From assembly GCA_018340805.1 (NCBI GenBank), contig JACMZG010001914.1, positions 12,130,667 through 12,194,666 on the forward strand: DNA of 64,000 nt, read 5' to 3'. This DNA is from Microvelia longipes (lineage: Eukaryota > Arthropoda > Insecta > Hemiptera > Veliidae). The position numbers were made by a program, and so were the translations under genes. Within the stretch, counting starts at the first letter, position 1; each line of letters begins with the position of its first letter. Under the pieces are notes generated by a model. The model was given only the letters and a program-made list of their open reading frames with translations, was not told the origin of the DNA and did no database searches. Positions 1 to 64,000 of this stretch are shown here, one piece after another.

Positions 1-9604
<9,604 letters not shown>

Positions 9605-9666
9605 TTTTTTATATTTTTCTACGTTTAGAATAAGATTAGGTATTTATTAAGTTACATGTAAACACT

Positions 9667-9796
9667 AATAAAGTTAAAATAAGTAGTAAAAATTAAATTA
9701 AAAAACATATTTTTTGATTGAAAATGCAACCAGTAGAATACCTTACCTAATATTTACCCTCAAGATCAAATGTATTTTAGATCTGAAATAAATAAA
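9667..9796 (+). terminator. dgo polyadenylation signals
   Basis: AATAAA occurs at 9667-9672, 63 bases after the stop, and again as overlapping copies at 9787-9796. Either could serve as the 3'-end signal; AT-rich context lowers the certainty. Confidence 0.45.
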
Positions 9797-12544
9797 AGTA
9801 GGCAAATCTTTTTAATACCAGACGTTTATAATTTATACTTAAGACTGAGAAGGTGAACTGTTTTATATATATATTTATAGTTCATTGATAATCAAAAAAT
9901 CAAAATTATTTATGTTAAATGATTTTCTGTATAAAGAATGTTTAAGAGGTGAAGACTTTGAATACTCATTGTAATATTTATGGTAATAACATTGTGGAAA
10001 AATACTGCGAAGGAGCCAATAAGGTTAGTCTTAGTTGTTTAACCATTGTGTTGTATGAAAAATTTCTTATCAGACCAACCTCATTAGTTCCTCTTCAATA
10101 TTTTCTCGTACTGTTGACTAATTATTTCCATGTGTATTTACTATAATGGGGTATTAGCATTTATCTCTTCTTCGATTGTTAAACTTGTATTCTTTGGTTT
10201 TATACTTAAAAAATACAGTTCTGCCAATGATTAATTTTTTTTTTCACTTGTTAAAAGCCTAACTTTGTAATAAAAGAGTCCTAATGCTTGAGAAAAACAC
10301 ACAGGAAAATTCACTACTCTGATACCAATCATACAATGATTCAGCTGATCTTAATTTTTTCAGTATTCAATTTTTTTTATTGTTTTAAATTAAACTATAC
10401 ACTTTTTACACTATACAATTTAAACTATACGACTGCATAAGAGTTGAATATAACATCTTTTTGACTCAGAAAAGCTGAAGTGATCAAAGCAGCTTAGTTT
10501 TAGAAAGTGTTAAATGAAAAACTATTTATTTTCTTTGTTACTAGATCAAAAGTTTTTCTTTTGAAACAAAAATTATTTACAAATAAACATTACAGACTTA
10601 AATTATAAAATTGCAGACACCTGAAGTTTGAGTTAAAATATGTTTATTATTATAATCAATTGGTACTTATCATATATTTGTTATAAATTAAATAAAATAA
10701 ATACAAAAAGTGCCTAACCAAGAATGTAGTATTTAACAAAATGAAAACCTGAAAATATGTGTACTAAATTTCTGTAAAAATTATAAAATAGGCTATAACA
10801 AATGTTTATACTGACTTTGTGAACTCTAATCATACTTCGTGATTATATTATATGATTATGAAAAAAGAAATCTTAACAATATTTTTTTCTTTCCTTTTAG
10901 GTTGGCCTTGATGTCATTATTTATTTGAGTTTATAGAAATTAATTTGATTAAAGTAATGGAAGAAAATTTTGTGATTAGTAAGAAAATTCCCACCGCGAA
11001 ATTTAAACGTACTAGTTGAAAATTATCTAGTTATTAAAAATTAACATTTTATTTTATATCACTGTCAAAATAATAATTATAATTTAATAATAAATGTATT
11101 GTGCAATTATTTATTTGTTTTATTACCAATTATTTATTATGCATGAATTATTTTTAATCAATAGGTGATTTATAGAGCTGAGATACCTTTCAAATAATGA
11201 GCTGCTTACAAAGTTCAATTTCTAATAATCCCTATATTTGTTTATGTGCTAAAAATCTTATAATTTTAGGTAAAAATATTTTTTTCTGAGGTAGGGAGTT
11301 TAGGTACACTATATTCCCCTGTTTTATGGAACATGAAATGCAAAATTTGTATCCACTATAAAAAGAAGAGTTTTGTGTACAGTATACTAAAAAACGGACC
11401 TTTTGCCCGCTCTGCTTGCCACACTGTTGTTTAGTATTTATTGTTTCATGGTATATTGCCATTATCTAGCCTTAGAATAATACTATTTATAGAAGGGGCA
11501 TAACTTATTACAACAATGTCATTTCATTAGTAGTCTTAAGTAATGCTGCCACCGTAACAATATACAATTTTCTTATAACAGAGTTGGCAATACTTCCGGT
11601 TGCTGAATTATTATCGATTATTAATAGTGTGCTAATATAAATATCGGTATTACAATTCTTTAAGCTTTTTAAATTTAAAATGCTTTAAACATTTTTAATT
11701 AAAATTACGTTAAAAGTAGTCCTCGTCAATCAAATGTAGATACTTGTATTCTGCTACCCATTTGCTATCTAGGACCGATTTTATTAAATACATAGCAGGG
11801 TTTTCAAGTAGTTATATTTGTTGCTTACAATCTTTCTTCATTAGTGGACATTTATGACTCATTTATAAAATAATGTTTTTGCCTCCATTCCCAAGCCTGT
11901 GAGGCTTGATATGGCTATATGACTTCAGAGGTTATAGTCTTATACATACAACAAGATATAAGTAGCATTGATCAATTATCTTAAGCTTTTGCCTGCCGGT
12001 TAAGATGATTGGTTTTTTTAAACCTTCTCTTCAAAGTACTCAACTTTATTAGGAATAGATAGTTTCGCTTATGTTATTTTAATGTTCTAATGATTGTTTT
12101 ATGTTGTCCATACATTTATTATAATAAATATTACTTTTGTTTTGCCCTCGTAACATTATTAGAGTATAAACATTAAGATAAATAAATGTGATCATGATTT
12201 TTGTTTTTAAAAATGATTTTTTTATTTGGTTAATTGATTTGCATAATCGTAATATTGATGAGAATAATGGTTGACATATATAGGAAAGTTGTGTTATTTC
12301 CGAAGGACCCAAGCTCAGGGGGAAAATCGTCCTTATTTTTTCACTTTGAGTTGGCCAATGGCATTACTGCTTCTTTCCTGTTTGTGTCAATCATTTTCAT
12401 CGATTCTATGACTTGAAAAATCAATTAACCTTGGGTAAATATAACTATCAACTTATAAATGTATAGAATAACATAATTTTTTGTAATCGAAAACCATATT
12501 TATATTTATTTTTAACCAAAAGTTTGAAAACATTGAGTCCTTTT
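9797..12544. other. AT-rich intergenic stretch
   Basis: No coding region, RNA gene or clear repeat was recognised. Short open frames at 9949-10146, 11232-11462 and 12079-12416 have AT-driven composition and no recognisable motif. Confidence 0.6.
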
Positions 12545-12812
12545 GCTTTGCTGGCCTGCTTAGCTCACCGTGGGAGCTATTTTTGTCCTGTCTGTCTGGG
12601 ATAGTAGGCTTACCATGGTGGAACAAGAGGTAGGAGCATCTCTTCTATGCTACCTCTCCACCCTCTACCACTTCAGACCCAACAAATTGAGGTCCAAAGG
12701 AGGACCAAGAATCCAATAGGAACCGATCCCCCTCGCTCCCACCCTAAAAGTTTCGTCATCCGAACAACCTCGTAAGCGTCATTTTCATAATGAAAACTCG
12801 CTAAATGAAGCT
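12545..12812 (-). repeat. Dispersed repeat R2, copy 1
   Basis: GC-richer than its surroundings. Read on the minus strand it matches 63105-63172 and 63596-63760 (shared blocks TTGTTCGGATGACG, GGTTCCTATT, TAGAGGGTGG, CTCTACCTCTTG, AGACAGGACAAAA, GAGCTAAGCAGGCC). A short related block lies at 17388-17436. The class is unknown. Confidence 0.6.
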
Positions 12813-12973
12813 TAAAGGCTAGCTGTAACTAGAGTGCCTGTATGATATACAGGCATTGTTCTAGGTAAAAACAATACTTAACACACTAACAAGACACTAT
12901 GAATTTATCATTATGACCTGAAATGATCTTATTTTGAAATAAAACAGAGTCTCTCCACTAATGATATATATTT

Positions 12974-13015
12974 GACATAGCCAGCTTTCAATCTTAACAG
13001 ATCATCATCAGTGCC
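12974..13015 (-). ncRNA. Hammerhead ribozyme motif A1 (PLE)
   Basis: Minus strand: stem I GGCA/TGTC, CTGATGA, stem II GATCT-GTTA-AGATT, GAAA, a very short stem III (GCTGGC), then the UA cleavage position just before TGTC. All conserved core bases are present. It is near-identical to A2 and covaries with A3. Predicted cut is between 12978 and 12977 on the minus strand. Confidence 0.72.
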
Positions 13016-13237
13016 TAACCAACAAAGTAAAAAATATATTACAAAAATACTCTAAATAAAAATAAATACTAAAATAAAAAGAAATACAATATAATGAGAT
13101 GAATTAAAATAAAATAGGGAAGCAAAATAAAAATATAGACCAAATAAAAACAAATAAAGTAAACGAAATAAATTAAAGTATAAAACATTAAATGTATAAA
13201 AGTAAAAATAACTACCGGCGAGCAGCGAAGAAAAGAG

Positions 13238-13492
13238 TTAGGAGACAGCGGTTACAGTTTTGTCTAGAGGTTTGTAGCTGACTGACGGGAACCGAGTAGC
13301 CGCCGCCAACGCGCTTTGTATTAGCGTTATCTCGCCACTTTCGCCCCTCTTATTAAGTGCCTTATCACCATTTTCTTTTACGTTCTTTAAAATCTCCACA
13401 TTTTCCAAAAAGTTCATAGTATTTCCTTTCTGAGTCATGTGGAGGAAAGCAGCCTCATGCTGAAAGTTAACATGGCCTTCCTCATGTATGTG
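13238..13492 (-). pseudogene. PLE protein C-terminus (distal end of GIY-YIG region), fragment
   Basis: An 84-residue open fragment read from the head-to-head junction: HIHEEGHVNFQHEAAFLH, then GNTMNFLENVEILKN, ending KPLDKTVTAVS and a stop. The spacing of H-x-x-E-x-G-H...F...FLE-x-x-E-I is what I know from the distal end of Penelope-like GIY-YIG proteins. The reverse transcriptase and most of the endonuclease are missing, so it cannot be functional. Confidence 0.65.
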
Positions 13493-13495
13493 CTG

Positions 13496-13618
13496 GCACT
13501 TAATAAGAGGGGCGAAAGTGGCGAGATAACGCTAATACAAAGCGCGTTGGCGGCGGCTACTCGGTTCCCGTCAGTCAGCTACAAACCTCTAGACAAAACT
13601 GTAACCGCTGTCTCCTAA
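13496..13618 (+). pseudogene. Second, shorter PLE C-terminus fragment
   Basis: Forty codons and a stop: ALNKRGESGEITLIQ...KPLDKTVTAVS, the same reading as the end of the minus-strand copy but truncated about 100 bp closer to the 3' end. It shows that both arms derive from the same PLE with different 5' truncation points. Confidence 0.7.
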
Positions 13619-13837
13619 CTATTTTCTTCGCTGCTCGCCGGTAGTTATTTTTACTTTTATACATTTAATGTTTTATACTTTAATTTATTTCGTTTACTTT
13701 ATTTGTTTTTATTTGGTCTATATTTATTTTGCTTCCCTATTTTATTTTAATTCATCTCATTATATTGTATTTCTTTTTATTTTAGTATTTATTTTTATTT
13801 AGAGTATTTTTGTAATATATTTTTTACTTTGTTGTTA

Positions 13838-13880
13838 GGCACTGATGATGATCTGTTAAGATTGAAAGCTTGGCTATGTC
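13838..13880 (+). ncRNA. Hammerhead ribozyme motif A2 (PLE)
   Basis: Stem I GGCA (13838-13841) pairs with TGTC (13877-13880). CTGATGA is at 13842-13848, stem II GATCT/AGATT with loop GTTA, GAAA at 13864-13867, a minimal stem III GC..GC, and UA before the predicted cut at 13876/13877. This is a complete minimal type I hammerhead layout. Confidence 0.75.
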
Positions 13881-14599
13881 AAATATATCATTAGTGGAGA
13901 GACTCTGTTTTTTCATTACTTGAAACTCCACAACTCATTTTCCTTATTTGATCTTATTTTGTACCTACTCTCATATTTAATGGTGAACATATAATTTTTT
14001 TCTGAAAAAATGTTCAAAAACATTATTTTTTCTATACGCTGTAAAGTATAACTCATATAATATGATTTTTTTATATCAATTCATTGGCATATTATGTGTT
14101 AGTATGCTGTCTTTTATAATTTAAGAGCAATATTTTGGTTATTTATACCAAAATTAGCAGACCTAATGTGTAACATACAAAACACTGTCATCCCATCTCG
14201 CAGTAGGTGCAAGCTAAGTAATGAGTATAATAGTCCAATTCAGTCTCAAGAATTATAACATCTGAAACTTTGTGTGTCCCCCCCCCCTTTGCCTGACCAT
14301 CCCCCCTCTTCCCTATTGTAAAATACGAAAATTAATAGAATTTCCACAAAAAATGAATAGAATAAAGATAGGCAAGATAGATTATAACTCTGGCATCGAA
14401 CACCGGTAAGCACAATGGAGTTTGCAGAAATATTGAGAACCTCTTAGAAAAGGATATGCTATACCTGCCTTGTAGGCACCACATATTTAAAGTTGCGTTA
14501 AAGGTTATGAGGTATTGTTTATGGAGGTAGGTTATTGAGGTAAGGAGTAACCATCTAAAGAAGTTTACTCAAAGACCTTCTTTGGACAATTTCATGACA

Positions 14600-15218
14600 A
14601 CTAGACAAATAGCTCCCAGAGGTAGGACTAGACAAATTGCTCTCAGAGGTAGACTAGACATATGGATCTCAGAGGTGGACTAGACAAATGGCTCCCGGAG
14701 GTGGACTAGACAAATGTCTCCCAGAGGCGGTCTAGACTAATGGCTCCCAGAGGTGGTATAGACTAATGGCTCCCAGGGGTGGACTAGACTAATGGCTCCC
14801 AGAGGTGGTCTAGACTAATGGCTCTCAGAGGTGGTATAGACTAATGGCTCCCAGGGGTGGACTAGACTAATGGCTCCCAGGGTGGACTAGACTAATGGCT
14901 CCCAGAGACTAATGGCTCCCAGAGGTGGACTAGACTAATGGCTCCCAGAGGTGGACTAGACTAATGGCTCCCAGGGGTGGACTAGACTAATGGCTCTCAG
15001 AGGTGGTATAGACTAATGGCTCCCAGGGGTGGACTAGACTAATGGCTCCCAGAGGTGGTCTAGACTAATGGCTTCCAGAGGTGGACTAGACTAATGGCTC
15101 CCAGAAGTGGACTAGACTAATGGCTCTCAGAGGGTATAGACTAATGGCTCCCAGGGGTGGACTAGACTAATGGCTCCCAGAGGTGGTCTAGACTAATGGC
15201 TCCCAGGTGTGGACTAGC
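14600..15218. repeat. 26-bp minisatellite
   Basis: About 24 copies of a 26-bp unit, GTGG[AT]CTAGACTAATGGCT followed by CCCAGAG, with common variants (GTATAGAC, CAGGGGTGG, CTCTCAGAG). It forms the core of the foldback element. Confidence 0.95.
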
Positions 15219-15765
15219 CAGGTGTTATTAGCCATGCAAGATGCAAATGTCGAAGGCGATTTATTGTTTAAAAAAGCTGTCTACAAAAGAAAAATCTTCG
15301 ATGAGAAAAATTAACATTTTTCTTATTAGAGTGTATTTTAGAGCGTGGTATGGTGCTACAAGTGCGAGTAAGGCCCCAATGTCTGACCTGCATTTTATTC
15401 AATCATCAGTCAATAACGAGGCTGAGGATTTAAAAATTAGCAATAGTGCATTAAAAAGAAAAATATAACTAGGCTAGGATTAACATTATTATTATTCGTT
15501 ATTGTATATATTTATTTTATTTTGAGAATACTTTTTATTAATTAATGTTACTGATTTTAATTAATGCTTAATTTAATTAAATAAAGTAATCTGTGTGTAA
15601 GTAATAAAATAATTTTTTTATTTACTTTGGCTTGTTTTCTAAAAAACTCACTGGTATTTTCCTTGACTCATCTTTAATCCTTAGTGGACACTAGGGTATT
15701 TTACCTGAAAGTATTTGGTAAACAAGTTTTTGTCAATTACTAATGTATTGATTAACTCTATTTAA
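15219..15765. other. Inner spacer of the foldback element
   Basis: Holds a 75-codon open frame (15241-15468) with AWYGATSASKAPMSDLHFIQ near the middle. I considered a transposase relic but cannot assign it. The rest is AT-rich with nothing recognisable. Confidence 0.3.
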
Positions 15766-16461
15766 AGTTATAATCTATCTTGCCTTTCTTTATTCTATTC
15801 AGTTTTTGTGGAAATTCTATAAACTTTCATATTTTACAATAGGGAAGGGGGAGGGAGGTCCGGCAAAGGGAGGAGGGGTAACACACAAAGTTTTAGATGG
15901 CATAATAATGACTTGTTTGAAAATAAATTAAGACCAAAAACAAATTGACAATTCTTGAACCTGAATTGGACTACTAAACTCACTACTTAGCTTTCACCTA
16001 CTGCGAGATATGATGACAGTGTTTTGTATGTTACACATTTGGTACAAAAACATTATATGCCAATGAATTGATAACAAAAAACATAATACATGAGTTATAC
16101 CTAACAGTGTAGAAAAAAATGTTTTTTGAAAATTTTGTCAGAAAAAATATATATGTCCACCATTAAATATGAGAGTAGGTACAAAATAAGATCATTTCAG
16201 GTCATAATGATAAGTTCATAAAGTCTAGTTAGTGGGTTAAGTATTGTTTTTACCTAGAAAATAATGTAAAAATTAAAGAAAAAAAATTTGTCACGAACAT
16301 CACAATTTTGACGAATTCTGACACCTATAAAACTTCAAAGGCCCGGCGGCCTGTTAATCACCTCTGATAGGGCTGAAATTTTTATGGAATTATTTTTTTC
16401 ATATATTCGAACAAAATTAGGGGTTGGGAGTACAATATTACAATACAATATACTTAGCAAT

Positions 16462-16880
16462 TAGCAAAGTAGTGAGGATGAGAGTAACGAATCCAAAGTA
16501 GTGAGGATAAGAGTAACGAATCTAAAGTAGTGAGGATGAGCGTTACGAATCCGAAGTAGTGAGGATGAGCGTAACGAATCCGAAGTAGTGAGGATGAGCG
16601 TACGAATCCGATGAGCGTAACGAAGTAGTGAGGATGAGCGTAACGAATCCGAAGTAGTGAGGATGAGCGTAACGAATCCAAAGTAGTGAGGATGAGGTAA
16701 CGAATCCGAAGTGAGGATGAGCGTAACGAATCGATGAGCGTAACGAATCCGAAGTAGTGAGGATGAGCGTAACGAATCCAAAGTAGGGAGGATGAGCGTA
16801 ACGAATCCGAAGTAGTGAGGATGAGCGTAACGAATCCAAAGTAGAGAGGATGAGCGTAAAGAATCCGATGTAATGAGAAA
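16462..16880. repeat. 29-bp tandem array derived from the R1 3' end
   Basis: About 14 copies of a unit containing GAGGATGAGCGTAACGAATC and CGAAGTAGT. It is followed by AATGAGAAAAACTTTCGAGG and TACCCCGTACCTGATTTTTC, the same ending as R1 at 48620-48705, where GAGCGAAGCGAGTCCGAAG occurs. The array therefore looks like a local amplification of an R1 segment. Confidence 0.85.
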
Positions 16881-17387
16881 AACTTTCGAGGTACCCCGTA
16901 CCTGATTTTTCAAAGTGTGCCAGGTACACACAACCCTCTGATTAAACAAACCAAGACAAACTAGTTGTAAAAAACTTCGTGGGAAAAACTGCGATACGTT
17001 TGAAATTAACAGTGGTTCGGGCACGTGCTCATAGCACTGTCCCACGGCACGGGGTGCCTGATACACCTGGAGGTATTTTAATTACCAACACCACCTGAAT
17101 AGGGAAGGTCACGAGGGGACTGTGAGAACCAAACTTTAGTACTGTTAAAGGTACGTTTAAAACCACTTAGGGTGTTTAAAGAACCCTGACACCCCTAATG
17201 ACCTTCAGGCATAGAAGTTAAAGTGATCATGAACAGACTTCCTGCAGTGAAGAATAAGGAAGACCAGGAACGAATTAGGAAAAATTTGTATAAGAAAAGA
17301 GTATTAAAAGAGCTGAACTGAGATTTTTCAGTTCAGAAAGATTTTTTTAAATATTAAAATCAAACAGTCCTCACTTCAACTCTCAAC

Positions 17388-17436
17388 TGTCACCATCCGA
17401 ACTATCTCATAGGCGTTATTTCCACGATGAAAATTT
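17388..17436. repeat. R2-related fragment
   Basis: CACCATCCGAACTATCTCAT and GGCGTTATTTCCACGATGAA match 12755-12795 of R2 in the same orientation (CATCCGAACAACCTCGTAAG and the following bases). Confidence 0.5.
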
Positions 17437-17598
17437 ACTAAAAAAACAATAATAAACTATAACAAAAATTATTTCGGTCTGACTAGAAAAAATTTAAATT
17501 AAATTAACTCGATCTGCTTTTTAAATTTTGTGTAATGTTTGTGTTTCTATTTTAGTTTGTGATTGTGATATGTACTTGTAAGATTTTTGTTTAAAAGC

Positions 17599-17626
17599 CT
17601 GAAGATGGCCACAGAGTTGGCTGAAA
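17599..17626 (+). ncRNA. Hammerhead-like core E
   Basis: CTGAAGA, then stem II GGCCA-CAGAGT-TGGCT (five pairs including one G-U), then GAAA. AGC just before the core can pair with GCT after the TATATA that follows GAAA, giving a 3-bp stem I next to a UA. It lies outside the A-D repeat families. Confidence 0.5.
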
Positions 17627-17839
17627 TATATAGCTACCATAAATTGATACGCTGATTTTATTGTACATTTAGAACTATAAGCCATTTTACTTTATTTATT
17701 AAAAATGAAGGAAGAACCATACCAATTCTGTAAAAGAACAAGATCTGGGGTATATCTTGGTGTAAAGAAGCTAGTCTCTTGATAAATAATTCGTCAATCA
17801 TTTCTCACGGTCTTACTAATTATAGTCGTTAGTGTTAAG

Positions 17840-17888
17840 ACTATGTACTTATAGGTGTCCTTAATAAGGGCACCTATAAGTACATAGT
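17840..17888. repeat. 18-bp-arm hairpin
   Basis: ACTATGTACTTATAGGTG and its reverse complement CACCTATAAGTACATAGT flank a 13-base spacer. Probably a MITE end pair; no family identified. Confidence 0.7.
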
Positions 17889-18961
17889 AATATATTACTA
17901 TGTCTATAGTAATATGCAAATAATATACTGGTTTATAAATTATCATTTTTTCAGTTTTTATCTTTATTTTTGCTGAAGCCCCCGACTAGTGGTACTATTT
18001 AACTAACTCATTATGAAATAGGTGTTTTAGATAGCCCCCAAAACCAATTATTACAGTATCTTAATTTTTGTATCGCGTGTCGATTCAATAAATCAAAGTA
18101 TAAAAGTCATACCATAATATTTTTGAAATGTTTGTCTTGCTTGTGAAAGATTAACTTGCTTTTCCTTGATTCTACTTAGCGTTGAAAATAAGTGCTTTTT
18201 TCAAATAAAAATTCTTTAACAACCTCAAAAGTGTGATTTTCTGGTAAAACTCTGCTGAAACTACGAGACATTTTCTGAAAACGAAAATAATTATTTTCTT
18301 TCAGTCTTCTTTTGCTTTTATTAACCAAATTATTTTCGTAGAATCAACTCCGTATATTTTTCTTAATAATAGGGAGAAAAAGTCTAAATCTATGTAATAA
18401 AAAGAAATGGTTAAAGATTGATACTAAATTACTGCTGGACAAATGAAAATTTGCTTAAATTTACTTAACTTAAATTAAACTTAAATTTACTTTGGCATAT
18501 GTTATATGCCAAATCGATTTGCCATATAACAAAAAACAGAAGAATCACAAAAAATTCTGGCGCGGAGGTGTCCGCATGCCGGACGAATTTTCTTTAAAAT
18601 CCGTGCTTTCTTGCTCAATTCAAGTCTTGCTTAAGATTCAGGTATATGATTTAAAACCTGATCAGTAGCGCCACAACTTATTATTTCAATTTTTCGAAAT
18701 TTTTAAAAGAAAATGCGCTTATATATTATAGATTTTGCAACGCACGGCACAGAATTATTTGAAGCTCAGTTTATTCGATAAAATGCTGAAGTAGGGTTAG
18801 AAAGTAGAGAGATGAATCAAATCTATCAATTCCTTTAATTAATTTCCCTTCGATGTATCAAATCAAAACCCAAAGAATATTGAGTTAATTAATTAATTTA
18901 TAGAGTTAACTAATTTGTGTATGTTCAAGTGATATATATTCTAAATTGGGTCTTGCTGTGT

Positions 18962-18963
<2 letters not shown>
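17889..18963. other. AT-rich stretch without recognised features
   Basis: No gene or RNA was seen. A slightly GC-richer spot near 18555-18600 is too short to interpret. Confidence 0.5.

Positions 18964-19056
<93 letters not shown>
18964..19056. repeat. (TA)n microsatellite
   Basis: About 90 bp of uninterrupted TA dinucleotides. Confidence 0.95.
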
Positions 19057-19058
<2 letters not shown>

Positions 19059-19094
19059 TTATAAAAGAAAGATGGTAATTGGATTTAATATAAG

Positions 19095-19267
19095 TATAGT
19101 ACGAAACACGGCAAAAAGCAGTTGACAGCGCGGCAAAAATAGTGTTGAGGAACCAATATGATTGGCCTGATTTGAAATTGAGGGCGGTTTAACATCCAGT
19201 AATAACCTCATTGGCTCCCTCGCATAATTTCTCACGTCAACTGATTTTAGCCGTGTGTCATACTATA
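19095..19267. mobile_element. MITE family M3, copy 1 (Tc1/mariner-like ends)
   Basis: Inverted ends TATAGTACGAAACACGG and CCGTGTGTCATACTATA, with GCAGTTGACAGCGCGG and its inverse further inside. The outer TA fits a TA target duplication. Related copies are at 47255, 49075 and 55739. Confidence 0.75.
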
Positions 19268-19377
19268 ATAAAATTAATTTTAAGAAGTTTCTTTTTGTGG
19301 ACTTATAAAAAAATATATAAATAAAAACAGGTTAATTACACAAAAGTCCTTTATTGTTTAATATATAATAACTAAGC

Positions 19378-19404
19378 TTTCGACTAAAAATTAGTCATCA
19401 TCAG
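19378..19404 (-). ncRNA. Hammerhead-like core B2
   Basis: Minus strand CTGATGA, stem II GACTA/TAGTC, GAAA. It is the left-arm partner of B3. No clear stem I. Confidence 0.5.
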
Positions 19405-19869
19405 AGTTTAAAAAATATAAAACAAAATACAATTTTACAAACTACTTCATATTGCACCTTGGTATGGTTTGGTAAGCTATGTTTAAAAAACCGTTAAAAA
19501 CTGTTACATTGAAGAATTTAAAAAAAATCAGTGTTACCAATAATTTTAGTTGAAAAAACAATATTTTAAACTAAATTGAGATTTTTAAAATTTAAGAGTT
19601 CCTAATTAAATTTGCGTAAATGGAGCTTAATGATGTAGAAAAATTAAGCTCCATTTACGCAAATTTAATTAGGAACTCTTAAATTTTAAAAATCTCAATT
19701 TAGTTTAAAATATTGTTTTTTCAACTAAAATTATTGGTAACACTGATTTTTTTTAAATTCTTCAATGTAACAGTTTTTAACGGTTTTTTAAACATAGCTT
19801 ACCAAACCATACCAAGGTGCAATATGAAGTAGTTTGTAAAATTGTATTTTGTTTTATATTTTTTAAACT

Positions 19870-19896
19870 CTGATGATGACTAATTTTTAGTCGAAA
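19870..19896 (+). ncRNA. Hammerhead-like core B3
   Basis: CTGATGA at 19870-19876, stem II GACTA/TAGTC, GAAA at 19893-19896. It faces outward, 63 bp from the right boundary of the inverted dimer. Confidence 0.5.
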
Positions 19897-19971
19897 GCTT
19901 AGTTCTTATATATTAAACAATAAAGGACTTTTGTGTAATTAACCTGTTTTTATTTATATAAAATTAATTTT

Positions 19972-20442
19972 GCTTGTTACCACCTCGTGTCTTCATATTT
20001 TTATTAGAAATAATAAAATATTAATAATTTAGATTGGTCATTAAAATGATTTATTTGCTTTAAAGAGTGAATAAATATTGAAACTCGTCTTATCCTTCTT
20101 ACGTAACCTATATATAAACTCATATATAATATAAACTCACTGTATAAAATAAACTCAACCTACTAGTATGCAATAGAATAGTTAGCAGGTAGGCGTACAA
20201 GATCCTTAACCCTAAATGAACCTGCTTTTAGGCAAAATTATAAACAATACATTAATGTTTCTGCCTTATGTTGACAAGTGTTGAAAAGGCTTAGTCTTGC
20301 AGTAGGGCACGTGCTGCTTCTAGTTCAAACTTCACATGGAAACAGGTACAGTCAGTGTTCTTTTGAGGCGACAGAAAATGCCTTCAATAGGAGTCGTAAG
20401 ATTGACCATTACCTCTATGTTTACCTTGCCTATTTGCTAGAT
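19972..20442. other. Stretch without recognised features
   Basis: AT-rich with no supported gene or repeat. Confidence 0.5.
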
Positions 20443-21235
20443 CAGGCCTGGGCAAACTTTTCTAGCAAAGGGCCGCTTAGTCTTTTTACAGCCAGTCGCG
20501 GTCCGCATTTCATAAATTTTAATGTATGCTAAACCCGCAACAAATTACAGTAACTTTGTTGTTTTACTAAAGTCAAATTTATTCTCAAAGAATAGGAATT
20601 GGGGAACTTCAGTACTAAACGGAAAAAACGGAGTATCTGTTGGATTAATTTTTATAATTTTGAAATTGTCATGTCACTCAAATTCTTTTAAAAATATATT
20701 ATTAATATTTTGGCATTGAAAAGAGTTTTTAAAATTTATCTAGCCTAAGCCAACAGTATCTTCGTCAAATCTTGAAATAAAACTGAAGACAAATTTTGCT
20801 AGGTGTAAAAATAATTTTAAAAAGTATTCCTATGAAATAAAAGATCAAAGGGATTGTATTTTATCATCTCCTTTTCGGCAATTCACAGAAGGCAAAATAG
20901 CTTTTTTATCTAATTATTGAGAAAATAAAAATTCCCTAAAATAATTAGAATTCGCCAAATCTGACAATGAGAATTGATATGAAAGGCGGCCGCTTTTTCA
21001 GTAATTGTTTCTTATCTAACTAGTTTTTGTTTCTCCAAACTTTAAAATTAAAGTAACAATTCATTATTTCCTTATCTTGGTATCTAACTTTTCATAATAA
21101 TTTTGAATTAAATAATTTATTTGCTTATATACCTAATATTTTTTTATTTTCAATTTATTTTATCATTTTTCCAAACATTTTAATTTTGCCGGCGAGCCAC
21201 ATAAAAATGCTCCGCGGGCCGCATGTGGCCCGCGG

Positions 21236-21236
<1 letters not shown>
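20443..21236. mobile_element. hAT-like element, right end lost in (TA)n
   Basis: It begins CAGGCCTGGGCAAACTTTTC followed by AGGGCCGC and a CGCGGTCCGC block, the typical left end of hAT/Charlie-like elements. Near 21188-21235 it has CGAGCCACATAAAAATGCTC and CGCGGGCCGCATGTGGCCCG, the matching subterminal right block. The last bases expected (...GCCCAGGCCTG) are replaced by a (TA)n tract. No transposase is recognised inside. Confidence 0.75.
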
Positions 21237-21326
<90 letters not shown>

Positions 21327-21330
21327 ATGT
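21236..21330. repeat. (TA)n microsatellite truncating the hAT-like element
   Basis: TATGTATATATA... for about 90 bp, starting where the right terminal repeat of the hAT-like element should end. Confidence 0.93.
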
Positions 21331-22061
21331 ATATATGAAGTGATATTTAAAATATATTTATATATAACTACGCATGAAACAAATAGTCCGGAAGCCCAGG
21401 GGTTATTTTCAGAGAAGGATCAATTATTTAATATTGTTGTTAACATCAATGTTACCAATAATAAATATAAATAAAAGCACGCTATATTATGCATTTAATA
21501 ATACATAAAAGTTTAGCACAAAATTTTTGTTAAATTGAAGGAAGTAAGCCATTATCTAATTATATCTTTACTGCGTGCTGCATTATTAACAAACGGGATC
21601 AATTTTTTAGATTAAATAACTTGACGTAAAATTACTGTTAAATACGCAACGTATACATTACATTGAATGAATTAAATAAATCATCTTTTTATATTGCATG
21701 TGTGATGTCAGGTAATAATATGCAAAAGACTGCAGATAGTGCAGGTGCGACACTTAAGTGTACGTCTTCCATATTGCCAAGTAAAAATAAGTCTTGTTCA
21801 CAGTTGGTTTTCGTATAATATGTATTAATTATATTTAATTAGCTTTGAGATGATGTTTTCTAACACTTGCAATTTTTGTAAACAACTTTTCATAACTTTG
21901 TTCTATAGATAATTGTTTACTTATTTTGAATTCATTGTTGCTTCCTTCTTTTAACAGAGAAAAAGCTTGGCGTAAAAGCGAAAAATAACCAAGTTTTCAA
22001 ATCGAAAAAACGTTGGTGTCTGTTTGTATATGTGAATACACTTTATATTTTCTTTCTCTTA
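21331..22061. other. Stretch without recognised features
   Basis: No gene or known repeat was seen; AT-rich. Confidence 0.5.
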
Positions 22062-22263
22062 CTTCGTTCACACGCTGGGTTTGGCAGGGGGTTCAATTCC
22101 GTGTTCAATACCCTAACGGTTCAACACTGAAACTCATTTTTTATCGGGATGGAGTCTAAACTATAGGTAAAAAATCGTGAGAACATTTGGGGTTGAACCT
22201 CTAAGGGGGTTGATCACAGGATTCAACTCCCTGCCCCCGGCCGAACACCGCGCGTGAACGAAG
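22062..22263. mobile_element. 202-bp MITE with TA target duplication
   Basis: Ends CTTCGTTCACACGC and GCGCGTGAACGAAG form inverted repeats that continue inward with GGCAGGGGGTTCAATTC versus GATTCAACTCCCTGCCCCC. TA flanks both ends (22060-22061 and 22264-22265). Noncoding and GC-richer than its surroundings. Tc1/mariner-type is inferred from the TA only. Confidence 0.7.
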
Positions 22264-22493
22264 TACGAATTTGAATCGTCCTATAAACTGGATTGGACCT
22301 ATTTAGGTAAATTATCTTGACTACATCCCGTCGGTCTATCCGCTCTCCTTTATCCGGCTCTGCCTATGAACCGGTAAAGTAAAATCAAGTCTAATGAGAA
22401 GAAGAAATTATAAAAATTTGAGGTTAATCGAACACGGCTTATTAAAATGGTGTCACTTTAAACATTTAAAAAACCATAAAAAACATATAGACC

Positions 22494-22914
22494 AAGAGCC
22501 CAGGGGTGTTTTGTTAATAAAAAGTGGAATGGCTGGAACCGGTCTCAATTTTTTTGTAAATACCTTCCTGAACAAGGATCTGCAATTCTGCCGACTCGTA
22601 TCGGATGGGTGTCCCAGGCAGAACGCACTTTAGGGGTCAAAGGTTCTGCCTGGGACACCCATCCGATACGAGTCGGCAGAATTGCAGATCCTTGTTCAGG
22701 AAGGTATTTACGAAAAATTGAGACCGGTTGCAGCCATTACACTGTTTGTTAACTTGGGTGGTAAATTTGACCTGTAAAGTGCGTTCTGCCTGGGACGCCC
22801 ATCCGATACGAGTCGGCAGAATTGCAGATCCTTGTTCAGGAAGGTATTTACGAGAAATTGAGACCGGTTCCAGCCATTACAATTTTTATTAACAAAACAC
22901 CCCTGGGCTCTAAA
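22494..22914. mobile_element. Complex foldback element with three copies of one module
   Basis: The ends AGAGCCCAGGGGTGTTTTGT and the reverse ACAAAACACCCCTGGGCTCT form inverted repeats. A module containing CCTTCCTGAACAAGGATCTG and GACTCGTATCGGATGGG occurs once on the left and twice, inverted, on the right (about 22650-22740 and 22790-22880). The internal joint at about 22635-22645 is a near-perfect hairpin. The apparent open frames follow from the repeats and show no known domain. Confidence 0.7.
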
Positions 22915-22998
22915 TGCCTCCTGGGGTCTAATGAGTTTAATAAAAAAAAAGAGCCTTGAAATGTTTTTAAGTTCTCTAAGAGCAAAGACAGAGTTCAT

Positions 22999-23808
22999 TA
23001 GATATTTTTATGAATTGATTTGGAATTTTCTTGTATATAATTAATTTTTAATTAACCTCAGTAGATACACCTACTTTTTAGTCTGCGTGTAAAGATTACT
23101 TAAAAAATGAGAAAATATTTAGTAAATAGTTTTCTTTGAACCCTCATTTAAAAGTCTCTTCAAAGAACCAAATTGATAAATTATCCGTACAGTTTTTTGT
23201 AAAACAAAAAAATCGCTTATATTTTGAGTACAGTACTAATTCTTCATTTAGTTTTATTCGTTTTTATGTAAAAGTAAGTACTAGCTTAATAAAATTAAGA
23301 ATTGCAGGACTTAAATCGTTTCTATTTCTAAAATAGCAATTCAGAACACATTTACTTAGAAACAACGACGAAACGAAATGAAATAGAATATAGTTAAAAG
23401 ATATTCATTACATTCACGGAACTACAATAACCTTGATAAAACCTAGAAAAGGTTATAAAGGATGTACGTACAGTGCAATAAACCACGGATCAGAAAGTAT
23501 ACAAGTATTGATACTGACACTGTCCATAGTTATTTATGATTATTTGATTTAATTAGCATTTAGCTAAATTACAATGCAGAAATCATTAACATAAAATTAT
23601 AACTATAAATTAGTTCTTCAATCTTCCTGTTTAAGCGATCGAATTAAAATACTTCGATTAAATAGATTGTTTTATAGTAATAGTAATAACTGTAAACTTG
23701 TTGCTTAGATAAACTACCCGCGTTTATTATCATTACTTTTAAATTTTTAAATTAAATCAAAAAGTTAAACAGATAATATAAGAAGCATTAATTCATGATT
23801 AAACAACA
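22999..23808. other. Stretch without recognised features
   Basis: AT-rich, with no supported gene or repeat. Confidence 0.5.
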
Positions 23809-26017
23809 GGTTATGTTTGGCAAAATCAACAAATAATACAATTGTTGTTGTGCCTTACTAAATGGGTTACATCTAGATAAAACAACAAAATATGCTAATT
23901 CTGTCACTGCTTCCAAAACGGGTTACATCTGGATAAAACAACAAATAATGCTAATTCTGTTAGTATTGTTTTTGTGTATCTTGGAAGGGAGATGTTATGA
24001 TTGTTGGCTACACTGAGCGAAGCCCGCCACAGAGACTCGGAGGTTATGTTTGTACAGGTTATCGGTCACATGGTTATGTTGTTGTTCAGATCATACTAAA
24101 TTATTATTTTGTAACTATTAATAGTAATTATAAGTTTTCTGTTAAATAGTTGTGTTTCTTATTGACATAACAACTTCTGGATAAAACAACAAAATATGGT
24201 AATTCTGTTACTGCTTCCAAAACGGGTTACATCTGGATAAAACAACAAATAATGCTACTTCTGGATAAAACAACAAAATATGCTAATTATCTTACTGCTT
24301 TCTAAACAGGTTACATCTGGATAAAACAACAAAGAATGATATTGCTGTTATGATGCCTTCCTAAGCGGTTTACTTCTGGATAAAACAACAAATAAAGCTA
24401 TTGTTGTCATGCCTTTCTACATGGGTTATATTTAGATGAAACAACAAATAAAGCTATTGTTGTCATGCCTTTCTACATGGGTTATATCAAGATAAAACAA
24501 CAATAAAAAGCTATTGTTGTCATGCCTTTCTACATAGGTTATATCTAGATAAAACAACAAATAAAGCTATTGTTGTCATGCCTTTCTACATGGGTTATAT
24601 CTAGATAAAACAACAAATAAAGCTATTGTTGTCATGCCTTTCTACATAGGTTATATCTAGATAAACAACAAATAAAGCTATTGTTGTCATGCCTTTCTAC
24701 GTGGGTTATATCTAGATAAAACAACAAATAAAGCTATTGTTGTCATGCCTTTCTACATAGGTTATATCTAGATAAAACAACAAATAAAGCTATTGTTGTC
24801 ATGCCTTTCTACATGGGTTATATCTAGATAAAACAACAAATAAAGCTATTGTTGTCATATCTTTCTACATAGGTTATATCTATATAAAACAACAAATAAA
24901 GCTATTGTTGTCATGCCTTTCTACATGGGTTATATCTAGATAAAACAACAAATAAAGCTATTGTTGTCATGCCTTTCTACATGGGTTATATCTAGATAAA
25001 ACAACAAATAAAGCTATTGTTGCCATGCCTTTCTACAAGGGTTATATCTACATAAAACAACAAATAAAGCTATTGTTGTCATGCCTTTCTACATGGGTTA
25101 TATCTAGATAAAACAAATAAAGCTATTGTTGTCATGCCTTTCTACATAGGTTATATCTAGATAAAACACAAAATAAAGCTATTTGTTGTCATGCCTTTCT
25201 ACATAGGTTATATCTATATAAAACACACAATAAAGCTATTGTTGTCATGCCTTTCTACATGGGTTATATCTAGATAAAACAACAAATAAAGCTATTGTTG
25301 TCATGCCTTTCTACATGGGTTATATCTAGATAAAACAACAAATAAAGCTATTGTTGCATGCCTTTCTACATGGGTTATATCTAGATAAAACAACAAATAA
25401 AGCTATTGTTGTCATGCCTTTTCTACATGGGTTATATCTAGATAAAACAACAAATAAAGCTATTGTTGTCATGCCTTTCTACATAGGTTATATCTAGATA
25501 AAACAACAAATAAAGCTATTGTTGTCATGCCTTTCTACATGGGTTATATCTAGATAAAACAACAAATAAAGCTATTGTTGTCATGCCTTTCTACATAGGT
25601 TATATCTATAAAACACAAATAAAACTAATGCCTTTCTATGGGTTATATCTAGATAACTAATAAATTGTTGTCATGCCTTTCTACATGGGTTATATCTAGA
25701 TAAAACAACAAATAAAGCTATTGTTGCCATGCCTTTCTACATGGGTTATATCTAGATAAAACAACAAATAAAGCTATTGTTGTCATGCCTTTCTACATGG
25801 GTTATATCTAGATAAAACAACAAATAAAGCTATGTTGTCATGCCTTTCTACATAGGTTATATCTAGATAAAACAACAAATAAAGCTATTGTTGTCATGCC
25901 TTTCTACATGGGTTATATCTAGATAAAACAACAAATAAAGCTATTGTTGTCATATCTTTCTACATGGGTTATATCTAGATAAAACAACAAATAAAGCTAT
26001 TGTTGTCATGCCTTTCT
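23809..26017. repeat. 56-bp satellite-like array
   Basis: About 30 well-matched 56-bp monomers from 24343, with CATGCCTTTCTACATGGGTT, ATATCTAGATAAAACAACAA and ATAAAGCTATTGTTGT. Monomers alternate irregularly between CATGGG and CATAGG. Diverged monomers extend left to 23809 (GGTTACATCTGGATAAAACA), interrupted by about 200 bp of other sequence (23960-24170). The gradient from diverged to uniform monomers suggests recent amplification at the right end. Not a CRISPR array: monomers are contiguous with no unique spacers. Confidence 0.95.
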
Positions 26018-26302
26018 CTGACAACATCTGTCCTGTAAATATTTACAGGACTTATAGACTTTCTATATAATTTGAAAGTCTGAAATGGGTTAACATATGC
26101 CAGAAGTTCTAAAGGTAATTTCTCTGATTTTTTTCAGTATTAATTAAATGACAAAGAAGATAGTGATGTCGTTAAAGAATATTATAAAACTATAATATTA
26201 CTTCATTCAAAGAACTGGGGTAAAAGGGTCACGCGATCTAACAGTCAATCTTTTGTCTTCAACAGATTCGAAGAAGATCAACAAAAAATTTCGGACATAA
26301 TT

Positions 26303-26683
26303 GTGCAAAAATTTCATAACAAAAGAAGAGGGAAAGTCAAAAAAGAAGGGTTCCTTAAACAAGGGTGGAAACAAAAGAAGTACGACGGGCACATTGCCTT
26401 TGATTACAGGGTAAGAATAAGGAGGTGGGGTTGCGGTGATCCTGGGGAGGACGTCTTGAAGAAGGGGAAGAGACTTACAGAAGCGTGGGAACTCAAGGCG
26501 AAAAACCCCCCAGGTGAAGTGAAGCAATTGTCGGGTAGGTCTAAATCTAGGCAAACCAAGGTAACTCCATCCGAGAGAAGGGAAGATACCCCGTGGGAAA
26601 CTAGAAATCTTTCACCTTTTCATAACGACAAGACACACGCCTTGCACGAGGAAACCTTACTCTATATACCTTACTCGTCATAA
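26303..26683 (+). CDS. Unassigned 126-codon open frame in a GC-richer patch
   Basis: An open frame from ATG at 26303 to TAA at 26681-26683, in a patch (about 26210-26680) clearly GC-richer than its surroundings. The protein would be basic and polar (MQKFHNKRRGKVKKEGF...), with no transmembrane segment, signal peptide or domain I recognise. An overlapping 115-codon open frame exists on the opposite strand, as expected where stop codons are rare. It could be a TE relic, a regulatory patch, or a small exon. A Su(H)-type word CGTGGGAA lies at 26592-26599. I would not treat it as a gene without transcript support. Confidence 0.15.
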   Translation: MQKFHNKRRGKVKKEGFLKQGWKQKKYDGHIAFDYRVRIRRWGCGDPGEDVLKKGKRLTEAWELKAKNPPGEVKQLSGRSKSRQTKVTPSERREDTPWETRNLSPFHNDKTHALHEETLLYIPYSS

Positions 26684-27736
26684 GGTTATGTTTCTAATAC
26701 AGTAGGCAAGTGGACAAAACTCACTATGAAACAAATCTTTTATACTATTGGTTCCATCTTACCTTCATTTTTAGGTTATCCTTGGAGGAAGAAGAAGAAG
26801 GGTTCGTGGGAATCTTTCTTAAAATGATTTGTACAATAAAAGATAAAAAGACGCACGACAGACACGGGGATATAGCACCGTGTCAAACACGTTCCAATAC
26901 TCCTCTCCTGCATTATTATCCTTTTTTTATCTTCTTCTTCAGGATGGAATTCTTTTTTAACTAAGTTTTGAATTGTTCCTTTTTTCACATATTTGCAAAA
27001 CTGAAATGTCAAGGTGCGCTGATGACCCTTTACTATACGTCCTCGATCTGTTACCGCTAGCTATAACATCTAAATAACACATCTAGAAAACAGTTGTAGA
27101 CAGCAAGGTTATGCATGTATATGATGCCAAAGAGCGTTAATAATAATAGTAATAATTACTAAAAAAAATATTAAATACATTTTGTGAATTAAATTTTAAT
27201 TAATCTTTTTTAATTAGATTTTCAGGCACTTTTTTTCGGAATTATTACTTAAAGCCAGCTCTGTTCATTATTAATAAACTGTTCGGTGAAGGGACGTTGT
27301 ATAAAAATGATGTTTGTACGTATTCAGTATCATTATCTTTGCGTCAGGATATCAGGATCTTAAGCATTTATAGCTAATGAAATGTTTCTTAGGAAGTAAG
27401 CTGCAAACCAGCAGTGATCCTTTAACTATTTTCAAAGATTTTTTGAAATTAAGAAAATTCACTAAAAAAAGAAATTATTTTTTAAAATTTTACTTAAAAT
27501 AGTAGAGATAAAAAGCTTTGATAATCAATTAAATCTATTGATTTTAATCATAACTATAATACTAGATATAACCATATGCTAATAGTACCTCACTGTAGAC
27601 TTCATAAAACTTTTAATTCGCCTAAAATAGTTGCCATTAAAATGTATAATTGCCTGAAGCCTAAAACTCAAAACTTAGAGTTAACAGCATTCGCTAAGCA
27701 AATAAAAACATATTTGATTACGGAAGCTTTTTATTC
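26684..27736. other. Stretch without recognised features
   Basis: No supported gene. 26710-26964 has a short open frame of no recognisable kind. Confidence 0.45.
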
Positions 27737-27741
27737 TATAA

Positions 27742-29509
27742 GGGTCAATCCATATCAAGTGTCCCAGACTTGGGTGCTCTAAAAAAATAGATTTTAATGA
27801 TTATTTTGCTATTGATACCCATATCTATGGTGAGTAAAAAATGACCAATATAAATTTTTTATGGTCACCCGTTCTTTTTTTATGGTCATCCGACCCTAAA
27901 ATTTAGTAATTTTTGACCTTCAGATAAGCAGCCGATACTCGGTTCTCGCTTGTACTACAGCAAAAATATGAACGGATCTGTTTAAAGCAAGCTTTGAGCT
28001 ACATTTGGCCCTTTGACACTTTTACTCTATGACCGCTCCTTGGGGGGGCAATGGGGGCTCCAAATTTTAGGGTTTCTTAAAAAAATATGAAAATTTTAAC
28101 ATTTTTTTATAATATGAAGAAATTAGAATTAAGAGCTCCCAATTTTTTTAGGAGTTACTTACTTTAAGACAAGCAATCAGCACAATTTTCAAAGCATTAA
28201 TATAATTCGTTTATGAGCTATGATTTTTAGAAAATCCATATTTTTTAATTTTTGGTCATTTTTGACCTTCAATATCTCCCTTGGACATGTATACTTTTTA
28301 ACAAAAATCATATCACAAAGACCCCTTACCAGTGTCCACATAAGCCACTAAAAATATTGTTGTGTATTTGCCCACAAGCAAAGTTATAGCTAAATCATGT
28401 ATGTGTGATTTTCCAAATATCAAATAATATATATTTTTTTATAATGTAAAGAAATCTAAATGAAGAGCTCGCAATTTTTTTAGGAGTTGCTTAGATTAAG
28501 ACAAACATCCAACCAAATTTTTAAAGCTTTGATTTAATTCGTTTATGAGCTATGATTTATTGAAAAATATTAATTTTTAAATTTTGGTCATTTTTGACCT
28601 TCAATATCTCTCTTGGACATGTATAATTTTTAACAAAAATCATATCACAAAGACCTCTTACCAGTGTCCAATAAATAATAGCTCATAAACGAATTAAATC
28701 AAAGCTTTAAAAATTTGGTTGGATGTTTGTCTTAATCTAAGCAACTCCTAAAAAAATTGGGAGTCTTCATTTAGATTTCTTTACATTATAAAAAAATATA
28801 TATTATTTGATATTTGGAAAATCACACATACATGATTTAGCTATAACTTTGCTTGTGGGCAAATACACAACAATATTTTTAGTGGCTTATGTGGACACTG
28901 GTAAGGGGTCTTTGTGATATGATTTTTGTTAAAAAGTATACATGTCCAAGGGAGATATTGAAGGTCAAAAATGACCAAAAATTAAAAAATATGGATTTTC
29001 TAAAAATCATAGCTCATAAACGAATTATATTAATGCTTTGAAAATTGTGCTGATTGCTTGTCTTAAAGTAAGTAACTCCTAAAAAAATTGGGAGCTCTTA
29101 ATTCTAATTTCTTCATATTATAAAAAAATGTTAAAATTTTCATATTTTTTTAAGAAACCCTAAAATTTGGAGCCCCCATTGCCCCCCCAAGGAGCGGTCA
29201 TAGAGTAAAAGTGTCAAAGGGCCAAATGTAGCTCAAAGCTTGCTTTAAACAGATCCGTTCATATTTTTGCTGTAGTACAAGCGAGAACCGAGTATCGGCT
29301 GCTTATCTGAAGGTCAAAAATTACTAAATTTTAGGGTCGGAGGACCATAAAAGTGACCATAAAAAAAGAACGGGTGACCATAAAAAATTTATATTGGTCA
29401 TTTTTTACTCACCATAGATATGGGTATCAATAGCAAAATATTTATCAAAATCTATTTTTTTAGAGCAACTTTTTTTATTTTTTTTGGGACACTTGATATG
29501 GATTGACCC
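27742..29509. mobile_element. 1.77-kb palindromic element with TATAA target duplication
   Basis: Ends GGGTCAATCCATATCAAGTG and its exact inverse at 29490-29509; TATAA flanks both sides (27737-27741 and 29510-29514). The arms are near-identical over about 800 bp, with an asymmetric spacer near 28557-28677. Each arm contains two related internal units (about 28098-28345 and 28440-28672: TTTTTTTAGGAGTT, GTTTATGAGCTATGATTT, GACCTTCAATATCTC, ACCAGTGTCCA). No coding sequence. The 5-bp duplication and long arms do not match a superfamily I can name. Confidence 0.85.
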
Positions 29510-29987
29510 TATAAACGATTTTATAAATAATTGTTCTTTATAATTAAGTTAAGATTTTGACTCAGAGACACAATTACTTTTTTTTCACAATTTGCTTTTT
29601 TTTACTTTTGTAATTTTATGTATTTGTATCAACTCTTAGAAAATAAATAAATAAATAAAATAAAATAAATAAATAGACATTTTTTTGATGATCAAAAACT
29701 ACTCTAAAATACGACATTAATATGTGAAATGGTTATAAAAAATACTTGATAATAATTATATTTAGTGTTATTAATGGTAAATAAGTATGGTCTCCAAGGT
29801 AACTTACTTTGATATTACTTACGTTTGAGTAAATTTATTTGCTTGAACTCGTGCTTATATTGAATTGAAAGCAGTTTTTATTGAACCTGAGAGTGACAAC
29901 TACCATCATTTTGTTTTTAATTTATTTTTTAACTTTATTATAATTGATACCTAATTATATTAATTAAGTTTCACGACTTTATTTTTG
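29510..29987. other. Stretch without recognised features
   Basis: AT-rich; short AAATA runs near 29640-29675; nothing else recognised. Confidence 0.5.

Positions 29988-30078
<91 letters not shown>
29988..30078. repeat. (TA)n microsatellite
   Basis: About 85 bp of TA, continuing into degenerate ATA/AAT low-complexity sequence to about 30190. Confidence 0.95.
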
Positions 30079-30079
<1 letters not shown>

Positions 30080-30424
30080 TGCTTTTATTCTAATTATTAT
30101 ATAATATATAAATATAATAAATATAATAAATAATAATAAATATAATATAATATATTATATATATAATATATAATAATATAATAATATTAGTAGGCATTAT
30201 TTATATGTTTATAGCCTAACCTAATTATAATTGAGTGAGCCCTATTACTTAATAATGACCTAACACAATTTCTTAGTACAACTCTCCTAATCCTCATAAT
30301 AAAAATTCACTATATAACTCTCATAATTCTTATAATAATAATAATATACTATGTGACTCTTAATAATCCTCATAATAATAATAATAATAATATACTATGT
30401 GACTCTAATAATAATAATAATATA

Positions 30425-30920
30425 TCCTCTTGGGATGTCTCACGTCTCTGGGTATTGGTGTCTTTCTAATCGCTTAGGCATCATCGCCGCCAACCGAACA
30501 CCATCAACGTCAGCATCTTCCATTGTTAGATCTTCGCCTTCGACTCACTGTCTGGAGCCGACACTGAGGGTCGGCTCGTGAGATAAGTCAAAGGGGGTTA
30601 TAATCGCAGTCTCTGCACCCATCATATTCACAGACGATGAAGTGTCGGAGCAGGGGTTGTAGGGACGGATACTAATGCCCCTGACAACTGTGGGGTCAGC
30701 ATCTTTGTCAACGGTCTTTTTCTAGAGGCGGCCGAAATGTCGGGATCTGTTACTGGTCTACTCCAGTCAGCGGGTTTATTGCTCAATAGATTTAGGCTTA
30801 TTGTCAGCAATAGATCACACGGTTTTAGATAGTAGTAGGCAATTCCTAGTGGTGGTGGAATTGCCTGTCAGTCCTCACACTCCGGCAGCATCAGTGTTTT
30901 CCATTTTTTATGACATTCCG
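30425..30920. other. GC-richer island, possible TE relic
   Basis: About 500 bp of near-balanced base composition between AT/AAT-rich flanks ((ATA)n on both sides). The minus strand has a 60-codon open frame (30628-30810) ending ...SVPTTPAPTLHRL; no domain was recognised. Composition and abrupt borders suggest a decayed retroelement, but this is inference. Confidence 0.3.
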
Positions 30921-31514
30921 AAAAATAATAATAATAATAATATAGTATTATTGTCATTAATAAGTATAAAACTAATCAACTCTCATAAAAATAACTCTGA
31001 TAACTCTCATAAAAATTATATAAAAAGTATAGACATGAAGTTTAAGTTATAGTGTCTTTGTCTTTCAAAAATGTCATATTTAAAAAAATCTCTGTTAGTA
31101 TATCGGCTTGCATCAATTTGATTGAAACAAACATGCCATTTCAAATTATGAATAAAGCATATATACATAGAGTAAATTTATGTAACAACATGTTTAGTTG
31201 GTTATGTAATTAAATAAATTATTAAGTGAAGCGTTAAATTGTTCAATAATTCAATAAATTGTTTTATTAAATAAATTTATATTTATAAATTTTCATTAAA
31301 TAAATTATGGTTATGATTATGTAAAAGTACTTAATAAAGCAAGATGTGTATATAAAACAAGGGAAGCCGGTTCTTTTAGATTTAGTTTATTTGGATGAAT
31401 TTTAGTCTGTAATCGAAATCATTTAGCAGGAAGCGTTCCAGCATATTAAGTGGTCCAGTATCTCACATTCAAATTATTTTGTATTCCACATCCAAAGTAT
31501 TCACACCCTACGTA
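30921..31514. other. Stretch without recognised features
   Basis: AT-rich; nothing supported. Confidence 0.5.
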
Positions 31515-31640
31515 TTCCTCTATATGTTGTCAACATATGCCTCTATACGTTGTCAACTTATGCCTCTGTATGTTGTCAACCTAAGCCTGTATATGTTGTC
31601 AACATATGCCTCCATATGTTGTCAACGTATGCCTGTATTC
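31515..31640. repeat. Short tandem repeat, about 26 bp
   Basis: Five copies of a unit GTTGTCAAC[AT]TATGCCTCTAT with substitutions. Confidence 0.85.
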
Positions 31641-31784
31641 CATAGTCAAATTATCCGATTATGTTATATACGTATATTATTTATGTCCATTAAAAACAGA
31701 CACTATAACTAGAGACTATTATCCTAGAATCACACTTCCATAGTATGCGTATGCTGTTACGTATTCCACTGCAAAATTATGTAC

Positions 31785-31985
31785 GTACCTGTTTGTGTAT
31801 GATATTCGTACTGTTATGTACGTGCCTGTTTATATACGTACCTGTTTGAATGTTACGTATACTACTGCAAAATTATATACGTACCTGTTTGTGTATGATA
31901 TTCGTACTGTTATGTACGTGCCTGTTTATATGCGTACCTGTTTGAATGTTACGTATACTACTGCAAAATTATATACGTACCTGTT
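31785..31985. repeat. 96-bp tandem duplication
   Basis: Two near-identical 96-bp units starting GTACCTGTTTGTGTATGATA at 31785 and 31881, and the start of a third at 31977. The open frame across it is a by-product. Confidence 0.92.
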
Positions 31986-32300
31986 AACATGCGTATCCCG
32001 AAGCCAAAGTGTTTTATGCCTCAGTGAAAGTATATTTTTGAAACAATTATAGCTAATACATAAACGGCAGAACTGTTTGAAAAAATCTATAAACCTTTTA
32101 TCCCTGAGGCAGGTTATTATTTGTGATTTTTTGAAATGTTTGCGGGGTCATTATTATAGGTTAATGGCGTCACACGCATATTTCACAAACAATAGGGTTC
32201 GAGCAATAACAAGCTTGATTTTTGTACAAAGTTTCTTTTCGATCCAAGAAAGCGTTCGAAAGTTATCGTGTCCCATAGAAACGTCGAGGAACAAATATCT

Positions 32301-32304
<4 letters not shown>

Positions 32305-32352
<48 letters not shown>
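32305..32352. repeat. (TA)n microsatellite
   Basis: About 48 bp of TA repeats. Confidence 0.93.
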
Positions 32353-32355
<3 letters not shown>

Positions 32356-32579
32356 GTGATCAGTGAGACCCCTTTCCCCCTTCCATGCCCACTACCTCAT
32401 TTTTTCTTAGAAAATTGAGTCAGAGGGGCATCCCCAATAGGAAAAAATATTGCCCCTTTAAAGATGTAATTTTCAGTGAAAGTCCCTTACAGATGATTAA
32501 ATATCACCCCCCACCCTTTGTTTAGTATTATAAACGTTTTACTATATATGCTACTGTAATTTTACACTGTTTATTAGAT

Positions 32580-32655
32580 TATATTGATACTGGAAGGTGT
32601 TCAGGTTACTTTTTCGATGTTTCAAAATTCAATCGATTGGGCCCCTCTAGTAATT
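32580..32655 (+). repeat. MITE M4 fragment
   Basis: GGTGTTCAGGTTACTTTTTC, GATGTTTCAAAATTC and GGGCCCCTCTAGTAATTTTT match the right end of M4 copies such as 49967-50297. Confidence 0.6.
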
Positions 32656-35100
32656 TTTCTCTGTGCCTAAAAAAATTAAAATCCTGGTAACGGATTTTTA
32701 GGGCAAACATAATACTTTTCCTTTATACTTACGGTTTTAACGAGAAAAAGTAAAAAATGTTCAATCCGAAACCGGTCTTGTATTATATAGGAATCAATTA
32801 TCGCGTAAAAGTCAGTGCATTTTAATTCCTTATTAGTTATAATCAATACGTGGGGAATAAACAAGTTAATAAAAAAAGCTACTGCATTATTAATCTATAA
32901 AGTATGTCAATATCGTGTAAGCAACGATGCTCCGAAGCGTGGGAAAAATGATATTTTCTAGTCTAAAAGATACGAGATACTCTAGCCAACTTCTACTTGA
33001 TATACCTTTACTTTAATTAAACAAATAAGGGTAACACTGCGTTACTATAATTAAATGGGTAAATGTAATCAATATATTGTTTAAGCTTTGAAAACAATAT
33101 CATTTTTAAAATGAAGTACTTTAAATATATTTTCCCATGGTATTAAACACGCTATAGATTCATTAAGTTCGGAATCAGTGTTGCCAGGAAATTTCATCTT
33201 AAATATCCCGAAAGAGTATGAAATGTTGTAAAACCGGTCATATTTATCTATATTAAGAATAATTTCTTAACTATAAACTTCAAGATTTTTTTTAATTAGT
33301 CAATTCTTTTTTTGCAAATGTAGATAAAATATAATATAATATTTTTTAATTTATCATCACAATACAAAATTCTAGTATGAAGTCTTTTCTTACTAGAAGT
33401 TAAGTCTTTAAAGTGCATTCTCGCAATAAGAAAAAAGACCACCATAAAAAATTGATATTTTTTATTTAAATTGACCTTGGATCAAGTTTGTTGTCTTCTC
33501 ATGTTTTTATTTGATAGTGCCTTAATGTAATGTGACACAATTCTCGTATGAAATCTATTTTATACCTCAGAGGACGGCCGAAATCGAACCAAATTGTGTT
33601 GAAGCATTCAGACCATGAGAATGCGTCTAGCGTTCAGTGTCGTTCTCGACACAGAATGAAAATGTATCTAGGATTTAGCGTTCAGTGCCGTTCGCGATAC
33701 AGAATCAAAAATGTGTCTATAATCTAGTTTTCAGTTTCGTTAAATTTTCCAATAAAGAGAACCGTTTATGAAATTCAGAATTGGAAGGCACATGACTCAT
33801 GAACATTATTTGTTGAGCATTTGAGCAAGATTGTAAGTTCAAACAATACAGTTTGAATTGTTACAGGAACGTAACAAACAATATGCTATGCTATATCTGG
33901 GAACTGTTCCGTCATTTGACAATCGTCATTATTGGTAGCTCATACGTATGTCCCACTCTGTTTAGACAAATTTAAACTGACTGTGTTTACGTCTAGTAAA
34001 CACAGTCACCCATTCAAGCACTGACAACGCTCGATGCTGCTTAGCTTTTATGATCCAAGAAAAGTCATGGATAATCTTTTTTCCAATTTATGTTAGTCTT
34101 ATACATGACCACATGATTTTTAGACTGATTTTTGAAGAAAGTTTCAACTTTCTAGCAATTATTCTCATGGAGCTACGATAATAACAGACATACTGACAGA
34201 AAACTTCGTAAAAACCACTTAGGAGACCTTAGAAACACCTGAAACTGATGATTTCAGTGACATCCACGATTCGGATTTGTTTGCAATCACAATACACAAA
34301 ATACAAACACATTATAAATAAGGGAAAGTAAAAAATGTATCCATAAAAATAATGTTGGAGTATAATAATTTATGTAGCAAGACAGGAACATTAAATTTAT
34401 GTTCAACATTAAATTTATACTAAATTGTTTTAGATATGACCTCTACGCCAAAGGCGAGATAAGGCTAAAACATTGCCTGCAGAGACTAAGCCGAGAAAGT
34501 TAAAAAAATAAAGTGGGTCTTTTATAAGAAGATCAGCATTTCTTAATTTTTTTAATGTAATGTTTTAAATCAAGTTTATTGTCTATTAAAAAAATAATGA
34601 AAACATGAAAAAAATATAGTTATTGCAAAACAAAACTGTAGTAGACTGAAATTAAAAAATCAACTAGGTTAAGTTTTACCTGTCTTGGGACATGAAGTAA
34701 AAACCCATGTATTTTAGTTTAATTTTTAAGCCCAAGGCAGTTAATACTGAACTTGATTTTTTTTAAATTTTAGCTGGTCTATTTAAATTATAGTGAAGTG
34801 AAGGATCAAGGAAATAGCATTTTCCTTCCGTGAACAGATAAAAAACAAGTTTAAGCAAGTATTAATCTTGTTTAGTAAAATCATATTTAATAATTATAAT
34901 TATTTTAGTATTCTTTAAATATGTAAGTGATATATACATATCATTTACTTCCAAATAAAAATTATTTTCAGAACAGCAAAAGTGATGGAAAAAGGAAATA
35001 AAACACAATAAGTTCTTTTAATTTCTTATAACGGTACGTCATAATGTAAACACAATCAACAAGTGGTATTTAATACGGTAGCATTGCAACCCTCATTCAA
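32656..35100. other. Intergenic stretch upstream of E(spl)
   Basis: No gene recognised. A two-and-a-half-copy tandem of about 60 bp lies at 33615-33735 (AGCGTTCAGTG[TC]CGTTC[TG]CGA). The last few hundred bases may include enhancers of the downstream gene, but I see no clear site cluster before 35101. Confidence 0.45.
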
Positions 35101-35114
35101 CAACCCCTGTGCCA

Positions 35115-35120
35115 CAGGTG
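35115..35120 (+). promoter_or_regulatory. Proneural-type E-box
   Basis: CAGGTG preceded by A matches the RCAGSTG class bound by Achaete/Scute-Daughterless. It lies about 160 bp before the likely start of transcription of the E(spl) gene, next to a Su(H) site, which is the arrangement known for E(spl) genes. Confidence 0.5.
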
Positions 35121-35142
35121 GGTATTAGGTCTTTAGCAAAAA

Positions 35143-35174
35143 GACGGGAAGACGGCACGCGTACCGTTCTCACG
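35143..35174. promoter_or_regulatory. Su(H) site, possibly a degenerate Su(H) paired site
   Basis: TTCTCACG (35167-35174) is a perfect YGTGRGAA match on the minus strand. A weak, opposed partner GACGGGAA is at 35143-35150, 16 bases away; paired sites in this gene family are head to head with 15-17 bp between them. The left half has three mismatches, so only the right site is well supported. Confidence 0.55.
35156..35161 (+). promoter_or_regulatory. Candidate Hairy/E(spl) class C site
   Basis: CACGCG lies between the two Su(H) half sites. This word is a known target of Hairy/E(spl) bHLH repressors, so it could mediate negative autoregulation. A six-base match alone is weak. Confidence 0.35.
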
Positions 35175-35244
35175 CTAACGCCCTAAAGTAAGAGGGTAAC
35201 TAAACCAACATCTTATTGGTTTAAGTTCTTGAAGTGGGGAGTGC

Positions 35245-35281
35245 TATATAAGCCCCTACTACACCAATTTCTTACTCAGTC
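35245..35281 (+). promoter_or_regulatory. E(spl) core promoter: TATA box and initiator
   Basis: TATATAA at 35245-35251 and an arthropod-type initiator TCAGT with A at 35278, 33 bases downstream of the TATA start. This predicts a 5' UTR of about 109 nt before the ATG at 35387. Confidence 0.65.
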
Positions 35282-35386
35282 TACTTTAAGACAAAGTTCA
35301 GTGTTGTGCTACTTAAAAGAAAGAACTTTAAAATTGTTTCTTTATTTCGTGTTATCAAATTTATCAAGTTGGATACCAATAGGAAT

Positions 35387-35443
35387 ATGGGTCAGGAACC
35401 TCATCAAATGCCACCTGTTTCAAGGACTTATCAATATAGAAAG
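35387..35443 (+). CDS. E(spl): E(spl) exon 1 (coding part)
   Basis: Nineteen codons ending TYQYRK, then donor GTAATT at 35444. The last residues are the start of the basic domain in E(spl) proteins, so this short exon is well supported despite its size. Confidence 0.9.
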
Positions 35444-37725
35444 GTAATTGATTTATATAAATATTAATTTACGTTGAAACCGAATTACTTCATTGCAATG
35501 TACCATAAATTATAAAAAGAAATAAAATAAATGTATAAATATAAATTTGACTATTTTCTGTTATTTTAATGTTTTTATATTACAACTTGTAAACAATTTT
35601 TAGAAGTTATTGTACGATATTTAAAATTTAACTTATGTTTGTTATTGCCATATAAAACTGTTATCAACATTTGGTTTAACTCGATATATTATAAAATTGT
35701 TTTAAAACTTTTCTAACAATTGTTATATGACTGTTCTTATTATTTTAAATTGAAAATATATATTTTAAGTGTAAATGACTTTTAAAAAAATAAACTTAAA
35801 AACTTATACTTATTAATTAATAACATTAATAAACTTAAAAATAAACTTCCTTCATTTAATTTTCAGTCAACTATAATAATTTATTAAAATTAATTGGATG
35901 ATTATATTATATGTCATCAGAACATTTTACTCAAATCAAAATACTTTACTAAATTTGAAATATGAATTTATACTTCTTTTAAAAGTATCTACTCCTATAC
36001 TTTACTTAATACTTAAAGTGTCCTCTTGAGGAAAAATGCGAAGTCAACACATTCTTTATTGACTAAAACGTTGACTCTACAACATGTAGCTATAGAATCC
36101 CCACATTTAACAAAGACAGTTATTTTAACATAGTAGTAGCAAAGTGTTAAATTTTATATCTATTAACTCTATGATGCTAACTCTATAAATTTTATATCTA
36201 TTAGCTCTATAATGCTAACTCTATAAATTTGTTTATCTATCTATTATATCTAGAATACTTTTTATGTTATTTAATAAGTAATTAAATTTCTATATTGACG
36301 CGTTCGTCCACCATAAAAAGACGTAATCCTTTAATTAATTGATACTTTAGATTAATTTATTACTTAGACAATATTATATTTACGTCAATAGAAAATAACC
36401 TTTTCTAGCTTTTTGCCAATTAAACTGATAAATAAAAAAATATGAAACCATGTCAATAACACTCTGTTAAACCTCTTAATTTCTCTTTCCATTTTACACC
36501 TTATCGTAAGAAAAAAAGAACGATAAAAATGGCAAAAGACTTATTAACGTAGAACCTTAACAACTCTATATTTGATTACACTAATTGCTAGTCATACCGA
36601 CTGCCGTTTTAATTAAATTATTTTACATGTATCATACACTATTATTTTTTTTTTTTTTTTTTTATCATACACTATTAATTATAAATATAAATATGATGCT
36701 TGACTCTAAAATCTTTATAAGGGTATTATAATATGAATAAAATAATTTCTTGATTTAATTGAGCTAAATATATTATATTGCCTTATTCGTTAATAAATAA
36801 CTAACTTCTTTAATGAGCTAGTCTTGTATGAGCCATTCATGTATAAATATTATTTTATTTATGTAATAATAATATTACATTAATATTAGTCTTAAAATGT
36901 CAATTATACGCGAATTTTTGAGGTGTTAATGTAGTGTTAACAAACTGTAATTGCTATTATTATTATTGAGATTTATGCCTGAAAGACTTTCCATGCACCC
37001 TATAACTGCCAATATATAAATGATGATGAAACTTATGATTATAATAATAGCGGCCCAAATAGTGATCCCTGCGGGACTCCTGTGCATACTGTATTTTCTT
37101 TTTTATGAACCGTTTTGTTGTCACCTTAAGTTTATATCTAATGTGTTTCTTTGTTTTGTTTTTTCAGGTTATGAAACCAATGTTAGAAAGAAAAAGAAGG
37201 GCTAGAATCAACAGGTGCCTAGATGAGCTTAAGGAACTTATGGTCGTGGCTCTTCAAGCAGAAGGCGAGAACGTCAGTAAATTAGAAAAAGCTGATATTC
37301 TAGAATTTACTGTTAGACATTTACACAAATTGAGAAAACAAGAAGCCGAAGACGGTCAAAAGTACAAAGCTGGTTTTACGCGTTGCGCTGCTGAAGTGTC
37401 GCAGTACCTCGGTAACGCACCTGAATCAAGAGTTAGCGTTCTCCAACACCTTAGCACTTGTATGAGAGTTATTGATAGTGATGGCTCTACATCATCTAGA
37501 GACGCTCATTCACCACAAAACGTACAGCATCCACACCACCAACAAGTTCATCCACATTCACCAATCCCGCATCACCCCCATTCACCAATCCCGCATCACC
37601 CACACTCTCCAATTCCTCATTCACCAATCTCTCACCACCCACACTCACCCATTCCTCATCATCTTCACCAAATTCCACCTCAATCATCGAGTTATATTCA
37701 TGATCCAGTATGGAGACCTTGGTAA
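35387..37725 (+). CDS. E(spl): Enhancer-of-split / HES family bHLH-Orange repressor
   Basis: Two coding exons, 35387-35443 and 37168-37725, give a 204-residue protein. Residues 1-19 ([19 protein letters not shown]) are exon 1. The bHLH domain spans about 20-77 and has the family proline in the basic region ([20 protein letters not shown]). The Orange domain is about 84-121 ([17 protein letters not shown]). A His/Pro/Ser-rich linker follows, and the protein ends in VWRPW, the Groucho-recruiting tetrapeptide WRPW with its usual preceding residue. Members are nuclear repressors induced by Notch through Su(H). The ATG choice is supported by the E(spl)-like TYQYRK-VMKP junction across a phase-0 intron; an in-frame ATG at 37105 lies in intron sequence. 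Which E(spl) paralogue it is cannot be decided here. Confidence 0.93.
37168..37725 (+). CDS. E(spl): E(spl) exon 2
   Basis: Acceptor TTTTTTCAG before 37168, then 185 codons and TAA. It carries nearly all of the bHLH, the Orange domain and WRPW. The intron (35444-37167) is about 1.7 kb with no recognised feature apart from a T-run at 36643-36663. Confidence 0.93.
37555..37668 (+). repeat. Coding minisatellite in E(spl) (PHSPIPHH repeats)
   Basis: An imperfect tandem repeat around CCACATTCACCAATCCCGCA encodes five H-P-H-S-P-I-P/S-H-type units between the Orange domain and WRPW. The histidine/proline linker is unusual and probably varies in length between alleles. The frame is kept. Confidence 0.85.
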
Positions 37726-37930
37726 TCAATCTCTGCTGTCACCTTCTCCTCGCAATAATATTCTTAAAAACTGTATTACTTTTAATAACTAGTAGTTATT
37801 AGCGTCAGCTAATAATTACAATATTATGAAACATTTTCTATGATTTCCTAAACTGATATAGATATTCATAAACTCAAATATCTTTAAATTATTTTCCAAT
37901 TCAACATTTTTAACCCATTTCTCCTTCAAA

Positions 37931-38330
37931 TCTATGCAGAACAAAGCCGTCCATTCATACACCAATCCTTGAATTCAAACCCTTTAAACAGTCTTTAATT
38001 TATCCATGCAAAACAAAACCGTCCATCCAAAAACCATTCCTTGAATTCAAACCCTTTAAACAGTCTTAAAGAGACTATTTAATTTATCCATGCAAAACAA
38101 AACCGTCGATCCATACACCATTCCTTGAATTCAAACCCTTTAAACAGTCTTAAAGAGACTATTTAATTTATTCATGCAAAATAAATCCGTCTATCCATAA
38201 ACCATTCCTTGAATTCAAACCATTTAAACAGTCTTAAAGAGACTATTTAATTTATCCATGCAAAACAAAACCGTCGATCCATACACCATTCCTTGAATTC
38301 AAACCCTTTAAACAGTCTTAAATAGACTCA
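37931..38330 (+). repeat. 84-bp tandem repeat in the E(spl) 3' UTR/flank
   Basis: Five units, each with ATCCATGCAAAACAAAACCG, ACCATTCCTTGAATTCAAAC and CTTTAAACAGTCTTAAAGAG; the first is shorter and more diverged. It starts about 200 bases after the stop and is probably transcribed. Confidence 0.9.
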
Positions 38331-38804
38331 GCTTTTTACTTCTCATCCTTAAATTTTCTTTAATTAAATTATTGTCAATTATTAATGTCAATTACTATTT
38401 ATTGTCAATTCCGTGTTAAACATTATGTTTATCAAATACTTCAATACCATCAATCAATATAAAAATGTAGTGATGGCAATTAAAAAAATTGTGTTAATAA
38501 AAGTTTATGTTATTTAATATAAATTAATAAAAAGCATTAAGCGGCTTTATCGAATCTTGAAAAGTTGCTTTTGCTAGTTAGAAACCAAAAGGAAACCTTT
38601 TGTTATTTTTACAAAAGTAAACAATAAGTAATAGTTTTAATTTTTGATATTTAAATAATATTTGTCATGACAATGGACAGTTTGAAATTTCTAAAAATCG
38701 GTATTTTTTTTAAAATTTATTGTTACAATAATACATTTATTACTTATTGTATACCTTTGTTATTTGTATTTTATTTAAAATGTTAATTCACAAGTTGTGC
38801 CTTA

Positions 38805-39346
38805 AAAAAAAATAAATTAAAAAATAAAGAAAGCAATAAAACATTATTTGAACCTTTTATACAATGGCGTTCCAAAATGGTGGTCATTAAAAATCAATAA
38901 TAATTCAGCTTTAATTAATTATTAAGACTAAGCTTAAAAAAGCCATGCAATGCAATATAAGCTTTAAATGTGTAATTTGTAAGTATTAGATTTTAAAATG
39001 ATGAATTTGTTTTTGGTAAAATATTAATTTAAACTTTTGCAATTTAGTAACGAAATTAAATTAATTTAATTGCTTTATTTTAATTTATTTTAAATTTTAC
39101 TGTTTTTCATTTTAGTGGTTATTTTTAATTTTTGTTTTATTAATTTAAATGTTTTTACTTTTATTGTTGTTTAATCTCATAATTTCCGAGTATATAAAAG
39201 ACTGTGATTATTTTGTTTAAAAAAACTAACTAATTAATTAAATTTTTTAAAGTGACTTCATGTTACTTTTTATTTCCTATTATTTAATTAACTAAAATTA
39301 TTATTTGAATAAATGTGATAAATTATTTAGTTTTAAGGGAAATAAA
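38805..39346 (+). promoter_or_regulatory. Possible E(spl) 3' UTR end with Brd boxes and K boxes
   Basis: AATAAA-type signals cluster at 38805-38842 and one is at 39341-39346. AGCTTTA (Brd box) occurs at 38907-38913 and 38960-38966, and TGTGAT (K box) at 39203-39208 and 39314-39319. These are the known miRNA-target motifs of E(spl)/Brd transcripts, but here they lie 1.2-1.6 kb beyond the stop, so they count only if the distal poly(A) site is used. In AT-rich DNA some would occur by chance. Confidence 0.3.
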
Positions 39347-39505
39347 ATATATATAAATATATTTACCTATTTTAAACATTAATTTTTGTCTTTTTTTTGT
39401 AAATATTTTAATATCCCCTGTCTCATACTAAATATAACTGAACTAATAATCAATAGAAAAAAGCCTGTCCCCAATGTTTATTTATAAAATTTAATCAAAA
39501 TCGGC

Positions 39506-39530
39506 TTTCAACCTAAACGGCCATCATCAG
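39506..39530 (-). ncRNA. Hammerhead-like core D1
   Basis: Minus strand: CTGATGA, stem II GGCC...GGTT (two G-U pairs), GAAA. The core is intact; stem I was not found. Confidence 0.42.
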
Positions 39531-39691
39531 TACCAGAGAGAAGAATATATCGATGTAACTGAGCCTTATAATAGCATGGCTGGACTGATTTTATGATATC
39601 GTCTCAGTTATGATATTATAAGACTCACCTATATCAATCAATAAGAAAAAGCCTCTTTACAATGTTCATTTATTAAATCTAATCAAATTGT

Positions 39692-39717
39692 CTTTTATCT
39701 TAAACGGCCATCATTAG
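39692..39717 (-). ncRNA. Decayed hammerhead-like core D2
   Basis: Same context as D1, but the core reads CTAATGA and the GAAA is changed; presumably inactive. Confidence 0.3.
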
Positions 39718-39843
39718 TGCCAGAGAGAAGAATATATCGATGTAAGTGAGTCTTATAATATCATGACTGGAGTGATCTTATGATATCGGCTCAATCATGA
39801 TATTTTAAGACTCTCCTACATCGATAAATTCTTCTCTCCGGCA

Positions 39844-39868
39844 CTGATGAAGACCGTTTAGGTTGTAG
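39844..39868 (+). ncRNA. Decayed hammerhead-like core D3
   Basis: CTGATGA is intact, stem II GACC/GGTT is possible, but GTAG stands where GAAA is needed; presumably inactive. Confidence 0.3.
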
Positions 39869-40339
39869 ATTAGATTTAATAAATAAAGATTGTTGAGAGC
39901 CTTTTTTTTACAGATTATTATTATACACTCCATTTGCGCTTCACCTTATTAACAAAACTGAACTTTCTGAAAGAAGAATCAGAGATGTGGATGGTATTAA
40001 CAAGAGTTATCGATCTATCTGCTATACACATTATAAATGCTTCTTAATATGACTTATGCCGGCATTGTCCTATGCTAACTTAATAAATTATGTTCTCATG
40101 TGCTAAACGTCAATAAATATCATGATTATAAAATTTTATTACGTCATAATGAATGTAAATACTGCGCTATATTTATGAAATTAGTTTTATTTATTATTTA
40201 CAAATTTTATCGTCAGAATTGTGTGGCAGATCTTTAAAGTAGCAGCCGTTGCCACTAATGATGACATTTCTGTTTATGAAAAAACTTACGACACTAAAAT
40301 GATTACCGTCGTAATAGGTTTTTACTTTTACTAATATAA

Positions 40340-40620
40340 ACCGTAGGTATATGGGAAAAGTATTTTGTTTGCAAAAGATCCAATACCGGGATATCACCGA
40401 AATTATCAGTTTTTGGTGATTTTAAGGCCTGTAGGAGTAGTTACTAGTTATGAGTAGTTTTCACAAAGTTGTCTGTCTGTATGTGTGTGTCTGTTATCAT
40501 CGTAGCTCCTAGTGTATTTATGCTAGAGAGTTGAAACTTAATAGAACAATCAGACTATAGCTGTAGTTGTGCTGTCTGGAAAATAATAATTTGATCTGGT
40601 AAAGTATTTTTTGATTTCAT
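40340..40620 (+). repeat. R1 copy 2 (5' part only)
   Basis: CCGTAGGTATATGGGAAAAG, TTGTCTGTCTGTATG and GTGTATTTATGCTAGAGAGT match the start of the other R1 copies; the 5S-like module and 3' end are absent. Confidence 0.65.
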
Positions 40621-40747
40621 TAATAGAACAAAAAATAACCATTTACCTTGAATTCGTTTTCAACAGTCAACCTTTTATAGAACATTTTATAAACGGAGAG
40701 AATCTTTAAATTTTGAGGGATGATCTCCATTAATTTTTTGGACCTGA

Positions 40748-40850
40748 CGGTCTTCCGGTAATAAACGCGTCAAAGCTTTTGTACGCGCGACGAAATATTT
40801 CTACTATGTCGAAGGAATCTTCAGGGATTCAGGACATCATGGATAAAAAA
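40748..40850 (-). mobile_element. Family C copy, degenerate
   Basis: GGTCTTCCGGTAATAAACGC, CGACGAAATATTTC and GAATCTTCAGGGATTCAGGA correspond to the family C arm at 4566-4925. The minus strand keeps CTGAAGA but the partner region is rearranged. Confidence 0.45.
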
Positions 40851-42285
40851 GCACCATAACTGTAGAGCAGTTTTACTTTTCATAGCAAAGGTCCATTTTA
40901 AAGGTATGACAATTTCCCCAGCCCCGCAAAAAATGTTGTCTTTGGGGGAGGGCTATGCCCCCCCCCCAGTTGAGATCTATTGACTTATTTTACTAATTAT
41001 TTGTTATACCCGGAGTATGCGCAGGGTCATTTTCGAAGCATAACAAAGGTTCCACACTCCTTTTCTTGTAATATTAGTACCCTTGTAGTACGCAAGTTCA
41101 CATGGTCTCCCCTCTTACCTCCCCTCGTAGGTATTTAATTCAAGAAATACAGGTGTTATAATTGCATCGACTCCAGGTGTAAGTGTGCCCTCAGCGTTTG
41201 ACTTCCCACGGCACGTGCTTAAGAAAAACATATGGCAAGAAAACTAACAATAAAATGAGAAATAGGGGTAATTTATATCATCTTCTCTTACACTTCCCCA
41301 TTTTTGCAATTTAAAGAAAGAGGGGGTTAGTTTTAAAGAGTCAAAATAAAAACAGAAATTATTAGAAGATTCTCAAGTAAAAGAAAAAGTATAAATCTTG
41401 TCTCTTTTTTCGCCGTTTTTACTTTTATTCGCTTATATACTATCCTTGGTTTAGGAAAAGTATTAAACACAACACCATTGTTTCTAAACCCATCATTAGA
41501 AACATTTTTTATAAACAAATATTTCTTTATGATTTTTTTAATGTTCTAGGAGACGCTGGTATAGGATTAACCCCAAAATCTAATCAGTTTTTCCTTTTAT
41601 AGAACTTGACCAATCGCTTTCGCTTTTGTCCGTATATAAACTTTGACAAGCTATATCTCTCAAGTTTTCGTTATTTGACTTATGGTACATTGTGAGATCA
41701 CCAAAAAACTGACGGATTTTTAACTATTTGTTTAAATTTTCACGGCCTAAATATAGATTTATTGGTGCGAAACTTAAAATATTTATATGATGCGAAAAAT
41801 CATATGATAAAAATAGGTTGTGTGGTTTTAATCAATTATAAAACCACACAAGAACATTGCCGTTATTTTACAAAAAAAAAATAAAATAAAAATTAGCTTC
41901 CCAAAGATGACTTATAAATTTTAACCACGTCTGAATATAAAATTCAAGTATTATACTTATTTAAAAGGCTATACCCTCTGCACAAACTCCTTAGTAAACT
42001 ATAATTGACTGTCGAACGCAGCGAACCCGGTGATTTTGACGAGTACACTTTTATGTATTAATCAATATACTTTCGCCATCGAGTAATATTGACATTCTGA
42101 GGACACATTTTTTAAGTTATAACACCTTGTACGTCGGGTCACTGTTTTAATCCGAGATGGACGTAAGGTTAGTTAATCACTCCGCGGTCGAGCGTAGCCA
42201 AACCGAAGTAATACTCAAAGAAAAAGTAATGTGAGCGTTAATGGAGTTCTTCTTAATGAAAGAAGAAGAAGTCTCTTCACAAAAA
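40851..42285. other. Stretch without recognised genes
   Basis: No coding sequence recognised. It contains a perfect 12-bp-arm hairpin at 41818-41851 (TTGTGTGGTTTT and its inverse). Confidence 0.5.
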
Positions 42286-42308
42286 TATATTTCTTTATAG
42301 CAAAGCGC

Positions 42309-42333
42309 TTTCAACCTAAGAGGCCATCATCAA
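42309..42333 (-). ncRNA. Decayed hammerhead-like core D4
   Basis: Minus strand: TTGATGA (first core base changed), stem II GGCC/GGTT, GAAA. Single isolated PLE-type end at about 42270-42350. Confidence 0.35.
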
Positions 42334-42349
42334 TGCTAGCTGTTGAATA

Positions 42350-43005
42350 AAGAAGAGGGTGATGGATTTTTTTATTTAATTGTTAAATTATTTATCTATC
42401 ACCAATCCTATTTAGCGAATGAAGCGAGTATGTTTAAAGTTAAAATAAATTAACTTCATTTAATGTAAGTGGGTTCCTGATGCAACCCATAACTAGTTTT
42501 TTTTTAAATAAAAGTGCATTGATTGTCCGTAAAGCTCAAAAGATTTTTAAAAAATCGTCTGCAAATCGGTGGCCGATAGCAAAATTAAATGTACTATTGA
42601 TATGTTTTTCATAGACAAAGAGGATATTTGTGTCTAATTTAAACTCTATCGGTTAACTTCTTTAATCAGCAAAACTAATTATAAGGTCCTTAATAGTTAT
42701 TAACTTACTAAATGAGAGAAGTAACTTTTTGCTCCCTGAGCAGTCATATTGGTTCCTGAGGCCAAAGCCGAAGGAATCATATTATACAAATCCCCTGGGC
42801 TGGGAGAGGAATTTATTTAGTTAGTTCGTGTTTTGAAAACCTAATACGCAACTTTAAATAATGATGATTTTAAAACAATTATTCAAAATCTTTTATATAT
42901 TGTTGCCGTATTTCGTAAACAGAAATGTAGTCATTTAAGGTCTAAAACTTTGACAGGAAAAGTTTTAATTTTTTACATACTTGGTTATAAAATTTATTAA
43001 AAAAA
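42350..43005. other. Stretch without recognised features
   Basis: No gene or repeat supported. Confidence 0.5.
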
Positions 43006-43010
43006 GTGTG

Positions 43011-43082
43011 CTTCCCTTGTGAGGATTGGACTCGTAACCTGCAGGTTAATAGCTGAAGACGCTACCAACTGAGCTAAAGAGA
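43011..43082 (-). pseudogene. tRNA-like sequence (tRNA-Asn-like relic or SINE head)
   Basis: Minus strand: TAGCTCAGTTGGTAGCG is a good D-arm/A-box, TTCAGCTATTAACCTG resembles a tRNA-Asn anticodon arm with ATT in place of GTT, and GGTTACGAGTCCAATCC is a decayed T-arm/B-box. Several stem pairs fail, so it is not a functional tRNA. Confidence 0.5.
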
Positions 43083-43318
43083 AAATGCAGAGCGGGAGTG
43101 AAGTAGTTGTTATGGCAACCAAAGCTATTTTTCTCCCGCTAGTTTCTTTTATCCCTGTAGTTTCAGTCCAGGCATTAAGTACCACTTTTCTCCCTCTATA
43201 CAAAAAGAATTTCAGCTCTTTTCCGAAATGGCTAAATTATGAACTTCATCGCTCCAATGAGTCAGAGTTGTCTCCTGTAAACGTTATTTATTACTCAAAA
43301 GTTCTATATTTTTTTTAA

Positions 43319-43435
43319 TAATAAATAACTAAGCTTTCGACTAAAAATTAGTCATCATCAGAATTTAACAAATATAAATTATAAAATAAAATAAAAATTT
43401 TTACAAACTACTTCATATTGCCCCTTGGTATGGCA
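43319..43435 (-). mobile_element. Family B fragment
   Basis: Minus-strand match to the 4611-4877 element from the core to ATACCAAGGGGCAATATGAAG, ending in a (TA)n tract. The terminal block ATAAGTCCACGAAAAAGAAA recurs in the opposite orientation at 43613-43632, just beyond that tract. Confidence 0.6.
43335..43361 (-). ncRNA. Hammerhead-like core B4
   Basis: Identical to B1-B3 through CTGATGA, GACTA/TAGTC and GAAA. Confidence 0.45.
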
Positions 43436-43488
43436 TATATATATATAATATATATATATTATTATATATATATATATATATATAATAT

Positions 43489-43535
<47 letters not shown>

Positions 43536-43555
43536 ATATAATATATATATATTAA

Positions 43556-43588
<33 letters not shown>

Positions 43589-43612
43589 ATATATATAATT
43601 TATTTATTTATT
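43434..43612. repeat. Compound (TA)n tract
   Basis: About 180 bp of TA with TAATA interruptions, bounded on both sides by parts of a family B end. Confidence 0.93.
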
Positions 43613-43632
43613 TATAAGTCCACGAAAAAGAA

Positions 43633-44824
43633 ATATACAGCTTCAGCATTCAAATAATAGGAAATAGATTTCTCCTAAAGAGCCTTGGTTAATGTTTTGT
43701 GTCCATTCATAAAATACCTTATATTATCTTATATCGAACTAAAAAATACATTACGTGCACAGGTGTTAATGTTCAAAAAGGTGTCACAATACATCATCAA
43801 AATAATAACATATGCTTTGTCTTTTTCACATCCGATTAAAGATCAAACTAACCATCTAATCGTAATTCTCTAATCATTTGAATCATTCGAACGTTACGTT
43901 ATTGAACATCTGGGAAAAACAGTGTTAACAATCTACACGTACACAAATAAGTGTTACCATATTAACATAAAAAATTTTTGTTTATATGCATCAATGGTTC
44001 AACTAAAAGTATTAAAATGGATCACGTTTTGAAGCTGAAAGTGATAAAACTTGAAGTGACACTCCAGTTATAGAATTTGAAAATAACAGTAGACTTGAAT
44101 AAGTAATAAAAAACTAGACTTTGAACGTCCCATGTAACCCATAAGGTTAGTATTATGGGAACTAAAAATCTCCTACCTGTATTCCTCATTTCACCTGTGA
44201 AATATTTTATGTTTTTCTTATTATGTCATCCGAAATAATTATATAGGTAAACCAATAATAAGGATTTACATATTAAAATAATTAAAGTAGAGCAATATTT
44301 GTTATGAAACATGACTTAAAATTATCAGCTAAAGCAGAATTATAGGAGTTTAAATTTGGGTTTTTTAATAAAAATACAATTTATTTAGAAATTTACTATA
44401 AATACATTTTTTATGTTTAGTGAAACAGGTGTACCACAAGGATTAATGATAGGATCACTCCTCTTTTTTTTTGTAACTTACTTTTAGTTTTTATGTAGAT
44501 TTTTAAGAGCACACCTGGGAAGTATGTACAACAGAATATTTTTCATTCATTTTTTCTGTTTTGTACCGGTTTTTATGATATCGTTTTGAAAGATTTCAAT
44601 AGTAAAAAATGTTCCCAAAAAAATGAGTGTTGTATGATGAAATGGATAGTTAAATGAAGAAAATTTAATGTAAAATATATAATAAGTCCTTAAAAGTTAT
44701 GAAAATAAGTGTACTTTTTATTATGTATTTATATTTTAATAAATATATATTTATGCCCAATGAGATTTCTCTTAAGGTAAAAAGAGTTATTAAGTGAGAG
44801 ATAAACTATAAAATAGATTCTGAG
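43633..44824. other. Stretch without recognised features
   Basis: AT-rich; no gene or known repeat. Confidence 0.5.
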
Positions 44825-45306
44825 GATAAATTGTGTCTAATTCATGCTTTACAATACTCAATGTATCAAATAAATTGTGTCTAATTCATGCTTTGCAATA
44901 CTCAATGTATCAAATAAATTGTGTCTAATTCATGCTTTGCAATACTCAATGTATCAAATAAATTGTGTCTAATTCATGCTTTACAATACTCAATGTATCA
45001 AATAAATTGTGTCTAATTCATGCTTTGCAATACTCAATAAATTGTGTCTAATTCATGCTTGCTCAATTATCAAATAAATTGTGTCTCATGTAATGTATCA
45101 ATAAATTGTGTCTAATGCTTTGCATACTCAATGTATCAAATAAATTGTGTCTAATTCATGCTTTACAATACTCAATGTATCAATAAATTGTGTCTTCATG
45201 CTTTACAATACTCAATGTATCAAATAAATTGTGTCTAATTCATGCTTTGCAATACTCATGTATCAAATAATTGTGTCTAATTCATGCTTTCCCAATGTAT
45301 CTAATA
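44825..45306. repeat. 44-bp minisatellite
   Basis: About eleven copies of AAATTGTGTCTAATTCATGC followed by TTTACAATACTCAATGTATC; the middle copies carry internal deletions. Confidence 0.93.
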
Positions 45307-45470
45307 AAAAGTTACTTCCTTGTTCTTAAAGAACATTGAAGTACGTAAATAATAATTCCAGCTTCCTTTCCACACTTCTTACCAAAACTTCTCCTATTAA
45401 AATGCAAGCTACACTTTCCCGCGACAATTTTTCGACTTTTTTTCGTTAATCTTAAGGAACACTAAATAAA

Positions 45471-45756
45471 CATAGAGATATTATTACTAGAGGGGCCCTG
45501 TAGGTTTTGTAAAACATCGAAAAAGTAACCTGACCTATGTACAATTAAATAATCAGTACAAAAGTACAATAACTTATCACAAATCAAAACGCGAACAATG
45601 TGCGAGAAGCCAAAATCAATTGATTTATTATAACCCTAATTCACTCTTGATGGAGGTTTCAATGAGGTTTTTACAAAGCCCCTGAGAGCCCCAAAAAGAT
45701 GTTCTAGGCCTCTGAATATATTAAGATGGGCTATCCCCCCTCTAGTATATATCTCT
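45471..45756 (-). mobile_element. MITE family M4, copy 1
   Basis: Starts CATAGAGATATTATTACTAG and ends CTCTAGTATATATCTCTA; the interior matches the other M4 copies in inverse (GTAACCTGACC, AATCAATTGATTTATTATAA, GAGAGCCCCAAAAAGATGTT). Confidence 0.75.
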
Positions 45757-46474
45757 AATTAACTAAACAAAAAAAATATGGTGATAATATAAATTTTTCT
45801 ATAAATAGACAGGAAGGCAAGTAAAAGAACAAGTTGTTCTAGAGGAATGATTATATTTCCCATAGTAAGTATTACTCGTGCTAGATTGTTTTCCCAAGGT
45901 ATCACTCGACCACTTTATCTCTTCTTCTTTTCTACTTTTTGTATAAACTCTTCCAATCTTAATGTATTTATAAGCGGACTGTATAATAACTCTGGAGCCC
46001 CAATTTTTTTAAAAATTAGCCTTGATGAAATTAATACTTTTATCATTTTCATGCTCACTAGAATATTTAATTTCTAAATTAATTTATACTCTATCTTTAA
46101 GCATTCTTTACACCCCCTCCCCCTTCAGACACACTTTTTTGTTGGACTCCCTCTAGAACGAGTCCTGAATCTAGCTAAGGCAGAGGTATCTTCGAGGGGT
46201 CTAGGTTACTCTATTAAGTTGTCTAGATTAAATCCTGCTGTAGGAAATAGCGTTATCAAATAAAGCATATTATTCGATTTGCTTGAAATTTAAAACAATT
46301 ATTTTTTTTCTAATTTTTGAAACGATGATTAGAAACTAAAGTTCACCAGGGATCTTAAAAAAAGTTAAATGAAGGGACGCTTCAGGATTGTTATAATATT
46401 CTTTGTCAATAAAATCGACTCATGAAAAGTTTGAGTCATTTGTACAATACGATTCAAGTGTAAGGCCTATTCTA
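45757..46474. other. Stretch without recognised features
   Basis: No supported gene or repeat. Confidence 0.5.
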
Positions 46475-46545
46475 CTCTATAGTGGTACTATTCTAAACTA
46501 TAGTGGTACTATTCTAAACTATAGTGGTACTATTCTATACTATAC
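46475..46545. repeat. 21-bp tandem repeat
   Basis: Just over three copies of TATAGTGGTACTATTCTAAA plus C. Confidence 0.9.
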
Positions 46546-47254
46546 TAAGCACTATTAAGTGCCTATTACTTGTAAATTGATTAATTTTCAACAATTAATA
46601 GGAGTGATTAAGTTATTAACGATTAAGTTGAATGTGAAAAAGAAAAATATTGCGATACCAATCCTACTTCCATGGTACAAGATAATTGCTAATCTTTTGC
46701 GAAGGTATAAACCTGATTGAATGTAGATTTATTGTAGTAATTTATCGTATTAAATGTTTAAAAAACTTTTCCTGAACCTCCCTTGTTTATTTTGCTTACT
46801 TCAAATAAATAATCAAATAAACGTTCTTATTAACAAAGTTTTTTTTTATTTTCGGAAAGTCAGCTATTAATTGTTTATTACCAAGTGTTTAATAATCACG
46901 GATAGTGATTCAGACATAGAAAATACCCCGCCGAAATTGAAACTTTTGGCAAATTTCTATATTTTACTGTTTTTCTTCTAAAAAGTTGTTCAGTATTACT
47001 ACGCCCGAAAAAAATAGCATATGCTGCACGACTGGGAATGGCTTTTTTACCTCGGCTCCTTTTACTGTTTCGCTTAGCTCGACAGTAAATATAGTCGTCA
47101 CGGTAAAAAAAGCTTTCTTTACAGTCTTGTAACATATTACTATGTTTAAATTTAAAATTTCAAATGACTGTAACCTTTGTTTGAAAAAAAGGCCATCGAG
47201 ATTTTTGTAGTGGAAGCAAGAAAAGCAGTATCATTTTACAAAATGTTGATACGC
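46546..47254. other. Stretch without recognised features
   Basis: A 79-codon minus-strand open frame at 46896-47135 has no recognisable motif. Confidence 0.45.
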
Positions 47255-47417
47255 AATAGTACGATAAGCAGTTGACAGCGCGGGAAAAATAGTGTCGAGG
47301 AACAAATAAGGTTAACCTGATTTGAAATTAAGGGCGTGGTTTAACTCCTAACCTCGTTGGCTCCCTCGCATTATTTTCTCACGCTGTCAACTGATTTTAG
47401 CCGTGTGTCGTATTATA
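47255..47417. mobile_element. MITE family M3, copy 2
   Basis: GCAGTTGACAGCGCGGGAAA on the left and GCTGTCAACTGATTTTAGCC then GTGTGTCGTATTATA on the right. The left terminus has lost the ACACGG block. Confidence 0.7.
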
Positions 47418-47951
47418 AAAGAAGACTAATACATGAAGCATTGCAACTGTACTTCACAGAGAACACTTCTTAACAGATGAGAAGTATAGCTACCTCTAAC
47501 CTCCCACCTGAAACCACTAAAACACAAGCCTTCCTGTCTAACCCCATCAACCGATTTTTCCCACCCCCACCCCTCACCATCCTAAACAGGACAAATTGCA
47601 ACTAAGTCCTTCTTATTTGCACTTTATCCTTTACATCCTCATTATTTCTCAACATCTGAGTCCTTAACAACCAAGATTTCTCTTTTTCATGCTAAAAGAT
47701 TCCTTAAACTGGTTGTTTATTATTTAAATTTCTATAAATAGCGAATTATAGTTGTTAGATAGAAACGTCTTTCAAACTTGGCTATTTTTTTTTAGTTATC
47801 TAACCTTAAATTGCGTGTTGCGATAATAACACGTACAAGGCTTGTCTAAATTAGAATTATTTATCTTAAACGTTTATACTATTTTAATTTCATATTAAAA
47901 TTACCATCGTTTCTGTTCTTTATTTATTATTATTTTTACTTTTCCTTATTT
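47418..47951. other. Stretch without recognised features
   Basis: Nothing supported. Confidence 0.5.
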
Positions 47952-48705
47952 ATGCCGTAGGTATATAGAAAAGTATTGTGTTTGCAAACAAATCCGAAAC
48001 AGGGATGTCACCGCAAATATCCCTTTCAGGCGTTTTTAAGGCCTCCTGAGTGGTTCTTGCAAAGTTGTCTGTCTGTATGAGCGTGTGTGTCTGTTATCAT
48101 CACAGTGCGAAGTGTATTTATTGCTAGAGAGTTTAAATTGTACAAAAATCAGTCTATTGCTGTAGTTGTGCTATTCGGAAATTTTTTTTTATGTCGTCCT
48201 CTACTCGCAATAATGACTCAGCAAAATGTCGAAAAATCATAAAACACGGAAAAATTAAGCGATCCGATTGAAATTTGGCACACATGTAGCCATGTATAAG
48301 ACTAACATATGCTCAATTTCATCTCAGTATCAGCATTAGTTTAATTTTTATCAAATGATTTGTGTACGTTTTTTTAAAAAATCGGAAAATAATCTAATTG
48401 AGTTGAAATTAGGTACAAGTGTATCCCTTGACGTAATAAATAATTGTACTAAGTTTCGTTATAATACAACAAGTCTATCTATCTATGATTTTTCGTGGAT
48501 CATAAAAGTTAAGCAGCATCGAGCGTTTTCAGTGCCTGGATAAATGACGACTTAGAATAAAACGAATGTAATTACTCGGTGCACTATAAATGTAACGGCT
48601 AGCATGTCTGAGGACGAGCGAAGCGAGTCCGAAGCTAGGCAATGAGCGCAGCGAATACGATGTAATGAGGAAAACTTCCAAGGTACCCCGTACCCGATTT
48701 TTTTA
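47952..48705 (+). repeat. R1 copy 3 (most complete)
   Basis: Runs from GCCGTAGGTATATAGAAAAG through GTCTGTCTGTATGAG, GTGTCTGTTATCATCACAGT and CTAGAGAGTT to a 5S-like module at 48504-48555, then GACGAGCGAAGCGAGTCCGA and CAAGGTACCCCGTACCCGAT. No coding sequence was recognised. Confidence 0.7.
48504..48555 (+). repeat. 5S-rRNA-derived segment in R1 copy 3
   Basis: AAAAGTTAAGCAGCATCGAG matches the 5S box A region (GTTAAGCAGCRTCGRGC in metazoans); TCAGTGCCTGGATAAATGAC is a decayed box C region. It complements the copy at 3161-3215, where box C is the better preserved part. Confidence 0.65.
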
Positions 48706-49074
48706 TAATATTTAAGTCAATATTAAAACTTTTGATAAAAGTTGTAAAATAACAACTTAAACTCTTTAGAATGTTAAGTAGGTAAATGTTTTATGACTAT
48801 CTATAAACATAGAAAGGAGCTTCATGGGCTAAGCCCTCCCAAGTATAATGTGCTGACATCCTTCTCCCGTCCCCAAAACAAGAATAAATGATAAAATAAG
48901 TCTATTTCTTCTCTTCCAAAATTTAAAAACGACTTTTTAGGGGTTTAGACCTCACTAATTAATTTTGAGAGGACTTTTGATTACCAAGTTTTGCCAATAA
49001 ACTTATTTCAGCCAATAAAGATGGACTGGTTATAGTAAGTATTAATTTGTTGTCTTAAGTTTTGCTTCCATTAC
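48706..49074. other. Stretch without recognised features
   Basis: Nothing supported. Confidence 0.5.
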
Positions 49075-49246
49075 TATGGTATGACACACGGTTTAAATCA
49101 ATTGATATCGTGGGAAAATAATGTGAGGGAGTCAATGAGCCTGGATGTTAAACCACGCCCACAATTTCATATCAAACCAACCTCATTGGTTCGTTAACAC
49201 TATTTCCCCACGCTGTCAACTGATTTGAACCGTGTTTCATACTATA
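49075..49246. mobile_element. MITE family M3, copy 3
   Basis: Most intact termini of the family: TATGGTATGACACACGG on the left and CCGTGTTTCATACTATA on the right, with ATCAATTGATATCGTGGGAA versus CCCCACGCTGTCAACTGATT inside. 172 bp. Confidence 0.8.
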
Positions 49247-49966
49247 ATTAAGATTTAATTTGGATACACCAGGATCTGCTTCTAGAACTAAAAGTAGTAC
49301 GAGGGTTGTCTTCTCCCAATATCTTGTTGCCACCCAAAGAAGAGCTACCAACTTGTTCATGTCCTATTAAATAGCCCACTAGAAAATAACCCATAATGCG
49401 TAAAGGATTTTGTAACTAAGGGCCCTAATGATTAGTTATCAAATCCTTTACGGCTTCAAGTGTTTATCTCTATTAACACAAGTCATGTGGATCATGTTCC
49501 GCCAAAGCTAATAAAACTATAGTCCTAATCGGGAATTCAAACCCCGGTCAGAACAGATATTCCTCTTTATCTGAGATGATGTAAAGCGAAACGCCATAAA
49601 CACCTCTATTCTATTAGTTTATATTACTTTAAGAGCTCGGTAAATTCATCTGCATTTTCAATAAGATTTGTCCAGAGTCGAAGAAGCCTCCATGATCTGT
49701 TTTGTAACATTAAATAAATAAAATTGTTATCAAAAGGTATTTGTTCACGAAACTAACAGTTATAGGTAAAATTATTTTAACATTTTATCAACAAAAAAAT
49801 GCTAAAAACAATGCTAGAAAATTTAGATAATCATTAAAATTTATCAGTTTCTCAAATTCCTTTTATTGTATTGTTAACATTATCAACCAACATTAACTAA
49901 CCAGAACAATTTAATTTAAAATTTATATGATCTCAACCATGGCATGTATTCATATAAAAGGAAAAG
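49247..49966. other. Stretch with one hairpin
   Basis: Inverted arms CGTAAAGGATTTTGTAACTA and TAGTTATCAAATCCTTTACG (49399-49452) form a hairpin of about 54 nt with small mismatches. No gene. Confidence 0.55.
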
Positions 49967-50297
49967 CATAGAGATATATACTAGAGGGGACATAAATTGG
50001 GAGGCCAGAAACATTAGGGGCTCTCAAGGGCTCTGTGTAGCCTCAATGAAACTTCCTTCTAGAGTAAGTAAAGGTTATAATAAATTAATTGATTTCGGCT
50101 TATCGGACATTATCTGTGTTTTAAATAGTATTTTTAACGTTCTACTATATAAGTTCTTGTAATTTTTTACTGATTATTTGATTATATTTTTAGCGAAGGT
50201 TGTCAGGTTATTTTTCGATGTTTCAAAATTTATTTATTTATTTATACAATTTTTAAAATTTAACCCATAGGGGCCCTCTAGTAATAATATCTCTATG
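49967..50297 (+). mobile_element. MITE family M4, copy 2
   Basis: CATAGAGATATATACTAGAG to CTCTAGTAATAATATCTCTA with inverted termini of about 22 bp. The interior has AAATTAATTGATTTCGGCTT and GTTGTCAGGTTATTTTTCGA. Confidence 0.8.
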
Positions 50298-51045
50298 AGG
50301 AAATAGAAAAGTATAACATATTATAAAACATATAATAAAATTTTGATAAAGACACTATAATTTTACTAATAATAATGGAGACTGATACTAATAATCATGC
50401 ATATAATAATATATTTAATAATTTACTAATCATACATTTACCTGTATAATAATATACTCAAGAAAAATAAAGTATATTCAATGGAATTATCATAATTTGA
50501 AAGTGTATTAGATTGGATTGATGTCACTCCTGAGTTCACTTCGCAAGTTAATACGAAGTGCAAATATGACAACATTTCAAGGTCTTGGGAAAATTACTAA
50601 GTGTTACATCTTTTTAAAATTATACATGCTTATGGAATATTATATAATATGTTTATTGATTGTACAGAATTATACGGACATATCATCCTATAAATCGTAC
50701 TTATAGAGTTTATTAGTATTAAATATATTTTTATTATATATTATTAGTTATTATTATTATATTAGTTTTCACAGTATTTTTTATTTTATAATATATAATT
50801 TAACTGTCTACATATATTTTTATATGAAAAGATACGAAAGTAACGCACTAGAAAATAAAGAAGGAAAAAGCAATAAGGAACCCATGGTAAAAAATGAATG
50901 CGAAACTGCAGTAGGTGATAAAAGCAAGACTATTATCACTTATTATTAGCTACTCCACGACCTTGTGTGACCGATTGTAAAGGGTTAAAGCGTCCTTTCA
51001 GCAAGATTGTAAAAGACACTTATAAGGGGTACATAAACACACACA

Positions 51046-51058
<13 letters not shown>
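50298..51058. other. Stretch without recognised genes
   Basis: AT-rich; its right end (from 50990) is one copy of the block duplicated at 51372-51440. Confidence 0.5.
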
Positions 51059-51105
<47 letters not shown>

Positions 51106-51128
51106 TATATTATATATATATATATATA
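51059..51128. repeat. (TA)n microsatellite with CA prefix
   Basis: CACACACATACATATATA... about 70 bp of TA preceded by a short CA run. Confidence 0.93.
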
Positions 51129-51183
51129 CTTAATTATAGAGAAATAAATAGAGACATTTAGAAAACTTACAAAAAACGTAACG

Positions 51184-51210
51184 TTTCGAACTGTTTAAGT
51201 TCTTCCACAG
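51184..51210 (-). ncRNA. Decayed hammerhead-like core F
   Basis: Minus strand: CTGTGGA where CTGANGA is expected, a good stem II GAACT/AGTTC, then GAAACG. The substituted conserved A suggests no activity. Confidence 0.3.
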
Positions 51211-51225
51211 ACGAAGAGAGACTCT

Positions 51226-51229
<4 letters not shown>

Positions 51230-51288
<59 letters not shown>
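51230..51288. repeat. (TA)n microsatellite
   Basis: About 58 bp of TA. Confidence 0.94.
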
Positions 51289-51291
<3 letters not shown>

Positions 51292-51425
51292 TTGCTTTAG
51301 CATAAGGGCACTAATTTATCAAATGATTAGTTTTAATCCATAATAAAATAAAGAAGTTGTATGAAAAAATTAATGATTGGTCCTTTCAGCAAGATTGTAA
51401 AAGACACTTATAAGGGGTACATAAA

Positions 51426-51503
<78 letters not shown>

Positions 51504-51590
51504 TTGCTTTAGCATAAGGGCACTAATTTATCAAATGATTAGTTTTAATCCATAATAAAATAAAGAAGTTGTATGAAAAAATTAATGGTT
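51289..51590. repeat. 211-bp segmental tandem duplication including (TA)n
   Basis: TCCTTGCTTTAGCATAAGGG...AAAAAATTAATG occurs at 51290 and again at 51501, separated by a block (GTCCTTTCAGCAAGATTGTA) also found at 50994, then (CA)n(TA)n at 51423-51500. The tract appears to have been copied together with its flanks. Confidence 0.85.
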
Positions 51591-52149
51591 ATGTTAAACT
51601 TGCAACAATCGAATATCCGATTAAACATTGATTACTACACTTCTGGTATTGTGATTCAATATAATGATGCTCTAATAATATAAATGTACAATTTGATGCA
51701 GTTAGTTGGATTCATTTATTATTTTAAGTTTTTTTTAATTTAATAAAATGCTAATCAGGCAATTTCATTAAGAAAAACGCTTCTATTTGTTCAACGAAAC
51801 GCATTCATATATTAGTGTTTATTTAAATAGAGATTTACCAAGTTAAATAGAAACCAGGAAAAAGGGGTTCCATCTTTATATAAAATGTTAAAGAGGTATT
51901 AAAGATAGAGGACAGGAAGCATAAGTTTGAATGGTTGAAGAAGTTATGTCTCGGCGTGTGGTTGTGCAAGGAGAAGAACAAGGCGAAGAGGGCGCGTGCT
52001 AAACCCGTGGGAAACGTTGAGCGGCCTCCTTCCCAAGTCGTTTTCTATCAGTGGTGGGTACTGTAGAGTTCTCTACCGAGTGGGCGTCCCGGGGTTTCTT
52101 TATAATAAGGCATTCATCTCATTCACACTGAATCAGTGGCGGTATCTAT
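51591..52149. other. Stretch without recognised genes
   Basis: AT-rich, then a GC-richer patch at about 51940-52100 holding CGTGGGAA (52006-52013), a Su(H)-type word with no gene beside it. Confidence 0.45.
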
Positions 52150-52800
52150 CTTTGTTTAACTACAGTTTTTTTTCTCAGTGGCGCTCTATCTTAAACTCAA
52201 TGCATCTTCTTATTCTTGTTTAACAACCTTCTGAGAATAAAATGCACTCTTTCTCTTCAAACTACAACCTTTCAAACCTGTATAGATCCTCTCTCTTTTT
52301 TTATACTCTATTTTTGTTTCACTCACTTTCTTATACTAACTTTATTTTGCTCTATCTTCTCACCATAAGATGCACTCACTCTTAATTCATATATAATCTG
52401 TTTTATTTTACCATACTCTTAGTTACTGTTTACTATCTTCTCATAATCACTTCCACTCTTTTTACCTTTTACTTTGTTCATCATTCCTTATATACATACA
52501 GATGCACTTTTTTAAAATTTTTATCCCTATTTTTCTTAAACTTATACCTTTTCATTTTAATTCTAACTCTTTCTATATTTTATAACCTAAGAGTATATTT
52601 ATATTTCATTTCTTTTTAACTACTACACTTTTAAGTTTTAATCTTTCTTTCTCTCTTGCAGTCTTCAACTCATTAATATCCCAATTCTCTAACTTCTTTT
52701 CGCTTACTACAAGAAGTCTTGCTTTATCTTCTTAAGCTTCTGTTTTTTTCTTAACCCGTGCATTATCTTCTTTTTCTCCTCTTCTACAATATCAGGATAA
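52150..52800. other. Pyrimidine-biased tract
   Basis: About 650 bp in which T and C dominate the plus strand (many TTCTC, ACTCTTT, CTTTTTAC runs) with few G. No coding sequence or unit repeat was seen. Confidence 0.6.
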
Positions 52801-53044
52801 TTTTATTTGACCCATGGCTAGTAGTTATTATTAGTTAACTATGAGAAAATGCTATTAAAGATTTTAAAGGTGTTTTAGCTGTCAGAACTTAACTGTAAGT
52901 ACAAGAGGTACTTAGGATTAAAATTGATGGATAAAAGAGTATGTCTGCTTGATATTATTAAAAGGTAATAATAATAGTGAAATTTGTTCATTAGATCGAA
53001 AGGCAAAGATACATTAGGACTAGAGTGGCCATGTTGGTATTGAT

Positions 53045-53106
53045 TTCTTATAACCTTAACTTACTCTTAGAAAAGGTTTCAATAAGGTTACACAGAGACC
53101 TTTAGA
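53045..53106 (-). repeat. M4 fragment
   Basis: TATAACCTTAACTTACTCTT and GGTTTCAATAAGGTTACACA match the inverse of the M4 interior, adjacent to copy 3. Confidence 0.6.
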
Positions 53107-53415
53107 CATAGAGATATATACTAGAGGAGGCATAGCGTATCTCAATACCTGAAACATCTTTTTGGGGCTCCCAGGGGCTCTGTGTCACCTCATTGAAACC
53201 TTTTCTAAGAATGAGTTAAGGTTATAATAAATAAATTGTTTTAAACTTTCTGCTCATTGTTTGTGTTTTGATTTGTATTTTTAACGTTCTTCTTTATAAG
53301 TCACTGTAATTTTGTTGTTTTTACTTGATTATATTGATAGTCGATGGTGGTCAGGTTATTTTTTCAATGTTTCTAAATTTAACCCATACGGCCCCTCTAG
53401 TAATATATCTCTATG
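53107..53415 (+). mobile_element. MITE family M4, copy 3
   Basis: CATAGAGATATATACTAGAG ... CTCTAGTAATATATCTCTAT. A reverse-oriented M4 fragment (53416-53505, CTTGAGAGCCCCAAAATGAT) follows directly. Confidence 0.8.
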
Positions 53416-53519
53416 CCTTGAGAGCCCCAAAATGATGTTTCAGGACTCTTAATGTGTTGAGATAGGACACGCCCTCTCTATTATATATTTCTATGTTTAA
53501 ATCTTCTTATATTATTGAG

Positions 53520-53805
53520 GTCTAATACTAAAGGGAACATAGCCTATCTTAATACATTGAGTGGCCTGAAACACCTTTTTGGGTCTCACTCGGGCTCTGT
53601 GTAACATCATTAAAACCTCCTCTAAAAGTGAGCTAAGGTTATAATAAATCACCTGTGGCTTCCAGCACTTATTTTGTTTTTGATTTGTATTTTAATCGTT
53701 GTATTTTTGTTATTTAATTGTATTTATAATTTAAGGTGATCAGGTTACATTTTCGATGTTATAAAATATAACCTATAGGGCCTCTCTAGTAATAATTTCT
53801 CTATG
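53520..53805 (+). mobile_element. MITE family M4, copy 4
   Basis: CTAATACTAAAGGGAACATA ... CTCTAGTAATAATTTCTCTA; the left terminus is more diverged than in copy 3. Another short terminal piece follows at 53806-53865. Confidence 0.7.
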
Positions 53806-53865
53806 ATTTAGATATGCTATAACTTCCCTCTAGTAATATATCTCTATGATTAAAGGTGTTAACTC

Positions 53866-55738
53866 AGTGTTTTTATATCTTCATGCAATTATTATTAAAA
53901 TTATTATTACATGAAGTATGCATGAAACAAAGTAACAAGATTTATGTGTATTGATATTTTTAACATCGATTTACATCAATTGGTACTATAATTAATTATT
54001 AGGATTGTAAAAACAATAATTATTAAAACCCCCAACCGTCTAACCAAAAAAAAAAAAAAAAGTAAACCTTTTTATTTTGAATAATAAAAAGCCTGTTTTT
54101 GTCAGCTACCGAATAACACTGTATAATTTAACCCTTATTCAGCCCTCTAAAATGTTCACATTCTTAAACTAAGTTGTCAAAAAAATAATTTTCAAATAAC
54201 AGACCTTTGTAGAACTTAGCGGACCTTTTTTTTATAAAATCTCCGTAAACCTTTAGAAAAAGGTTATTGGTATTGTAGTACATGAACATTGTAGTCAATG
54301 GAGGGGATGAAGGGCCTTGAAGATGAGCATAGAGGTTTTAATAATATAGAACAGTTCAAGGTTAAAAGGTTTATGGCTTTGAAAACAAACAAATAATATC
54401 TTATATATATGTCAATCAATAACTAATATACCAATTATTTATAATGTATATTATTAAGTAAACCATTCTCACTGCACTTATTAGGTTATGACCTAAAAAT
54501 TTAATTTCTTTTAAAAGCATTATGAATTTGGAGTGTAACCAAACTTAATATTTGATTTTCTTGAATTTTTATTTTTAATTGAAGGGGAAAAAGTTTTTGT
54601 AGGAGAAGTACCTGATAGGGTACTTCTAAACAAGTGCCAAACCTGCACCCTAAATTCTATTAAAAATGCCCTTTTCATTTTGTAAACAAACTTTTTCTTT
54701 TAACCGGCTTCGTTTCTTTAACATTTTATGCAATATCCGAATACTTAGTTATATATGTCAGGCCATATACTTTTAAAAAACTAAAGTTTATTCAGAGTAA
54801 TCATTTCAAAGGCGTTCAAATTGTTTTTAATAAAGATTTTATATCTTTTGCTAATCATGATTTTTTTATCAAATACATTTGATAGCATTAGTGAAACTTT
54901 ATATAGAAAAGTTTAAGTTCCACAAAAAGTTGAAGTTGCACTTTATAAAGAATTACTTCAAGCATTGTCCTCTTTTATTTGCTGATTTCCATTATGTTTA
55001 ACACCTATTTCTTGTTTTTATAGACTTATTCAAAGAATTCTAATTCTTCATGACCCAGATTCACATAATAAACTCTCCCATTATTTAATTTTAAGGCCCA
55101 TTTAAACTAAATTTTGGTTTATTTACCAACTTATTGTTACCTTTTTAACTTTTTTTTTGTCTAACTGCTAGTAGCTATTTATCACATCAGTTAGAAGAAT
55201 GGCGTATAGGAGACGATTTTTTTATGAATGGCTGACATTTTACGAAATTCAAAAGTTGTTCAAAAATTAAGATTTTTTATTTATTTATTTTTAAATTTTA
55301 CACATGCGGCCAAGGGCGATTAAAGCTCCACATAATTGTATTATTAAAGATTACAATATGGAAAAAACAATAAAATTAAAGTAGACATTAAAAAGTTAAA
55401 AAAAAAATAAGTCAAAATAAAATACAAGTTCGAGAAAAATTAAATATTAAGTAACAAACACTAATAACAATTAAAGCATGTTTAGGCAAATTGCCAGTTT
55501 TGTAAAAGCTAAGAACTAAAATATCAATGTACAAAATTTTTTTGCGTTAAAATTTTACACCAACCTATATTGCACGATTAATATGGTTTTTGAGGTATTT
55601 CATTTAGGATGTAGGAAAAAATTAAAGAGAGAAAATGGTGGAGACACTTCATTAGGAACGAAATAAAAACAAAAAATTACATCGTATAGTATAATTTTGC
55701 GGGCAAAGCAATACAAATAAAATAATGGCATCTTAAAG
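53866..55738. other. AT-rich stretch without recognised features
   Basis: No gene or known repeat; one A-run at 54046-54061. Confidence 0.5.
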
Positions 55739-55921
55739 TATAACATACGGTTATAATAAGTTGACAGCCCGAGAAAATAATGCCAGGGAGCCAAAGAGGT
55801 TAGTTCTGTATGTTAAACCATGCCCAACAATTCCATATTGAACCAACTTAGTTCTTGTATATAGTTCCTCAGCACTATTGTCCCACGGTGTCAATTGATT
55901 ATGACCGTATGCTATACTATA
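55739..55921. mobile_element. MITE family M3, copy 4
   Basis: TATAACATACGGTTATAATA and AAGTTGACAGCCCGAGAAAA on the left; CCCACGGTGTCAATTGATTA and GACCGTATGCTATACTATA on the right. More diverged than the others. Confidence 0.7.
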
Positions 55922-56007
55922 GTAACTTCATCTAAAATTAACGATTTCTTCAGACTTTTCAAGGTTACTTTTAAAACATAACCTACACTGCAGTGCCTAT
56001 ATCAGAA

Positions 56008-56213
56008 AAAATGCCCGTTTTAGGGTCTTTAGGCCCATCAGGGTATTCACCCTGCGGGAACCACCTCAGGTGGGGTGCATCTACTACACTCAAAGAATTA
56101 AATAAAGTTGGCGAAATCTTTATAATACAAATAAACCAGGGTCTGGGGTTGCAAACCCCAGACCTCCGGTGCCGAAATCGAGTGCCTTTACGATTACGGC
56201 CACGGAGGTAGAT
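56008..56213 (-). mobile_element. tRNA-derived SINE with 12-bp target duplication
   Basis: CCTATATCAGAA flanks it at 55996-56007 and 56214-56225. Read on the minus strand the head is tRNA-like (ACCTCCGTGGCCGTAATCG as the A-box side, GGGGTTTGCAACCCC as the B-box side), followed by a unique body and the conserved 3' block CACCTGAGGTGGTTCCCGCA, GGGTGAATACCCTGATGGGC and GGGCATTTTTT. Length about 206 bp. The T-run at the end could act as a Pol III stop. Confidence 0.82.
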
Positions 56214-56225
56214 CCTATATCAGAA

Positions 56226-57239
56226 TAATTAAGCAATTTATAAACTATCCAGTATTTTATTTTTTTTATTTTCGCGAAGAATGATAATAAAATAATTTAT
56301 TGTTGTTAAAACTGTGTACAACAATAAACAAAACAAAGTTATATATTTATTTATATTTGTTTTTTGCCAATATTATATCTTTGTTTACACTTTTTTGGAA
56401 ACCATTTGCTTGGTTTTATGTTGTTAGTGATATTACGAATTGGTATCTTCTTTTTACTTTATCATCGTTAAATTATAAGGTATGTTAATTGACATAGATT
56501 GCTTCCCTACCTCATACGAATTGGGTAAGCACTGCATTGGCAAAAAAAACACCCACTTTAAACCCCCCACTTAATAGAGAAAAAATTCTCTATCAAAAAC
56601 TGAAAACAAAATAGACAAATTTAGAAGTCAAATAGTTTCAGGTTCTTAAACTTCAAATTAATATCTTGTAAGATTTGATGTTGGAAAAACATATTAAAGG
56701 GGGTGGGTCAAACATTTAAATAATGATGAAGTGTGAGCACGTGTGAGGTAGTGGCGTCATTCCATTAAACATTTCTCTTAATATTTACAGGTAGCGGAGG
56801 TACAAGTGAGTCAGATAGTAAAGGTAGGTGTGGGAGAAGTATGCCAAGACAGTTCCCACGGGGCTAGCAGAGGCTTTAACTCAGTGGCTTCCCTACTGGG
56901 TATCAGTGGCGAGGAGGGGGGAATCAGCGGTCCTTTGTAGAGTATTGCTATGTAGTCAAGTTCCTTTCTCAAGGCCCGTGCCACATTAAACTATCCTTTT
57001 TTTTCATTAACATATTAATACTTTTTTTTGTAACTTACCTTCTTAATACACGTTTATTCAGAAAATTTATAATTTTAATAAGCATGTCGTAGTTTTGCTT
57101 AGTAATGCCCTAAACCACATTTGAATTCATATAATATCATCAAAAGGGTTTATTTTTAATATAACATACATACATAACAACATAACCTAAATTACTTCAT
57201 TAACTTCAACAATCCAAACTATTTATGTTTCTTAATAGA
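56226..57239. other. Stretch without recognised genes
   Basis: A GC-richer patch at 56790-56945 has no recognised content; the rest is AT-rich. Confidence 0.45.
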
Positions 57240-57550
57240 ACCCGTTTAACAACAAATAAAACATAAACAACATAAACATACATCAACAACAAATATAATA
57301 AAAAAATAGTCAAATAAATAAATAAATAATCAATAACAAATAATAATCAATAAATAAATAAACATGAATAATCAATAACAAATAAAATAATATAACAATA
57401 ATTAATAAAAATAGTATATAATATAAAATTAATAGATATAATATAAAAATAATTACAATAAATTAATAGATATAATATAAAAATAATTACAATAAATTAA
57501 TGAAAATAATACTAAAACAAAAAATAAATATAATAAATTAATAAATAAAT
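57240..57550. repeat. A-rich low-complexity AAATAA tract
   Basis: Long run of AATAAATA, AACAAATA and ATAATATA motifs with almost no G. Confidence 0.9.
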
Positions 57551-57699
57551 ACATGTTATCATAATGCTATACTTTTCATCATTATTATGACTTTCTAAAC
57601 GCTTTAAGAAGCCGAAAATCAACTTGTCCTGTTTTTACTAACCTTATAGTATCAAAGGAAACGTTTAAATGTTTGTAGATACTTAATCACTTGATTTTG

Positions 57700-57835
57700 G
57701 CAAGGGGTCCGAGGTTCGTAACCCAAGCTAGTTGTATTTCCAACTTTATTTGATACATAGAAGATATTGAATGAAACCCACCTGAGGTAGTTCCCTTAGG
57801 GTGAATATCCTGATTGCCTTAAAGGCTCTAAAACG
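57700..57835 (+). mobile_element. SINE copy 2 (partial)
   Basis: GGTCCGAGGTTCGTAACCC is the B-box side of the tRNA head; CCCACCTGAGGTAGTTCCCT and TAGGGTGAATATCCTGATTG match the conserved 3' block of the 56008-56213 SINE. No target duplication found. Confidence 0.65.
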
Positions 57836-58367
57836 TGCATATATTTATTTCTTACTTTGTCTTACTGCCCTAACTGCCTAAGTATAGTTTATAGCAAATA
57901 ACTTTATTTCGTAGATACGGGATACTATAAATTCATGGATCGTATTAAGTAAGATAGTTAATAAAGTATAACCTTCTCGACGAACTATTATTTTATAATA
58001 TTTCACTAAATTAAACTTAAATAAAACAGTTTTTTACCAAATGATTTTTCAAATATTATTTTTTAAGTGCATCTTCATTATCATACAATGAAATCACAAT
58101 TTAATTAAATATATTTTTGTTTATAACTTCCCTGTAACCGGAATGAACCTTCACAATAAAACACGCCATGTTTTGGCGGGGTCACTATTGACGTCATCTG
58201 ACTCGATCGACTACACAAATACGGTGCAAGAACCGGATCGTATTAAATGCGTTTGGAATACGATTACTTGTTAAATACGCTGTGTTTACGTAGTAATGAA
58301 CAATATGAAGTGCACCCCAAGTGCGTTAAAGTTAGATCATCGTTATTGTTATATATAATCTATCGTT

Positions 58368-58373
<6 letters not shown>

Positions 58374-58443
<70 letters not shown>

Positions 58444-58509
58444 TATTATATTATATATTTTATTATATTTATATTTTATTTATATATATATATATATATA
58501 TTATATTAT

Positions 58510-58547
<38 letters not shown>

Positions 58548-58558
58548 ATATATTATAC
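58374..58558. repeat. Compound (TA)n tract
   Basis: TATATC and TA repeats with TTATTATATT interruptions, about 185 bp, running directly into an M4 MITE end. Confidence 0.93.
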
Positions 58559-58563
58559 TAGAG

Positions 58564-58858
58564 GGAGAGATATATACTAGAGGGGGCATAGTCCATCTTA
58601 ATGCATTGAGAAGCCAAGCCTGAAACATCATTTAGGGGCTCTGGGTAACCTAAATAACCTTCTAATAAATCAATTGATTTTGGCAATCCCGATCATTATT
58701 GGTTGTGTTTTGATTAGTATTTTTAACGTTCTTTTATATAAGATATTGTAATTTTGTACTGATTATTTCATTATATTTATAAGCAAAGGTGTTCAGGTTA
58801 TTTTTCCGACGTTTTAAAATTTAACCTATAGGGGCACTCTAGTAATAATATCTCTATG
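58564..58858 (+). mobile_element. MITE family M4, copy 5
   Basis: AGAGATATATACTAGAGGGG to CTCTAGTAATAATATCTCTA, with the standard interior (TGAAACATCATTTAGGGGCT, AATCAATTGATTTTGGCAAT, GGTGTTCAGGTTATTTTTCC). Confidence 0.78.
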
Positions 58859-59337
58859 ATTGCTCATTTTAATTTTACAAAATTATCGAAACGTTAAAGG
58901 ACAAAAGAAAATAATAAAAATGTGTATTAATACTTAATTTTAACAAATTGGAAAAACTAACAAGTTCTAAAGCATGTTTCCTCAATACTATTTTTATAAA
59001 TCCATACGTAGTCAATCAGTTTTAAAAGAACTTAATATACTTTTAATGGTTTTAAATATTAATTTCGTGATAAAAAAATGTGTACAATTAAAATCTTAAT
59101 AATATTAAATATTGCTGTAGGAAAAATGATTTATCAGGAATTATACACTTTATTTATATAAGGTCAAAATATTCTATCTATTTTAATTCATCAACAAATA
59201 TGTAGAAACTTTGACTAACAGGTATTATCTCAGCTCTCTAATTTATCCATTTATACGTTCAATTTGGACGTATAGATTTTTACGTTCCACCAATAGCAAT
59301 GTTGGATTTTAAAAAAAAATCTTTTATTTTCGGCTCT
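58859..59337. other. Stretch without recognised features
   Basis: AT-rich; nothing supported. Confidence 0.5.
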
Positions 59338-59541
59338 GGAAGTCTGAGGATCGCGGCACGGGCAGCGACCCAGTTCAGATACGGAACTTAGAACCTCTCT
59401 AAGTTTATATGAATATTATTTGTAACAAACGATTTCATTAACTTTAATTAGTACTTACTTAAGAATAGTGGATAAAACTCACCTGTAGTGGTTCCCCCTG
59501 GGTGAATACTCAGGTGGGTCTAAATGCCCTAAAACTGGCAT
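59338..59541 (+). mobile_element. SINE copy 3 (partial, diverged)
   Basis: ACTCACCTGTAGTGGTTCCC, CCTGGGTGAATACTCAGGTG and CCCTAAAACTGGCATTTT match the SINE 3' block; the head region around 59340-59400 is poorly preserved. Confidence 0.6.
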
Positions 59542-59685
59542 TTTATTTTTTGTGATTCACAGCTGATTTTCTTCGAAACGACCTATTTAATAGCGGTTGA
59601 AATATATTAATAACAACTTTATTCAAAAAAACATTAAGACTTAAACACTATTTAAAAAAATATAGGGATTAACTGACCTTAATGT

Positions 59686-59700
59686 ATATGTATATATATA

Positions 59701-59752
<52 letters not shown>
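59686..59752. repeat. (TA)n microsatellite
   Basis: TATATGTATATATA... about 65 bp. Confidence 0.93.
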
Positions 59753-59753
<1 letters not shown>

Positions 59754-60230
59754 TGAGAAAGATGTTTAATTGAGTATTTAAGTTGAATTGACCTTGTTTG
59801 ATGCACTAGTTGAAAGCTCCGATTTTTTCAGTATTGCATAGCTGGGCTACCTACGCTTCATCGCCAAATTCGTTCGCCTCTTACTAATAAGAAGCTGCTA
59901 ACTACCTACAACTACCTTTATATTTTTGTCCGCAATATAGAATACAATACTTTACTTAATTTTATGTTTAAGAGAATTTTTAATAGAAAATTACGCTTAA
60001 ACAACAACAAAAAAGTATCCGCGAATATTCTTTAATTTAAGTAAATAACCGAATGGAAACACGTTCGTGTTTTTTATTGAAAAAGAAGTACGTAACAAAT
60101 AAAAGTCTTCAGTTATAGATATGATTGACATAAAAAGGAAAAGAAAAAACTATTATGTTCTATAGTATAGTATATAGAAAGGGACTAAAGTGATCTTTAT
60201 TGACTAGATTGACATCGTATTGACACAAAG
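59753..60230. other. Stretch without recognised genes
   Basis: AT-rich; nothing supported. Confidence 0.5.
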
Positions 60231-60260
60231 TTTCACTGCTTTTATACTGGACTTCTTCAG
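60231..60260 (-). ncRNA. Degenerate hammerhead-like core G
   Basis: Minus strand: CTGAAGA, 19 nt, GAAAC, the same spacing as the family C cores, but stem II does not pair well. Probably a relic of another PLE family. Confidence 0.3.
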
Positions 60261-61387
60261 TCTATATATAGTAGACTTTCCTACGTCACATTTTTTACCA
60301 TAGAAATAAGCTAGAGTCATTCTTTTATGAAATCTATTCAAAAGGAAGTAAATATACCGTTCAGCTTGATCTGAGCCTTGTTTCTGTGTTTATTCTTTTG
60401 GTAACAAAGAATTGCAAATTTAAAAAGAATCTCTCAAAAATTGTACAACAGTTGACTGTATTTTGATATAGAATGAATTTAAAGACACTCTACAGGAAAT
60501 AAGACACTGTAAGAAAACGGGGACTGAAAGGAAAATAGGCACTACACAAAAAAAGACACTGAGCAGGAAAAAGGCCTAAACAGGCCTTACGGGGATCTCA
60601 GAAGAAAAAAAATAAATTAATTTTTTTCCAAATCAAGATTTTTTTAAGGCACAAACAAAAATGTATGAAATAGTCGAAATAATTTAATTAAATATTTTTT
60701 TTTAAATTCTAATCTTGTATAAACCATATCAATGATTATGTACAGTATGACATAAGAGAAATAGTGTAAAAAAGTATGAACAGTATGTAATTTTTATCAT
60801 AGATAATACATGATAAAATAGGAGGGGCGATAAAGAGCGTTTAGGAGAAATTAAGTTTGTAATACCGACAAAAAGGGAACCTGGAACTAACCGGCCAAAG
60901 GGCTCTGATTCTATGTTTTTGCACTTCTCTTGTGATTTCTGCTTCTTGGTTTGAAGTAGTATAATAATTATTTTTGTGACATTTATAAGTTATAAATTGT
61001 TTTTTTTTTACTTGTATTGTGATGAATGATCTAAACTCATTTGTACTTCTGTGACTAGTGAACTTCTTCTACATTGGAAAAGTTTAACATGAGTCTATAC
61101 TTAAATGTATTTAAAATCAAAAGGTACATACAAGTCAGTGTTGTGAATTCATTTCACCAATTTGCGTTTTAAATTATTTTATATTTTTCTTATCTTGTTC
61201 CTAAATAGAAAAAGTATAATTTTTTGTGTGCAATCCATAAATACACAATTTTTATAGCCAACTGATTTTAATTAGTTATACTAAACCCGCAGAAAGAGAG
61301 CGCTTTGTTAGCTTACTGTACAAAAGACAAGAGGCCCAGCTAAATTTTTACGTGGGCGGGGGGTCCCCAAATCTGAAGTTCCGCCAC
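60261..61387. other. Stretch without recognised features
   Basis: No supported gene or repeat. Confidence 0.45.
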
Positions 61388-61730
61388 TGTACAAATACAA
61401 TCTTACAAAAAACTATACAAAAGACTTAAGAACTTAAAAATAAACGAAAAAATGAAAAATTACAAGTTATTATAAACGTGTAATAGTTAGTGTAGTTATT
61501 AAAAAGTTGTTTTTGTTTGTAATAACTTGCGATTTTTGATTTTTTTACGTTTTTAAGTCTTTTGTATAGTTTTTGTAAGATTGAATTTTATACTTTGTTG
61601 GTTAGGCACTGATGATGGACTGTTAAGTCTGAAAGCTGGCTCTGTCATTATACTTTAACATCAGTGGAGAGACTTGTTTCTTATTTTTCCTTATATATTT
61701 GGAGTCCACTACTCTATTTTTTATTATGTC
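61388..61730 (+). mobile_element. Family A PLE terminus with foldback 5' part
   Basis: The arms AATCTTACAAAAAACTATAC (about 61391) and GTATAGTTTTTGTAAGATTG (about 61563) form an inverted repeat of about 75 bp. They are followed by a hammerhead and the tail GTGGAGAGACTTG...GGAGTCCACTACTC, as in 12937-13948. No coding part remains. Confidence 0.65.
61605..61646 (+). ncRNA. Hammerhead ribozyme motif A3 (PLE)
   Basis: Stem I GGCA/TGTC, CTGATGA at 61609-61615, stem II GGACT-GTTA-AGTCT, GAAA at 61631-61634, short stem III GCTGGC, and UC before the predicted cut at 61642/61643. Compared with A1/A2, stem II pairs 2 and 3 change A-U to G-C and U-A to A-U, so pairing is kept by double substitutions. 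Confidence 0.78.
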
Positions 61731-61739
61731 TAGAATTGT

Positions 61740-61935
61740 GATTTCCGAATAATAATTTTTACTCAGACGTCATTAATAACTCAACAAAAATGCCTGAAAT
61801 TCATACTTGCGTAAAAATGTTCAGATTCATATGAAGTTTAACTTGGTCATTTATGAGACCAACAAATGTGGTGAGGATAAGCAGCAAATCATCATAAATT
61901 TTAGCTGTCAATTCCCGCGAAACAGCTAAAATTTC
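61740..61935 (+). repeat. Diverged R1-related segment
   Basis: GATTTCCGAATAATAATTTT, TTAATAACTCAACAAAAATG, AAATTCATACTTGCG and AATGTTCAGATTCATATGAA follow the same block order as 2790-2900 of R1 copy 1. Confidence 0.4.
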
Positions 61936-63104
61936 ATTTCAGCTTATAAACATGTCTTAATATTATATAAACTAGTAATGCGTTGCATCAGTAACTCACG
62001 TCAAAAAATGCATATTTGGCCGTCATTTTAAAATTATCGATTATTTTGATAATTTTAATGCATGTTATATATTTTTACCTTTTCTACTCTGCTAGAACTT
62101 TAAAGCGATAAAAAACACGAATTTTTCGCTCAATATTTGTTTTTACATGGTCCGCCATATTGGCTGCTATTTTAAAAATATTGGTCGCACTATAACCAAT
62201 TTAGTATATGTACCGCCGAAGCGAGTACGAATGGACATTAAAAACGAAACAAACAACAACTATAACCAAAAACTATACGACTCTGAAGACTAAATATTAC
62301 TACATGTATACTAATTTTTATTAAAATCGGTTTATTTTACGGCAAGTTATCGTGACACGTACAAACAAACACATGAACACAAACGCTGTCCCAAACTTTT
62401 AAAATGAAAGAATTCACTCAAGTTCGTCCAACAATTAGATCAACACTAAACCACTCACTTTTTAACCAAACCAAATTCCCCTTACCAGCTTTCCAAAAAC
62501 AAAACTGGAGTCCTAATAGTTCACTAGTATAAGCTAGGGCTGACTGGGTAGGATTAGTGTTGTAAAGTGTTAAGTGCAAGCATACAAACAGTACTAGTGG
62601 CGCATTCTCTTGGAAAATTACACTACTCTTTCTTAATTCTTATTGTTTAGACAACAAGTACATAAATAAAAAATCAGGTCTGATTATGCTGTTTCATTTT
62701 TAAATCAAGTAAATAAATTTCATGCTAAATTCTTTATTTATTTTTTAAATTGACCCCTCCTTTATTACATCTCTATAGAAATAGTAATGAAAAAAAATGA
62801 ACCTTCACTTTTTTCATCGACTGCCTAATTTTCATTTAGGACCAACAGAACCAAAGAGATGTGAAGGTCTGTTTGTATGGATGGATTAAAATAATATATA
62901 AACCAAGTTGGGAAACTCCTATAGAAACCTGTGTAAAAAATTCAGAAATGCGGGATCAGCTGATAGCTGACTCAAAAAATAGCTAAATAAAATTGGAATA
63001 ACTGCACATGGGCTTTTTAGGATTTTTATTTTTATTTTTATCATGTTTAACTTAGGTGAGTTTTTTTTTATGTTTTTTAGCGAATTTCTTCATTATTGAG
63101 GTTG
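61936..63104. other. Stretch without recognised genes
   Basis: AT-rich; nothing supported. CCGAAGCGAGTACGAATGG near 62215 echoes the R1 3' region. Confidence 0.45.
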
Positions 63105-63790
63105 TTCGGATGACGGAAGTTGAGGGTGGGAGTGGCGGAATCAGTTCCTATTAGCTTCCTGATAACAAAAAAGTATGTCCGAAAAAAGTTTTATATATAT
63201 ATGTATATAATATATATATATGTATATATAATATATATATATATATATATTATATATGTATGTAAGAGTTTTCTACCCTTTCGTATGGCGAACGATAACT
63301 CTCGAAGGCGTTCTCAAATTGAAACGAAACTTTGCAAATCGCGAGATGTCGAGAGGTTACGAGGCCTATTGTTTATAAAAATATTATGCGTCATCAACCA
63401 AAGTTATGACGTCATGAAAAAAAAAATTTTGAAACTTGAAATGGCTTTAAAACAAGGTATCTCGTATTAAAGTAGACGGCTAGCTGAGTCGATTAAGACC
63501 GATTCAGCTCAATCGACATCACAAATGCGCAAACGGTATACATATTATTATAATGTTGTATATATGTATACGTCTAGGTCAAAGACTCGTACGATATCTG
63601 TTGGGTTCAGTAGTGTTAGAGGGTGGGGATATAGTATAAAAGAGAACCTCTACCTCTTGCTCCATCCTGGTAAGCCTGCTGTCCCAGAGAGACAGGACAA
63701 AATGGCTTCCACTAAACCACGCCGAGCTAAGCAGGCCCGTAAGCGGAAGAACCTCGAAGTAGTCTTTATATGGTCGAAGTCATTCTAAAC
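63105..63790 (+). repeat. R2 copy 2, split by an insertion
   Basis: 63105-63172 and 63596-63760 are the two halves of R2 as seen (inverted) at 12545-12812. About 420 bp, including a (TA)n tract (63192-63257), lies between them. The right half contains TATAAAAG (63636-63643) and a 28-codon frame from 63702; both belong to the repeat, so I do not call a gene. Confidence 0.6.
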
Positions 63791-64000
63791 GATTGCGACC
63801 GGTTTGAGCTCAGTCAGGCAATCTTTAGTGACGGAAACGGCATTTTTTATTTAAAAACTAAAATCATGAATATATTTTTGTTTATAATTGTCGCGGCCGC
63901 CGCTAGGTTTATTTTTATCTATATTGTTTTGTTTTTTTAATGTTTTTGTTTTGGACAACACTGTCAGGGAAGAATTATGTTTGACCTTAGAATAATACTA
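63791..64000. other. Window end, no feature
   Basis: No supported feature. Confidence 0.4.

What the first reader, a model, noticed from the sequence alone, without database searches (positions are those of the whole stretch)
12974..61646. A family of hammerhead ribozymes with compensatory stem II changes
Three loci (12974-13015 minus, 13838-13880 plus, 61605-61646 plus) have every part of a minimal hammerhead: stem I GGCA/UGUC, CUGAUGA, stem II, GAAA, a tiny stem III and UH at the cut site. Stem II differs between A1/A2 (GAUCU/AGAUU) and A3 (GGACU/AGUCU) by two paired substitutions that keep pairing. That is seen directly and is hard to explain without selection for the fold. Hammerheads in Penelope-like elements are established knowledge; these particular copies and their arrangement may be undescribed.
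Basis: partly seen in the sequence, partly recalled or inferred. Interest (0 to 1): 0.9.

Follow-up and report, generated by a model that had tools for sequence, protein, structure and literature searches.

The report
Hammerhead-bearing retroelement copied from both ends
Three hammerhead motifs, predicted to be self-cutting RNAs, sit in this genome inside Penelope-like jumping elements, and 46 of 50 paired insertions examined have one short and one long end, which suggests that each was likely copied twice from a single RNA, once from each side of the cut in the host DNA.

Summary
The three hammerheads are real and at the stated coordinates: a descriptor scan finds exactly these three in the window and none in 100 randomised windows. 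Compensatory stem II changes hold genome-wide: 39 of 40 stem II pairs are standard across ten sequence types, 0 of 10,000 shuffles match; the F1-F3 pattern has 2,977 matches against 1 control. Rfam models miss them.

[quoted passage not shown]). A1 and A2 are the two arms of one insertion, flanked by a 13-bp duplication.

The larger result is an insertion rule. Of 50 head-to-head pairs, 46 have one short and one tailed end; among the 38 with a detected target duplication, 38 of 38. A GT-AG intron ends in hammerhead stem I; both arms agree on splicing in 37 of 37 scorable pairs. Most spliced arms begin at one site within TCAGT. I infer one sense RNA reverse-transcribed twice, one start site per target strand. 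This argues against the published antisense self-priming idea (PMC3846280) and extends in-vitro two-strand priming (PMC11167929). Self-cleavage is untested.

The parts
12974..13015 (-). Hammerhead A1 (family F1): stem I GGCA/UGUC, core CUGAUGA, extra U, stem II GAUCU/AGAUU, GAAA, stem III AGC/GCU, predicted cut after A of GCUA
13838..13880 (+). Hammerhead A2 (family F1), the other arm of the same insertion; one extra U in loop III
61605..61646 (+). Hammerhead A3 (family F2): stem II GGACU/AGUCU, predicted cut after C of GCUC
12935..13948 (.). One head-to-head Penelope-like insertion: left arm (-) with short end, right arm (+) with long, tailed end
12924..12936 (.). Left copy of the 13-bp target-site duplication TGATCTTATTTTG (overlaps the aligned terminus by 2 bp)
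   Evidence: empty site read in the older inverted copy around 16182-16201
13949..13961 (.). Right copy of the target-site duplication
13241..13492 (-). Last 84 codons of the Penelope-like ORF in the left arm (stop at 13238-13240)
   Evidence: at least 151 matches in the genome, 21 identical over all 84 residues, the window's own included; for the domains of a longer relative
13216..13283 (-). Exon 1 (68 nt), beginning at the A of TCAGT where most spliced copies start
13015..13215 (-). GT-AG intron, 201 nt; its last G is the first base of hammerhead stem I
   Evidence: indices; exact spliced junction in copies elsewhere
13641..13838 (+). The same intron in the right arm, unspliced (198 nt)
13894..13931 (+). 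Predicted stem GUGGAG/CUCCAC whose loop holds the short start site; the rest of the tail lies 3' of it
   Evidence: of 48 long arms both strands were found in 40, and 30 of these keep it exactly
61391..61725 (+). F2 insertion carrying A3: long right end; left arm broken off inside the intron, no target duplication seen by eye
19282..19959 (.). Second head-to-head insertion in the window, different family F14: long left end, short right end, 12-bp duplication AAAATTAATTTT
19369..19408 (-). F14 hammerhead: stem I AACU/AGUU, stem II GACU/AGUC, no stem III (AGCU)
19866..19905 (+). F14 hammerhead, other arm
4748..4787 (+). F14 hammerhead, single copy with long end
43326..43365 (-). F14 hammerhead relic
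39493..39534 (-). F6 hammerhead, exon-like upstream context, stems I and III decayed
39681..39871 (.). Two further decayed F6 hammerheads, 39681-39721 (-) and 39840-39871 (+), in an inverted repeat
42298..42337 (-). Decayed hammerhead with a substituted core base

Best explanation
[quoted passage not shown] Shown by sequence: the motif and its compensated stem II; a long frame with RVT_1 and weak GIY-YIG matches; a pseudo-LTR with a hammerhead on both sides of one such frame; a GT-AG intron ending in hammerhead stem I; copies with and without the intron; head-to-head arms with 3' ends outward; one short and one tailed end in 46 of 50 pairs; target duplications of 8-16 bp in 38. Inferred: transcription starts at the A of TCAGT; the leader is spliced; the endonuclease cuts both strands; each 3' end primes at one of two sites about 33 nt apart, 3' of the hammerhead; cDNAs can run to the RNA 5' end and are joined head to head, sometimes with filler. 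The template was uncleaved, since copies span the predicted cut site. The hammerhead would release unit RNA from tandem transcripts or control translation; its use in vivo is not shown.
For: Fold: ten stem II types, 39 of 40 pairs standard, 0 of 10,000 shuffles; 91 of the 100 listed matches (of 513 counted) 4/4 paired. Four families reached through the ORF and not through the hammerhead: 4 of 4 carry one, that of L099 cut short by the fetched stretch. Element; hammerhead on both sides of one long frame. Two-ended start: 46 of 50 pairs one short, one long; 38 of 38 with a target duplication above the 95% null (24 long-left, 14 short-left); seen also in one F7 and one F14 insertion. One RNA: splicing state agrees in 37 of 37 scorable pairs, 18 spliced and 19 unspliced. 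Separate events: 48 distinct lengths among 50 pairs. Sense template: 503 spliced F1 junctions, 0 controls; 23 of 31 spliced F1 arms start within 6 nt at TCAGT, none upstream, and 0 of 31 arms typed unspliced start there. Biochemistry: PAc protein cuts and extends both strands, starts at two adjacent internal sites and uses mainly unprocessed RNA (PMC11167929, parts read; passages).
Against: Minimum-energy folds of six 42-mers do not favour the full hammerhead. Rfam finds no hammerhead. On alignment A1, stems I, III and two stem II pairs hardly exceed shuffles: 94.1% of cells paired against 92.2% (6 of 500), pairs with two-sided change 1 against 1.1 (464 of 500), though the covariation score does (3 of 500); stem I pairs in 88% of cells with one-sided changes only. 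4 of 50 pairs are homotypic, none with a detected duplication. Private variants shared within pairs are weakly enriched: 14 against 8.1 (254 of 5,000 shuffles) and 3 against 1.1 (466 of 5,000); the F3 set, 42 against 20.5 (5 of 5,000), mixes spliced and unspliced pairs. So two RNAs from one source element are not excluded. Loci were first-listed or ORF-picked, not a random sample.
Confidence: 0.72

Rival explanations
1. Head-to-head insertions arise by self-priming on an antisense template, as proposed for rotifer Penelope elements: the copy folds back and primes its own second arm.
For: Proposed in PMC3846280 (passages read); explains inverted repeats and intron retention, and 19 of 37 scorable pairs keep the intron.
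Against: 18 of 37 scorable pairs are spliced in both arms; the two ends differ by a defined tail in 46 of 50 pairs; in L055 and L068 both arms start at the same RNA 5' site with extra bases between them.
Confidence: 0.08
2. Two separate RNAs, loaded on an asymmetric enzyme dimer, are copied, one from each start site.
For: Fits the short/long rule; PAc protein is predicted to be a dimer (PMC11167929); shared private variants within pairs are only weakly enriched.
Against: Needs both RNAs to be in the same splicing state every time, 37 of 37, unless both come from one source transcript pool.
Confidence: 0.2
3. The inverted unit is a DNA MITE that moves as a whole, so the short and long ends are merely inherited.
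For: Inverted ends and target duplications resemble a MITE.
Against: 48 distinct lengths among 50 pairs and differing central junctions, duplications of 8-16 bp, spliced copies, and linkage to a reverse transcriptase frame. One junction is shared by two L011 pairs, apparently a local duplication.
Confidence: 0.03
4. The motif is conserved as a protein-binding or coding element and is not a working ribozyme.
For: A frame is open through the motif in F8, by my reading in F5 and F9 over the listed stretch, and in the F1 copy L105. Predicted folds are weak. The anole hammerhead cleaved only with protein (PMC11167929).
Against: Stem II changes on both sides across types, and CUGAUGA, GAAA and the cut-site U are invariant in 17 of 17 aligned variants, though most of these were found with patterns that fix the core.
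Confidence: 0.15
5. Chance resemblance.
For: None found.
Against: 0 hits in 12.8 Mb of randomised sequence; 2,977 and 513 genome matches against 1 and 0 reversed-pattern controls.
Confidence: 0.01

Closest known systems
Type I hammerhead motifs of Penelope-like elements (Cervera and De la Pena 2014; seen only as a citation, not held)
   Same: Minimal type I core in the pseudo-LTR, reduced or missing stem III, no tertiary loops recognised (PMC7761336 and PMC6155905, passages)
   Different: At least ten stem II types in one genome, compensated; an extra U at A9-U-G; the intron's 3' end inside stem I
PAc, Poseidon of Anolis carolinensis (PMC11167929)
   Same: Start codon at the start of stem II with C3 and G8 before it; two internal start sites that define the tail; both target strands cut and extended; mainly unprocessed RNA as template
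   Different: Here the rule is read from genomic insertions: one start site per end in 38 of 38, and arms agree in splicing. The parts and passages I read report neither
Penelope families of the rotifer Adineta vaga (PMC3846280, passages)
   Same: Inverted pseudo-LTRs, a 31-bp tail optionally on one of them, duplications of 8, 9 and 10 bp in the passages, introns kept
   Different: There the tail is called optional and antisense self-priming is proposed; here about half of the scorable pairs are spliced and the tail is on one end only in 46 of 50
Retrozymes and satellite hammerheads of animals and plants (PMC4918200 passages; PMC7229834 start of abstract in a listing)
   Same: Non-autonomous repeats with hammerheads; one tandem array of 77-78-bp units here (L009)
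   Different: Here the sampled copies are mostly dispersed head-to-head inserts of a Penelope leader

Membership tests
Hammerhead ribozyme, type I | Core C3-U-G-A-N-G-A9, G12-A-A, U at 16.1 and H at 17 | tested here: met
   A1-A3; core and U16.1 invariant in 17 of 17 aligned variants
Hammerhead ribozyme, type I | Three helices around the core | tested here: inconclusive
   Stem II strongly supported; stem I 88% and stem III 98% of cells paired, but changes one-sided; monomer folds do not favour it
Hammerhead ribozyme, type I | Stem II begins directly with a G-C pair after A9 | tested here: not met
   A U intervenes in 107 of 109 classified F1-F3 copies (the search pattern contains it) and the first pair is G.U in F1-F3 and one decayed F6 copy, G-C in the other 10 of 17 aligned variants. 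An extra core nucleotide is known from a viroid hammerhead (title in the reference list of PMC6155905; its content recalled). I therefore call these hammerhead-like and predicted active
Hammerhead ribozyme, type I | Match to an Rfam hammerhead model | tested here: not met
Hammerhead ribozyme, type I | Self-cleavage | not testable with these tools
   needs a bench assay
Penelope-like element with endonuclease | Reverse transcriptase | tested here: met
   RVT_1 E 1.9e-9 in L081, above cutoff
Penelope-like element with endonuclease | GIY-YIG endonuclease | tested here: inconclusive
   E 0.011, below the Pfam cutoff; GVY...YVGQTGR motif in the translation, its reading recalled
Penelope-like element with endonuclease | Pseudo-LTRs on both sides of the ORF, here with hammerheads | tested here: met
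   L105 and L081 flank one 838-codon frame
Penelope-like element with endonuclease | Tail at one inverted pseudo-LTR and target duplications | tested here: met
Retrozyme | Circular unit RNA flanked by cut sites | not tested
   no RNA data available

The most novel reading that the evidence does not exclude
Penelope-like elements integrate by double target-primed copying of a single capped, spliced or read-through, uncleaved RNA: the two strands of a staggered cut each prime at one of two adjacent sites, so every insertion is born as an inverted twin with exactly one tail.
Probability: 0.55. Interest if true: 0.87.

Novelty: new variant of a known kind. Interest (0 to 1): 0.72.

Why it matters
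How Penelope-like elements, described as a third class of eukaryotic retroelements (PMC11167929), insert is still open; antisense self-priming was the stated hypothesis for their inverted copies (PMC3846280). The short/long rule and the splicing agreement can be counted in any genome that holds these elements, and they separate the models directly. They would also explain the 'optional tail' and predict that a single RNA serves both strands. For ribozymes, the genome offers at least ten natural stem II types of one minimal hammerhead, some of them with an open reading frame through the motif, for activity tests.

Tried and rejected
Rejected: chance; MITE; a rival fold in which CACUGAUGAU pairs with AUCAUUAGUG downstream, because the F4, F5, F7 and F8 sequences that I read keep only CAC/GUG of it, while GUGGAG is better explained by pairing with CUCCAC. 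Rfam gave nothing. The 84-residue ORF end alone matched no Pfam family above cutoff (one sub-threshold hit, E 0.026, taken as chance). Dimeric hammerheads through the self-complementary AGCCGGCU were considered; the search patterns force that sequence in F4-F13, so I draw no statistic from it. A genome-wide two-by-two count of spliced against unspliced copies, with and without sequence upstream of the start site, could not be run: the server stayed busy. A test for templates cut at the hammerhead (arms beginning at the cut site) was planned and not run; one arm, L046 left, begins near it. Alignment A1 misplaces the third stem II pair between 5-bp and 4-bp types, so I counted stem II from its base in a script and used A1 only for stems I and III and two pairs of stem II. 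Of the ten types, two (its F11 and F13) are single listed copies, and its F13 (C510:65307428) is not the F13 of alignment A1 (L045). The listing was pasted and trimmed by hand.

Dropped rows: one search left out L001-L009 (overlapping stretches of the tandem array) and L070 (the window itself); 6 of 115 copies fit no family; 13 of 50 pairs had an arm that could not be scored for splicing. L011 holds two F1 pairs with one junction, apparently a local duplication; only one of them is among the 38, both are among the 37 and their four arms among the 31. Two of the 31 arms typed unspliced there begin at or past the hammerhead and so say nothing about the intron. The F1 count of unspliced copies includes 13 from the L009 array.
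Full report
OBSERVATION. The three hammerhead motifs are at the stated coordinates. A mechanical descriptor scan returns exactly these three loci in 64 kb and none in 100 first-order Markov randomisations of the window. Rfam returns no hammerhead at gathering threshold or at E up to 10. A covariance model built from 17 variants, which include A1- and A3-like sequences, scores A1-A3 at E 1e-12 or better and lists 11 loci in the window at E up to 10, the weakest at 0.0055.

GENOME FAMILY. The window lies in a 665-Mb genome of 1,470 contigs; an HLH plus Hairy_orange gene in the window says animal, and arthropod is my guess. The pattern RCTGATGATGRHYTGTTAARDYYGAAAGC with up to 3 mismatches has 1,460 forward and 1,517 reverse matches, reversed control 0 and 1. 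I fetched 60 stretches covering most of the 100 listed places; with the window they hold 115 copies by a fuzzy pattern, classed F1 68, F2 16, F3 25, unclassed 6. Stem II is GAUCU/AGAUU in F1, GGACU/AGUCU in F2, GGUUU/AAACU in F3.

MORE TYPES. A second pattern, with C before GAAA, has 257 forward and 256 reverse matches, control 0 and 0; 100 were listed. They add GGUCU-GUA-AGACC (F4), GAUC-GUGA-GGUC (F5), GACC-GUUUA-GGUC (F6), GGCUG-UUAA-CAGUC (F7), GAUC-GAGC-GAUC (F8), GAUC-GAGA-GAUC (F9) and others. Of the 100 listed, 91 have all four basal pairs and 97 the first three. In 25 distinct variants plus F1-F3, 104 of 112 pairs are standard, shuffled mean 92.5, 0 of 10,000 shuffles as high; in ten types, two of them single copies, 39 of 40, again 0 of 10,000. 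Types are related, so shuffles overstate significance, but pair 3 alone is U-A, A-U, U.G and C-G in different types. On alignment A1, stems I and III change on one side only, and over those nine pairs the percentage paired (94.1 against 92.2, 6 of 500) and the count of two-sided pairs (464 of 500) give little; the covariation score exceeds all but 3 of 500 shuffles. Four families were reached through the ORF, not through the hammerhead (F2 L099, F4 L100, F3 L101, F5 L102): 4 of 4 carry it, though L099 ends inside the motif.

CORE ODDITY. A U stands between A9 and stem II in 107 of 109 classified F1-F3 copies; all my patterns contain it, so its constancy is partly imposed, but the ORF-reached families have it too. 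[quoted passage not shown] In F8 the frame from that AUG is open for 45 codons, past the likely end of the copy; F5 and F9 read open over the listed stretch. In F1 that AUG meets a stop in the loop; in L105 another frame runs open through the hammerhead to ATG-AGC (MSNTSEV..), then stops about 100 codons later, and the 838-codon frame lies in a different frame, so that copy looks frame-shifted.

THE ELEMENT. The left arm of the window insertion carries the last 84 codons of an ORF. The genome has at least 151 matches to it, 21 identical over all 84 residues, the window's own among them. A long relative, L081, has RVT_1 (E 1.9e-9) and a weak GIY-YIG (E 0.011, below cutoff). Upstream of that frame, L105 holds another hammerhead pseudo-LTR. 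This is the pseudo-LTR/ORF/pseudo-LTR order of Penelope-like elements.

ONE INSERTION, NOT TWO. A1 and A2 are arms of one insert, 12935-13948, with TGATCTTATTTTG on both sides; an older inverted copy of the host sequence near 16182-16201 shows the empty site. The short arm ends ..TTTTATTTCA, the long arm continues about 33 nt further. A3's insertion keeps a long right end; its left end is lost.

INTRON. Upstream of the hammerhead, copies have either an intron end (..TTTGTTGGTTAG) or an exon (..GCTGCTCGCCG). In the window both are present, separated by a GT-AG intron of 201 nt whose last G is the first base of stem I. F1 spliced junctions number 503 with up to 3 mismatches, control 0. Spliced and unspliced contexts occur in all three subfamilies: F1 37 and 31 (13 of the 31 from one tandem array), F2 5 and 9, F3 9 and 14, with 4 more unresolved. 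Of the 30 ORF-picked loci L069-L098, some overlapping, 28 have a hammerhead match; every F1 match there has the intron end beside it, and the one exon-like context, L090 at 614, belongs to F6.

START SITE. In 32 F1 pairs, 62 of 64 arms aligned to the window reference. Of 31 spliced arms, 23 begin within positions 211-216, at the A of TCAGT; the other 8 are shorter, none longer. Of 31 arms typed unspliced none begins there, though two of these start at or past the hammerhead. I read this as the 5' end of the RNA; TCAGT as an insect initiator is recalled, and a cap is inferred.

END RULE. In 50 head-to-head pairs, 27 are long-short, 19 short-long, 3 short-short, 1 long-long. With a target duplication above the 95% null of shuffled flanks: 24 long-short, 14 short-long, 0 homotypic. 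The two end types are about equally common (48 long, 52 short of 100), so 38 of 38 by independent choice has probability near 4e-12. The same appears in one F7 insertion (L104) and one F14 insertion at 19282-19959 of the window, with AAAATTAATTTT on both sides. The pairs are nearly all separate events: 48 distinct lengths among 50.

SPLICING AGREEMENT. 37 of 37 scorable pairs agree, 18 spliced and 19 unspliced; 13 pairs had an unscorable arm. Of these 37, 30 come from hammerhead-picked loci and the window, 7 from ORF-picked loci; two of the spliced ones share a junction.

MECHANISM. Both results suggest one RNA copied twice. PAc protein cleaves and extends both strands, starts internally at two adjacent sites that define the tail, and uses mainly unprocessed RNA (PMC11167929; parts 1 and 2 of 4 read, passages elsewhere). 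The authors saw no difference in start site between strands; that fits, since here either side may be long. The start region is predicted to fold as GUGGAG/CUCCAC with the short site in the loop; both strands were found in 40 of 48 long arms and 30 of the 40 keep it exactly, 33 with six standard pairs. F14 has GGACUU/AAGUCC instead. The published antisense self-priming idea (PMC3846280, passages) predicts intron retention and does not predict spliced twins with one tail.

AGAINST. Predicted folds are weak, Rfam is silent, sharing of private variants within pairs is only slightly above chance, and nothing here shows cleavage. The hammerhead-picked sample comes from first-listed places on a few contigs.

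LITERATURE. The searches were seen as listings (titles and starts of abstracts); none of these, nor the passages that I read, states the one-tail rule or the splicing agreement. Only open-licence papers are held; Cervera and De la Pena 2014 was not held, and Arkhipova et al. 2003 was seen only as a citation. Introns and tails in Penelope elements are known; the rule may be implicit in figures that I could not see.

Noticed in passing
L009 (G000:C496:65500-69000), 907-1631 and 1790-2493: Tandem array of 77-78-bp units, each holding an F1 hammerhead with its flanks: a hammerhead satellite in two blocks.
   Followed up: partly
window 19282-19959, 4748-4787 and 43326-43365: A second hammerhead family (F14) without stem III, not in the given finding, with its own short/long insertion and duplication.
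   Followed up: partly
window 39441-39900: Three decayed hammerheads of family F6 in nested inverted repeats with an exon-like upstream context.
   Followed up: partly
window 12859-12936 with 16182-16259, and 13942-14030 with 16113-16201: An older large inverted repeat into which the F1 element inserted; its other arm gives the empty site.
   Followed up: partly
window 27775-29467: A 603-nt inverted repeat, 99% complementary, 269 nt apart, unidentified.
   Followed up: no
window 37066-37725: HLH plus Hairy_orange gene, an E(spl)/HES-type regulator by its domains.
   Followed up: no
window 16419-17081: 29-bp repeat array that is open in more than one minus-strand frame; likely a repeat artefact rather than genes.
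   Followed up: no
loci L069-L098: ORF-linked F1 hammerheads were seen only in unspliced context, while short copies starting at TCAGT are spliced; why read-through templates escape splicing is unexplained.
   Followed up: partly
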